Below are positions 1 through 64,000 of a stretch of 64,000 nucleotides of DNA, piece after piece (positions within the stretch are counted from its first letter, which is position 1; each line of letters opens with the position of its first letter). The notes beneath the pieces were generated by a model. The model had not been told where the DNA came from and did no database searches. It was given only the letters and a program-made list of their open reading frames with translations. The translations under genes were made by a program, and so were the position numbers. Origin of the DNA: Micrasema longulum (Eukaryota; Arthropoda; Insecta; Trichoptera; Brachycentridae); the NCBI GenBank assembly GCA_022494885.1, contig JAGVSM010001276.1:1-64000 (forward strand), read 5' to 3'.

Positions 1-540
1 TAGGGCAGTGATTTTTTTACACATTATAGACATTGGCGTGTCACGATTGTTTTGTTTTTTGAAAAATAGTTTATTTTGGGAATTAGACCCATCGAAACAC
101 CCGTAAAAAGACACCTACTTTCTTCGGGTGCACGGTATACAAATATTACTTTATTTTAAAAACGCAAAACGTATTTCAACAGAAAATTGTATTCTGATAC
201 TCTGAAAAAATAACAAAACCGGTTCAAAATCGGTTTAGTCTATTCTAACAAAAGGTATGACATGCAGTTGTCTTTTTCGCACAGGATCGGGGAGGCATCT
301 GCAAGACAGTGACGGGAAAACAATGTTCGAATACCTATTTATCAAAATTCTCTGTCCTCACAATTTATGTTAACCAAAACACACAAATAATAATGTACAT
401 ATGCGGACATTTTTAATTTAGTACTAAATACAATCATTGATATCAAACTTTCGATTGTGTTCATTTAATATATAAACGAGTATGTACTCAAATCTAGCAA
501 TAGCAAAGCATTCCCGGGTTCAGCTCGTTTAATATAAAAT
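1..540. other. Unassigned AT-rich DNA
   Basis: No recognisable gene or repeat. Short frames are interrupted and AT-rich. Confidence 0.5.
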
Positions 541-840
541 GAGATAACATATTTCAACAGAGATGAAGAACATTTTAGAGAAAGTAATATAGAAGTCTAA
601 GTATCTACAGGGCTAACGACCTGTCATAGGCTGGTTTAAGTCGCCAATTTACGCACTGCGTAACATTCACCATTCTGCCCATATCTAAGCATCTATATTT
701 CTTCAATCATTTCATCCGTTGATGTTTGTGAACTTAAATAAAATATTATTGTTTCTGTTATAATAAGGTTATATTAATAGCTCCCCAGGGAGTTGAATCC
801 AGTCCTTGTCAAGAAAAATTTGGACAAACTAAAAATATTG
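541..840 (+). repeat. Family A dispersed repeat, subtype A2
   Basis: One of about 18 copies of a repeat whose hallmarks, in order, are CAACAGAG, GAAGTCTA, a CTACAGGGCT/GACCTGTCAT block, CTGGTTTAAGT, TAACATTCACCATTCTGCC and a GTTGATGTTTGTGAA segment. Subtype A2 then has CTCCCCAGGGAGTTGAATCC and TTTGGACAAACT. This copy is nearly complete but mutated. No coding capacity is visible, and the class is unknown. Confidence 0.8.
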
Positions 841-1054
841 TTGTTAAAATAAGATAATTTCGCAATTCGATTTCCAATACAAAAAAAAGTACATAGTCGG
901 CTTTCCCATAAATAATTTTTTTCTTTAAATGTATCATAGTTCATTCAACAATGTGACAGTTCTCGTTTGAAGGAAAATACTTTGGAGACTAATACAAGAT
1001 ACGATTGACGGAACAACCACCCGGCTCAGTATTTACCCGTATGGAATATAACTT

Positions 1055-1087
1055 CCCCGAGCCCCGAGCCCCGAGCCCCGAGCCCCG
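1055..1087. repeat. CCCCGAG heptamer tandem repeat
   Basis: Four exact copies of CCCCGAG followed by CCCCG. It is a GC-rich island in AT-rich DNA. Short frames cross it on both strands, but neither resembles a known protein. Confidence 0.9.
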
Positions 1088-1449
1088 GGTAGTGGAGCTG
1101 GCGGACGTATGCTGCCGAGAAATTGACAATAAAGGACTCGGGAAGATAAATCGAGACAAACGAGAAAGGGAGAGAACAGAAGTGGCGAGAACAGTAAAAA
1201 GGCGGAGGAAAGACCGGAGAAGAATGAGACTCTTTATTCCTTGAGTGAGAGCTGTGAATTGTTAAGATTAAGCCAAATTTAAATGAAAACTTCAAACCAG
1301 GATTTTTCCTGTCATAACTTCGGAACGGACTCGTAATGTTCATAACTCTGCTTCGTGTAGATAAATATTTCAGCTTATTTAATTTGATGAAGTCGGTCGG
1401 TTCGGTTTGTGATGAACATCACAACAAATAGTCAAAAATATAAATAGGT

Positions 1450-1567
1450 GCGAAGATTTTCACGGTCACTGTTATCAATATTATGTATCTTTTTTGGGTG
1501 ATACCGTGTATGTTGGATTTGATCAAAAGATTTGATCAATTTTTATCACCCAAAAAAGATACATAAT
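1450..1567 (-). mobile_element. Fold-back insertion E1 (hammerhead core deleted)
   Basis: A 118-bp insertion. Perfect 24-bp inverted arms lie at 1480-1503 and 1544-1567, with an unpaired 30-nt tail at 1450-1479. The flanks 1430-1449 and 1568-1586 are near-identical and begin AGTCAAAAATATA, which is a target-site duplication of about 19-20 bp. Arms and tail match the elements at 29296-29470 and 32107-32230, but the centre holding their GAAAC-type motif is replaced by a short GATCAAA palindrome. This copy is inverted relative to those two. Confidence 0.85.
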
Positions 1568-1784
1568 AGTCAAAAATATATTTGGTAAATTCAAATATGA
1601 TAAATAATGCTTTTTATGAGCTCTACTATCATTCTCATCCCCCTTTTCGCACCGAGTGGTGCATAGGGTACGTCATTGGTAAACCGAACGCAGGTCAGTT
1701 CGATTATCGATCGGTTACATGAAGGTCAGGCTATCAGTCTCACGCTTAGGGACGAGGAATTATTGCGGTGCATTTTAAATAAAT

Positions 1785-2112
1785 ATGTCGAATCGAAAAC
1801 GCTCTTCCAGGGTTCCAGTTCTCTTTCACCCACAAATTGTAAATTCAATATGGGATTGCCCTGAACTATTATCTCTCATCAACTTCAGGGTGCCTGAAAG
1901 AATGACTAGACAGGTGCCACCGTTTTGTAGCAACAATTCACGGACAGTGTATACTTGTAATGCCGTATTAAATAGACTTCATGAACTCGGCAATAGTTAT
2001 TCCCACGTATCTGATATATTTAGTGTAGGGTATTGTTCCTATAGAACAAATCTTTTGAACTTTTTCAAAGATGGTGAATGGAAATTATATTTATTTATTC
2101 ATGCATTTCATA

Positions 2113-2152
<40 letters not shown>

Positions 2153-2452
2153 TTTTTTGTTCACTTTGCCTAGCTGTGTGAAACAGTACTTATGATTTTC
2201 TTGCTGTTTTACTGTAGAATGTTTTATTATTGAAACTTTCTACTGAATATGCTGTATAATTTTAAGGTTATTTTTTTAAATATAAACCTTGTATAATTTT
2301 TGTTTAATTTTTTTTTTATAAATCTTGGGTATAAGGAAATTCATATTTTAAAAAAAAATATATATTAAACCAAATATGTTAATATTATGAATGTTTGTAA
2401 AAGGCAGATTTGCCGTTTATGTTAATAAAATAAAAATAAAATAAAATAAAAG
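1785..2452 (+). pseudogene. LINE ORF2 C-terminus and 3' UTR fragment
   Basis: From about 1847 the translation reads CPELLSLINFRVPER, then TRQVPPF, RTVYTCNAVLNRLHEL and SVGYCSYRTNLL. This matches the pattern of the extreme C-terminus of Jockey/CR1-type non-LTR retrotransposon reverse transcriptase proteins (a LINFRVP block, aromatic positions, and an N...LN spacing). An AT-rich 3' UTR follows, containing an (AT)n run, and ends in a TAAAATAAAATAAAA-type tail near 2429-2450. The 5' part is missing, as in truncated target-primed insertions. A short frame upstream (1676-1864) is in another register and may be an earlier piece. Confidence 0.65.
2117..2150. repeat. (TA)n microsatellite
   Basis: About 16 dinucleotide units within the LINE 3' UTR. 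Confidence 0.95.
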
Positions 2453-2908
2453 TGTAATCTTCATCCGTCCGGATACGCTCTTTACTATGCATAGTAATTA
2501 TTCATAGTGAACTGAATTTCCGTGATTAAGATTGATTGATTTTTTAAACCAGTTTAGTAAATAGACTACTGTAATTTTAAAGTTTCACAAAATAAGTCAA
2601 TAATAGCCACATTTTAACATGCCACATTGAAAGAACTCTTTTTTAGATTACTTGAATAATTAAATCTAATATATAATTAACTGACAGACGTTGTCTTGCC
2701 TTCTATTAGCTGGTTCACCAAACTTTTTTTTTATTCGAATTTTCTATAAACTATATACTAAGTGACATTTGAATTGAATTGAATTGAATTCGGCATTTCA
2801 ATCTTTTCGTTTCATCATTGTGTGATTTTTTGTTGCCCGAAGCAAAAAAAAAGTACAATATCACAAGCAATATATATAATTCCTCTGTATGTGTGAAAAT
2901 ATACTCTA
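2453..2908. other. Unassigned AT-rich DNA
   Basis: No gene seen. The end (about 2869-2900) resembles the 5' end of the Helitron-like copies (TATATATAATTCCTCTGTATGTGTGA) directly before the LINE; it is a short fragment at most. Confidence 0.35.
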
Positions 2909-4296
2909 TACAAGGGAAAAGGCTCTATGGTGGACTGCGGAAACTATAGAGCTATCAGCCTTTTGAGCGCTGTTGGAAAGATTTATGGCAGAATACTGAT
3001 TGAGAGAGTAAGAAAAGTGACTAAAAATAGAGTTTGGGATATACAAAGTGGGTTTATGAATGGAAGCGGATGTATGGATCAAATATTTGCTCTGCGAAAT
3101 ATGACAAAAAGGTTCTGGCTAAATACCAGAAACTTTTCTGCGCATTTGTCTATCTGCAAAAGGCATTTGATAGAGTTGACAGAGAGAAATTGTGGAAGGT
3201 TTTATCGGAGTATGGAGAAAATGGTAACCTGACAAGAGCTATTGCGTCACTGTATAAGGACAGCACAGCATGTGTGAAAGTGAATGGGTCATTCACATCG
3301 TGGTTTAATATTCCGAAAGGAGTCAAACAGGGATGTGTAATGTCGCCATGATTGTTCAACATATACATCGATAACTGTATGAAAGAACTGAAAGATTTAA
3401 GAATGGGAGCAAAAATGAGTGGTACAACTGTTAACTGTTAACTGTCTTCTATATGCGGATGACGCCGTGCTTCTTGCTAGCAGCAAAGAAGACCTTCAAT
3501 TCTTGGTAACAAAAGTCTACGATGTATGCAAGAAAAGCGATTTGCTTATGAATGTTGATAAATCGAAAGTGATGGTTATTGAAAGGGATGAAAATATAAC
3601 TAAATGCGAGATCAGCGTGAACGGAGATATTCTGAATTTGTGTACCTGGGAAGTATATTTACTAGGGACGGAAAGGCCGAGAAAGATATTGAAAGGAGGG
3701 TGAGTGCCGAGAACAAGGTGAACGGTGCACTAAAATCTACTTTGGCAAACAAATGTTTATCGCAGGAGGCTAAACTAGCAGTTCACAACGGAGTTCTAGT
3801 TCCAACTCTAATGTATGGGAGCGAAGTATGGAATTGGAAAAATGATGATGAAAGTAGGTTGAATGCTGTCGAAATGCGATCCCTCCGGTGAATGTGTGGT
3901 AAAACGATGTATGATAGGTGCACAAATGTCGATATCCGTGAAGTGTGTAAGGCTGAGACATGCATTATTGACAGAATCAAGAAAGGGGTACTGCGTTGGT
4001 TTGGACATGTAGAGCGAATGAACAGCAAAATAACGGCTAAAAGGATCTAAGGAGCGAATGTTAATGGATGCAGAAAACGAGGAAGACCGAGAAAGACATG
4101 GCACGATCAAGTCCATCAAATACTTGAAGATGGACATGTCAAAAGTAGGAATAATCGACGTGCGTGCATGAGAAGAAGTATGAATGTAAAGGAAGCGAGG
4201 TCTGTATGCCAAGATAGAGTGTTATGGCGTTCTATCCTTTCTACCTACCCCTACGGAGAAACAGCGTGATGGTTTGTTTGTTTGTTTGTTTGTATG
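2909..4296 (+). pseudogene. Broken LINE reverse transcriptase
   Basis: Non-LTR reverse transcriptase spread over several frames. It starts inside the protein at YKGKGS and NYRAISLLSAVGKIYGRIL (about 2909-3000), then FVYLQKAFDRVDREKLW with the first catalytic Asp, then IPKGVKQGCVMSP followed by a TGA at 3349-3351. YADDAVLLASS, the catalytic box, is at 3452-3484. Downstream come VYLGSIFTRDGK, VPTLMYGSEVWNW and LRWFGHVERM (about 3995-4022), all typical of the C-terminal half of such proteins. The end is a TTTG tetranucleotide tail at about 4272-4293. The element lacks its 5' end and has frameshifts near 3040, 3420 and 3620, so it cannot make a working enzyme. The clade (RTE- or CR1-like) is uncertain. 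Confidence 0.9.
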
Positions 4297-4330
4297 TGTG
4301 ATGAATTATTTATATTTAAATACTGAATTT

Positions 4331-4878
4331 ATGTAGGTACCTAGGTACTTGTTTATGGTTGAATTCCAAAACCATAAATTATTAATATTCAAATATTAAA
4401 TTCGATTTGCAAATTTCCAACTCGGCTTTTTTCACCAACAGGGGTGCACTTTATTCATATATTCGATTAAAAAAAATATATTGAATGTAAGTTAATATTA
4501 TTTTAGTATTACCAAATATCCAGTAAAAGAAATAAATTCATGAAAATAAATTATCAGGAATGTAAGGAAAAATTGGGATACATAAAAAGCGAACGTTGTT
4601 TGTAAACATTCAAAAACAAACTTTTTTGAAACACAAAAAATTATCATCCTTCCATTTTATTGTAATTGCATTCTCGCCGAATGTAACCCTGGTAGGTTGA
4701 TGAAAAAAATATTTATTCTTCCAACTTTTTTTTTACAGATTCGATTGAAAATTTTAAAATCTACGAACACACGCAACGCAAAGATCTACATATCGATGGA
4801 ACTCCCACGTAAATCGGTTAAGCAGTTTAGAACGAGTTAAGTGACATCATACTTGCAGAAGAATTATAAATATAAAGA
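4331..4878 (-). mobile_element. Helitron-like non-autonomous copy, 3' end missing
   Basis: Aligns by eye along its length with 27231-27853 and 40325-40897 on the opposite strand. Shared landmarks are TC followed by a TATA-rich start, a TGATGTCACT segment, CTTTGCG/TTCGTA, TGTTTACAAACAACGTTCGC and GGTGCAC...TTGGTG. On the minus strand it begins at 4878 with TCTTTATATTTATAATTC. It stops near 4331 before the terminal hairpin/CTRR seen in the others. No Rep/helicase coding is present. Confidence 0.65.
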
Positions 4879-4895
4879 CATATAATTAATATTAG

Positions 4896-6390
4896 TCCAG
4901 AAGGAGCGTAGAATCATATTTGAATACATCGGACTGTGTCCAAAAAACCTCCCGCTTTGCTCCACTTTCACCGTGCGCATGCGTGAAGTCTCCGCGTTAT
5001 GTTGCCAGATCGCGAAAAATATAATTATAACACAAAAAATGTAAGATAACTTTATTTAAAAAATGCTTCTCTAAAATTTTATTGTACACGCGGAAACATT
5101 TATTGACACAACAGAGTAGATAAACAAAGGGTCGTTTAGTAAGAGTAAAAAGCTAAATGAAAACATTTTTTTTTTTACATAAAGCGGATATTTTTATGTG
5201 ATGTTAAATAATATTTGACAAGCAAATTCGCGTTAAAAATTTGACTACCCTGGCAACACAAAAATAATTCAATTTTTAATTAATGCATTAACTACTTATA
5301 CACGCATTTGCTACTTACACGTAAAATGTGATCCCATCCTATTTCCTTCTGATCCCAGCAGTATTTCTACACTTTAAAACGACACAAAACGGCTAAGTTG
5401 TATTCAAGTCGGGAGTTGCGTACTGAGCGATGTCTACAAATAAACTAATGGGTCAAAACGTAAAACTACTCCTTTAAGAGTAGTTTAGTCGCCTTCTGTT
5501 TGACGCGCGTATGCGGTTTCTGGACTATTCTCAATTCTATGTATAAAGATACCATTACAATTTTAAAAATAATACAATAAACTAACCTTCAAATTCAAAC
5601 TATATCCCGTTATATCTAAAATGAAAATCCACATAAAATCCATGTTGTTTTATGCACGAAAATGTTCAGCAACTAGTTGTTCGCGTTTTTTTTCTGGTGG
5701 ACATTTATCTTTGATGCTTATTTAGCATTTTCCCTTTAAAATAAACTACAGCGAACGCTGACTATGGATGTTCTCTCGTCAGCATTATCTGCAGCCGGTG
5801 GCGGCGGCCGGTAGCTACTAGCTACTGTAGCTAGACACTGGTGGTTTGCTACTGTTTGAATTGTAAGTATCCAGTGCAGTAGAGATAACATGCTGAGCTC
5901 AGCGCTACACTACAGTGATAGGAAATATTGCTAATTTATTTGAATTTAAATCGCATCTTAACCGAACGAGCAACTGCCAAATTAAATTCTGCATGCTAAA
6001 TTACGTTTTGTAATTCGTGTCAGGGTATTCAACGAATGTTGGAAATATGATAACCTATTACAATTAGGGGAAATATCATATACTACGAATACCGACAAGA
6101 TTATTTAAATTTTATGAATAGAAATTTTCAAAATCAATATGAATATTGTGGAAAAATGTTTTTACGTACATTTTTTTTTAATACGTCACTAGAAAAACGC
6201 GACATGTTTGGCCTTGATAGTTGTGGCGTCAAGATTCGCGACAATGTTCTAAACAAATTTAAATGGTCAGGAACAAATAAACCTGAATCGTGACGTATTA
6301 GGGGCGTGGCCAATGGAATGACGTTTTTGCGGGAATTCAAAATTATAAATTAAAAATATGTTTAATGCTACTAATAAGTAAAAAAAAATT
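4896..6390. other. Unassigned region
   Basis: No recognised gene. There are moderately GC-rich patches near 4930-5010 and 5760-5840 and small hairpins (for example 5463-5486), but no coherent protein homology in any frame. Confidence 0.5.
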
Positions 6391-6526
6391 AGTTAAACCA
6401 AAGAAAATTTGTTGATAATGATCCTTAAGATAAAAATAACTTTATTTAATTTACTTACATATAGCTTTGAATTATGTATCCTTACCTCTGTTCTGTATAA
6501 ATACATATAACTTTTTAATAAATATA

Positions 6527-6569
6527 CCAGTCTCGAAGATGTCGCGAAAGCGATGAAACCGGTCACTGG
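6527..6569 (+). ncRNA. Hammerhead-like ribozyme motif H1
   Basis: A complete type I-like layout can be drawn. Stem I is CCAGT (6527-6531) with ACTGG (6565-6569), a perfect 5 bp. CTCGAAGA (6532-6539) sits in the CUGANGA place with an altered start. Stem II is TCGC/GCGA with a GAAA loop (6542-6553). The conserved GAAA is 6555-6558. Stem III is the self-complementary CCGG (6559-6562), then UC (6563-6564), the predicted cleavage site. The self-complementary stem III suggests it would work as a dimer. Activity is not shown; the non-consensus box may weaken it. Confidence 0.6.
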
Positions 6570-6837
6570 ATATTCCAAATTTGTGGATTAAAGTATCACT
6601 CGTCTTTTATTTATATAATAAATAATGAATAACCACAAAGTTAGTGCTTCAAATATAAACTTTATATGTAAATATTAAATTTGATTCCCCAGAACTAATT
6701 AAATTACTTGCTCACCGTGTCCCCTCCAGACTTACCAGACCCTCTGATATTTTCTATATTCGTAATATTAAAACTTATCATCGGAAATATTCTACGATCC
6801 CTCGTATATAGTATGTGAAGCATTTCATAAGATAGTC

Positions 6838-7115
6838 TAAATATAACATATTACAACAGAGATAAAGAACATTTAAGAGAAGGTAATATGGAAGTCTAGG
6901 CATCTACAGGGCTTATGACCTGTCAATGGCTGGTTTAAGTGGCCACTTTACACACTGTGTAACATTCACCATTCTGCCTATATTTGAACCTCTATATTCC
7001 TTCAATTCTTTCCTCTGTTGATGTTTGTGAAGTTAAAGAGATTAATATAAACAGCTCCCCAGGGAGTTGAATCCAGTTCTTGTCTACAGAAATTTGGACA
7101 AACTCAAAATACTGT
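6838..7115 (+). repeat. Family A repeat, subtype A2
   Basis: A well-preserved copy. The core (GGAAGTCTAGGCATCTACAG to CACCATTCTGCC) is nearly consensus, followed by the A2 end CTCCCCAGGGAGTTGAATCC and TTTGGACAAACTC. Confidence 0.85.
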
Positions 7116-7179
7116 TAAGTCTTAATATATTTGACACTCCATATAATAGGTGCAGAAGAAAACTGATAGGCTTGATGCA

Positions 7180-7540
7180 GAATAACAGAGAATAGATTTT
7201 TTGTATCTTTTCTTGCTCTTAATCATTAAATCAAATGCAATTTTCCACTCCTAGTTTCCTTCATTCATCCTTCAACACTCCTTATCAATTTCCTTCTTTT
7301 CTTTCCCACTATCTCCTTTTTATTTCCATATTTATTTTATTAAATTAAATATAGTATATTTATTCTTTATATAGTTTAAACTTCAAACCGTCATCACTTT
7401 ATTGCAGTTTAATTTAGTGAATACATATAATTGGATGGCAGGCCCTACTATGCATACATTGTTTATGGTTTTTATTTATATTAATTTAACCTGTACATCT
7501 GTTTGTATTCGAAATAAATAAATAAAATAAAATAAAGATC
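7180..7540 (+). repeat. Probable LINE 3' UTR with AAATAAAATA tail
   Basis: A pyrimidine-rich stretch without coding, followed by an AT-rich stretch ending in AAATAAATAAATAAAATAAAATAAAG near 7510-7538. It resembles other retrotransposon 3' ends in the window. No protein part is visible. Confidence 0.4.
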
Positions 7541-7551
7541 ATATGTCTGTT

Positions 7552-7815
7552 ACATTAAGTCAAAGTAAAAAGTCTTTTGGCGCCAGTCAGTCAGGATGCA
7601 ATCTCATTTCCCTCAATCAAATGCAGTATGTACTGAGTACTTTTGAATTACCTCATTTCTGCATCAATACGCTAAAAATACCAAATCTTAAAAAAACAGT
7701 TTTTCTCACTAGGCAACAAGCAAGTTTTCACCATATGTGCACACCGCCAAGTAGACATAAATCCTCAGATGCGGTGTGCGATGTGCGGTATGTGGCGGGC
7801 GAGCTAGTCTGAGGA
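7552..7815 (+). repeat. Dispersed repeat B
   Basis: Matches 13068-13330 in reverse orientation. Shared landmarks include CAGTCAGT near the start, CATTTCCCTC, AACAGTTTTTCTC, CACACCGCCAAG and CCTCAGATGCGGTGTGCG. The copy here carries a small internal duplication (GTGTGCGATGTGCGGTATG). No coding is recognised; it may be a MITE. Confidence 0.6.
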
Positions 7816-8202
7816 CAATGGTATACGGCGATTGGTAATCTAGCTTCCATTTGTAAATGGTATCAACTATAAAATACCTTAATTTTGTAAGCCGGGTCTA
7901 GGATTCCAACCGTCCATGCGCTAATAGTTAGAAGACGTGTTGTATTTTTACTCCTTTTTATTTTATTATAATATTTAATTTTTTTTATTTCGTCAATACA
8001 CTCAATTTCTTTGTCAATTCAAAAATGAGTAAATGGGGTCTTGATTTCTTACCATTTATGCGCTTTGTAGCTGCAAGACGTACTGTAATCAACAGATTTT
8101 ATTTTAAATTGATCTGAATTGGAAACGAAGAACTCTAATTTTCTTGCCTCCTCTTTCACAGTAGTAGCTGCTCGGTTGTAAAATAATCTACCCACTAATG
8201 TC

Positions 8203-8390
8203 GGCGGCCTCCGTGGTGTAGTGGTCAAGACGCTTGACTCGCGCACGGAAGGTTCTGGGTTCGATTCCCGGTGAAAACACAAAAATTAAAATGTGATTTT
8301 TCTCAAACCTGGTTGTTCTGTAATGTAATTCACCACTGTAATTGGGCCTCCTGGCCTGTTGTGGTGCAAAAAAATGAAATGAAAAAAAAA
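8203..8390 (+). mobile_element. tRNA-derived SINE, family S1
   Basis: The head GGCCTCCGTGGTGTAGTGGTC has the form of a Pol III A box, and GGTTCGATTCCCGG is a B box within a T-arm-like stem. The body (TGTGATTTTTCTCAA, TAATGTAATTCACCACTGTAATTGG, GCCTGTTGTGGTGCAAAA) and A-rich tail match the copy at 57249-57437. The acceptor stem does not pair, so this is not a working tRNA. Confidence 0.85.
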
Positions 8391-8394
8391 AAGT

Positions 8395-8712
8395 TAGAGA
8401 CGACCCTTTATTTACATTTAAGTCAATATTTAAATGTCACTATCTAAATATTTAAGTTGTTATTTTATCCTTCTTTCCTTCCCATCCCCTCTCCTCTCTT
8501 CATAGTATTGTGTTAATTTTTAATATTTTTTATTTTGTTAATCTTTGTTTTTAATTTAGTATAAAATCGTAAGATTCAATATATCCATGTACTCGTAATT
8601 TTCTCAAACTGAATGATTTAGGTAGGTAGGGAGAAATTGCCTTAAGTCAATATGCTCGCCCTTATATGTATTTTAATTGTATATGTATAGAAAGTTTTAA
8701 ATAAATAAATAA
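8395..8712 (+). repeat. Probable LINE 3' UTR
   Basis: Non-coding, with a CT-rich block followed by AT-rich DNA and an AAATAAATAAATAA tail at about 8698-8711, similar to other retrotransposon ends here. Confidence 0.4.
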
Positions 8713-8810
8713 CTAGAATCCCAACCATCCATGCGCTCTGTAGCTGAAAGACGTGCCGTGAGAATTTATTTATCGTACAGCGCCCTTGAGGTGATTTTCA
8801 CAAAATGGCG
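8713..8810. repeat. Dispersed repeat D fragment
   Basis: The segment CCAACCATCCATGCGCTCTGTAGCTG...GACGTG recurs in variant form near 7895-7945 and 8045-8095, and inverted at 55785-55990, where ACGTCTTGCTACAGAACGCATG is its complement. No coding seen. Confidence 0.45.
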
Positions 8811-9289
8811 CAAAATTGACCAACTATACATATGGGTAGTTTTGATCCACAAGCCATACACCATTGTGTTACTATAGTTCGATTTCTGAAAAGGTCGACA
8901 TGACATGACACTGCATTTTTTTACAAGCATAAGACTGATCACCTTACCTGCATGTAATTGAAATATGCTGAGAAAGAAGAATAAAAGTAGAGAGAGAAAA
9001 CACACATCGAATCAGATCAATCAATTCATATTCAGAAAATTACTCTGAGGAAAGATTGTGATTATGCATAGGTATATGATTTATAAATACGCTGGTTTTC
9101 CACTCTGCCCATGTTTTACCGTTCATCATTTTCTCGATTTTTCCAACTAATGTTTTTGATTATATAAAAAACCTGAAACCTTTATAGATGTCGATTTGTA
9201 GATGAAATCTTTTTGAATTATTTCTTACTTTTGTGTTTTTTTTTTAAATCATGATTTCACGGCTGAAGTCCCGCGGGTAGTATCTCGGA

Positions 9290-9405
9290 TTCACAGATCA
9301 GAGGTCTGAGATTCAATACTCCCTTTACCACAACTTGGATCCCATTTTCTAACTGCGAGTTATTTACAACTTATTGAAAATGGCCACCAAATTTGAAATA
9401 CTGAA
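9290..9405 (-). mobile_element. tRNA-derived SINE, family S2, degraded
   Basis: On the minus strand: GGCCATTTTCAATAAGTTGTAAATAA-type body joined to AGAAAATGGGATCC...GTTGTGG and a decayed tRNA-like head. Same family as 10905-11035, 29790-29925 and 51530-51665. Confidence 0.5.
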
Positions 9406-10904
9406 GTAAATTTGAACGCAAATATTTAAATATATTTTAATGAAGAGAAACATTTGCGTTTATATTTAATATATGTTTTGAGTATTTTTTATTCTACGTG
9501 GTAGTTTTCATACCAACTTCCTCTGTGGAAGCTCAAACAAAGCGGAGCAGTAAATAAAGTGAAATTCAAATTGAACTAGAACATTCTGTTAATCTCCTCC
9601 GCAGTGCTTTAAGCGCTTTATTTGTTTATTTTGTTTGGGAGCCGGGGCCGACAATCTGTGCCTTTGCATCGCACCCAAATCTCATTGGAAAAATATAAAA
9701 ATTGTCTCCGGGACTCTCCCTTTGAAAGGGGTACTCGGGTTTTTACTATCCACTAATGAATGTGATCGCGTTTAAATCGCTCTCCTCCAAATCACTGAAT
9801 TAGGAATCAAAAAAGCTTTTGTCGACGCAATCAACATTACTTAAATTTACGATGACAGTACGAAAAATTATTTAAAAACTGTACTTTTAAAATTATATTA
9901 ACTTATTTAATAACAATGAACGTCGTTATATACTCGTAAAAAATACATTTGTGTTTTGTTAAAAATATGAAAGAGAAATGAATATATTGATAACAAAATA
10001 TTTGAGACGTCAAATTCTTTCTTCAAATTTCGATTGCTCAGTTTTGTCACGATTTTTATTTTTATTATTTTTTCAGCCTGGCCGAGCGTTGTGATCAGTA
10101 TTTTATTTATTAATTTATACTTTTTATGCGTTCATCAAAATTTCCCTATTCGGCTTTCAGTGGAGCATAGCACTGCACTGGAACTCCGATCGCGGTACAA
10201 CTTAAACAATGTTGTTCCATGTGAAAGGTAATGTGATCACTCTTACGCTTCAGTTACCAGTCAAGGAACAATGTAATATTGCAGTGCGTATATTGGTTTT
10301 TGATATTTAATTATAAAAAAATTAAAGTTACCATAGTCATTTTTTGGAAAAAAAGAATAGAACATTGTAATTATTCGTCTAACTATCGTGATAAAGCTGC
10401 TTGTACAAATCTACACACATATACAAACAATGCATCTCAATTTTAAAGTAATATATTACCACCTTTAAACCAATATTTCACGTTCACCCTGCCAGGAATC
10501 GAAAATGATCCAGATATGGTGCATTTGGTAGATTAACGCCGTGCCCTATGCATCACTGGGCGTGAATAGTGAATGGCGAAATGATGATGATGAAATAACT
10601 TGTTGATGGTAATTATTTGTGTGTAAAAGTAGTTCTATATTGTGCATTTTGGCTGCATATTTGTAATCGAATCATCGCATTGATTCGTATGTAATCTGTT
10701 TATATGCGGCATAAATATGTAAATACATCTCGCTCCGGGTCGGGTATTTCAAGTACGAGTCGTGATCAAATGTTTTCAAATAAGAAGATTCCATTTGCTT
10801 TTTTATTATATTTATATTATTTTTTACCTGGAAACACGTTTTTGTTTTGTTTTAAGAAAAAGTTAATACTGGCGTTCTTCATCCAAATATATTAATTTTA
10901 GTGG

Positions 10905-11035
10905 CCATTTTCAACGAGTTGTAAATAAGTTACTATTAGAAAATGGAAATCAAGTTGGGGTAGAGTGGTTTGAACCTCGGATCTCTGGCCCGTGAGTCCG
11001 CAACACTAGCCACGGGACCACAACCCGATTCATGT
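10905..11035 (-). mobile_element. tRNA-derived SINE, family S2
   Basis: Minus strand head GTTGTGGTCCCGTGGCTAGTG (A box-like), then ACTCACGGGCC and GAGGTTCAAACC (B box). The body towards lower coordinates contains CCATTTTCTAATAG and the complement of CAACGAGTTGTAAATAA. Confidence 0.7.
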
Positions 11036-11667
11036 AGTAACCGATCGATGTTATGTAGTAATTCCTAATCAAAGCACTTTTACAGTAGACCAGTAGCTCA
11101 ATCACAAATAACTATTAACGTGCTTTAAAACATGCTAAGCATTTGAGCGATCACAATGAACAATAATTAATATGCTTAAGTTATCGCAGTCATAAATAAG
11201 TCAACGCGTATGTAATCTCAAAGTAAACGCTCGTGTCGGTTTGTTTTTTGTTTTCCTCGTAAATAAAAACAGTTCATTGGCAAAAAATTGGCGTTTACTA
11301 TAAAAAAAATACAATATTCTGCATTTGCAAAAAAGTAAGGAGTATCTAATACAAAAAGTGAAAATTAAATTACAATTACTATGGCGACTACTTTTTTTGA
11401 CATTCGTCTTGCCAATCGCCGGCTAAACGCAATAAATAGCATGATAAATAATAAAGAAAACAATAGAAATAGCAGTTTTGAAATATTTTCCATATTTACA
11501 CCGATGGGATTCGAATATACGATTGCGCAGCAGGATTATACATAGCGAAACGTAAATATTTTGACATTTAATATTAAGTGTTCACGGATGTTGCATTGTG
11601 ATCGCGAATACGATAAACAACCATGGTGAGAAATTGTTATTACGTCGCTTATTAGCACGTTGATAGT

Positions 11668-12310
11668 TTTTATTTATTTATTTTCATACTTAAGTTTATT
11701 GTTCATTATTTGAGAACATAAGTCCCAACTACATGGGACTAAAAGTCCTGTGTTGAGATGGGACGAGCAAATATATGACACAGACACATGTGTATATCAC
11801 CTCAAATAAAGGATTAGAAACATAAAAAATATTTTTTTTAAACATATATTATATGGCACATCAATATGATAAACAGTAAACTCAAGCATTTGGAAAATCA
11901 TCAAGGAGTTTCCTACTCAAATACCTCCTACTAAGGAAAATCCAGTCCTTAACTCCTTTCTTAAAAATATTTTTTGTCCCTGAGAGCTTAATACGTTCTT
12001 CCAAAATATTGAACACTCTCGGTGCAATAAATGAGAGATGTCTCTGAGAAAAAGTCGTACTGGTTTTGGGTATGACATAATTCATGCTCTGGGAAAACCT
12101 CGTATGGACATTTTGCTGAGACCTCTCCTTATTGTTCAACCATAAGTGTGTAAGTGCTTCTTTTAGGTACAGTTGTTTCATATCCCGCACCTTCATGTAT
12201 TGGAACAGCTGTTCTGACGGGTATGTTGGAGGGCGCCGGAACATTATTCTCAATAATCATGTTTGTGAAATTATGAGCGGCTTGAAAATAGATGCCGCAC
12301 GACCCCCCCA
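11668..12310 (-). pseudogene. LINE ORF2 C-terminus and 3' UTR
   Basis: Minus-strand translation ends MFRRPPTYPSEQLFQY, then LTHLWLNNKERSQQNVHTR, TTFSQRHLSFIAPRVFNIL and IFKKGVKDWIFL, closing near 11882. The QRHLSFIAPRVFN block is a hallmark of Jockey/CR1-like retrotransposon C-termini. An in-frame TGA interrupts the reading frame just upstream (around 12258). The 3' UTR includes a GTCCCATGTAGTTGGGACTT palindrome and ends with a T-rich run on + (AAATAAATAAATA on the minus strand) near 11670-11690. It is 5' truncated. Confidence 0.8.
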
Positions 12311-12884
12311 TTTATTTGTGATTGAGCTACTGATCATTCAATTTTGCGGTAAAGTAATTTATTCTTAATTTTCTCTCGCTAGACTCGTCACCAATTTGCT
12401 CGGCTGAAGGCACATGTTGCGAATAAAAGAGAACTGAGGAAAATTAATTCATTTGTAGAAACAACATCTGCCTTGGTAGACACCACACGACCGAGCGCCG
12501 GCAACTTCATACTTTGTAACTGTTGAATGATCAGGCAAACTTGTTATCTCCTGTTCTCGTGTCATTTTCTCCATCCCTAGTGGCATTTACGTACAGCGAG
12601 CGCGATGATTTGAACACTGATAGCCGAATTATTTATAATGGTTAAATGACTTGTCTTCTCCATATTGTTAATTAAAAAGACACATTTCGAAACTCAGAAC
12701 AGTAATTGCTCAAAAAAATGTGCCAGTCGTTTATTTCTACAGGTTATTCACAAATTCAATGTCACAAAAATAATATCTATGCATTTAGTGAGGTGATAAT
12801 ATATTATTTTCTATAAAAATAAAAAAAAATACGAATTATTGTTTATTTATCATTATAAATTTAATGAATCGATGAAAAATATAC

Positions 12885-12985
12885 ACGGATTCTTCTTAGC
12901 GGGAAAACGAATTCCCACGTGGATGCGGGTCGAGAAATTGCGTGGGGCGAAGCTCTAGGGCTTCTACGATATCATTTAGTGGAAA
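12885..12985 (+). repeat. Dispersed repeat C
   Basis: GGGAAAACGAATTCCCACG, TCGAGAAATTG and GGGGCGAAGCTCTAGGGCTT match 39850-39955 in reverse orientation. GC content is above the surroundings. Function and class unknown. Confidence 0.55.
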
Positions 12986-13067
12986 AGACAGTATTTTTAT
13001 TTTAATGAAACAAGTGAATATCCTTGATATGCGGTATGCAGTGTCAATCGGTCACAATCCCATCAGC

Positions 13068-13330
13068 TTGCCCACCACATACCGCACACCGCATCTGAGG
13101 ACATAATTCTCCTTGGCGGTGCCCACATACACGGAAAAGTTGCACGTTGTCAAACGAGAAAAACCGTATCTGGTAGCCTTTGTATCTTTTTGCTGAAAGA
13201 AAGTAATCCAGAAGTACATAATATGTATTTCATTGGATTGAGAAAAGAGGGAAGTGAATTCTTCACTGACTGGGATTAAATTGATTGGACATGATTAATT
13301 TGCCGAAATGATTTAAAAGCCTTAAAATTA
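13068..13330 (-). repeat. Dispersed repeat B, inverted copy
   Basis: Reverse-orientation relative of 7552-7815, without the small internal duplication seen there. Confidence 0.6.
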
Positions 13331-13544
13331 TTTTTGGAAGCCACCAGATCTGTTCTGACGGGACCTATAACAGGGCCACGGATAGTAGCGAGACGCTCCA
13401 TTCGGTAATGACAGAGAAGGGGAAACGGGCAAATCTACAGGATGTGTTCAAAAGATTGGTTAGGATATCCGCAGTAGCACGAAGGGGAGTCAACAATATT
13501 AAAAACAAATAATCACAATCCCAACAAATCAGATGGATTAAGAA

Positions 13545-13790
13545 TTGATGCCACTAACCTGGTTCGTTCTTGATAGATTTGCAGTGGTCCGACTAGTCAA
13601 TTGCGAGCGGCACCAACACCAGGACAGGCTCCCGATCTGAAGCTGAACATTGGTGGTTAGTGGAAACAATGTCTATGATGCGATACACCTTCAACAAAAT
13701 AAACGCACGATTCACTATACAAGGTCTTATTGTGGCTGATGATCAAAGGATACTAAGGTGGGAAGTGAACTGTGGTTGCGGGTAAAAAAA
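13545..13790 (+). repeat. Dispersed repeat G
   Basis: Matches 39500-39750 inverted. Landmarks are ACCTGGTTCGTTCTTGAT, GTCCGACTAGTCAATTGCG, GAGCGGCACCAACAC and TATACAAGGTCTTATTGTGG. The relative keeps a 65-codon open frame across the same stretch, but this copy has stops, so coding is unproven. Confidence 0.55.
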
Positions 13791-13799
13791 GAATGTTGA

Positions 13800-14640
13800 A
13801 GTTTTGACAATAAACATTGTTAACAATGCATACCCACATAATTTGCAACCACTTCTTCTTGTCGATTTGACGAGCTGTTCATCTCATACTACTCATTTTG
13901 CGTTAATGAGGCTCGACTTTTCTTCCATGGAGTCTTACGGGTGAGCGCTGATCGCTGATCGCCTCATCAATAGTTAAATGAGCAATAAGAACAGTTCAAT
14001 ACGATATTGTGTGATATATTTCCTTGATAGCAACCACTTTTAGTATTAAATGGTTAAATTAATCTTTTTTATGATATTGCGATAAACGTTTGAAGTAGAA
14101 ATTTTCCCCAGTCGTACATTCCGGAAATACGCGATAAATTACAGTCGCGTTCTGCTGGTAATCTTTTGAATTGATATTATATTCTACTGTGAAGATGTGT
14201 AGGTACTCGGTACCGTAATAAAAATGCAATAAAAAAAATTCATGGAATGAGAATAGCATAACGCATAGTAAAGACCGGAGTTCTATTCGAGTCATGTAGA
14301 CGAGGCTTCTTATGATCTTCCTTCGTTCTTTTTAAAACAGAGAAAATAAATCCTTGCCTCTGCAAAGAATTCGCTTCAAAATGATCATTTATCCTTTATA
14401 TAAAACGTGTTTATTCACTCATTTATTACGCCATGTACATTTCTTAAACAACATTTTGATAATGTCCAAATGTTAGTGGACAAAGCTGGATTTCACCTCA
14501 ATAATAATTAAGATTTCAATTTATCGCAACAGAAAGAAAAAAAAAATGAAAAAAAAATATAGAAACCTATCACCATTCGTCATTCTGCGTATATTTGCAC
14601 ATCCACATTTTTTAAATTTTGAACAAAAAAAAATCTAGAC
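13800..14640. other. Unassigned AT-rich DNA
   Basis: No gene or known repeat identified. Confidence 0.5.
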
Positions 14641-15115
14641 TTTTGACATTTGACCGACAATTGGCATGGACATCTCACATCAATAATTTAATTAGCAAAA
14701 TAGCAACATTATCGATTTTTTTTTCAAAAAATCAAAAACCTTGTTCATAAAACGGAAAAAATCCCATCTATGAAAAAATGACATAAACAGACTACAAAGA
14801 CAGCAAAATAAAATATTAAAGCTATTATCTGACTTCGCTTTTCTAAAACCAACTAAAGAACTGTTTAAAAAACTAAATAACACAAGAATATTAGAAAATA
14901 TCACATACAACATTCCAAAACAAGACTAGGACAATCAAGACTAATAAATCAGGGACTGAAATTATACAGTAAACTACCAGACAAAACTAAACAAAAGACT
15001 CTGCCAAACTTTTCAAAAGGTGTAAAAAATATTGTAATCAACAACAGAGCATGAAAGAAAAAGATATATGAATTTGTAATATGATCCGTAAGGGTTGATA
15101 AATAAATTTCAAATC
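14641..15115 (+). pseudogene. Degraded LINE C-terminus
   Basis: Translated pieces resemble a Jockey/CR1-type C-terminal half: DRQLAWTSHINNLISKIATLS near 14650-14715 and RLGQSRLINQGLKLYSKLPD near 14925-14985. They lie in different frames with many stops. The 3' end is A-rich (GATAAATAAATTTC) near 15100. Confidence 0.6.
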
Positions 15116-15944
15116 TTTTTTTATTGTTTTATTAAATTATTAAATTAAATTGTAAAATTAAAAAGCGTTCTAAATTTTCAGTTCGGATTTTAGTTTAACA
15201 ACAAACGTGTAACGGATAGTTCCGATTTGCGCTTGCTATGACGAACTTCAGCCCTACAAGAAATTGGATACAAAAATGTTTTCTTACGTGCGGTAAAAAT
15301 TAAATTATATGGCAAAGTATCTGGAATATGTACGAAAAAAGGATTGAATAATATTGAATTTATAATTACCTACTTTGAACGACGACACGAATCAACTGAT
15401 GAAAAGAGAGTTGTGGAAGATTTCCGGTTTACTTACCGTCAACGGACCAATCAGCAGAACTGGCCGAGAAGAAGCGAAAGAGAACTTGATACGTCACACG
15501 CGGAGTTATTTCAGAAACACAAAACTTTATAAAATATCCATACATAAATATTAAGATTTTTTTGGATTTGTTTAATAGTTTATTAATATTTTTTTTTAAC
15601 TGCTGAAGTTCCTCATTACCTTCGGGCCGTTGTATTGCTGTGAACTATAGCTAAGCTCGTGGTTGATAAACAGAATGGTTTTTGGCCGCATGAATGACTA
15701 TTAGCCAATGGCATGTTATTACTCTAAGGGCTAATACGATTCAAGGAAAATAGGGGATCATAAATAAAGACAGAAAAAAATATTGTTTGAATTTTGAGAA
15801 TCACGTAAAATTAATAAAACATCATCGATCGGTTGCCATATTGTCGACAGCTCCTATGTGATGCTAAAGTTTCCCAACATCTTGCGAAGCATGCTTTCGC
15901 GTTTTATGACGTAGTCATCACCGTACATGCATGTGTGTGTGTAT
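15116..15944. other. Unassigned region
   Basis: A short open frame at 15344-15532 has no recognisable family. Nothing else is seen. Confidence 0.4.
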
Positions 15945-15965
15945 GTGTATGTATGTATGTATGTG
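15930..15965. repeat. GTGT/GTAT microsatellite
   Basis: A TGTGTGTGTATGTGTATG run passing into four GTAT units. Confidence 0.9.
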
Positions 15966-16949
15966 GACTGTAAAGGTATTCTCGGCTGGGGTAATCTGTG
16001 ATTGTTCCCACACCACTCCGCTGAGTAGACGGATGACTTACCAGGAGCACAGACGAGCATGTGGGTGGGAATTACCTATCCCAGCGTGAGTCGAGTACGT
16101 AAGCCGGCTCGATACACATTCCCCGCACAAAGCCGGTACAGAGCCGTATACGTATTACCTGTTTACATGTTATGTTCTCCGGTGCCTAGTACGTAGAGTT
16201 CGTCACTTTGTTCGTCGTGAGTCTGGCGTGTCAGAAATAACGAATTGGTTTCGATATTATCACTAATATTTTCTACCTCACAAAAGACGCCTTTTAACAA
16301 CGTAATTTTTTTGTAAAATTAAAATTATTTTTCTTAAAACATAGAGATGTTTCGGGACGGTCGAGTTCATTCTTTCAATTTCTTCTTGAAATGTGAAACA
16401 CGTAGATTTCAGGAGTCGGGAAAATACAAAACATATTGATTCCTCAAAGTCAACCATGGCTAAACTTATCAACAAATCGAAATGGTTAAATTTGTTAAGA
16501 AATCCCGGTGTCATTAATTTACTCTATGGTTTTCTTAAAAAGGTAATATTTGTATATTGAAATACGGAAACCATTATATTGCGCTCTCTTACCAGCCTTC
16601 AGAAAAAAAATATATATAATGATTTATTTTATTTATTTATTCAAAGAATACCTGTCATTATAAAAAAACAATATTTACAAATAATCTTAATTATAGGGCA
16701 ATTATTGTTTTCTATGTATAACCTATGGGTAGGTAACCCCGACAGAAAATTCCACCGAAGAAGGCAAAGGGAAACCACTTCGGTCAATAATTCCCAGGAT
16801 ATCACCATGAAGAGAAGCTTTCTCCCAAGTGATCGTCAACGTCGGGAGGACAAAAAAAGCGTACCCGTGAAAAGTCGTTCCGTATCATTCCACTTGTAAA
16901 AGAAATAAATATTACAACATTAATTAAAAGAAAAAGTTTTTTGTTTACT
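15966..16949. other. Unassigned region
   Basis: GC-richer near 16080-16180, where AAGCCGGCTCGATAC is shared with 25626-25640. No convincing gene. The open frame at 16579-16899 is basic and low-complexity and has no family I recognise. Confidence 0.35.
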
Positions 16950-18540
16950 CAGTTTTTTTTATTATCATTATTTTTTTATTTTAGTTTTTTTACAATAAAC
17001 ATAACTGATAAAACAGAGTATTAAAAAAATAAAGCATAATTACATAGCAATGAAATACATATTAATAGTAAAAATAGTAAACAAAAAATCCCACAAAGGC
17101 ATGGCAAGAAAATGTTCATGAATTTTTGCTCCTTTAATAAATAATTGACAGTTATAATTTTTGTGTAACATAAGAAAGAAAATGTAAAATATTCTGTAAA
17201 AGATTATATGGCATTTTATTTATTGTTCGTGGGTATACAAGAAAATGTTTATGAATTTTGCTCCTATAATAAATAATTGATAGTTATAATTTTTGTGTAA
17301 CATAAGAAAAAAAATGTTAAATATTCTGTAAAAGATTATTTGGCATTTTATTTTAAAGTAATTAAAAAGGGAAATAAAAAATATTTTTAAAAAAACACAA
17401 AAACACTCACAAAATAAATCATAGTAAAAAAGAATTCATATCTTTAGTTTGAATCCAGGATAGAGCATGTTTTTTAAAAGAAAGAAAATTTTGAAAGTTT
17501 GTAATCAATGAAATATTATCAGTAAAAAAAGAATTAAAAATTTTTGGGCCTATAAAATATGCATGTCTCTGTGCGAGACTCGTTTTACAATGTGGTATTT
17601 CTAACACACGATTCCTTCTTTGACTTGATTTATTTGAATTACTTTCAAATAAATTTTGGTTCTTAAATATATATTTTAAACATTGAAATCAATATATTTG
17701 TCTTAGATCTAAAAGTTTAGCTTCTTGGAACAATTAGATAGAGGGAAAAGTGCGATTTTTGTGAAGCATTATTTTTAATATAAATTTTTGAACAGTTTCT
17801 TATGGTTTAATATGATTGTTGTAAGTTCCCCTCATCCAATTATTCCATAGGAAAATGATGACTGTACAAGTGCATAATTTACCATTTTGATCGTATTTTT
17901 AGCTGGGCTTAAATATTTGGTTTTTTGAACACATAGGTTAAATATCTTAGTTTATTAACAATTACTTCAAGATGATTAGTCCATTTAAGTTGACAGTCAA
18001 TGATTACTCTCAGGTATTTAATGCACCTTTCAGACATCATGTTTTCGCAGTTATTACATATGTCAAGATTACAATATTTATTATGAAACATTACATTAAG
18101 GGAAGAAATAGGGGAAGATGATTTTGAGTTGTAAAATGGAATAAACAGTGTTTTATTACAATTTAGCGAGAGAAGATTTCGATCTAACCACTCCTTGATA
18201 ATAGGTATACATATAATGGCTTTTTAAAAAGTATTATCCCAGGTATCACTTTGTTCAATTATTGCAGTATCATCTGCATAAGAAACTAATTTATCAGGGA
18301 CAGCTATATTTCAAAGATCATTAATATATATAAGAAACAACAACGGGCCAAGAACCGTTCCTTGTGGGACTCCGTGTATAACAGTTTTAGTATTACTAAC
18401 ATTAATTCCGATCCTGGTACATTGCAGTCTATTTGTTAAGTAACTTTCAAAAAACAACAAGCACTCATTTTTTATGCCAATTTGACGTAATTTACTTATT
18501 AAAATTCTATGATTTACTGTATCAAAGTTCTTCATATGTC
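16950..18540 (-). pseudogene. LINE reverse transcriptase remnant
   Basis: Minus strand. It begins at FDTVNHRILISKLRQIGI (about 18535), continues with FFESYLTNRLQCTRI and HGVPQGTVLGPLLFLIYINDL, then a TGA, then LVSYADDTAIIEQSDTW (18245-18290) with the catalytic YADD. Next is LRVIIDCQLKWTNHLE near 18010 and the C-terminal AQRHAYFIGPKIFNSF near 17540, ending at 17419. Motif order and spacing fit Jockey/CR1-type elements. It is 5' truncated with at least one stop and frameshifts. The long AT-rich 3' UTR runs to about 16950. Confidence 0.88.
17105..17356. repeat. Tandem duplication in LINE 3' UTR
   Basis: Two units about 133 bp apart, starting at 17105 and 17238, each beginning CAAGAAAATGTT and sharing AATAAATAATTGA and TTTTTGTGTAACATAAGAAA. 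Confidence 0.85.
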
Positions 18541-18580
18541 AATATTTTATCTAAATACACACCAAGGTCATAATTTCAAT

Positions 18581-19320
18581 TCAATGCGTATTGAAAACAA
18601 GAAACGCTGTATTTATTATGGACCATTTGTTATATAGATGATAAATCATCGTACGGAACGGTAAATAACTATATTTTAACAATGTCGCCAAAGCTAAGAA
18701 AAGAATTATAGCATTCAAAACATGGTGGTATATTTGAATGCTTAAAATATCACGGATTGAAGGAGTTCGCAACGATGAAGTATTAAGACGCATGAAAAAA
18801 GAAAGATAAATAGTTAATGCAATTAAGAAAAGTGAGGAGTGAGGAATAGTCTGAATCGTGTCAAAAGAAATATTCAAAGGAAAACTCAATTTGGGAAGGC
18901 GATGAATCTTCCGGCCTAAAGTAAGTGGTTCATCTGTAGCTCCAAATCCTTGTTTGGAGTAACTGCGGACAAAATAAAAATTGCCACGATGATAGCCAAC
19001 CCCCCCGCGTGGCAGAGTAAGTAGAAGAGTGTAAATGTATTTTATTTTGTAGTTACGTGAACGTAATACCCGCGTCAATTCTGTGTCAGCTTTAAACTCC
19101 AAATAAGGTTCGTCGTCTCCTGTTTCCCAATCTTGTTGACTTTATTTCATCGCCGTATAAATCCGACGTCCCTGGAGAGCTCGGTACACTGGCGTCGCGA
19201 CGCCTAATCCTTCCCTGAAAACTAAAAGTAGGGTTCATCTCCTTCTCCCGACTGAAGAGTGCTATTGTCCTCTTTACAACAAAGAGCACAAAACACTAGA
19301 GCTTTCGAGCCATCTAGTGA
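18581..19320. other. Unassigned, GC-mixed, open on the minus strand
   Basis: The minus strand is open for 173 codons (19102-18581), but the translation has no motif I recognise and its composition is ambiguous. It may be a decayed retrotransposon part; no function is claimed. Confidence 0.25.
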
Positions 19321-19814
19321 TCGGCTATTGGAGGGTATTTATAATATTACGTAACCATTTGTTGGCGGAATTTTAAAAGCGGTGATTTTGGATGATTCTT
19401 TACAGTTTTATTGATCTTTCTTTATTCGAAATACGTTATGTCACTTTTATCCAAACTCGAGTGAAAAAATATCGGAAATTGATAAACGTCATATGTTAAT
19501 ATTATTATGTAGCCAATTCGGGGATGCGTACAATATGATTCGAAACGAATAATTGCACATGGACAGTTGTCACCGGAGTTTGCTGCATCCGTTCTCTCAT
19601 TACTTCATTCCTTACAAAGTCGAACCACCGCACACCTATTCTCAAAACTCAGAATTTCGCTGTTTTGGGTACTAGTGAGGTGTTACGATTCGCATCCGTC
19701 AGAAGAGAATACCTGTTATGCAAGCGTTCAATAGGCTTTATATTTGGTTTTCACTGAGTAAATAACCGATCTCCAGAGAGCCTTCACACTGTTGAATGTG
19801 GCGCCTGCTATTCT

Positions 19815-19965
19815 ATAAATATTTAGTAATCACTGTTAAAAATGAAATAGGATAAGATTCATCAATTAAGTATATCTTGATAAAGTTAAAGATTAAAATT
19901 CGGTCGGTAGAAAAAATAAAAATAAGTGGTAAAAATCAAAGTGATTTTATTTTTATTTAATTCTT
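19815..19965 (+). repeat. Solo arm related to the 54780 and 50712 fold-backs
   Basis: Shares TATTTAGTAATCACTGTT, TCTTGATAA, a CGGTCGGTAGAAAAAATAAAAATAAGTGG-type segment and a TTAAAAA/AAAGT end with 54780-54935. The GAAA of the hammerhead-like core is mutated here. Confidence 0.55.
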
Positions 19966-20461
19966 AATAAATAATTATTTTATTCATTCTTCCTCCGCAG
20001 CGTCATCGTTGATCATATATTTTCAAGTACAAAGTACTGCGAATACATAAAACTTCATTTCTTATAATTTCATTTCCTTCTGTGAAATTCTCGTGCGGCC
20101 ATTACCTCGAATATCATTATATTATGACGCTCTAAAATATGAGTAAAACTGAAAACATCTTCAGACGTTGGTTTGTAGTCATTTTCTTCTTTGTGCGTTA
20201 ATTAAAAACTTAATTAGGGAATAATGTTAGCGCGTTGTAAAAAATGTATTTACTGTGGATTCTACATAATATATACATAATATGAACGCTACCTAAGTTA
20301 CAAATATAAATATGAAATAAATTGTTCATAGTTATTATTACGTCTCTTTTAAGGTTCTTTGTAGACAGAAATCAAGAAATTATTTTTATGGTTAAACGAT
20401 CTGTAGTTATTTGAACTTTAATTTTGTATGATATTTCAAATTGAAAATGAATTAACATCTT

Positions 20462-20858
20462 GATTTGTTACAACAGAGAAGGAAAACATTTTTGAGAGGA
20501 AAATATGGAAGTCTAGGCATTTACAAGGCTTGACCCTGGCTGGTTAAAGTGGCCACTTTACACACTGAGTTACATTCGCCATTCTGCTCATGCTTAAACA
20601 TCCAGATTTTCTCACCTCTTCCATTTGTTGACGTATGTGAAGTAAAAGAGCTGAAACCTTTATCTTGTTGGTGGTAAACTTCCTACTAGGCAACGCCTGA
20701 AAGCAATTTTTATACCTCTTATACCGGTTTATTTAATGAACAATGTTCTGATTTTGTCCAAATGTTTGTTTGACATGCTAAATTTCTTCTCGAGGGAGTT
20801 ATTTAGGTCTGAATTAATTACAACAGAGAGGTAAAACATTTTTGAGAAGGGAATATGT
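20462..20858 (+). repeat. Family A repeat with the start of a second unit
   Basis: A complete unit (ACAACAGAG, core, CACCTCTTCCATTTGTTGAC, GAGCTGAAACCTTTAT, TACTAGGCAACGCCTGAAA, TGTCCAAATGTTTG, CTCGAGGGAGTT) followed at 20819 by a new TACAACAGAGAG / GAGAAGGGAATATG start. This shows that units can lie head to tail. Confidence 0.75.
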
Positions 20859-20861
20859 TTA

Positions 20862-21140
20862 CAATTGCCGGCCTTAAATGAGAGACATCTTAAGGCCTCG
20901 GTAACTGGTTGCCAGCAGTAAACAAAGGATATCGGGCTTAAAAAAGAGACTGTCGGCCATAATCGGCTAATTTTGGCTTTTTAGAGCTTCGTTTAGTCAT
21001 TCATACTTGTCGATTCGTGCGACAGAGACAACGCTCTAAGAAGCCAAAGTTGACCGGTTATGACTGACAGTCTCTTTCTCAGCCCGAAGCCTCTAATTTA
21101 CCGCCAGCAACTGGTAGCCGGCAGTGTAGAGACAAAAGTC
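20862..21140. mobile_element. Inverted-repeat MITE next to family A
   Basis: Arms of roughly 120 bp: 20867-21000 (TTGCCGGCC, AACTGGTTGCCAGCAGTAAA, AAGAGACTGTCGGCCATAATC, TTTTAGAGC) pair imperfectly with 21015-21135. It begins directly after the broken second family A unit. A third arm-like copy is at 22155-22255. No coding. Confidence 0.65.
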
Positions 21141-21276
21141 CTGAATTGAAATGTTTAAATATTGCTTTTCTTTAATATGAATATGCCTTTGAATATTTCC
21201 TTCAACCGGTAATACACTTTAAACTATTTATTGTGCTACGGCTCCCTCAAAAACAATGAGTGAAGTTACCGTTTCG

Positions 21277-21320
21277 GATGCAAGTAGCCGGCGCAGCTCG
21301 CCGCGCCGGCTACTTGCATC
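21277..21320. repeat. Perfect 18-bp GC-rich hairpin
   Basis: Arms 21277-21294 and 21303-21320 with an 8-nt loop. Read on the minus strand it is bordered by CCGTCGATG on the 5' side and CCGAAACGG on the 3' side, the same frame of short boxes as the arms of the element at 45156-45453. It may be a degenerate hammerhead-like stem II. Confidence 0.7.
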
Positions 21321-21344
21321 GACGGCCCGCTCGGGGCGACCGTG

Positions 21345-22150
21345 AAGGTTAACTTTGGGTATATATAACTGTGTTTTTTGTAACTTTAAGTATTTTTCTT
21401 GAAGTAAAAGTAATAATTGATTTATTGTTGCATTTTTATTGACCAAAATAATTGTGAAAACTTACTAATGCTGTCATCAAAAACACCATTTTTAAAACAC
21501 TAAAAATAGCATAATTAAATTTCAAATACTCCTAAAGTATGTTATTAAGCTGAGTCAAGGCATGAAAAAGTTCTCAACATATCATCGCATCATTAAAATT
21601 TGTTAGAGATATAACCACTTTGTGGGATTATTTTCGGTTTTAAAGATATTACATTTTTCTTTATATGTGCCCGCGTAAAAAATAACGAAATTGAACTTAC
21701 TATTCCCTTAACCCGCAAACTTATATTATAACTCTTACACGAAGAATATGATCTTAGTGCATGAATCAGAAATAATAAGATATTTTGTCATACCAATAGG
21801 ACAAGTAATGTTCGAATAGGCTTTCGTTGCTAACAACAAAGAAATTAAGAAGGTTAGATTGAGTCACACATAAAACTTCTCGTGTTTATATGAATTATGG
21901 TTTAATTAAATACGTATGAATGGCATCTGATCCCTTTATTTATTTTTAGCGGAAAGTGCCTAAGAAAAGCAGCAAAAAATATCCAATTAGTATAAAAACA
22001 TTTTTAAAATCAAAATAAATTGAGTTGAATCAACGAAATTATATTTTATTTGCTGGCACATCTCTAAACTGTCACTTCGAGTCATTTCAAATCCAACAAG
22101 TCTGATTTCGTTTTTTGTCCAGCTAGATTGATCAAATCGTATTCTGTGTG
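21345..22150. other. Unassigned AT-rich DNA
   Basis: Nothing recognised. Confidence 0.5.
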
Positions 22151-22154
22151 TCAT

Positions 22155-22255
22155 CTCTGTCGCACGAGTCCGGTATCTAGACACAATGATACACGTGAAT
22201 GAAAGTTCTACAAAATCTAAGTTAGCCGATCATGGCTAACAGTCTCTTTCTTAAT
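22155..22255 (+). repeat. Single arm of the 20862 MITE
   Basis: CATCTCTGTCGCACGAGTC, GTTAGCCGATCATGGCTAAC and AGTCTCTTTCTT correspond to the right arm of the element at 20862-21140. Confidence 0.5.
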
Positions 22256-23290
22256 TTTTTTATTATTTTATTTTATTCCAGTAAAATGGCTATATAGTGA
22301 AGAGCCAATTCTATCATATAAACATGAACATAATTATAAATTCAAACAAAAATATAACAATAAACATAAATATAACAATAAACATAAATATAAACATAAA
22401 ATAAAATTTGTCCTTAAGCCCGAGTGCTTTATTTACTGCCGAATACGTTTTTAGACAAGCTCATTTTTAGTGTAAATATTATTTATATTTGAAAATAGTT
22501 GGCTTCTTGTAAATCCAAGTAAAAACTATTTTAAAATCCACCAACAAAGTATTCAACGAAAAACCCTAGTATACTTTGGCAATAAAACTCCTTGACTTGT
22601 GGAAAAAATAGTAACACGCACGTAAAATATTAACCCGGCGCGCGGCGCGGCCATATACTCGAGTGTTCATAAAAGCTATACTACTGTCTCACTTTATTGC
22701 CTTTAAGAATATATTAATGTACCTAGATAAATTGCTTTGTAGTGCGTTACAGTTTTAGAACGTTTACTTAGCAAAATACTACACGTATTTAAAATAATTG
22801 TAATAGGATATTTTTTTAATTAATAATTTATTACATATATTATATTTTGTTACCAGGGAATCTATTTAAGCAACTTAAACTTAAAAAGTCGGTAAGTGGT
22901 TTTATACTAATATTTACTAACATTAGTTAAGATGTTTGACCACAAAGGTAATGCTTTAAACATAAATAATATCCATAAAATAACTTAATTGGAATGTTAT
23001 GTACAAGTATTTCATAAACTACATACATAATATATTATGTACATGAGCGTACGTAGCTATTCCTTTTAATATCTGTGTAACTGTGTACCAGCAATATCTC
23101 GGGAGGGTATTAGATCAACGTCACGGGGAACCTCATAAGCTTTAATAGCAAAAGCTCCTCGGGATTACCTACCATTGGAGCTTGTTACAATAAAACAAAT
23201 CAATAAACTAACAGTTATAAAAGTACCTGTTCGAAATACTCCGCAGCTAACCTTATTTTTCTAATCTACTGGGGTGGTTTTCTGAATCTT
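22256..23290. other. Unassigned AT-rich DNA
   Basis: There is a short CATAAATATAA tandem near 22360-22400. ACCACAAAGGTAATGCTTTAAACATAAA at 22930-22957 resembles the tail shared by the elements at 6527 and 50712. No gene. Confidence 0.4.
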
Positions 23291-23322
23291 TTCTATCCCC
23301 TAGAACTCTCTAGGGGATAGAA
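23291..23322. repeat. Perfect 14-bp hairpin
   Basis: TTCTATCCCCTAGA and its complement separated by four bases. Confidence 0.9.
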
Positions 23323-23511
23323 ATTATTACTCAATCAATTTAGGGAATTTTATTTTTTGCAATGGATTTTTTTGCATTTTTGAATTTTCAGGTAGCTTGA
23401 ATATTTACACATACTTTTAAGTTTGTAAGTGACAATTTTTGATGGAAGTTCTTTGTAATTTATTATGGAAATAAAATACGAGTGATACTTTAATCCACAA
23501 ATTAGGAATAT

Positions 23512-23554
23512 CCAGTGACCGGTTTCATCGCTTTCGCGACAACTTCGAGACTGG
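23512..23554 (-). ncRNA. Hammerhead-like ribozyme motif H2
   Basis: Minus-strand relative of the motif at 6527-6569. Stem I is CCAGT/ACTGG. Stem II is TCGC/GCGA with a GAAA loop, followed by the conserved GAAA (complement of 23523-23526), stem III CCGG (23519-23522) and UC. The box reads CTCGAAGT, one change from the 6527 copy. Flanking DNA on both sides also matches that copy, so this is a dispersed element. Confidence 0.55.
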
Positions 23555-23684
23555 TGTCTTTATTAAGTGATGCTAGTAGTACTAGTACTTAAAAACGTCA
23601 AAATATACACAATAAGTTTCTTTTAGTTACCTTTTTTCCCGAAAAAGTATTTTCAGCAGTACTTATTCCGTTTGTCTTCCATGT

Positions 23685-23830
23685 TTGAGATTCCAGGTTC
23701 GGTTCCTGATGAAGTCTTTATATGTTTTTTTACAAACGTTATCCTCCCTACCTTGACTCCCAAAGAACAAGGCTGACCATCTAACCTTCTTTAACGTAGT
23801 ATGGTAATACGTCCCAATTGACCTACCAAT
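23685..23830 (+). mobile_element. Possible tRNA-derived SINE
   Basis: A B box-like CAGGTTCGGTTCCTG with a short stem, followed by a body rich in CCTTGACTCCC and GACCTACCAATACG. The A box is unclear. Confidence 0.35.
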
Positions 23831-24504
23831 ACGATGCCCTTTGCACCGCCGATTGCGAAAAAAAACTCTCGTAATAATTAAATGTGGTTAGTGAACAAAA
23901 AGACACGTCATTTAACATTTTTGTATTCAAAACAGTTGCGTCACAGCACCTAATATGAACAACAAAATACCTTTTAAGACAGTCAATGAATGGGCCGAGC
24001 ATTGAATCGATTGTCCGTACTGTCGCACGCCAAATCCTGGTTCCCCGGTTGGCTGAAATAATAAACACGATGTGACGTCACAAAACGTCGGTCGTTTCGT
24101 TTTTAAATCGATATTTAATGCGGAAACAGCAATAGGGTGGTTAGCACTAGTGGATATGTGTGTGTGCGTGATGTAGGCATGTAGTCAGGTAAGGTCTGTA
24201 TTCGCGTGGTGAAAATAGATTTACAACATGCACGAGCCTAAAGTTGAGGTGATTGAAAAACAATGCCGTGTATCGAGCGTTCTTGTTTGTTTAATTCCAT
24301 GTCTTAATTAGAGACTTTGTATCCACATACTACTTTTTTTATTTATATCAGGAGATTTGATATGAGACTCCTACGTTTTATTTAAGGTAGTAATTGAATA
24401 AACCTGCACAAACCTGTCTGTGAAATACAGCCAGATTCCTGAACTGGGGGTTTTAACTCTTACAAACTCCTAAAAATAAATCGAACTGAGAATCGATTAG
24501 AGCT

Positions 24505-24605
24505 TATGTTTAAAACGCCTGAGGTCTCGGTTTTGATTCCCGGCGAAGGGATTTTCCATAGCCTCTGGACTAAATCTGAAGCGTGTGACTGATTATCTTG
24601 CCTTC
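24505..24605 (+). mobile_element. Possible tRNA-derived SINE fragment
   Basis: CCTGAGGTCTCGGTTTTGATTCCCGGCG looks like a T-arm/B box. The body TCTGGACTAAATCTGAAGCGTG resembles pieces at 36890-36910 and 49320-49345. Confidence 0.35.
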
Positions 24606-24782
24606 ATAAATCAATAATCGAAATCCACTGCAAATGGAGTGCTAGTGCAATATCTACTTGATTTTATTTAATAAGTAATCCGATTCGATTTATATTATTT
24701 ATTAAAAATTCTTGATCGAATTCCGTAGTAATTAAGCGATAAATTATGGTTTCGTATTAGTTATAAATTAAAATACTTGATA

Positions 24783-25064
24783 CACTTCCAAAAAATTAAC
24801 CCTTTCACCCTCTAACGGGCATCTTCAGGCTGGTAAACAGCATACGGAGTTAACACTTTGTATCCCGGAGCCGTGTAAACACGTGATCATATAACCATGC
24901 GTTTTGTCCCGGTCCCGTGTTTTCACGTGGTTTACCAGCTGGTTTACTAGCTGAAAAAGTACATTTCATTGACATCTTGTGACTTTTATTATTACTTTTT
25001 CCCTGCTGGTAAACCACGTGAAAACGCGGGACCGGGACACAACGCATGGTTATATAATCACGTG
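24783..25064. mobile_element. Fold-back element with CACGTG arms
   Basis: Arms 24880-24940 and 25005-25064 pair over about 60 bp, with CACGTG near both ends of each arm and GTCCCGGTCCCG inside. Upstream, on the minus strand, CCTGAAGATGCCCGTTAGAGGG followed by TGAAAGGGTTAA places a CTGAAGA box (24822-24828), a short stem and GAAA (24803-24806) in hammerhead order. Stem III is not clear. Boundaries unknown. Confidence 0.55.
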
Positions 25065-25910
25065 TACATAAATATTTATGTGCAAAACAAAAGAACGGTG
25101 TTAGTTAATTATTGAAAAAAAAAATTCTCGTATTATTTTTATCTGTTCTGTACTTGAATCGTAAAGTCATTGGCCAATTAATCGGTAGGTTTGTAGACAT
25201 GCGTAGTTTAACGTTATAAGCTAAAATAAATCACGACAAAGTTGAATAACCAGTTCATTTCTAGGTTTATTATATAGACATTATACTCGGAGTCCTCAAC
25301 ACTACCACGAGAGCATAACTGGGCCTCAATTATAGACGCTACCTCGGTATGTTCTACCTACTTGTCATATCGACATCATATAATCGAAACAAACCAATGG
25401 ATGCCCGCGACAATTTAGTCCGCGTTCTTTACGTCATTAACATTTCAAATAGTTCTCATTTATATTCTAAATAAGCTTCTGTGATAAAAAGTGCTCACTT
25501 CAAAGCGATTGTAAACTCCAATGAGTCCCAATTCAAGCAAAAAATGCTCTCTTGAACATGATTTTTACATGACTTTTGACAATTACAAGGACAGTATGCC
25601 TGCCTTTATCTACCGAGCGATTACAAAGCCGGCTCGATACGTACTCTCCGGATGATAATAAAACAGACGGAAAAAATAAAATAACTAATCATTTTTCTAT
25701 AGTGGCACTATTTTTTGCATCTAGCCACTCGATTCCGAAACTGAGAGTTATGTCAGAATTTAATTCGACTTCAAAATTTACTTATTTCTCTCTCATATTT
25801 TTAATAGGCTTTTCAGAAAAAAAGTTCCAACCTCAGAAGGATCAAAAATTTTAATAAATCGTACTTAAAGGTAAAATTGCTCGTTAGAACAAAATTTTTA
25901 TCACTTTTAA
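25065..25910. other. Unassigned region
   Basis: No recognisable gene. The 92-codon open frame at 25576-25854 shows no family features. Confidence 0.4.
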
Positions 25911-25949
25911 TGCGTAGATAAACGTATCGAAGGATCCAAGACCCGTCGA

Positions 25950-26190
25950 TACAAACCGATGTACTTACATCAAAACTTGATGGTGGGAGGATCGGTAGCG
26001 TATCTTAGTAATCGGTCAGGAGATTTTTTTCTTAAACTATGACGTCATACTGAAACTATGTCATTTTAGTGCGTTGATATGTGTACCGTGACGCACGCTT
26101 CCCCTTGTTTCATATCGATGTACCTACCCAAAACTTTAAAACTTGAAGGTGGGGGGTCGGTAGTGTATCTTCGTTATCGCTAGACAAAAT
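25950..26190. repeat. Partial tandem duplication
   Basis: A unit with CGATGTAC(T/C)TAC, AAAACTTGA, GGTGGG, TCGGTAG and GTATCTT occurs at about 25957 and again at about 26114. Confidence 0.6.
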
Positions 26191-27230
26191 TTATCTTCAA
26201 CTTTACTGTCAAGGTGTGAGGTTTTTATCTCTCCATAATAATCAAGGCCCTGGAATCAAATATATTGAAGAACGAAAAAAATCCCCAGCTGAAAACATTT
26301 TATCAATAAAAATAATCAGACTTTATATGAAGGTCAATTTAGCGCGGGGCAGGTCTGATTTCGCTTTAAATTTCCTTACAAAGTCCGCTCGATTTTCACT
26401 TCTACGCCGACACCTGCCCTCAGCCCGCGTTGGCCTTTGCGGGCCGAGCTCATATCCGAAATGACTCAGCCCCACCGACGTCACACGGCAAAAATGAGAA
26501 CCCAGTCGATTAACCCCTCCGGGTATACATTATACGAGTACACGTGTCGGTGCGTATTCGGGAACTTGCGAACTAATGCGACAAGTTTGAAGCGTGGTGG
26601 AAAAGGGCCAGAAAAAACCTTATCTCAAACCTATTTATTATTCCACGTAGCGAGATTCTTGATCAGTTCACTTCGGTTATTTATTACGAGTCTTTAAAGT
26701 ACCTAGTTCAGACGTACCGATCCCCGATATTTAAAATTAAACAACATTCAATAAATACTTTTTTTGCTAAATAAGTTCACGTTGTATTACAATTTTAAAC
26801 AGTTGGCTCTGAATATAGGTCCAGACGAATCCACGAACTTACCTAAACTCCACACACTTCGAATTCGCGGGAACATGGCTGACGTCATTTTTCTGTAGAA
26901 AATATTAAATAATTTGGTCGAAGGTCCTAAGCATTTACTAATAAATTTTAGAGTCCCAGTAGAACAGACTTTTGACTACAAAAGACATTTTTTTCACAAA
27001 ATCTTATCGATTGAATTAATCTTCAACTTGTCGAGAAATATAACCCCACTTTACCTTAGGCCTACTGCGTGGTAACCAAATGCTCTGACTGCTACATCCA
27101 GAGACGAACTTACTTTTAACGTTACATGAATAAAATATTCTATTTTTTATTACAGTATTACATACTTGAACATGAAATGTTTTTTTTTATTTGGACATCT
27201 GAAATATTGAAATCTAGGTTTCAGTTAATA
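26191..27230. other. Unassigned, partly GC-richer
   Basis: 26370-26570 is GC-richer, with two overlapping open frames (26216-26464 and 26437-26697). Neither translation shows a family I know. No splice-site evidence for a channel exon. Confidence 0.3.
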
Positions 27231-27853
27231 TCTTTATATATATAATTCTTCTGTAAGTGTGATGTCACTGAATTTTTTTTCTAAACGGCTTTACCGATTA
27301 ACGTTCAGTTTTTAGCTTAATGTAGATCCTTGCGCTGAGCATGTTCGTAGATACTAAAATTTTCAATCTTTATATATAAAAATAAAGTTAGGAACACGAT
27401 TATTTTTATATTGACCTACCAGGGTTGCATTCGACGAGAATGCATATCTACAAAAAATTGAAGGATGTTGTTTTTTTGTTTTAAAAAAAAGTTTTTTAAA
27501 TGTTTACAAACAACGTTCGCTTTTTATGGATCCCAATCAGATCCTTACATTCCTTATAATTTCTTAACATTTATTTCTTTTTACTAGATTTTTGGTAATA
27601 TTTAATAATATTAACAGACACTCGATACATTTTTGAAAATCGCATACCTTAATAGAGTGCACCTCTGTTGGTGAGAAGAGCAGAGCTTGACATTTGCAAA
27701 AAGAATTCTATATTTGAAAATTAATTATTTTATGTTTTGGAATTCAACCATAAACAAGTACTTAGGTACCTACATATCTATGAAAAGGCTCTTTTCAAGG
27801 TAATAGCAGGCAAGCCAACGTTCGGGCAGGACAACGTCTGTCGGGTCCGCTGG
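27231..27853 (+). mobile_element. Helitron-like non-autonomous element
   Basis: Starts TCTTTATATATATAATTC and ends GTCTGTCGGGTCCGCTGG. A TC start and a CTRR-type end after a GC-rich potential hairpin are Helitron hallmarks. It matches 40325-40897 and, inverted, 4331-4878 over its length. It carries no Rep/helicase. It lies in the intron immediately upstream of the channel exon, ending about 112 bp before it. Confidence 0.7.
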
Positions 27854-27965
27854 TATTTTATAAAATGGTAGTGCTGCACGCATTTCTTAATGATATAACA
27901 TTAAGATATTTTTTTATCTCTATAAAATTAAAAATATTAAAACAGCTCGTTTATTTTTTTTTCAG

Positions 27966-28186
27966 ATTCGTCTTCCTTGCCATCTACACAGCTGAGATGA
28001 TCATCAAGTCTATCGCTAAGGGCTTCATACTGAACAAATACACTTACTTGCGGAACCCGTGGAACTGGCTAGATTTTGTGGTCATCACGTCAGGATACGC
28101 TACTATAGGGATGGAGGTCGGTAACTTGGCTGGTCTCCGGACATTCAGGGTACTGAGAGCCTTGAAAACGGTCTCCATCATGCCAG
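27966..28186 (+). CDS. NaCP60E: Voltage-gated cation channel exon (domain I, S2-S4), NaCP60E-like
   Basis: An internal exon of 221 bp. A T-rich tract and AG (27964-27965) precede it, and GTAAG (from 28187) follows. It starts with the last base of a split codon and ends with the first base of a Gly codon. The translation begins [20 protein letters not shown] (S2 and the following loop). Next comes [14 protein letters not shown] leading into S3 ([14 protein letters not shown]), then [19 protein letters not shown], the S4 voltage sensor with R/K at every third position, and IMPG. This is domain I of a four-domain sodium/NaCP60E-type channel, a plasma-membrane voltage-sensing pore. Para has characteristic differences in this stretch (ARGFILCPFTYLRDAWNW, ALAYVTMGIDLGN), so the DSC1/BSC1 paralogue fits better. 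No stop interrupts it. Neighbouring exons were not found in the window. Confidence 0.87.
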
Positions 28187-28545
28187 GTAAGCCCGACATT
28201 CAACTTACCTATACATAGAATAGAAATGACTTCCAAAGTTAGAGATGAACAAACTTTTTGTTCGGATGAATCCAAACTTCTTCACACCATTTTTTTGAAA
28301 CTTAAATCATTCGTTATGTTTTTTAAAAAAAACAGCCATTTTACATTGAGTAAACTACTGTATTAAATAATATTGATCACTGTTTAATAATACATTTAAT
28401 ACCAATATAAATCATACAAATATAAAGATAAATGAAACATCTTCGCAAGAAAAATGCGAGAAACTAAGAAAACAAGAGAGAAATTGTTATATTTGACTGT
28501 TGTTCAATAAAATTACGAAGGAATCGATACTAGAGTTATTGTTAA
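28187..28545. other. Intron after the channel exon
   Basis: Starts with the GTAAGC donor. AT-rich, no features seen. Confidence 0.6.
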
Positions 28546-29295
28546 CTAGCTTATACCCGCGGATATTAAGAAGAAATTATTTAGGTAATTAATTAGTTGT
28601 GTCGTTTATTAATAAGAGTTGTTATTTATCATTAAGGATTTTTGCGATAGAATGATATATTTTATCGGAATTGAAAGAAGCTTGATCGTCCAACTATCGC
28701 TTCGAAAGAAATACGATGATCCGTGGTTCTGTAGTGACGTAGCATCTTTATTGTGTTTGCAATTCCAAAACCCTGCCACAAAACTCAAAAGAAAAGCAAA
28801 CCAAACTAAGCATTGATAAAACAAGTCAATGAGGAAGTTCTGTGTCTTTTTTAATTTTTTTTATTTGTTAATAGACATTAAACTAAGCCAAAAAAAAAAA
28901 TTAAAAAATACATATCTTATTATCAGTGCTGTGATTTTTTAATGTTTTGTATTTCTGAAATTACTCCGCGAGTGACGTCAGAGGTTGTTCTCTGTTAGTT
29001 CTTCCTATTGGTTCGTTTACGGTAAGCCAACCGATTATCCTTCACAGCTCTCACAACATTAGTTGGTTTATATGAACCAGTGACGCCAATCAAAGTAGTG
29101 CGTTTTTATTGAAATATTTTTTATATTTTTTTTCGGACATTTTCAAGAAACTTTGCCGTACAATTAAATGCTATAACTTTTACCGCTCGGCAGAAAACAT
29201 TTTTTGTATCTTATTTCCCGTAAAGCTGAAGTTCCTTATTCTAAAAAATTTCAGAATTAATTTCAAATTGACTCTTTTTGACATCCGCTTACTCA

Positions 29296-29470
29296 ATATT
29301 ATGTATCTTTTTTGGGTGATACCGTGTATGTTGGATTTGATCCGACGTTTCGGCTACCATTGCAGGAGCCATCTTCAGGGAAAACGAAGATGGCTCTGAA
29401 GATGGCTCGTACACGGTATCACCCAAAAAAGATACATAATATTGATAACAGTGACCGTGAAAACCTTCGC
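29296..29470. mobile_element. Fold-back insertion E2 with 15-bp TSD
   Basis: Flanked on both sides by the exact 15-mer ACATCCGCTTACTCA (29281-29295 and 29471-29485). Perfect 33-bp arms lie at 29296-29328 and 29410-29442. An unpaired 28-nt tail at 29443-29470 ends AAACCTTCGC. Between the arms, on the minus strand, are CTGAAGA (29372-29378, matching CUGANGA), a stem-loop GGCT...AGCC, GAAA (29348-29351), CG, UC and GGATC. The CTGAAGATGGCT segment is repeated beside it. Same family as 1450-1567 and 32107-32230. Confidence 0.9.
29344..29384 (-). ncRNA. Hammerhead-like motif H3 in E2
   Basis: Order CTGAAGA, stem-loop, GAAA, CG, UC, GG. The stem I candidate is only about 3 bp (TCC with GGA), so it is weaker than the motifs at 6527 and 49138, though the CUGANGA box is exact. 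Confidence 0.45.
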
Positions 29471-29764
29471 ACATCCGCTTACTCATTTACAAATAATGTT
29501 GCTCATTTTATCTCATATTTTTTTAAGTGTAGCTTTTTTTAAATTTTCGGAGAAAAAATCGAGTAGCTTATTTCACTTCCTATCTATCAGTGCAAAAAAT
29601 CAACTCGTTAGGTCACTTCGTTTAGACGTGAAGGACACACAAACAAGCAAACAAACACACTTTCGAATTTGTTATATTAGGTATAAATAAACTTGAGTAA
29701 AATCTAGTAATTTCACACGTATACATATTTTTTTTTTTTTAAAGAAATATTGGCGTTCTTATGA

Positions 29765-29925
29765 TTTACCGAAATATTTCGTTTTGATGGCCATTTTCAA
29801 CGAGTTGTAAATAACTCGCTATTAGAAAATGGTATCAAGTTGGGGTAATGTGGGATCCGAACCACAGACCTTTGGTTCGTGAGTCCGAGACACTAGCCAC
29901 ATGAGCACAACCCGATTACAATGAA
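29765..29925 (-). mobile_element. tRNA-derived SINE, family S2
   Basis: Minus-strand head GTTGTGCTCATGTGGCTAGTG, then the B box region and the shared body CCATTTTCTAATAGCGAGTT / TTACAACTCGTTGAAAATGG. Confidence 0.7.
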
Positions 29926-29929
29926 ATTA

Positions 29930-31285
29930 GACAGTTAAATCTCAACTTAATTCTATTTGCGCAGATTATATCTGCATCCTCATCTCAAAGTCGAAAAAAA
30001 GCATCTAGGTTCATCGGTGAATTAAAAATGACCCCTGAATATTTAAACCCGAATGAAAAATATGCTCTTAATATTGTTCAATCCAAAACACTACCTTAGT
30101 TCTTGTATGTTCAATAGACCATTCTACAAATTTTACATAAGACATTTTATTTGTTATAAAGTCAAATAAGTAAAATTAGTAAGTGGAGATTACTCAAAAA
30201 TGTCAAAAACACTATTTAATAACGGAAAAAATAATGATTCTTTAGCTACATGGACGCGTATTAAGATAATGAACATTGATTTATTTAATTTTATGTATTT
30301 ATTTAATTTTACAATACGCCCAAGGGGCAATTACAAAAAAGTATACAGGTAAGTTCAAACATAGTGAGTTATAATTTAAAAAATAAACAACGCTTTTTTG
30401 TATACATGTAGAAATAATAAAAAGCATACTGCCATGCAAAATAAAAGGTGAAACTTTCATAGTAAAAAAGAAAAAAATATATATGGATATAAGAAAAGTA
30501 GTTGAATTAAAAAGCAAATTGTAAATAACTTGTTTAGAATTTAAGCAAAAAAAATATATACATTTACTAAAAAAAATGTTAATAACAAATTAACGTTAAA
30601 ATCAAATATTAAACATTAGTTTACAGTAAGTATATATAAGATAATAACATATTGACATTCATAACTATATTTAAAAAAATGGTATATTGAACATACAAGA
30701 ACTAGGGTAGCAAAAACAACTAGGTGCGTTTAATTTATTTATTTGTTTATAAGGTAATAAAAAAATAATTAAAATTATCAAATCGTTTGCCTAATATTCA
30801 GCCATATTCATTTTCTATTTTTTATGTAAATTGATATTTTTGTTTCAGTTATAATTTTCAATTTACTTGCGCGCATAAAATAACTGAAGAGCCAATTATT
30901 CATTCCGAGTAGGGAACGTACGTCACACCATCCTCTCACCTAATTATAAAAACACCTATCTGTCAGAAACATTTCGTATTTTTTATCGTAAACAGTTTTT
31001 ACAGCTCCTGAAACGGCATAAATTATCATCAAACAATATGTACTTTAGAAATTGTACCGACAGAATCGTTTTGATAGAAACGGTATGAATCCCTTTCAAA
31101 TAATAAATAATGTCCTACCTATGTATGTACTGTTGTTTTTGTCCGTTTTTTAAGGGTAAAATTTTACTGTTTTTAATGTAGTGCATGTTTTTAAATCTGG
31201 AATTAATTTCACAGTCATAACAAAACATAAAAGAAAAAAAAGCAGAGAAATTATTTAAATCATTTTAAAATTAATTAGATTAACA
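29930..31285. other. Unassigned AT-rich DNA with a 26-bp inverted pair
   Basis: 30091-30116 and 30685-30710 are inverted copies (25 of 26 bases). No gene seen between or around them. Confidence 0.5.
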
Positions 31286-31288
31286 AAA

Positions 31289-31425
31289 AAAACAGAGATG
31301 GCGATCATTTTTGAAAAGGCCATATAAAAGTCTAGGCATTTACAGGGCTTTTGACCTTCCATTAGCTGGTTTAAGTGGCCTCTTTACTCACTGTGTAACA
31401 TTCATCATTTTTCCTATGTTACATA
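31289..31425 (+). repeat. Family A repeat, partial
   Basis: From ACAGAGATGG through GTCTAGGCATTTACAGGGCT and GCTGGTTTAAGTGGCC to TGTAACATTCATCATT. Confidence 0.75.
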
Positions 31426-31577
31426 AAATAATGTTAGATAATTACTTTGTTTGTTTATCGTTTAAATTCAATTTTATTTTATTTTTATAGCTATTTATTT
31501 CAAACTCTTAATACAAAAAAAACAGTAGATCTATTGCAATAAGCAATACCTTCCAGCCATCCAAAATACAGACCACA

Positions 31578-31790
31578 TTTGTTGCAACAGAGAGGTAAAA
31601 CATTTTGAAAAGGGAAAACGGTAGTCTAGGCATTTACAAGGGTTATCACCCGTCATTGTTTGGTTTAAGTTACTACTTTACACACTTTGTAACATTCACC
31701 ATTCTGCATATGTTTAAACATCCACATTTCTTCAACTCTTTCATCTGTTGACTTTTGTGAAGTAACAAAGCTGAAACCTTTATCATCTGT
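31578..31790 (+). repeat. Family A repeat, subtype A1
   Basis: TTGCAACAGAGAGG, TAGTCTAGGCATTTACAAGG, CACCATTCTGCATATG, TCTTTCATCTGTTGACTT and GCTGAAACCTTTATCAT, in the standard order. Confidence 0.8.
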
Positions 31791-31825
31791 GAACTCTGTA
31801 AATGTCTAGACTACCATATTCTCTT

Positions 31826-32077
31826 ATATTATTTATTGTTTCAGCATTTACTTTGTGGAGAAACATTTTGAATTTATTTAAAATAAAACACTTTGTAAAT
31901 TTACCACACAAGAGTTTAACACATTAAAACACGACTTTTTTCGGGTAATCAGTATTACCCATCCTCAGGTGTAAATATATTATAAGTTTATATTTACACC
32001 TGAGGATGGGTAATACTGACTACCCGAAACTAGTCGTGTTTTAATGTAAATTTACAAAGTGTTTTATTTGAAATAAA
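31826..32077. mobile_element. Fold-back insertion E3 with 14-bp TSD
   Basis: The flanks TACCATATTCTCTT (31812-31825) and TACCATATTTTCTT (32078-32091) are a target-site duplication with one mismatch. A tail of about 47 nt (31826-31872) is followed by inverted arms 31873-31978 and 31985-32077. The left arm has an extra 16 bp near 31905. The right arm holds an intact hammerhead-like motif; in the left arm the stem III palindrome is replaced by an A-run. Inserted in a minus-strand family A copy. Confidence 0.85.
31996..32039 (+). ncRNA. Hammerhead-like ribozyme motif H4 in E3
   Basis: Stem I ACAC (31996-31999) with GTGT (32036-32039). CTGAGGA (32000-32006) fits CUGANGA exactly. Stem II is GGGTA/TACCC (32008-32012, 32021-32025). 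Then GAAA (32026-32029), self-complementary CTAG (32030-32033) as stem III, and UC (32034-32035). All core boxes are consensus, making it the best candidate in the window for activity, probably as a dimer. Confidence 0.65.
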
Positions 32078-32106
32078 TACCATATTTTCTTCTCAAAATG
32101 CTTTGT

Positions 32107-32230
32107 TTCGACGTTTCGGCTGCCATTGCGGCTGCTCGCAATGGTAGCCGAAACGTCGGAACAAATTCAACACACACGGTATCACTTAAAAAAGAAACTC
32201 ATTGATAAAAGTGACCGTGGAAACCTTCGC
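32107..32230 (+). mobile_element. Truncated fold-back related to E1/E2
   Basis: Inverted halves around TTTCGGCTGCCATTGC and GCAATGGTAGCCGAAACGTC, then ACACGGTATCAC and the tail TGACCGTGGAAACCTTCGC. It ends at exactly the same base context as E2. No clear target-site duplication, so one end is probably lost. Confidence 0.65.
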
Positions 32231-32237
32231 ATCTACT

Positions 32238-32290
32238 CGGACCTTTAGTTCGGAAGTCCACAATGCTACCACAACTCAATTCCAAGTTAA
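32238..32290 (-). mobile_element. SINE S2 head fragment
   Basis: Complement of a GAGTTGTGGTAGCATTGTGG-type tRNA-like head, degraded. Confidence 0.4.
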
Positions 32291-33274
32291 ATAGATATAT
32301 ACATTTTATACATCAAATACCCTGTATTTCTTTTTTATATTTAGTATGACATAATTTTTTATTTGTCTATTTATCTCAGAAAATACATGTGAGATACATT
32401 TTACGGTCACATTCGTCCGTTTTTATTTTCCGGGTATAAAAATGTAGCATTCATCTTTTTCCCCTGGCTCCTCTCCCCGTCCCCTTTACAAACTCCTTAC
32501 CCGCTCCCGCACCCTATGCATTCCTTACATCATCATTTAAAATGTTTCTAAATTATTTTCAAATAACCATTTTCATACTCGTATGTAGGTACTTGTGGTA
32601 GCACTATCTGACAAACAGCTGCGAAAAATATTTTTTCAACCCTCGACCAACACTAGCCTGTTTTGTTTGGTTTAAAGATATCGCTTATAGTAATAAGCCC
32701 GCTAATGTCTTTACATTTCGAACAAAAATTGAAGAATAAATCAATTAAACAGATTTTATAAAAGCAAGATGATCTCGAGTCTAACACTTTAATGAAATAT
32801 TGCATTTGAATCTTACAAGAAATCGAATCCGGGACCTCTCTTTTCCACATCAGTTTTCTGATTTACACTGGATGAGTCAACTTGAAAACGCTCATCAAAG
32901 GTTCTGGTTTAATATCAGACACAGAACTGTTTTTTTTTTGTCCGGTTAAGATAAATTTCTATCGTTTCATATTTATTATCTTGATTGTTTTGATAGCATT
33001 CCGAAAAAAGAATTACAAAATAAAAAACTGATCTCAGAAACTTAATACGGCAGTAAAATTGTTGAAAAAAAATTTTGTTCAAAATTTGCTCTGAGTATAG
33101 AAACTGAAATTATAAAGTTACCCATTTCTCGACAGAAACGAAGGAAATATTATTTTATAGATATCCCAATCTTGCTTAAGTAGTTATAGGCGAATTTAGA
33201 AATTTATGCGTTTATAGGACTTTTGACCTGTCCCTTGGGGAAACCTTAATCTTTAGTTAATCTAAATCTAAATT
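32291..33274. other. Unassigned AT-rich DNA
   Basis: No gene seen. 33200-33240 (TTTATAGGACTTTTGACCTGTCC) is a decayed family A scrap. Confidence 0.4.
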
Positions 33275-33344
33275 TTCAGCGCGATACGTATAGTGTTGTA
33301 GCTACAGCGAATTGTCAAAGTTTACTAATTATTTGAACAGCGGA

Positions 33345-34429
33345 ATTAAACCCAGAAAATTTTCGCGCAGTAATTTTTTACGACTTGCGAAGACGATTAT
33401 CTCAACAAGAATGCCTCGCCGAGTGGCTTCTGTTTTTGACAATGAAGCATCACAATTATAAATGTTCATTGCTATAGCCAATTCAAACGTGGACGGGAGT
33501 CTTAGCGATGATCCAAGGACAGGTGCATTGAAAACCGCAGTCACCCAGAAAAACGTCGATGCTATGGGCAACCCCAGAAAGGAAAATCAGCATGTGATAT
33601 ATTGCAAGATTGAAGCATTGGGAATTTCAATTTTAAAAATTTTTATGATGAATTGTGTCTAAAAAAATGGTTTTCCGTTGGATGTCGCATCTTTTGACCG
33701 AATAACAAAAATTAGCTAAAGTCACTTGGTGTCAAAAAACTGTAGACCGCTTCAACGCAAGAAACTCTAAAATTGTTTACAGCATCTTCAGTAGTGATGG
33801 ATTGTAGATATGCGCATTTGAACCCAAAAATAAACGCCAATCATCTGTTTGGGTGTTTCGAGGTGAAGAAAAGCCGACAAAAGTTATTCGTTCTCGAAGT
33901 GTCTCTAAAAAGATAGTCGCAACATTTGTCTCAAAAGCGGGTCATAGAGCAATAATTCCTTTGCTTGAACAAAGAACTGTTTCTGCCAATCTGTATACAA
34001 ACATTTGTTTGCCGGAAGTCATCGCTGAGCTTCAAAAAACCAACCCTGAACGACGAATCATTCTCCACCGAGATAATACACGTTCGCATACAGCTCGCGA
34101 GAAAACTGAATTTTTAGAGCAACAAAATGCCGAATCGCTAGACCATCCTCCGTTTAGTCCTGACCTAAGTCCCAAAATTTTTTCTAATTTTCCGAAAATC
34201 AAGAACAAGCTGCGCGGTCAAAGGTTCCAGTCGCCGGAAGAAGCAGTAGACGCTTTCAAAAACGTTATTTTGACTGTACTAACAAACGAGTGGAATAACT
34301 GCTTCCAGAGTTGGTTCTAGCGCATGCAAAAATGTGTTAATCTTCTTGGAGAATACTTCGAAAAACTTTAAAAGCTATCTACCGTTTTAGTCCAACTCCA
34401 TATGCGAAACTTAAAAGACAACCCTCGTA
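33345..34429 (+). pseudogene. Dead mariner transposase
   Basis: The N-terminal helix-turn-helix region starts near 33356 with NFRAVIFYDLRRRLSQQECLAEW, broken by stops and frameshifts. From about 33824 a long open stretch reads SSVWVFRGEEKPTKVIRSRS, ICLPEVIAELQKTNPERR, HRDNTRSHTAREKTEFLE and PPFSPDLSP, then FPKIKNKLRGQRF, EEAVDAFKN and a TAG at 34318. Cut-and-paste transposases of this family use a D,D(34)D triad. HRDN keeps the second Asp, but the third, expected in SPDLxPxD, is replaced (SPDLSPKIF), and the GDETW box is degraded. A terminal inverted repeat-like end (complement of CGAGGGTTGTCTTTTAAG) is at 34411-34428 beside TA. The 5' terminus is not recognised. Confidence 0.9.
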
Positions 34430-35280
34430 TTGACAATTCTGCGCAACGTTTGTGATTTCCACAATTTTCCGAAGTTGTATGGGCACATTTTTATCTAGTT
34501 ATATCGGACCTCCTTTCGCATTATTCGGCGCTACTTTAAAGGCAACATCTGCCGAGTTTTATTCAAATTTTTATCTACCAATATTCTTTATTTGAGCAAT
34601 TTGTCGAGTTATCCGGTTTCTCTGTAAATTTTAAATGTGTTTTTTTGTATTACGTACTCATCTTTTTGTATTTTCTCATCGAGTACTTATGTATGTACTA
34701 TGCTCATTTTGTTTTTCTATATTCATTTATTTTGAAAAATAGTTTTACTATGTATCATTCTGCGTTTCTTAGTATTTAGTCATTATTTGTATATATTTGA
34801 AACTATTTTTTTTTATTTTTGTTTCATCAGTTTGTTAGTTTTGTACATATTTTATTATTGAATAATAAAAAGACAAAGGCATTCAAGGGATCCTGAGGGA
34901 GGGGGTCGACGTATCTCGTCGGCCTCTGTCCATACGTCCTCCCCCCCCCCCTTATTCATCTGCATAGAATTTGTATTCCTCGGGAATATTTTTTCCAGCT
35001 TTCCTCTACGCGCAGCTGCCAGAGAGTCCGCCGACGGCTGCGGGTGGATGGTGGGCTTTTGGATCCCCTCGATGTATTCTTTATTTAAGCGTCAAGTAAA
35101 ATGAAAAAACGCCAGCTTTGACTAGATATTAAATACAAGTACTTGAATTTTAATACAACTTTGCTGTTAACTACGTTAAAATATGTTTTCATTCTTATGT
35201 GATGTCCCGATATTTTAATTTTGTAAACCTCGCTGCGTTAAAAAAAATCTTCGTCAAATGTATATCTCATTTGAGATAAA
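34430..35280. other. Unassigned, with a GC-rich block
   Basis: 34880-35075 is GC-rich with a C10 run and GGGATCC/GGATCCCC near its two ends (34891 and 35061). No protein family is recognised. It may be part of a retroelement. Confidence 0.35.
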
Positions 35281-35283
35281 ATA

Positions 35284-35331
35284 AAATTTAGACGCAACGC
35301 GCAACAATTATTGTAAGTTGCGTCTAAATTT
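35284..35331. repeat. Perfect 15-bp inverted repeat
   Basis: AAATTTAGACGCAAC and its complement at 35317-35331, next to the minisatellite. Confidence 0.9.
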
Positions 35332-35740
35332 TAGGTCGCGCGTCGCTTCGACTTACCGTCAAAAAGTTCTATTCTGTAGCGAGGAAAACCGAAAAATGTT
35401 TGGATCAAAAATATTGCCGTTAATATGTAAATGGCATTTCAATTGCTGACTCTAAATTTCACGTCGCTGTGGATAACTGTTAAGAAGTTATATTTTATAC
35501 TAAATAATAGCGAGGAAGGCCGAGAAAAATTTGTTTCAAAAACAGCGTGGTTAATCCAGAAATGGCATTTTACATGCTTAATTTAAGTTTCACGTCTCTA
35601 CAGCTTAATGTAAAAAAAATCATACCTTTTGCGAGGAAGATCGAGAAAATGTCGGTTCGTAAATATAACAGTTGAACTAAAAATTGCGTCATAAATGACG
35701 TATTCAAATTTCTCGTCGCTTCGGCTTACCGTTTAGGAGG
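35325..35740. repeat. Minisatellite of about 121-131 bp units
   Basis: GCGAGGAA(G/A) starts units at 35379, 35510 and 35631. Each contains GCCGAGAAAAAT-like, GTTAATA, AATGGCATTT and TTCACGTCGCT blocks. A partial unit precedes the first. Confidence 0.8.
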
Positions 35741-36760
35741 AGATGCTGCGACAAACAAACAGACTGACTTACATAAACATGTATTCAATATATATTCATA
35801 ACTTAATACAGATGCATAACTTAAAATACATTATAAAGTTCACTAATTTATCCATATTTATTTCTTTAATCCTTCATTAATTCGAGTGAGATTCATTCGC
35901 ATTATTTCACCTGCTTTTCCAAAAATACCTTCCAATTTTATTCTTTCTCGGACCAGTCAGTTGAGTTGAGAATATTTTGTGTGCCAAATATTTGTATACA
36001 AACACCATTAAAATAATGCCCTCTCTATCGTAATATCTACCGCTCTTTATAAACTCTCCGTGCGAATAAATGCACCAGGTACTAGACTTTTACGAAATGT
36101 ATTTTATAATTTTTTCAACGCGAGTGTTTAAATTCAAAATGGCCACTGTATTTCGAAAATATATCATTTATAACATTGACAATACAAAACAAACTCTGAA
36201 TTATGTTACCATACCGTTTAAAACTCCCACTAAATGGTAGAGAATCGAAATACACAATGCATTTGAGACAAAGCAAAATCGCGGCTGCGGAAAATAAAAA
36301 TATGAAATGTTTTTTGATTTTGCGGATATGGCTACCCTTCGCCGAGCCTGGAGTACTATGGTATTGTACTCGTGTGATTCCAGACTTGTATTCGCTATAC
36401 TAAAGAGTTTCGCGTCCTTCTGCGCGAACAATACGCCTTTTTTCATTACATTTGGTACAGAACGATACCCGAGGTGATTTGTCAATTTAATTGGACTCAA
36501 AACTGCTTGGGGTTTTTATTTTTAAAGCTGAATTTTCAAATAAACCGACTTGTTTATTGAGTTTAAAAGCTTATGTTTTTATCTCTGAAAAATAAAAAAG
36601 TACAAATGCGACCATAAAATTTATCTCATTTGTGTTTTGTTTGTTCTCTGTGTGGGTGGAGAATACAGTTCTGTTTGAAATAGAATCAGAACTCTGGACG
36701 AGTGTTTTCAACTCGATCGTTGCTCTCAGATAATAATCCTGAAAACGGAAATTGAGCGGG
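35741..36760. other. Unassigned AT-rich DNA
   Basis: No gene recognised; the open frames at 36201-36500 overlap on both strands without family features. Confidence 0.4.
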
Positions 36761-36764
36761 GATA

Positions 36765-36915
36765 AGTCCGCCTCGTAGCGTAGGTGTTGACGAGTTCACC
36801 TACCATGCTTGAAGTCTTAGATTCAAATCTTGACAGGTTGGAGAGAAATCTTGGTTTTAAACATTCTTTTACACAGCAATATTTCATTGTTTCTGGACTA
36901 GCACCTAAAGCGCAG
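36765..36915 (+). mobile_element. Possible tRNA-derived SINE
   Basis: GCCTCGTAGCGTAGGTGTTGAC is A box-like and GATTCAAATC B box-like. The body has TTTACACAGCAATATTTC and TTTCTGGACTAGCACCTAAAGCG, the latter shared in part with 24560 and 49320. Confidence 0.45.
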
Positions 36916-36989
36916 TGGCGAGCCGTGATTTATTTTATAGGTAATCTACAAAAAATGATAATTAAATTGTACCGATATATAATATGTAA

Positions 36990-38270
36990 GTAATGTAATT
37001 ATAAAATACAATTTTTTTCTGTGGTTATGTGAAAATCAACTCAAACAGTAAATATTATCAATATTTTATTTTTACCAAAAGCAACTTAGTAGATTTAATT
37101 CAATAATTTAAACTGTTTTTGAAAAATTGATAATTATTTCATAAAACTAATTATAATTTATTATAAAAACACATCTACAAACACCTGAATCCCTTTTCAA
37201 TTGTGTCATTAGCCGAGAAAATTGATTCCAATGATTTTGTTCTTCAAATCGTAATATAAGTGAATGGATTTTGTGACAGTTTTCGTTGAATTTTTCCCTC
37301 GGCCACGTTTCTGCCCGATTAAACGTTAATTCTCTTTTGTTGGCACATTTCTTCTTTAATTTCTCGAACAATAGCCGATGACAAGGAATAAACGATTTTA
37401 TACAATTCACAATGAAACTTTCCTCTTTGTTCCTCACTCAATCAAAACCGAGCCAGATTGTTCGTCCACCTACAGATGGAACTAACTTGCTCGTATATAA
37501 GGCCTTACAATATGCGAATTCTTTCGCTTTTGTTAATGTATTCTCTTTTTTAGTTTAAATGAAATGCTGGGAAAGATTTTAAGGGTTGTTTTGACCTTTA
37601 CTCCGCTACCCCCTACTTAAATATCCGCTTCACAAAGCCATACTGAAATGTACCTAGTTTATCAGCCATGCGTAACGATCTGCCCGAGAAAAGAAACGTA
37701 CAATATTGGAATATTTACTGGCGACCGTATTTGTTGGCTTTAATATGCTAAATTCTATCATGTTTTACTGTATTTTTTGTTTATTTATACATCTGAAAGG
37801 TTTTGAAAATACAGTAATTTATCTCTTGCGGTTTTACGATTGTACGTGTATTACAAACGTGGCATTTGAACATACCCTCTTCAGAAATTAGATAAAAAAG
37901 TACGTACGTTAAACCGAAATTCTGTGCTGCCAATAAACGTAATTCGTCGTCATGGTATGATTTGTACTATTTTTAGTTTCCATGCTTTACCGAAGTTACT
38001 TAGAATTAAGGAATGTATCAATGTTATCCAATATTCAGATCTCAATCTTTATGCTCATGTAAATGAGATGTATGCAAAATCTCATTCTATGTGGTACTAT
38101 AAGTTTAGATATTGATATTCTCATCAAAGTTTTTACCATTTTGCTTGTTGAATCAAAATTAGATATTCACATTAAAATTAGTATTTGGGTATAATATTAG
38201 ACTTGAAATTTTAAATGAAAACTTTAAGCGTTTAAAAAACAATGAAAAAAATATGGTGAATTGAAGAATA
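36990..38270. other. Unassigned AT-rich DNA
   Basis: No gene recognised on either strand. The 96-codon minus-strand frame at 37437-37147 has no family features. Confidence 0.4.
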
Positions 38271-38274
38271 TTTT

Positions 38275-38505
38275 TATTTAAAAAAAAAAAAATAACCCGC
38301 TAAGCCTCTATTTTGAGGCCTGTCAGCAGGTGGGATAGAGGGGATATGGAAAGAGGTAATGAAAAATACACCACAACACCCAGACCAATTGAGAAAAAAA
38401 TGTTTCTTGGATTTTTTTCTTGCAACTGGCGGGAATCGATCCCGCGACGCCAATTTCACAGATAGCCGTCTAACCAACTGCACCACGGCGCCTGCCATTA
38501 GTGCG
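38275..38505 (-). mobile_element. tRNA-derived SINE, family S3
   Basis: Minus-strand head GGCGCCGTGGTGCAGTTGGTTA (A box), then CGGCTATCTGTGAAAT and GGGATCGATTCCCGCC (B box in a T-arm stem). The body continues to an A-run on + at 38281-38292. The acceptor arm is not tRNA-like. Confidence 0.75.
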
Positions 38506-38519
38506 GAATTCAAATTTAA

Positions 38520-38950
38520 AACTATAATTATCCCAAATATAGATTACTGCTCTTCAGTATGATTTTAGCCAATGACAAAAATTTATAGAAATTGGAAATA
38601 CTTAAAAATAGAGCCATGAGAATAGTGCTTAAAAAATGTAGGCATATTAATGTAGAAAAAATACGAAAAAAACTCAATTGGATATCAATAAAAAAAAACT
38701 TATATTTAATATGCTTGTTTTATATTAAAATTGTTACAATCGAATACCCAAATACTTCAAAAATAAAATAGTGTTTAGTAAAAAAATTCGTTAGCATATT
38801 ACGAAAAATAAGGAAAGAATAATGCTGCCATTTTAAAAGAAAACAGAAGCTCAACATTGCATTTTGTATAATGGTTTGAAAATGTATGAAGAGATGCCTG
38901 AATGTATGAGAAAGAAAAAATAAATGTTGTAATAACTGTAAGATTATGTA
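38520..38950 (+). pseudogene. Degraded LINE fragment
   Basis: IIIPNIDYCSSV, then NRAMRIVLK-like and LNWISIKKNLYLICLFYIKIV pieces in shifting frames fit the C-terminal half of a Jockey/CR1-type reverse transcriptase protein. Many stops. Confidence 0.55.
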
Positions 38951-39087
38951 ATTAATTAATGTAATTAAAATAAGTGTAAATATTAGTTCATATGCTATGT
39001 AATATAAAGTAATTTACGATTTTTTAAAAAAAAATATTCCTTTAAATTATTACTGTTGATTTATTTACTATTATTATCTTAATTTAT

Positions 39088-39430
39088 TGCAATAGAAGAA
39101 TAAAATATTTTTGAGAAGGGAATATAGAAGTCTAGGCATTTACAAGGTTCGTGAACTGCCATTGGCTGATTTAAGTGGCCCCTTTACACACTGTACTATT
39201 TACTATTCTGCCTATGTTGAAATATCCACATTTTCTAAACTCTTCTATCTGTTGACTTTTGTAAAGTAAAAGAGCTGAAACCTTTATTCATGTGAGTCAG
39301 ATTCGTCTGGCTGAATTGTTTCACCTACTAGCAACGCCGGAAAACACTTTTCAATATGTATGCATCTTTTATACCAGTTATTTTAATCAACAATGTTTTG
39401 AATAGGTCCAAATCTTTGTAAATCCTGCAG
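39088..39430 (+). repeat. Family A repeat, subtype A1, near full length
   Basis: Core blocks, then GAGCTGAAACCTTTATTC, TCGTCTGGCTGAATTGTTTCA, CTAGCAACGCCGGAAAAC and AACAATGTTTTGAATAGGTCC. Confidence 0.8.
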
Positions 39431-39499
39431 TTCATCTAGCAGTCTACAAACATTCGGACACACTGGTTTTGAACTATGCGGGTGTGCATTTGTCGATTA

Positions 39500-39750
39500 T
39501 TGTTACACTTCAATATCCTTTACCCACAACAACTGTTCACCTCTCACCTCCAGTATACTTTCATAACCCGCCACAGCAAGACCTCGTGTCGTGTATATTT
39601 TTTCGCCAAACGTGTTCCGCGTCCTCATTTGTTTCCACCAACCACCAGTGTTCAGTCCCTGTCCGGGCGCCTCCTGTCCTAGTGTTGGTGCCGCTCGCAA
39701 TTGACCAGTCGGACCGCAATTCCATCAAGAACGAACCGGGTTAGTAACTT
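39500..39750 (-). repeat. Dispersed repeat G, inverted copy
   Basis: Relative of 13545-13790. The minus strand is open for 65 codons (39700-39503), including ARG-like low-complexity stretches, but there is no known family. Confidence 0.5.
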
Positions 39751-39849
39751 CCATTCTTGATCCATTTCATTTGTTGGAGTTGTGACAGATTGACATTGCA
39801 TACCTCATATCGAAGATATATGTATTTATTTATGTATTAAAATTACAAA

Positions 39850-39955
39850 ATACAGTCCACTATATCGTAGAAGCCCTAGAGCTTCGCCCCAGCTATTTCT
39901 CGCCCCGCACCCGCGTGGGAATTCGTTTTCCCGCCACATCCTAAACATTTTTCCT
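39850..39955 (-). repeat. Dispersed repeat C, inverted copy
   Basis: Complement of the segment at 12885-12985 (GAAGCCCTAGAGCTTCGCCC, GGGAATTCGTTTTCCCGCC). Confidence 0.55.
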
Positions 39956-40030
39956 ACTTTTATGTATACTGGGTGGCAAAAATAGATTAACGGAATACTT
40001 CATATTCATTTACTATTACTCTTATCAATT

Positions 40031-40280
40031 ATGTTGACGTCTGTGAAGTTAAGAGATGGAAGAATCGAAGGAATATAGACTTTTTAATATAGGCCGAATG
40101 GTGAATGTTACAAAGTGTGTAAAGTGGCTACTTAAACCAGCCAACGACAGGTCATAAGCCCTGTGTTCTCTTCTCTGTCCTTCGTGTTCTTAGCTCTGTT
40201 GTAATATGACAATATTAACAGCTCCCAAAGGGGTTGAATTGTCTACGAAAATTTGGACAAACTCATAACATTTTTGACTA
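40031..40280 (-). repeat. Family A repeat, subtype A2
   Basis: Reverse-orientation core (GTGAATGTTACAAAGTGTG, CTTAAACCAGCCAACGACAG) followed by the A2 end AACAGCTCCCAAAGGGGTTG. Confidence 0.8.
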
Positions 40281-40324
40281 TTATCAATGTTTGCTCCTTA
40301 CAAATTAAACTTTATTTAAATTTA

Positions 40325-40897
40325 TTTAATTTTTCTGTACATGTGATGTCACTGAACTCCTCCTAAACGGCTTAGCCGATTTACGTGTGGTTTTCATTGA
40401 AATGTAGATCTTTGCGCTGCGCGTGTTCGTAAATATTAAAATTTTTAATCTAATATGTAAAAAAAAAGTTAGAAGCATAAATCTTTTTTCATCGACCTAT
40501 TAAAGTTGCATTCGACATTATGTGTTTAAAAAGTTTGTTTTTGAATGTTTACAAACAACAATCGATTTTATGGATCCTTATCAGGTTTTTCCCTTACATT
40601 CCTCGTAATTTCTTCCCATTTATTTCTTTTTGCTGGATTTTTGGTAAAATAAAAATAATATTAACTTGCATTCAATACATTTTTTAAAATCGCATTTATG
40701 ATTATTAATGTGCACCCCTGTTGGTGAGAAGAAACGAGTTCGACATTTGCAAAAAGAATTCTATATTTGATAATTATTATTTTTATTTTTGGGATTTAAT
40801 CATAAACAAGTACCTGCTTATCAATGAAAAGTCTTTTTCCAAGATAATAACAGGCAAGCCAACGTTCTGGCAGGACAATGTCTGTCAGGCCCGCTAG
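40325..40897 (+). mobile_element. Helitron-like non-autonomous element
   Basis: Second full-length relative of 27231-27853. It ends GGCAGGACAATGTCTGTCAGGCCCGCTAG, a CTAG terminus preceded by a GC-rich region. The 5' end is decayed. Confidence 0.7.
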
Positions 40898-42025
40898 AAT
40901 TGATAAAATCCGCTTTATTATTCATGTTGAAGTTAAGAGATGAGATATTTGTTCGCCATAGTGGGCACGCTAGGAAAATATTGTCTACTTTAATACACTT
41001 GCTTGAAGATCTATGAAGTCATATATATTTTCATCTCTTTCAACTCCGAAGGGCTGAAGAATGCGGAAGTCGTTTTATATTCTACGTGGCTTCTCAAGAG
41101 GAAGTTCTCGGCGCGAGATATTTTAATATCTTAGTCTACTGCTGCAAAACACCATATAGATTATAAACTTCCGCATCTCGTAGTAGTTTTCTACTCGAAA
41201 CAAATAGCAAACTTAACCAATAAACATCGATCATTTCCCAAAGGTACTTTAAATGTACCCGTTAGAGTTATGTAGCGAATGAAAACAATATTCTTTTAGT
41301 TTTTTTAAGTTTTTAATGTTATTATTTTATTTGGATTGTTATTTTTAATTCAGTTGTTATTTTTGATACAGTATAACATATAATTACAACTTTTTAAGTA
41401 TTTAATGTTATTTCTTTTATTTGAATTGTTTTTTTTAAATTAACTTTATTAATATGAATTTTTTTTTATTAATTTATTAATATACACGGCACGAAGTGCA
41501 TTTTACATTACAAAAAATATATATCGTGTAGAAATAAACACTTCAATACAGTAGATAAAAGAGGAAAAAAAGCATAAAAAGGAATATAAAAAATAAAAAG
41601 TACGAAAAATGTTTTAGAATTTATTTTTTAAAAGTTTTTTTTTTTAAAAAGAACAGGTGCGTATATCTTTAATAATAATTACATTGAACAAAAAAACACA
41701 AAACTATAAAATCTAAGTTACGAAGAAAAAATGTTTTTTTTTTTTTATTTGAAAATAAGAATCCAATAAACATAAAATATATGTTCACTAAAATATACAA
41801 AAACTAGAAAAAAATATCAAGAGAAAGCAATTAAAATTTGAAAAATATAGTACAGGTTCATAAATAACTATAGCTTGACAAATGTAAGTTACAGTTCACC
41901 ATCTTTGAAATAATTCAAAAGAGTTGATTTATATAAACTACACTTTATGTTAAATATATCAGCAACGTCAGAATAGTTATTGCCGAGTACATGTAATTAT
42001 GTCATTATTCAAATTTACTTTATAT
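40898..42025. other. Unassigned AT-rich DNA
   Basis: No gene. The TTTTTAAGT...TTTAATGTTATT segment is repeated near 41305 and 41390. Confidence 0.45.
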
Positions 42026-42029
42026 TTTA

Positions 42030-42235
42030 ATAACAATGTTTTGAGTATGTCCGAATATTTGTAGACAGGCTGAATCTCCTTCTTAGGGAGACACTAAAAT
42101 CTAAATTCGTTTTAACAGAGAGGGAAAACATTTTTGAGAAGTAAATATGGAAGTTTAGGCATTTACAGGGCTAATGACTTGTCATTGGCTGGTTTAAGTA
42201 GCTGCACTGTGTAACATACACCATTCTGCTTTTGT
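42030..42235 (+). repeat. Family A, junction of two units
   Basis: The unit end (ACAATGTTTTGAGTATGTCCG, GTAGACAGGCTGAATCTCC, AGGGAGACACT) runs directly into a new unit start (TTTTAACAGAGAGG and core). This again supports a head-to-tail arrangement. Confidence 0.75.
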
Positions 42236-42244
42236 TTATAGTTT

Positions 42245-42345
42245 GCTGTTAATTTTTATGGCTTAACACGGAACAGCCTAAAAAGCCATAAAATTATATG
42301 TTAGTGAACATGTATACAAATGTAATATAAAATGAATAAATAATT
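42245..42345 (+). repeat. LINE family L 3' end
   Basis: CAGCCTAAAAAGCCATAAAA and a GAATAAATAA tail, as at 45725-45790 and, inverted, 57690-57810 and 62925-63010. Confidence 0.6.
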
Positions 42346-42754
42346 TCATTAAAATACAATAAACCTTTTCTTTTAATATAATTTAATGCCTTACTATCGT
42401 ATGATAATTTAATGTCCACAATTAATCTACAACTCTAGTTCACGTAATAATGTCCCGGTGTTGACAAAATTATTATTTTACTACGCATAACCTTTGCATT
42501 TTATTAATTAATTATCGCTCAGCTTCGGTGAGTCACATTATTGCTATCGGTCGGACTGCAATAATTTTTCCTTCCTTTTCCAGCTAAACCTTTTATTGTC
42601 AAATGGATCATTTTATTTCGCTCTATAAGAAAAATAAAAAAGATCAGGTGAAATTACTTTAATATTAGAATTTACATGTTTATTGATAGTTATTATATGA
42701 GAAATAGACATTAATGCTAATTCAATTATTTTATGAATTATTATAAGTAAATCT

Positions 42755-42925
42755 CACATCCGGCCCTGGCAGTTCTGGTAATGAACGCGCGTAAAATTTC
42801 CTGCCCCGGAAGAGTCCCAGGTTAGATTCCCCTTAATGCATATTTCATATTTTCTGAGTTGTGCTGTGTAATTGGCAACCCTTTATTTATTAACAAGATA
42901 GTTGTACAGCGCTGCTCTGGGCTAG
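42755..42925 (+). mobile_element. Possible tRNA-derived SINE
   Basis: GGCCCTGGCAGTTCTGGTAATG (A box-like) and CCCAGGTTAGATTCCCC (B box-like), followed by a non-coding body. Confidence 0.45.
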
Positions 42926-44060
42926 GGTTAAGACGATTGAGTAATATTTTACTGCATTACACCTACCTGCTTTTGTACGATCTATGTCATAAAATATACC
43001 TATATATGTGTTTTTTTTTTAAAACATATTTAAGAAATTGAAAACTAGGATCTCTATATTTCGAAAACCAAGGCAATGTCAGAATTGTTCTTTCAAACTG
43101 GTATCGGTGTTGTCTCAATTAAAAAAATATGTATAAATAGGAAAATCGCACATTACTCTCACTAATAGAAAAAGACAGAACGCAAAAATTATTGAGTAAT
43201 CCGGCATAAGAGGGTTAAAAATATTCATTGTGAGAGGGTACATGGCGTGACGATGCGTAACTCGTAGGTCATTCTTACGTGAGTTATAGATTATATTATT
43301 TTTCTATGTTCATGTGTTTTTAAACATAAAAAGACAAGACAGAGTAAAAAGAATCACGAATTGAGTCGAAAAGTTCAATAAAATTATATACCTTTTCAAT
43401 GCATTAATATTCATAAAATATTTATTTATTGTCAGTTTGTTAAGACATGAATAAACTATTGAATTTGTAGCCATTGACATCTCCTACGTCTTCTAGTTTT
43501 TATTTTTTATTTGACTGTAAGAGATTCAACCATAAATACCTTTGTTTTCTTATATTTTATGAATCTCAATGTATACCATCATTCAACGAGATCTTAACAG
43601 ATAATAACTTATTGAAATTTTATTTATGGTCTTGCCTAAAAATTTGTTTCGCTAAATAATTCGTCACACTTCTTATTAAAGGGTGTGTACCAGAACGAGA
43701 GTAGAGCTTTACTGAAAAATTAAGTAATGATAGTAATTTATTTAGACGGTGGTTTTCTTTCCTAAAAATTTCTACAACAACAACAACATTTTTATCATTC
43801 GTCTTTTCAAATTTGATTAAGATTTTTTTTTCCACCAACTTTTCCCAGTAAATTAATCGAAGAAGCAACACAGTTACTTTATTTATTAAGAAAAAATACA
43901 TTTATATTATAAACATCGTCATATCTAGCATTTTTTAGCGGCTTTGTCACTTTTCCAAATGTTTGTGTTCATTTTGTAAGTAATCAAATTGACGGTCTCT
44001 AAAAAAATTTTTTACGTATAAATATACCTTAATATAAAATAAATAAATCACTTTTTTTTA
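42926..44060. other. Unassigned AT-rich DNA
   Basis: No gene recognised. Confidence 0.45.
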
Positions 44061-44063
44061 TTC

Positions 44064-44125
44064 AAAACACAACATACTTCGGGTAAACTGAATTACCCAT
44101 CATCAGGCCGGGATAATAAAGAAAT
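44064..44125 (-). ncRNA. Hammerhead-like motif H5, solo and decayed
   Basis: Minus strand: CTGATGA (44100-44106), the exact textbook box, then GGGTAA/TTACCC stem II and GAAG in place of GAAA (44077-44080). It is related to the E3 arms (shared ACACAAC, CGGGTAA and ACCCATC). The GAAG change should abolish cleavage. Confidence 0.5.
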
Positions 44126-44169
44126 AAAGGAGGGTGATATAATATTAAAACCACCATTTAAGAAATATT

Positions 44170-44255
44170 TCATATCGACCTTGCCAGGAATCATTCCCGG
44201 AACCGCATCAACCGTGGTTAGTGAATGCGCCAACCACTGCACTTTTAGGTGGACT
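44170..44255 (-). mobile_element. Possible tRNA-derived SINE head
   Basis: Complement reads GCAGTGGTTGGCGCATTCAC, then GGTTCCGGGAATGATTCCTGG. It is related to CTGCCAGGAATCG at 10488-10500. Confidence 0.4.
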
Positions 44256-44309
44256 TATTTCCTCTTAACATTATTTTTCACGATTTTCGCATGACAGTAC
44301 AGACGTCGG

Positions 44310-44760
44310 AGGACAGAGGCATATCGAAAGCGACAAATATGAGATTAGCCAGAACTGAAGTATTTTCTATTTCATTTTATGGAGCGGAAACATGGACAAT
44401 ACGGGCAAAAGAACTCAACATTATAGATGCCTTTGAGATGTGGTGCTGGAGGCGTATGGTAAGAATACCCTGGACCCCCAGACGCACCGATACCTCCATT
44501 TTTCAGGGGCTGAAGCTGACGGACAGACTCTCGTCGATACTGATGAGTTCTCCGATTTTCGGTTCACCTCGCAAGGAGATAGAAACAACGCCCGTAGAAG
44601 CTTGTTGCGGCCGGCAGCGCAGAGGGAAGAAGAGGACGACAGAGGTCTTCCATGCGCTGGTCAGACTGTATTGCGGTGTCGAGAATGCGAAAGAGCGGTC
44701 GCGATGCTCAGGCATGAGAGACCGACAAGGAAGACCCGAGAGTAGCCATTGAGTCGAAAC
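44310..44760 (+). pseudogene. LINE C-terminal fragment
   Basis: TSEDRGISKATNMRLARTEVF, then FYGAETWTIRAKELNIIDAFEMWCWRRMVRIPWTPRRT in one frame. A frameshift is likely afterwards, since the downstream basic region reads GRQRRGKKRTTEVFHAL. This ETWT...FEMWCWRRM...IPWT pattern is typical of one large insect/arthropod non-LTR family. Both ends are missing. Confidence 0.8.
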
Positions 44761-44884
44761 CAACCGTCCAGAGTTCTGGTTCACAGAGAACTGAATTCAT
44801 CTTCTTCCGTCAAATTAACTCAAATACAATTTCCGTCTAGATATATGTACAATGAAGTATAGATTACTATATTATTTATCATCT

Positions 44885-45830
44885 TCCGGTAGCCATAAAG
44901 AACTCCACATGTGCCAATGTGTTTAAGAAAAATGTTTGCAATTGGCTGCTGCATAGGGACGAAATCGACAATCTTTTTGAAGCTCGAGAATAGAAAGAAA
45001 TTAATTTTCTGCTTTCCTCCCCTTGTTTTATTCGCTTATTATATACCTTGATATTTTAATGATTCTTTTTTGTATTATTTATTTAAGTACTCAGTCTTAT
45101 TTGGCATATTATTTATTACTTTAATTTCTTACTCTATAAACCATATCTAAATAAACTATTATGAAAATAAAACTTTGTTATTAGTGTTACACAATTTTTG
45201 TTCTTTTACAAGAACACTACTTTAGTTTCGGGAGAGCACTCCTCCCATCGACGGGTGATAAAAAACTCGATAGAGTTATATAAAACTCAATAGAGTTTTA
45301 TATCACCCGTCGATGGGAGGAGTGCTCTCCCGAAACTGTTGTAGTGTTCTTGTAAAATAATAAGAATTTTGTAGCACTAAAAACAAAGTTTTATTGTCAT
45401 AATAATTTATAATGAAGTGATACAAAGTGAATGCCGATTCAATTAACAATATCATATCTCAATAAATTATCATTCCAATTATGTTTTTGTACATTTTTCT
45501 ATTGATTTCAATAATTCTGTTATTTTGTATATTCGATTATGTACGCAACTAAATTTTTACAATTTACATTATTTTTTATGTTATTTTCTTTGGAATTCTT
45601 ATATTTATTGTTTTATTCTTTAATTTTTACGCTTTATTTTTCTGGATTTTTATTCGACTGCATGTCACGTTATTATAATATAATCTGTTTTACTATAATA
45701 TGATTTTTTAATCTTGTTAATTAATATGCCTTAACACGGGCACAGCCTAAAAAGCCTTAATAAGTTCATAAATATGTAAACTAGTATAATTTTAAATTAA
45801 CCAATCAATCATCGTAATATTTTAATTAAA
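44885..45830 (+). pseudogene. LINE family L C-terminus and long 3' UTR, split by E4
   Basis: VAIKNSTCANVFKKNVCNWLLHRDEIDNLFEARE ends at a stop near 44994. A long AT-rich 3' UTR follows, matching, inverted, 58660-59115 and 62925-63480. It is interrupted at 45156-45453 and resumes at 45454, ending with GGCACAGCCTAAAAAGCC and an A-rich tail near 45830. Confidence 0.7.
45156..45453. mobile_element. Fold-back insertion E4 with 13-bp TSD
   Basis: The flanks ATATCTAAATAAA (45143-45155) and ATATCTCAATAAA (45454-45466) form a target-site duplication. Arms of about 120 bp (45156-45277 and 45285-45404) are joined by a short AT loop, and a tail of about 49 nt (45405-45453) follows. Each arm carries CCGTCGATGGGAG, a stem and CTCTCCCGAAACT, a hammerhead-like order with a non-consensus first box. 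The host is the family L 3' UTR. Confidence 0.85.
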
Positions 45831-46800
45831 TGGCCATTGTTAAAAAAATAATTTCCGAATATGACGAATTATTTACAATTTTTTTTCTAGGGACCATATC
45901 AAAATGCAATTTACTATTTTAAACAATAATTTTAGCCGGACCCGAATATCAATCAACTTTATACAGATATTTTAACCCGTGAAATTCAGTGTGGAGCAAA
46001 ATAACAGTCTATTTATGTCATACAAAAGTCACAGAATATAGCAGCGGTAAAAACAACTCACCTGTGTTAATCGAGGAGGTTAGGCGGTATTGACAGAACA
46101 TTTATTTCCACTGGAGTGGACCGTACAAGTGTTATACAATTACCAATTATTCATTTTTCTGTCATATTTAACAGCTCGGAAGCCTTTGCACACCGCATCC
46201 AATCGGATGTTCAGTGTTTTAGGAATAACATTTTTCTCATAAGCGCACATCCGATAAAATAGCGTCATAACTCGAGAAAATCTGGTTTTTAGTTAAGTTC
46301 ACAAAGTAAATTGTAAAAAATACTCTCATGTCGTAAAAAATAACAGAATTGTAGCTTAACGATTTATATGCTTGATAGCTGTATGGTTTTCACGTGGTCA
46401 GCGACGGCGTCGTTATCAAACAGTGTAATGTAATATCTTTTTTCTTTATAACAATCGAGATTTACTTAAAAAATACTGTATCTTTTTTAAAGACAAATAA
46501 AAATATATATTACACATTGCCTTAAAGGGTGAAAAGGAAAACAAAAAAATTCAATTAAAAATACAATGTTTTCATGCGTATTAATTTAGTTTTATGGCTC
46601 TCCTAGAAACTCTGCTTTCATGAGTTATGACTCTATTTTATCAGATGTGCGATATGTAGATACTTTTGCCGGATGAAAATACTCGTACGAAATAAGTTTT
46701 TTATTTAATGTGTTCAATACTTTCGTCGTATCAACAATTTTGTAGAAAATTTTGTGTGACTTGTTTTACGAGTAATTGAAATAAAATATTTGCTTTTTAA
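45831..46800. other. Unassigned AT-rich DNA
   Basis: No gene recognised. Confidence 0.45.
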
Positions 46801-46802
46801 TT

Positions 46803-47800
46803 TTGTTGCAACAAAGAGGGTAAAATATTTTTGAGAAGGTAATTTTATCAATTTATTTATTTTACATAATCAAACAGTCGAAATGATATAATAACATAAA
46901 AAAGAACGGTTTAAAGACAGACCAGTGAAGTTTCTAAATAAAAATCATAAATATTAAATTGTGGTACAACGTATTACAGGCGTATATACAAGCGTATATA
47001 CAGGCGTATTGCAGCCAGAAAGACTAAGTCTTTATTTATTTTAAAATAAATTAAGGGGCATGGTAAATATATCAATAGATGAAAAAAAACCTTTATGGTT
47101 TGAGCAAGAACGATAGAGAAAAGAATGTTGTGCAAAGAGTGCCACAGACTGGCAGATGAAATAAATACTTATTTCTTGTCACGCAAAAGGGAACTTCCAG
47201 ATTAACTTTGGAGATTAGGTTAAAAGAGTCCACGTTATTTTTTTGTAATTTTTATAAATAGCATAAATCAGATACAGTGCGTCTAATTCCAAGGGTTAAA
47301 ATTCCATTTCGTTTCGCAGATTGGCTGTAATTGCAAAGCGTTTTATTGTTTTTAAAATCTAGGTATTTTAGAAATTTTTGTTGAACATTTTCAATCCTTT
47401 CAATGTTTGTTATGTATTGTGGGCTCCACACAACGGATGCAAACTCCAAGTTACTGCGTAAAAAAGTGTTGTTGTGTAATTTTTTTTTATGTATTTGTTA
47501 TTTTAAAGGGTTTGGAAATTTTAAAAATAAAGCCCAGCATTTGGTAAGGTTTTACAACAGGTAATATGGAAGTCTGGGCATTTGCAGGGCTTATCAAAGG
47601 GCAAATTTCTTCAATTCTTCCATTTGTTGATATGAGTGAAGTCAAAGAGCTGAAACCTTTATTGTTGTGAAGAGATTCATCTGACTGAATTATTTCACAT
47701 ACTTGGCAACGCCTGAAAACAAAGACTCCCGAGAGGGTGAAATCCAGTATTTTGTTTACAAACATTTAGACAAACTCAAATAATGTAATAAAACCAACTG
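46803..47800 (+). repeat. Family A repeat split by a LINE
   Basis: Left part 46803-46843 (GTTGCAACAAAGAGGGTAAA, GAGAAGGTAAT) and right part 47559-47800 (AGGTAATATGGAAGTCTGGG, CTTCCATTTGTTGAT, GAGCTGAAACC, CTTGGCAACGCCTGAAAAC, CCCGAGAGGGTGAAATCCAG). AGGTAAT is duplicated at the junctions. Confidence 0.8.
46844..47558 (-). pseudogene. 5'-truncated LINE inserted in family A
   Basis: The minus strand starts at the insertion border with VKPYQMLGFIFKISKPFK, then LEFASVVWSPQYITNIERIENVQQKFLKYL, RRTVSDLCYL, NLEVPFCVTRNKYLFHLP and a stop near 47090. The 3' end has TAAAATAAATAAATTGATAAAA on the minus strand. AGGTAAT flanks both sides (46837-46843, 47559-47565). A clean target-primed insertion of a Jockey/CR1-type element, broken by frameshifts. 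Confidence 0.85.
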
Positions 47801-47819
47801 GTCCAAGAAAAAGTTTGAA

Positions 47820-48205
47820 AATTGGAAAATTGTTTTCAGGCGTTGCCTAGTATGGGAAATAATTCAGTCAGATGAATCTCTTCGCTACAATAAAAGTTTC
47901 AGCTCTTTAATGCTTCCATTTGCTGATTTTAGTGAAAATCAGCAAATGGAAGCATTGAAGGAATATGGATGTTCAAACATAGGCAAAATGGTGAATGTTA
48001 CATAGTGTGTATAGTAGCCCCTTAAACCAGCCAATGACAGATCATAAGCCCTGTAAATGCCTAGACATCCATATTCCATTATTTAAGGTATTTTCCATAC
48101 CTGTTGTTATTTGTTTATCTTAATGACTCCCGAGGGGGTGAAATCCAGTCTTTCCTCTACAAACATTTGAACAAACTCAAATATTGTATTAAAACATTTT
48201 ATTGT
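47820..48205 (-). repeat. Family A repeat, near full length, with a perfect palindrome
   Basis: Minus-oriented blocks TTTCAGGCGTTGCCTAGTA, AAAGTTTCAGCTC, core and CCTGTAAATGCCTAGAC, ending GACTCCCGAGGGGGTGAAATCC. At 47909-47956 a 22-bp perfect inverted repeat with loop AGTG replaces the usual sequence. Confidence 0.85.
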
Positions 48206-48295
48206 TAAGTTTTCTCAGTATGGGTTACTAAGTTGGGGTAGCATAATTTTTAATGTTGCGTATTTTTAAAAACTAATAAATAATTAGTAATATAG

Positions 48296-48387
48296 TTGGC
48301 TTCGTGGTGTAATGGTCAGCGCATTTGCCTAGCATGCAAGAGGTCACGAGTTCGATTCCCGACATGGTTGAAATGAAATTATTTAAA
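48296..48387 (+). mobile_element. tRNA-Ala-like SINE head or tRNA pseudogene
   Basis: GGCTTCGTGGTGTAATGGTCAGCGC (A box), TTTGC-CTAGCAT-GCAAG (anticodon arm with AGC) and GAGTTCGATTCCCG (B box). The T stem has mismatches and the acceptor does not pair, so it is not a functional tRNA. E5 follows immediately. Confidence 0.6.
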
Positions 48388-48476
48388 ATAGTGTTTTTAC
48401 TTAATGATAATGATAAAATTTATAAATAAACTTATCAATGAAACTTCTTGGTTTAGTTTTACTTTTTATTATTTTG

Positions 48477-48519
48477 ACCAACGAGCGCTTTCGCCTAAGT
48501 AGGCATCTTCAAGACTGGT
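48477..48519 (-). ncRNA. Hammerhead-like motif H6 (E5 left arm)
   Basis: Inverted copy of the motif at 49138-49180, with identical boxes. Confidence 0.55.
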
Positions 48520-49137
48520 GATTTGTTTACAACGTTTACAGCTTTTATACTATTCTTAACATATTTTGGAGATAAGATAGAACAATATTTTAACAGGGGA
48601 CAGAAAACATAAATATTTACAACTAGTTTGCTATACAATTCATTTTTGGGAGTTTTTGGACCGAAAGGGATTAAGTTTTATTATTTAAAATGTGGGAAGA
48701 GAACACATGGCGAAATACAACAGTGTGGGGAATCTACATTTTAACAGATAAAGTTGGAAAATACTTTGGTTTTTTGACAGGGAAGTTTACATACCTATAA
48801 ATGAAACATTTTAAGATTCATACTTAGTTAATACAGATAATTTCATTACATAATTTTAGTAGTAAATAATTAAATCAAACGGAGCTATATTAAATTAAAG
48901 GTTTAAGTAAAGGAGAGTTTACATAATAACATTTAGTTAATAAGTTTACATACCTAAAGATAAATGACGAAACATTTAAAATTCATAATTAGTTAAGACA
49001 GAGTTAATAAGTTTACATACCTATAGATGAATGACGAAACATTTTAAGATTCACTGTCCCCTGTTAAAATATTGTTCTATCTTATCTCCAAAATATGTTA
49101 AGAATAGTATAAAAGCTGTAAACGTTGTAAACAAATC

Positions 49138-49180
49138 ACCAGTCTTGAAGATGCCTACTTAGGCGAAAGCGCTCGTTGGT
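49138..49180 (+). ncRNA. Hammerhead-like ribozyme motif H7 (E5 right arm)
   Basis: Stem I is ACCAG (49138-49142) with TTGGT (49176-49180), including one G-U. CTTGAAGA (49144-49151) is in the CUGANGA place with one extra T. Stem II is GCCT/AGGC around ACTT (49153-49164). Then GAAA (49165-49168), the self-complementary GCGC (49169-49172) as stem III, and UC (49173-49174). Confidence 0.6.
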
Positions 49181-49308
49181 CAAAATAATAAAAAGTAAAA
49201 CTAAACCGAGAAGTTTCATTGATAAGTTTATTTATAATTTTATCATTATCATTAACTATGGAGTTTTATCAAGAAATATCAACAAAAAACATCAATAGTG
49301 TTTTTACT

Positions 49309-50485
49309 CTCCATAGTACTTGGACTGGTACCTGAAGCGTAAGACTGATCACCTTACCTTAAAAAAATATCGGTCCACCTTACTGTATAATTATATGAGA
49401 ATATTAAAATTATTTATTCATGTTTATGTTTTTTACCTTCTTCAATATTATTACATAAGTTGTTTTATTTTTATTTTTATTATCTTATTTTTTTAAATAT
49501 ATTTATAAATGTACTTATTTATTGTATGTTCATTTTTTAAATTCAATTTTTTAAACTTTTTTATTATTATTAATTCCATTTACATATTTTATTTTCAGTT
49601 TCTTAATTACTCACATTTCTTAACTTGTAAATTAATTTTATTCTATAACTGGGTTATTTTATTGCGTAGACTTAATTGATAACTGACATAGTCGTAGAAA
49701 ATGATTATTGACTGTTTTTACAGTTTAATTTCCAACGTACCTTTATCTTCTATATAAATTATATGTAAGAACTATTGTTTTTTCCAAATAAATCAAGTAA
49801 AAATAATTTATCTTAAGTACCAGTAGAAGTTGAATGCACTAATTAATCAAATCAATAAGTGGAAGTGTACATAGTTATTTAATTTACATAAAATATAATT
49901 TATTACCTAGTTACGATGAGATTATATTAAGAACAACTTTTGATCGAATTCCATTGTAATTAGATATGATGATTATTATTTTCCAATAACGTATTTTTAA
50001 ACTTACGAATTGTACTGCAATGAAATGTAATTTCGTAATAATGATTTAGTTTATTCGCAATATTTAATATGAACATTTTGTTGAACAAACGTATAAAAAA
50101 AATGAATAAATGATGTATTAAATTGATTAATAATAATCCGAGTACGCATGTTACGTATCATAAGATTGAGTGAATATCTTCAGCTTTGAATGTGGTACAA
50201 TTTATCATGTGGATGGATTGGAAGTCGTTATGGCAATTTGAAACGTGAAAATAAAGTTTAAAAACTGGATACTTGCTACAGCAACAAAAGATAAAAGTTC
50301 AATAATAACGCTTTACTCCATCAGAAAAATAAAATAAGCTCCTCAAACAAATGGCGCAATCTCCATTATTCTACTTCCCAAACTTCCAACTTTTTTTGCT
50401 TACATGTGTGTAAAGCGAGTATTTTGTATCGATGTGCGATGTCAACTTCTTGAAAGTCATAATATAAAACATAAAATTTTTAATT
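49309..50485. other. Unassigned AT-rich DNA
   Basis: CCTGAAGCGTAAGACTGATCACCTTACC at 49332-49359 is shared with 8925-8950 (a repeat scrap). No gene. Confidence 0.45.
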
Positions 50486-50487
50486 CG

Positions 50488-50645
50488 TTGCAACAGAGGG
50501 GGGAAAACATTTATAAAAAAGGAAAATGGAAGTCCAGGCATTCACAGAATTTACGACCTGTCATTGGCTGGTTTTATTGGCAATTTGAAAACTTTACACA
50601 ATTTGTAACATTCACCATTCTGGTTGTTTTTAAACAATATTTTTG
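50488..50645 (+). repeat. Family A repeat, partial
   Basis: GTTGCAACAGAGGGG, ATGGAAGTCCAGGCATTCAC, GACCTGTCATTGGCTGG and TGTAACATTCACCATTCTGG. Confidence 0.75.
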
Positions 50646-50711
50646 ACATTGTTTATTTTCTACATGATTGTTTTATAACGTAGCATCGTTTTTTCAGACA
50701 TAGTTTACGAT

Positions 50712-50954
50712 AAATTTTATATTTGAATCACTAGCTTTGTGGTTATTCATTATAATAAAATAAATAAAAACAACTTTGTTTTTAACAACTTTATTTATGT
50801 TTTTTCTAATACTTCCAAACACACTTACTGATATAATAAAAAAGATACAATTCATTAGTTAGACAATTTGAAAAAAAAGCTAGAGTAGCTTTGAAACCGG
50901 CCGGTAGAAAAAAAAATAAGTGGTTAAAAACAAAGTTGTTTTATTTATTTTACT
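50712..50954. mobile_element. Fold-back insertion E6 with 12-bp TSD
   Basis: The exact 12-mer ATAGTTTACGAT flanks it (50700-50711 and 50955-50966). A tail of about 44 nt (50712-50755) is followed by arms 50756-50786 and 50923-50954 (AACAACTTTGTTTTTAAC type). Inside are AAAGCT/AGCTTT, GAAA (50893-50896) and CCGG (50897-50900), but the first box is TTTGAAA, so the hammerhead-like core is degraded. The tail matches, inverted, the sequence downstream of the motif at 6527. Confidence 0.85.
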
Positions 50955-51079
50955 ATAGTTTACGATTTTTATTGTTAAATTATTTTTTTACATTTCGCAT
51001 TATTATACTCATTTCTCTATAGCACTCAAATTTAACTAAATGCCGCCTATTTAATACCTGTATTGTACCTCTTTACCTC

Positions 51080-51240
51080 TATAAGTTCCTCCTTAAGGCC
51101 CTATTACAGCGAACTATTGAGTTTTGAGAATATGTTCCTTAGAAAAATACTGGGAGTTTGGTAGTTTGAATTCGTAAGGAATGTGGAAATAAGACAACAA
51201 ACACAGTCACCCCCTGAATTCCTATCGAGAGCCTTAACCA
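51080..51240 (+). pseudogene. Possible LINE scrap
   Basis: ENMFLRKILGVW, a stop, then FEFVRNVEIRQQTQS resembles a retrotransposon C-terminal piece. Very short. Confidence 0.3.
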
Positions 51241-51276
51241 CACTTGCCTATTTTAAAAAGCATCCGGTTTTTGCGT

Positions 51277-51365
51277 TCCTGTACATCCAGGGGTGATAGC
51301 CTGTCGGCAGTTCACGTTTGTCCTGTACATCCAAGGCTGACCAGTTCGTCGGCAGTTCACGTTTG
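51277..51365. repeat. 44-45 bp tandem duplication
   Basis: Two units, each starting TCCTGTACATCCA and ending GTCGGCAGTTCACGTTTG. Confidence 0.85.
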
Positions 51366-51464
51366 AACTACGCCACGCAAAACTTACTGGAAATACACAC
51401 AAAGAGACCTGGAGAAATTTCGTGTATACCATATCCTCCACCAAGGGAGTCAACGTGGATTGAC

Positions 51465-51665
51465 TGAGTTAATTTTTTTAAATAAAAAATATTCGCATTC
51501 TCATGGTTTACCCAAATATTGTAATTATGGGGACCGTTTTCAACGAGTTGTAAATAACTCATTAGAAAATGGGAACCAAGTTGTGGCAAAGCGTGGCGAG
51601 AACCTCGGACCTCAGATCCGTGAATCCGCGACACTAGCCACGGGACCACAACTCGGTTCAGGTTT
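51465..51665 (-). mobile_element. tRNA-derived SINE, family S2
   Basis: Minus-strand head GAGTTGTGGTCCCGTGGCTAG, B box region CGAGGTTCTCGCC, and shared body CCATTTTCTAATGAGTT / CAACTCGTTGAAAACGG. The best-preserved copy with 10905-11035. Confidence 0.7.
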
Positions 51666-51689
51666 ATTGTCATTTTTTTATAGAAATAA

Positions 51690-51990
51690 AATACCAATGA
51701 TTCTTGAATCTTCTGCTTTTAAATAACCAGTGCCAGTTTCATATCATTCGCGGCATATTCAAGACTAGTATCATTACTATGAAATTTAATATATTTGTAG
51801 AAAAACGTTAAGAATAGAGAATTTAAATCACACTATGTAAAAGTATTTTTCTATTTTTTTTTGCCTGCAGGACCTTTTTGTAAAGTGTTATGGGGTGAAT
51901 AAATACAAGAGTTTTAATATCGAAGATGTCTCGGATGCGATGAGCCAGTTATACCACATTTGTGAATTTAAGTATCACTTGTATTATGAA
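51690..51990. mobile_element. Decayed fold-back with two H1-type motifs
   Basis: A degenerate motif on the minus strand (51727-51768: CCAG, GTTTCATATCATTCGCGG, CAAGACTAG) faces one on the plus strand (51919-51950: CGAAGATGTCTCGGATGCGATGAG). Both derive from the 6527 motif type. Flanks are imperfectly inverted (TAAAATACCAATGATTCTT and AAGTATCACTTGTATTATG). Probably an old paired-arm element. Confidence 0.55.
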
Positions 51991-53060
51991 TTTAAAAAAA
52001 ATCCACCGACAATTTTCACTAATAAACTTCAATGTTCATAAATAATATAATGGAAACAGCGCCAGCTGTGGCGTATCGACATGGTATTGACATGGTATGT
52101 GAACCGTTTGCTTCCTGACGATATAAATTCGTTCAGGTGTAAATAAATCAGATATTTAATTATTCATTTATACGCCCCATGGTTTATTACATTCATTAGT
52201 AATACATTTGAGTGCAATAATAAATTTCAATCTAGGTGTAAATAATATAATTTGAAAAAGAAAAAAATTCAAAACCTTCAATTAATCAAAAAGGAATAAG
52301 GGGTTAAGGTAAATTTTTGTAATTTTTAATAAAAAATAGGGATTGCTGATTTTGTTCGTGCAGACTTCAATTATCTCTAGAGAAAGGCGTTGAGTGATAT
52401 TTGTAAATTCAATTTGTAGATGGAGCTATTCTTTATTTCTCTTTTATCTTAATGGTACATTTTAGGCTCCCTCGTGTGTTCCATTTCGGGTTCCTCCCGA
52501 GTGCCACCCTCTCCTCTCCTCCCATCCCTTTAATATCCTAGGGTGCCCTGTCAATGCGAGCGCCATGAATTCCTCGGATTAAATGAGTCTTGTGTGAAAG
52601 TGGCCAATTGTATAAACAGCGAACAAAAATATGTACCCGCTGCACGCAAACATTTAAAAAAATAATATCTCGATAATAATCGATAAGATAATCAAGAAAA
52701 TAGTTCAAATATAACACAGTTTGAGAACGGCGGCGTTCAAATAAGTGATTGTATTTGTGTGACATACAGCCATCAAGTAAGTAAATAGTTGGGCTAGAAT
52801 CTTTTTTTATAATTTATTCTGTATACAATACTAAAAATCAGATTTTTTGAGCTATTACTATTTTTATCGGATGTGCAATATAATGGTAATTATTCAAGTT
52901 GTAATGAACTGTTTTCGTGTAAAGAATGATTACATGGAATTTCGACTTATCCAAAAGTTTTTTTGTATCAGATGTGCGTGAATAAATGAAAAATTTCACT
53001 TAAAATACAATGAAATGAATGGCGATAATACTAGCTGATCTTCGCCGTAATATATGAATT
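51991..53060. other. Unassigned AT-rich DNA
   Basis: No gene recognised. Confidence 0.45.
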
Positions 53061-53066
53061 TGATTT

Positions 53067-53276
53067 ATGTTAATGTTGAATATCGTTAACAGTGTCGTGT
53101 TGGGACAACCGAAACCAGCGCTGGACGAAGAGAGTTTGAATTTACTTTTGCAGCCGCTGGTGAAGTGTTGCGTTGCAACGATGGCAGGCCTGGCAGGTGG
53201 TGTTGCAAGTGCCAATAAAGTTTTCGTGTCATGTAGCATTTTACAAGAAATTAAGAAGGTGGTTGATATCGACTAA
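53067..53276 (+). CDS. Small unidentified open frame
   Basis: Sixty-nine codons in a patch that is GC-richer than its surroundings. The translation has an acidic LDEESLNLLLQPL stretch and a small-residue hydrophobic run, VATMAGLAGGVASANKVFVS, then a charged end. CAG precedes TGTCGTG near 53092, so an exon is conceivable. I recognise no family. The opposite strand is also open (53239-53000), which weakens the coding case. It may be a random frame or an old gene fragment. Confidence 0.2.
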   Translation: MLMLNIVNSVVLGQPKPALDEESLNLLLQPLVKCCVATMAGLAGGVASANKVFVSCSILQEIKKVVDID

Positions 53277-54779
53277 ACTCCCCGCGAAGCAGTCGCCTGT
53301 CATAAGACAATGTAAAGTAATAAAATCAGTAATAATTTAATTAAACTATATTTTTTTACAAATTATTGAATGCGACATAGAACTGTTATATGTAGAATAT
53401 ACAGCACATAATTTGCTTTACATTCTGCAAACATTGTGAAACATTTTTTAAGTTAATTACTCGCTAAGGGATTGTACTCTTTAATTTTTAAATGTTCGTT
53501 TGAACACTTTTAAACTTACCAAAGTTACTGCCGGTTTAAGTGTAGCAGTTAAAGTTGGTTTTAATTGGAAATTATATCCTCGTCAACAAGTGCTGTAATA
53601 ATATTACGAAAGAATAAGTAAAATAACTTTTTTATTGCCAATCGTAAAAAAAAATTCGTGATATTTCTTATATATTTATTTGATGAAATGCCAGATTTAT
53701 TTCTGAGGTACATGCTACTTCTTGCCATAATTCCTATATCCTTAGATAACATTTGCATGTTTTGTCATTTTTTATTCAATTTCAAATTTACAAAAAATTG
53801 AATGGGGGTACATCTTTATTTCAGAATATATCTCTCAAACATATGCAACTATTTTTGTTTTTATCTGTGTCTAAGCGGATAAAAAAATTAGTCCTGTTAG
53901 TGTAAAATAGAACCAGAATCCTGAAATAGTATTTTTGACGCTGTTTTCAGGTAAAAGTCCTGAAAATGAAATCGAGTGAAGAATCGTCCTTCTTGTTGTG
54001 TTGTGAATACTGCGATTGATATGAAATATTTGTTTTTAAAGGTGGTTAATTGTAATCTATTTCACTGTTATTACATTCGATTAAGATACGCTGCATTTAC
54101 TCAACAAATTCAGTGTCCCTTTACACCGTCAGGTGCAGATAAGTGATTTTTAGGTTTATTTTAGGAAATACGAAGAAACGCGAAAATGATTTTTTTTAAA
54201 CCTGTAAATAAACTTTTCGGAAAACTTCATAAGCAATGAAAATTAAATTTCTTTCGATTATTCTACTCTCACAATAAACAAAGCTAACCCGACTAAATAG
54301 TTTAAATAGTTCTTTTTACAAATGGCAATTTGTCTAATCAATTAACTCATTCCCTACCATCAAACTTTAAACCTGCATTCTACCCAACTAATAATACAGG
54401 AGAATTAGTAAAAAATCAGCAAGATAAAGTCCCAATTCAATTGTAAGGATTGCGATTCAATAAACGAAAATATCATTTTAATTAAGACACCGGATTAAAC
54501 GTTTTTCATGTTGAAAATAAAATATTAAAATTAGACAATGTAATCTTAGAAGTTAAGAAAGCTATTGAGAAAACATTAATAAATTAGCAAATGAACAATA
54601 TTTCTATCAATATTATTAATATTTACCACAAAGTTGTTGAATCACATATTTAGTGCTTTAAATATAAAATCTAAAACAATATTTCCTTTAGTCCACTCCA
54701 GTCTAGTTTTAAAAAAACGTTTAACTTAACACTTTCCATCTTTACAAGACAAAAATACTTGATTCATTAGTTTCATTAG
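53277..54779. other. Unassigned AT-rich DNA
   Basis: 54630-54672 resembles the tail downstream of the 6527 motif (ACCACAAAGTT, TAGTGCTTTAAATATAAA). No gene. Confidence 0.4.
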
Positions 54780-54935
54780 TTTGATGATATTTAGTAATCA
54801 CTGTTCAAATAAAGTGGGAGAGAATTCATTCGTTAAGTATTCCTTGATAATAAAGAAAGGGTAGCTTTGAAACCGGTCGTTAGAAAAAAATAAAAATAAG
54901 TGGTTAAAAACGAAGTTGTTTTATATTTATTTTAT
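54780..54935 (+). ncRNA. Hammerhead-like motif H8 in a solo arm
   Basis: CTTGATAA (54843-54850), a weak AAAG/CTTT stem, GAAA (54869-54872), CCGG (54873-54876) and UC (54877-54878). Stem I is not convincing. The surrounding arm (TGGTTAAAAACGAAGTTGTTTTAT) matches E6 and 19815-19965. Confidence 0.4.
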
Positions 54936-55784
54936 TATTTAATAAGTATTTGGAAAAGCGGGATCTCTTGTATTTTCCATCCATACTTACCGTTTTTTAA
55001 CAAATTAATTTTGATTTTTGATGAGTTTTATAATATATATGAGGTACTGACATTTTGCATGCATCTTATAAAAGTTCGAGTAACATCATTCGTTATTTTT
55101 TTTTAATATTTCGCATATTTTCATACCTAAATATCTTGAACATTCTGCGCAACTCTGTTTATTAGACAGAAAAAATAAATTAACCATTGAGTTTTTACAA
55201 ATTTATATTTTTTCCATGATCTCTCTCCATTTTTCCTTTCTTACTGCTGGAACTCCCATATCTTATAAGCCTTGAAAAGTTGTTGTTGACAATAAGTAAT
55301 TCCAGATGAAATTGGACGAATTAAGAAAAAATTAAGCTAATGGGGGTCTCGTTAAATGTGTTGTACCAGGAGTACAGAAGAGAAGCAGATTATAAGGCAG
55401 CGTTCGAGACATATTACATATTCACGCTCAGTTAGCCTAGATAGCTGTAACCATGAGCGTAATGCCTAACGTAATACCCTCACCCGAGTCATTACAACTA
55501 ACTTCTTACCTCTCCACGACTCATTGTCTCCTGGTAGAGGTTTTCTGAAGGCTTGATCAATTTGAGGCATTTATTTGGAGTACGTAGGAAATATTTGTTT
55601 TAAAAATATTATTATTACTGGGTTTAAAATCTTTTTTCTTAAGGTGGTTCTTATAAAATTATGGTAAAAAATAGATTTTAGCTAAATTTAATAAAAATGT
55701 AGATAGTAAGTATTTTGTGTTTCAATAATTGTTTTAAAAATATTATGTTAACACATCGTATATTTTATAGTTCAATAATTTCTA
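54936..55784. other. Unassigned AT-rich DNA
   Basis: No gene recognised. Confidence 0.45.
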
Positions 55785-56040
55785 TAGCGCCATTTTTTGA
55801 AAAAAAAAACCTCAAAGGCGCTGTATAATAAATAAATATCCAAGCACGTCTTGCTACAGAACGCATGAACAATTGGGATTCTAGTTCCTCGATTCCAACT
55901 ATGATCTATTTAAATTAAAACAGATAAGAGCTAGATAACGCCTTGCAACTACAAAGCGCACGGACGATAAGTAATCTAGCCCCCATTTTCATAATGCTTT
56001 AATTTGACAATGAAGTTTAGTCATTTTTGAAAAAACATAT
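55785..56040 (-). repeat. Dispersed repeat D
   Basis: GCGCTGTATAATAAATAAATA and ACGTCTTGCTACAGAACGCATG are complementary to segments near 8720-8800. AGTAATCTAGCCCCCATTTTC resembles 7836-7855. Confidence 0.4.
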
Positions 56041-57240
56041 AATTGGAACCCTGTATTTAGTAGCCCTACGCCTTACGTGTTATATACAAGGCTAAGGTAC
56101 TAGGAAAAAATCGTTATAATCTTGGAAATGGGATGTTCGGTCACTGATTTTGGTTTATTACCTTTATGAGTCCAATCACCATTGTTGCAAAGTCCAAAAA
56201 CAATGGCGCGTGATAACTACATTTACGACAGTGTGGGTATCTGTTAAGGATATTCCATCTTTCCTGCATTCTGCTTCAAGATTATGGCGTTGTTAACTGA
56301 AAAATGGGCACTGAAATAACAGATGTTCGATACTCTGTGGAGAAAAATCATCGCATGGACAATAGTTATCATTCCTTAACTTTATTATCCTTAACGAATT
56401 AGAAGGTAGGTATTTAATATTTAATGCATTTAACAAAAAAGACAAGTTCAATTTTAGATGTACTGTTGAAATTTATTAAGGGGGAGTGGTGTTCCAGATA
56501 GTTAAATTTTGCTACTTTCGAGTTCACAAATCACAATTTTACTCGTTTCATAAAACGTCATACCGCTCGAAATTATTTTAAGCGGTATAGTATATTGAAA
56601 TCAAATGGTCCACCCTTCGCGTTATGTAATTATAATTTATACACGTGTACATGTGTATGTCCTTAGAGGAAGTAGACAGCTTATAAGCATGTTATAACAT
56701 GAACCCGCGATCACCATTTGTTATAACTGGGCGCTAGTTATATCCTGGTGAATAATTTTCTCACTAAAACTAGTAAACTTAAAGTCAGTTTCGCCCGAAA
56801 TGTTGTAATCTTCAATTCCTGCAACTTCTACAGAACATAAATTTAATTTTCTCTGAAAAATTATTTGACAAGTACTTTTATGGTATTAAAAGTCTTAAAA
56901 CGGGAAAAAGTAACAAGTTTTTCAATTTTTCTAATTACTTTCTATGGTGTTAGGTAAAAAGTACTCGTACTGAATAGTCAAACTTTTAATCTGCGTATCA
57001 TTTCTTTATTTATGCTTTATACAGTTCATTTATTTTATAAACTTTTAATTACATCACATTTTGTATCAAAATTAATTAATCGTTTTAAATATTTTTGCCT
57101 ATTTTTCATTCTTGTATGAAATGTATTTTTTTATAATTGAAAACCAAAATCTCGGCAACATGTAAATTTTTCGTCTGATAAACCCGTATTTGTTCAATGT
57201 TTCTTTGAAGACTCTTGAGATGATTTTCATACTATAAATA
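56041..57240. other. Unassigned AT-rich DNA
   Basis: No gene recognised. Confidence 0.45.
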
Positions 57241-57248
57241 TAAAATAA

Positions 57249-57437
57249 GCGGCCTCCGTGGTGTAGTGGTCAAGACGCTTGACTCGCGCGCGGAAGGTTC
57301 CGGGTTCGATTCCCGGTGAGAACACAAAATTTAAAATGTGATTTTTCTCAAGCCTGGTTGTTCTGTAATGTAATTCACCACTGTAATTGGGCCTCCTGGC
57401 CTGTTGTGGTGCAAAAAAATGAAATGAAAAATGAAAT
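57249..57437 (+). mobile_element. tRNA-derived SINE, family S1
   Basis: Nearly identical to 8203-8390. The T-arm CCGGG-TTCGATT-CCCGG is perfect here, suggesting a younger copy. The tail is AAATGAAATG repeats. Confidence 0.88.
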
Positions 57438-57664
57438 GAAAAATGTTAATGATATTTTTTCATTATTGTTTTTATCCCTAAAATTCCGGATTATTGTTAT
57501 AATTAATTATTGTTTAAGAGAACAGTTTTTAATCCAATTGCTGAGTGTAAAAACAAATTTTTTAAGATTTTTCATTGACTTGCATATTTTTATTTAGACC
57601 TTTGGTATAAGCATTAGTCACATTATCCATTATACACATGTTCAAAGATAATAGTATTTACATC

Positions 57665-57812
57665 CAATAATCTACGATCGAAATATTTATTTATTTATTT
57701 ATTCATTCAAAATTACCCTTGTTTAAATATTTATGAACTTATTAAGGCTTTTTGGCTATACCCGCGTCAAGTCATAATAATAAACAATAAAAAATACATA
57801 GTTAAATAATGT
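57665..57812 (-). repeat. LINE family L 3' end
   Basis: Complement of an AAGCCTTAATAAGTTCATAAA-type end with a GAATAAATAAATAAAT tail. Confidence 0.6.
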
Positions 57813-57834
57813 CAAATTATTAACTTCGTTTTAT

Positions 57835-57945
57835 TTTATTAAGATATTACAACAAGAAACTTTTAGAAAAAGGCATTTGGATGTGTAGGTTCTTTCAAGG
57901 TTCATGACCAAAGCGGTTGGTTTAAGTGATAATTTTACATTTTTC
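57835..57945 (+). repeat. Decayed family A fragment
   Basis: TTACAACAAGAAAC, AAGGTTCATGACC and GGTTGGTTTAAGTG align in order with the core. Confidence 0.45.
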
Positions 57946-57947
57946 TT

Positions 57948-59115
57948 TATTTATTCATTCAAAATTACACTCATTTTAATATAAGTGAACTTATTAAGAC
58001 TTTTTAGGCTATGCCATAATAAATAACAATCATAAATACATAGTAAAATTAAAAAGATTAAAATATAAATATTAAATATGGAGGATATCTACGGAAAGTG
58101 CTGTATGCTCCAGGTGCATAAGGATAGCCTCCCATCGGACCGTATTACGGGAAGGTTGAGAACAGGATGCCTCGCTCTACCGAGAATCAAAACTACCACG
58201 GCCAAACATCATTATACTTACGTAGGACGGAAGCTTTTCAATAATTTACCTCAAAATCTACGTCAAGAAATAAATTACGAAAAGTTTAAGGATAGATTAA
58301 AGAAAAGCTTCTTGACATAACTCTTGACATTTTGACATTAACATTAACTGTATTTTAAAAAAAGAGATGTATGTTTAATATGTGCCCGTGTTTACAAATT
58401 TTGTGTTTTTATTTAATATATTTTTTTTATATATATATATATTTTTAATTTTTTTTAGTGTTATGTTTTCTCGATTTTTAAAATTGTTTAATTTTTTATT
58501 TATTTTATTATTTTGTTTTGCATCTTATGTTTTATTTTTATGTTATTTTGTAAACTTGCCAAACATAAGAGCTAGACTCTTTTTTGGCAAGTTCAACCTT
58601 AAGTGTTTCATTTTTCTACTGAATGTATTGTTTATTTATGCTAAATAATGGCATGTGATGCAATATAATAAAAATCCAGAAAAAAGGGTATAAGTAATAA
58701 ATAATAAAACTCCAAAGAATACAATTTAAAAAAGATAATCAGACATCAATATTAAAATGTAAATTATGAATTATTCAATTAAGATTCATACATAATCAAA
58801 AATACAAAATAACAGTATCATTGAAATCATCAAATAAAAGTATAATAGTAAAATATAGTAGTATTTAAAATAAACAACAAAATAATAGTATCATTGAAAT
58901 CAAAAGAAAAAGAATATTTATATTAAAACATAATTGAAATGATAATTGAAATATGGTTTCTATAAACTCACTATACACTGTAGTAAAAAATAGGAGTAAT
59001 AAATAATATGCCAAATAAGATTGAGTGCTAAATCAAATAATACATCATGAAAAAACAAAAAAATACATCATGAAAAAAACATTAAAATATATAAAAAGCA
59101 AATAAAAGTAAAAGT
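57948..59115 (-). repeat. LINE family L 3' UTR split by a LINE
   Basis: Minus-oriented family L pieces (57948-58074 and 58656-59115) match 62925-63480. Another LINE lies between them. Confidence 0.6.
58075..58655 (+). pseudogene. LINE C-terminus nested in family L
   Basis: Open for 80 codons to a stop at 58318-58320: MEDIYGKCCMLQVHKDSLPS, LRTGCLALPRIKTTTAKHHYTYVGRKLFNNLPQNLRQ, then FKDRLKKSFL. This is the standard end of a Jockey/CR1-type reverse transcriptase protein (TYVG/GRKLFNNLP block). An AT-rich 3' UTR follows, ending near TTTATTTATGCTAAATAATGG. It is 5' truncated at 58075, with AAATATGG/AAATAATGG as possible flanks. Confidence 0.75.
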
Positions 59116-60070
59116 ATGGAAGGAAAGCAGATTTTTTGCCAATTGCTAATCTTTAAAAAAAACTTTAAAAAAATTCACAACCTCGTCCCTATCGATGTGC
59201 ATTCTGTGTAATATTCAGCATCCCGCCTAAAGTTTTTCGTATATCCATATTTCTTTCGTTGATTTTCACGATGTAAAATAGGTCTTTAATATAAACGAAA
59301 ACTTAAAAGCTTTTTCTTTTCAACAATTGTAAAAATATTGATCCGACACTAAATGAGTTTTCTCGCCTTCAAGGTCAGGCAGGCAAAAAATTAAGAACTC
59401 TCTTTCTAAATGAATAAAATAGAAATAAAAGTCTCGCTTTCAAGTTAATTTAATCCTTTTCGCGGCATAAAACACCGGCAAAGGCTTTGTCACTCTTTCT
59501 GCGTGAGTTATGCTCTAAACATCAGCCGACTTACTTCGCGTTCATTGAAAATTCACCATGGAGCTAGGGTTAGATTCAACCCACATTTTTTAAGTTAACC
59601 GCATACTTTGTACTGTATAGTGCAAAACAAAACGATCGTCGCTGTCACAAGATGTCGTTCGTGCTGAACACGCGGGCGCGGATACTTTCGGCGGCAAAAC
59701 GTTTCCTCCAGAGTTTCCGGTTAGCGCGATAAACCCGGATTTCCGTAATTACTTCTCATGAATACAGCTGATATAGTAGAGCTCTCTGAACCCAACATTC
59801 CCGCGTATTTATAATCGGATTTTGATCGCCGAGTGAACCGTTGGATAATGAATTCATGTTTGACCATTTAAATTGCTAGTGAATGGTTTGACGCGATGCG
59901 ACTATGGTAATTTTAGTTTCTAGAGAAATTTCCAATTTCGTTTTTTTTACAAAAATAAAAACAATAAGCATACAATGGATACAGGTCAAGACTGCCAAAC
60001 TGCGTATTATTATATTGTCCGACAAATTATCTAAATTTCGGTACTTGGCAGATGCTATAGAGAGTTTTTG
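59116..60070. other. Unassigned DNA
   Basis: 59640-59720 is GC-richer. No recognised gene. Confidence 0.4.
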
Positions 60071-60074
60071 CATT

Positions 60075-60548
60075 CACTTAAACCAGCCAATAACAGGTCC
60101 TGTAATCGCCTAAACTTTTATATTATTTTCTCAAAAATGTCTACCCTCTCTGTTGCAACAAATTTAGATCTGAATCCGAGGGAGGAAATCCAGCCTGTCT
60201 GCAAACATTAAGACAAAACATTGTTGTATTAACTAACTGGTAAAAGAAGAAGTGTAAAAATTGAAAATTTGTGTTCAGGCGTTGCTTAGTAGGTGATATG
60301 GTTCAGCCGGACGAATCTCACCCACATAATAAAAGATTTTGCTCTTTTACTTCACAAAAGTCAACAGATAAAAGAGTTGACAAAATGTGTTTGTTTAAAC
60401 AAAGCCAAAAAGATGAATGTTACACAGCGTGTTAAGTGGCCACTTAAACCAGCCAATGACAGGTTATAAGCCCTGTAAATGCCTAGACTTCCGTATTGCC
60501 TTCTCGAAAATGTTTTCTCTCTCTGTTGCAATAAATTTAGACCTATGT
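60075..60548 (-). repeat. Family A, one full unit plus partial second unit
   Basis: The block from CTTAAACCAGCCAATAACAG through TCTCTGTTGCAACAAATTTAGA (60077-60171) is repeated at 60443-60543. Between them lie the GACTCC-like end, TTCAGGCGTTGCTTAGTAGG, CAACAGATAAAAGAGTTGA and core blocks. The unit period is about 370 bp. Confidence 0.85.
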
Positions 60549-61685
60549 AATCATTTATACACCACTGAGTGCGGAGGTTAATATGCTATATAAAATATAG
60601 TATCGGTGGAGAGATAATTAATATTTGGTCAATCAGCATGATATTTTCTTCCTCTAAAAAATACTATGGCGATAGTCTACAAAAACAAAAGGCTGTGCTA
60701 CAAAATTTCTTTACGTACGGTGATATAGCAAGCAAAAGACAATATTCTGACGTCCACATATTTGAAAAAAATATAGAAACATGCCGTTAAAAAATTGCGT
60801 TTTCATAATTTATAAAAAATTTAATAAATATATTATACCTAGGGTATTCAATATACATTTAAACATTACTAACAAATTTAGAAGATATGTTTTTTGCCAT
60901 TTCTAATTTACTACGTAAATTATATTTTTTATCTTTTTTTACCAAAATATGTTAAATATAATGTATCGCATAGTATTATAATAAAGTCCAATGTATAAAA
61001 CAGCTGTGTAATATGTATAACAATATTGTTTTTGGATTATTTCATAGTTTTGTAATGGAACAATGTTATGTTTAATGTATTAGTGTTAATGTTTATAAAA
61101 GGCGTGTGTGCCAAGTACACTATAAAATAAAAATACATAAACGAGAATTTAGGCATATTATGGCAAAACAAATTAAAAATCATAAATACGCCCGTCATAT
61201 AATTAGCGTGCACTCTCGTCTACTGCAAATAACCGACTGATTAAACGTTTTATATCTTTTACACAAACACCGGCCGCAGAACTGAGTCTTTGTCTTCTAT
61301 GTTAAAAGTTCTTTTTTCCTGTTTTTTTTTACACAGTTAAACAGATTTATAGTGGCATTGGCATCACTTTCATTTGTACAATCGTTCTTTAAATAGTAAG
61401 GCAAATATTTTTTGTATTAAAATCCAGCATATAAATACAAATTTTACTTTCCAAATCCGATGTGAAAACGTCAAATTAAAGATTTTTTTTGTCATTTTCT
61501 TACTCATTTGGATCTTTTTTAAAGGTCCTGTGGCCTCTTTTCAAATCCGCACATTGCAACAATGTTTTTTTAGCTTTTATGTACGGTAAATATTATTTTT
61601 TTTCCATAAATTGTTTCAATTCTTTTCAATTTGAAGATAACGAAAAATACAACGTCATTATTTTAATAAATAAGATAGAAAAATA
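60549..61685. other. Unassigned AT-rich DNA
   Basis: No gene recognised. 61085-61140 (AAAAGGCGTGTGTGCCAAGT, then AAATAAAAATAC) may be a LINE 3' end, like AAAGGCAGATTTGCC at 2400. Confidence 0.35.
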
Positions 61686-61689
61686 TTTT

Positions 61690-61888
61690 CAGTTAGTCCA
61701 AATTTTTGTAGACAAGAACTGGATTCAACTCCCCGGGGAGGTGTTAACATTAACATATAACAACAGAGATGAAGAACATTTAAGAGAAGGTAATATATAA
61801 GTTTAGGCATCTACAGGGCTTATGACCTGTCATTGGCTGGTTTAAGTGGCCACTTTACACACTGTGTAACATTCACCATTCTGCCCAA
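61690..61888 (+). repeat. Family A, subtype A2, left half of a head-to-head pair
   Basis: Tail end first (TCCAAATTTTTGTAGACAAG, CCCCGGGGAGGTG), then TAACAACAGAGATGAAG and a near-consensus core to ATTCTGCCC. Confidence 0.85.
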
Positions 61889-61889
61889 A

Positions 61890-62125
61890 TTTCGATGAAT
61901 CTCACCCGCATAAATAAAGGTTTCAGCTCTTTAACTTCACAAACATCAACAAATGAAGAATTGAAGGAATATAGATGTTCAAATACGGGCAGAATGATGA
62001 ATGTTACACAGTGTATAAAGTGGCAACTTAAACCAGCCAATGACAGGTCATAAGCCCTGTAGATCCCCAAACTTCTAAATTACCTTATCTTAAATGTTCT
62101 TCATCTCTGTTGTAATATGTTGAAT
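61890..62125 (-). repeat. Family A, subtype A2, right half of the pair
   Basis: TTCGATGAATCTCACCCGC, AAAGGTTTCAGCTCTTTAAC and core, ending TCTTCATCTCTGTTGTAATATG. Confidence 0.85.
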
Positions 62126-62924
62126 AAGATAGATATATTAAGTCTTGTTTCCTATGTAGACAAGTATTACATCGTAGCCACAGGAGAGTAAACGTATAAC
62201 GACGGAAATGGAGAACCTTTTAAAGAAGGATTTATTTTTTAATTTGTAAGAAACTATAAGTTAATATGAAAGTAATGAGTATATTTCATTGCCTTTGTTT
62301 CTGTGTTCCCGCAGAAGTTTTTTTGTGCACATCCCGTTTCTCCACCCCGTCCGGGAAGTACGTCCATTTGCTTGAACTATTATCAATTTCATCCCCCAAT
62401 TTTCCTCCCTCGCGCGGACCAAGTTTGTATTTCCGCAGGACGTGGCCGGAATAATATCCAAACTAAGATGTCATTTCTATTCCATAATTTCCCTTCGGTA
62501 TAACCGATTTTCCGTCATACATTTTTTTATTTTAGTTGCAAATTATTTGTACCTTGCTACAGTTTCTTGCGAGGTTTTATCGAATACATTTTTATTTTCA
62601 TGTATCTTGAAATTGTATTCAGTAGACTTTAATTTTCTTCCACCGAAGATAACAATAATAAACATCAAATCAAAATTATAATAAATTCCGTTTTTTGTAT
62701 GAAAGCGGCTTGGCTGTTTTTAGCAGAACATAGAATGGCCTTACTGCACCCGATAAAACCTATATCTCATTTTTCCAAAATTTTTGACTGTTTTCTTTCT
62801 ACATAACTACGTTCAAGTACTATGCTACTATAATCTGAGAGTCTCCGGGTTTAGCAGCACGTAACTTCTGGCCGTCACGAAAATAATAACCGTGCTAAAA
62901 GGAAAACGTTTTGACACCATTTTA
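62126..62924. other. Unassigned, partly GC-richer
   Basis: 62290-62460 is GC-richer with overlapping frames on both strands. No family recognised. Confidence 0.35.
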
Positions 62925-63520
62925 TTTATTTATTTATTCATTCAAAAATTACAAAATTAAATATTTATGAACTTGTTAAGGCTTTTAGGCTATGCTCGTG
63001 TCAAGCCACAATAAAAATACGTAGTAAATTTGATTACATCAAATTATAATGACATAGATAACAATCTAGAAAAAAAGGTAAATTTAATAAATAATCAAAT
63101 TCCAAAGAAAACGACGAAAAAAAGATTATCCGAAATAATTTTTAAAATATAAATTATACAAATTAAGAATCACACATAATCAGATATATAAAATCAACAA
63201 AATAATAGTAAAATATAGTAGTATTAAAAAAAAAACAAAATAAGAGTATCATTTAAATCACCAGAAAACGAATATATATATAAAAGCATAATTGAAATGA
63301 TAATTGAGATATGTTTTGTAGAAATTCACTCAATACTCTAGTAAGAAATATAAGAAATAGGAACAACAAATCATATGCCAAATAATAGTACGTACTAAAT
63401 TAAATTATACAAAAATACATTATGAAAAAAACATAAAAATTATCAATATACATAAAAAGCAAATAAAAGTAAAAAGACATTGAGAGAGCCACGAAGACCC
63501 GACTGAAGGCCATTTCGAAA
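62925..63520 (-). repeat. LINE family L 3' UTR
   Basis: Starts on + with the tail complement TTTATTTATTTATTCATTC and AAGGCTTTTAGGCTATGC, and matches 58656-59115. The LINE coding end may begin near 63520 on the minus strand. Confidence 0.6.
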
Positions 63521-63694
63521 TAAGTCTTTTAGAAATGCTACGAACAATTTTTTTACGGTGTCGTTATTTGCCTACTTGATAATCAACAAAAATGTTAATA
63601 TTTTGAAAAAAAAATTAAGTATGTCAAGAAGTTTGTAAATAAATGTATTGGATTTTAGCTTTTAAAACAAATTTTCAAATGTTTTGAATGCTAC

Positions 63695-63815
63695 GCGTAA
63701 TTTAACGTGATCACTGAAACCACTAAATGATAGATCATACACCCTGTAAATGCCTTGACTTCTATAATCTTTTCTCGACATTGTTCCCCGTCTCTGTTGT
63801 AATACGCGTCTCTAT
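63695..63815 (-). repeat. Family A fragment
   Basis: Minus-oriented GAAACCACTAAATGATAG, CCCTGTAAATGCCTTGAC and CCGTCTCTGTTGTAATA. Confidence 0.7.
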
Positions 63816-64000
63816 TCTGTTATAAGTCAGTTACGAGTACAATACTTTGTAAAACACAATCGCAAATTCAATTAAAATCACAAAGGCTGTTTGACAAAAC
63901 GATAAACATTCCGAGAGTTTATTTGTGTAATAAATTATCAGACATTTAGGGTTTCAAATCAACTGGTATCAGACATAGTAAAAACAAAGGACCTTTCAAA

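Follow-up and report, generated by a model that had tools for sequence, protein, structure and literature searches.

Fold-back insertions in Micrasema longulum as probable products of two-ended reverse transcription by Penelope-like retroelements

The route by which Penelope-like retroelements (PLEs) integrate is not settled by two reports on such elements (PMC11167929, PMC3846280). PAc, the Poseidon Penelope-like element of Anolis carolinensis, cuts and extends both DNA strands, and its reverse transcription is initiated within the RNA, at +111..118 of the frame, where two neighboring sites define the tail. In the parts of that report considered here, a dimer is predicted, the two strands are not reported to differ in start site, ATT is the preferred target, and the study ends at cutting and first extension, with the later steps stated as yet to be validated (PMC11167929). 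Penelope elements of Adineta vaga, as far as the available text describes them, resemble the insertions analyzed here in having inverted pLTRs, a 31-bp one-sided tail, the first frame codons within the pLTR, and a target-site duplication (TSD); they differ in that their TSDs are 8 to 10 bp or absent, in that copies are few, and in that the head-to-head structure was put down to self-priming (PMC3846280). Animal retrozymes with type I hammerheads are similarly short and carry a hammerhead, for which two of the present families have a candidate core, with TSDs of >4 bp when present, but are described in the portion of the source used here as tandem repeats of ~170 to 400 nt, whereas the present insertions have inverted arms and PLE coding sequence (PMC7229834).

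Inverted pLTRs with a one-sided tail that holds coding sequence are already known from the accessible part of the A. vaga report (PMC3846280), as are internal initiation and a tail tied to the start sites from that of the PAc report (PMC11167929). New here are the genomic footprint analysis and a palindromic target; the elements themselves are of a known kind. A literature search, mainly at the level of titles and abstracts and covering few subscription papers, returned neither two-ended initiation deduced from genomic copies nor a palindromic PLE target, which is weak evidence of absence. With so many short and young copies, a single genome makes integration a countable problem, in which sequence reveals where synthesis starts, how far apart the cuts are, what the target motif is, and how the ends are joined. 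Here, we analyzed a stretch of 64,000 nucleotides from Micrasema longulum (the window) and searched three of its five insertion families, A, B, and C, across the whole genome.

Fold-back insertions in the window

All six intervals that a first-pass annotation had described as fold-back insertions carry inverted arms, flanking repeats, and a tail of ~25 to 47 nt that is confined to one side, and the arms and repeats lie where that annotation had placed them. The repeats are exact at four insertions (12 to 16 bp) and 14 bp with one mismatch at the other two. We assign the six to five families, A to E. The quite different arm sequences of the earlier description are those of four further families; the intervals annotated as 1450-1567 and 29296-29470 are both family A, of which a third, poorer copy had been missed.

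The first family A insertion (1443-1564, region 1427..1580, minus strand) has its tail at the left, arms at 1479-1503 and 1544-1568, and a 16-bp TSD (1427-1442 / 1565-1580). The second (29296-29470, region 29281..29485, plus strand) has arms at 29293-29328 and 29410-29445 and a 15-bp TSD (29281-29295 / 29471-29485), and its tail, at 29446-29470, is PLE frame (..NIDNSDRENLR). The poorer copy, at ~32102-32235 on the plus strand, retains a tail and arms at 32102-32130 and 32137-32165; its second arm starts away from the inner site, and by eye no TSD was seen around it.

The remaining families are represented once each. The family B insertion (31826-32077, region 31812..32091, minus strand) has the tail MFLHKVNAETINNI and a 14-bp TSD with one mismatch (31812-31825 / 32078-32091). 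Family C (45156-45452, region 45142..45466, plus strand) has a decayed tail that reads M K stop Y K V N A D S I N N I; an exact-repeat search at 45156-45452 gave no TSD, and the 14-bp duplication with one mismatch (45142-45155 / 45453-45466) was found once mismatches were allowed. Family D (48402-49293, region 48387..49308, plus strand) combines a long tail-less (N) arm and a loop with a short tailed (T) arm, the tail MEFYQEISTKNIN, and a 15-bp TSD (48387-48401 / 49294-49308). Family E (50712-50954, region 50700..50966, minus strand) has the tail MNNHKASDSNIKFI and a 12-bp TSD (50700-50711 / 50955-50966). Family D was also met in the genomic stretches L080 to L083, and family E was met in several stretches chosen by position.

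Fold-back insertions with flanking repeats are present beyond chance. In a sample made up of the window and twenty 10-kb stretches picked by position alone, we found 49 inverted pairs, nine of which have an exact direct repeat of at least 10 bp near their ends; when flanks of different pairs were matched as a control, such a repeat occurred in 3 of 480 combinations. Five of the nine repeat-flanked pairs have a one-sided tail (25 to 39 nt on one side and at most 1 nt on the other), and four lack it.

PLE coding sequence in the tails and a tandem partner

The relation to Penelope elements proposed from the letters of the window alone is borne out by the tails, which are PLE frame starts (directly so for family D and by comparison for A, B, and E), by the partner of family D, and by a candidate hammerhead core in two families, A and B. 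In the orientation of its tail, family A runs ATG GCT CCT ... CGC ACC and is open for 37 codons (MAPAMVAETSDQIQHTRYHPKKIHNIDNSDRENLRTY); its peptide aligns with the N-terminus of anole PAc, placing ENLR on ESLR, with a score of 35 that 2 of 1,000 shuffles matched. Tail peptides were also compared with a profile of 19 distinct PLE N-termini, using 2,000 shuffles per peptide. No shuffle (0/2,000) beat the family B peptide and 8/2,000 beat that of family E; the family D peptide fails against its shuffles on this profile (255/2,000). For family C, which we liken to B by eye, the count was 1,024/2,000 with a peptide shifted by one residue from its proper register.

Family D provides the direct link. 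In L081 and L082, a PLE open reading frame (ORF) is followed by the loop sequence of the window copy (99.5 to 99.8% identical) and then by arm and tail (99.2%). The L081 ORF has matches to RVT_1 (PF00078, 49.3 bits) and GIY-YIG (PF01541, 24.9 bits), both above the cutoff, and the L081 tail continues into a PLE-like N-terminus for 133 codons before a stop. The arrangement is tandem: the matches on contig C86 share one strand at a spacing of 3.3 kb, and arm sequence and the next frame start lie behind the ORF. Family D is a PLE product, since its arm, loop, and tail are shared at ~99% with a tandem PLE encoding reverse transcriptase (RT) and GIY-YIG, and it belongs to the EN+ PLEs, in which a single ORF holds RT and a C-terminal GIY-YIG endonuclease, units with pLTRs are in full or partial tandem, and a one-sided tail of ~30 to 40 bp next to an inverted pLTR includes, like the pLTR, the first ORF codons. 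A partner with a PLE reverse transcriptase and shared arm and tail, for which the first-pass annotation had suggested looking, exists for family D. The L081 protein has 386 homologues at an E value of 0.001 among 7,995 candidates scored; many of the PLE proteins among them begin like MDFRKVTPDSINYLKSA, and those named among the 120 listed are mostly from moths, butterflies, beetles, and psyllids.

For family A, a long copy (L075) has a GIY-YIG-like stretch upstream of the A sequence, at 18.1 bits, below the cutoff of 22.6, and of the two domains this is the only one seen for the family. Contig C209, where two family A matches lie on one strand at a distance of 3 kb, was considered as a full family A PLE and rejected: L084, the piece of it that was read, holds an ordinary insertion beside other sequence and no full family A PLE. 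An ORF elsewhere in the window (18581-19138) had no homologue at an E value of 0.001. Taken with the tails, we regard it as very probable that the fold-back insertions are short copies produced by PLEs and form no separate non-autonomous group.

The family A ATG sits within a candidate hammerhead core (CTGAAGATG..GAAACGTC), and PAc, compared through its printed template RNA, has a hammerhead over its start codon (PMC11167929). In the window, this candidate core (29348..29378, minus strand) reads CTGAAGA..stem II..GAAA, then CGTC, and is identified by motif only. Family B has two such motifs, one per arm, at 31939-31968 (minus) and 32000-32029 (plus). A strict core matches five times in the window, three of them in families A and B, compared with a mean of 0.28 and a maximum of 2 in 100 shuffles; an Rfam search returned no hammerhead at E values up to 5. 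By eye, the motif is degenerate or absent in families C, D, and E.

Start sites, target, and joints in family A

Outer ends and target were read in family A. A first set comprised the two window copies and 39 genome copies resembling a window copy (40 of 1,096 candidates were scored), and its arm lengths are biased by selection for similarity to a fold-back query. We therefore also used a query made up of the T arm and tail only, which was blind to the N arm (of 875 candidates, the 40 scored were all 100% identical over 61 nt or more). Among the 39 copies listed for it, all seven non-window copies with DNA read have, besides a TSD, an N arm at the same inner site, as do two further copies from position-chosen stretches, which were picked because both arms were seen. 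The arms are inverted in the copies measured (41 + 7), and the head-to-tail tandem of hammerhead monomers by which retrozymes are recognized was not found in them.

The N arm starts near ATG+78 (+76..88 in raw alignments, with some bases shared with the target) and the T arm near ATG+108..113 (raw +107..112, where the reference ended). The latter is close to the PAc start at +111..118; in contrast to PAc, for which the available text gives no strand difference in start site, the two arms here start at different sites. An exact TSD of at least 9 bp abuts both fixed points in 46/50 copies, and 4/50 lack an exact TSD of 9 bp. Relative to ATG+78, the TSD ends of the tail-less side have offsets of -2..+6 nt (search range -6..+6); relative to ATG+108, those of the tailed side have offsets of -3..+8 nt (search range -7..+9). 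TSD scores of at least 10 were obtained for 36 of the 41 copies of the first set versus 0 of 798 mismatched flank pairs; with the threshold at 8, the counts were 39/41 versus 24/798.

Two patterns seen in the first set were discarded. An apparent transcription start at ATG-13..-18 reflects the choice of 39 copies by likeness to one ending at -13, and the unbiased seven mostly end elsewhere. The N arm, supposed from the likeness-picked copies to be always the longer one, is longer in five of these seven (barely so in L073), and the T arm is longer in two.

For the target, we used the 20 copies with an exact 12-bp TSD, out of 45 with an exact TSD and enough flank among the 50. Bases outside the TSD tend to RAAC at the left and GTTY at the right, with C at -1 in 14/20 and G at +1 in 12/20, so that the family A target reads RAAC-N12-GTTY and differs from the ATT reported in the accessible part of the PAc study (PMC11167929). 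A matrix trained on left half-sites scores the right ones at 2.02; the maximum over 10,000 random placements was -0.07. TSDs in family A are mostly 12 to 13 bp. Inside most of 20 longer TSDs, a 12-nt register scores above zero, and the stagger is therefore probably 12, the extra matching bases having arisen by chance or microhomology. In the window, the left flanks of families B, C, and E end in AGAC, AAAC, and AGAC, respectively, and their right flanks are off the half-site; family D is off on both sides.

As read from its copies, family A has a palindromic target, a 12-bp stagger, two different fixed RNA starts, and variable inner joints, and both of its arms are antisense copies heading to the RNA 5′ end. 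On these sequence grounds, we consider the insertions probably to be PLE products of two-ended target-primed reverse transcription. A dimeric PLE protein would make one cut in each strand, offset by 12 nt so that 3′ overhangs remain, and each 3′ end would prime synthesis within the RNA, at one or the other of two neighboring sites close to where the PLE frame begins, spaced by ~30 to 35 nt in family A and ~40 to 47 in family B. The two antisense cDNAs would then be united by end joining, with microhomology or filler at the joint, and fill-in of the overhangs would give the TSD. Extension of both ends from two fixed places would produce paired arms, a one-sided tail, and a duplicated target, the tail being the RNA stretch between the two start sites. 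With start sites this near the beginning of the frame, many products would be short, and long ones would come only from RNA with an upstream unit. Cutting and extension of both strands in PAc, its two neighboring internal start sites, and its predicted dimer fit such a two-ended model (PMC11167929). It seems likely, more generally, that PLEs integrate symmetrically, with a dimer at a two-fold symmetric site, 3′ overhangs of 12 nt, and the two 3′ ends priming on two dedicated internal RNA sites, and that the inverted one-tailed insertion is their regular product, of which this genome stores hundreds.

LINE-style twin priming, in which regular priming is accompanied by an opportunistic second event, the other target strand annealing to the same RNA wherever microhomology happens to exist, would also give two antisense cDNAs in opposite orientation together with TSDs. 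It would suit a variant at +54 that is shared by four family A copies and on which both arms agree in three of the four, which suggests a single RNA or several RNAs of the same locus. At the polymorphic positions taken together, a minor variant is present in both arms in 4 cases and confined to one arm in 15, in the second group possibly through later mutation. We nevertheless judge twin priming unlikely: the second start falls at a single position in 46/50 family A copies and is unscattered in six reported family B pairs, and the arms overlap extensively. As a main model, it was set aside because of the fixed second start.

Somewhat less probable still is self-priming, in which head-to-head arms arise as a PLE cDNA or an antisense template folds back on itself and is copied. 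This model, put forward for the Penelope elements of A. vaga in the text available (PMC3846280), fits the head-to-head arrangement but cannot alone add 25 to 47 nt of template beyond the start of the first arm. Against it, too, both outer ends of family A lie at fixed RNA places while the inner joints vary, and both DNA ends carry the same half-site.

The inner joints of family A include 27 different T-arm starts among 41 copies and show microhomology or filler. Because the inner junction varies between copies, each of these seems to record its own insertion of PLE RNA and not the copying of one small element as a unit, and for family A the first-pass suggestion of non-autonomous relatives does not stand. 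A true non-autonomous family (MITE-like or retrozyme), with the whole fold-back unit transcribed and copied, could account for the 875 to 1,287 first-look candidates per query (unconfirmed as copies), for the candidate hammerhead core, and for the joint shared by a few copies (L012 equals L019, and L010 and L011 nearly do). Given the number of T-arm starts, the reach of copy L075 into PLE coding sequence, and the identity of the family D loop with sequence following the PLE ORF, we hold such a family to be very improbable. A DNA-transposon MITE is dismissed by TSDs of mostly 12 to 13 bp, one end that is not inverted, and the PLE partner of family D. The first-pass annotation had listed a DNA transposase partner, fixed 2- to 9-bp duplications, and tail-less relatives as outcomes contrary to its proposal. 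Neither of the first two was seen in the copies read, and older single-arm family A matches (L065 at 1924 and 5643 and L048 at 821; 75 to 89% identical) keep the tail.

Family B pairs and long PLE copies

Among 40 family B copies scored out of 1,116 candidates, second-arm matches were reported for six, all head-to-head and ending at query positions 38 to 45; the query stopped at the tail end and gives nothing on the outer end of family B. The other 34 of the 40 are without a reported second arm, in lists that are incomplete (the blind family A list omits the nearby arm of L072).

The fold-back structure is not peculiar to short copies. We obtained 75 PLE protein matches, from 72 of 6,209 candidates scored, and neighboring matches on opposite strands are head-to-head (minus then plus) in all seven contigs that have them (C403, C2333, C5037, C2237, C4473, C2874, and C1666). 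Contig C86 is a same-strand PLE tandem.

Insertions into Penelope-like sequence

Penelope-like retroelement (PLE) sequences act as targets for other PLE sequences, as illustrated by a stretch of the M. longulum genome (L065) in which a family A fold-back at positions 1512-1800, with the target site duplication TAAGTGCTTATA, is inserted inside an E-type tail. In the family A copy of a second genomic stretch, L070, the tail-less arm is interrupted between template positions -44 and -46 by about 470 nt that are unmapped and are perhaps a later insertion.

Further Penelope-type sequence in the window

Window 6605-6665 resembles family E, and its frame, NHKVSASNINFI, ranks third among 58853 window 12-mers on a profile built from 19 distinct PLE protein N-termini; on sequence grounds, we assign this interval as an additional family E copy. 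Motif and inverted-repeat matches also place a minus-strand hammerhead core (24803-24828) beside an imperfect palindrome (24879-25065), and the whole interval, 24803-25065, is possibly a further PLE fold-back.

Other repeats and a bacterial-looking contig

A separate repeat family has about a dozen copies in the window, some inverted (61752-62121, 60075-60544, 6843-7116, and others); the few with a direct repeat nearby lack a one-sided tail. A DDE_3 (mariner-like) transposase fragment lies at 33808-34317. Elsewhere in the assembly, L077 (G000:C3360:135488-138709) carries long ORFs without introns, one of which matches GIY-YIG at 38 bits; the ORFs presumably resemble bacterial UvrC next to a sodium-solute symporter, and contig C3360 perhaps represents a bacterial symbiont or contaminant within the assembly.
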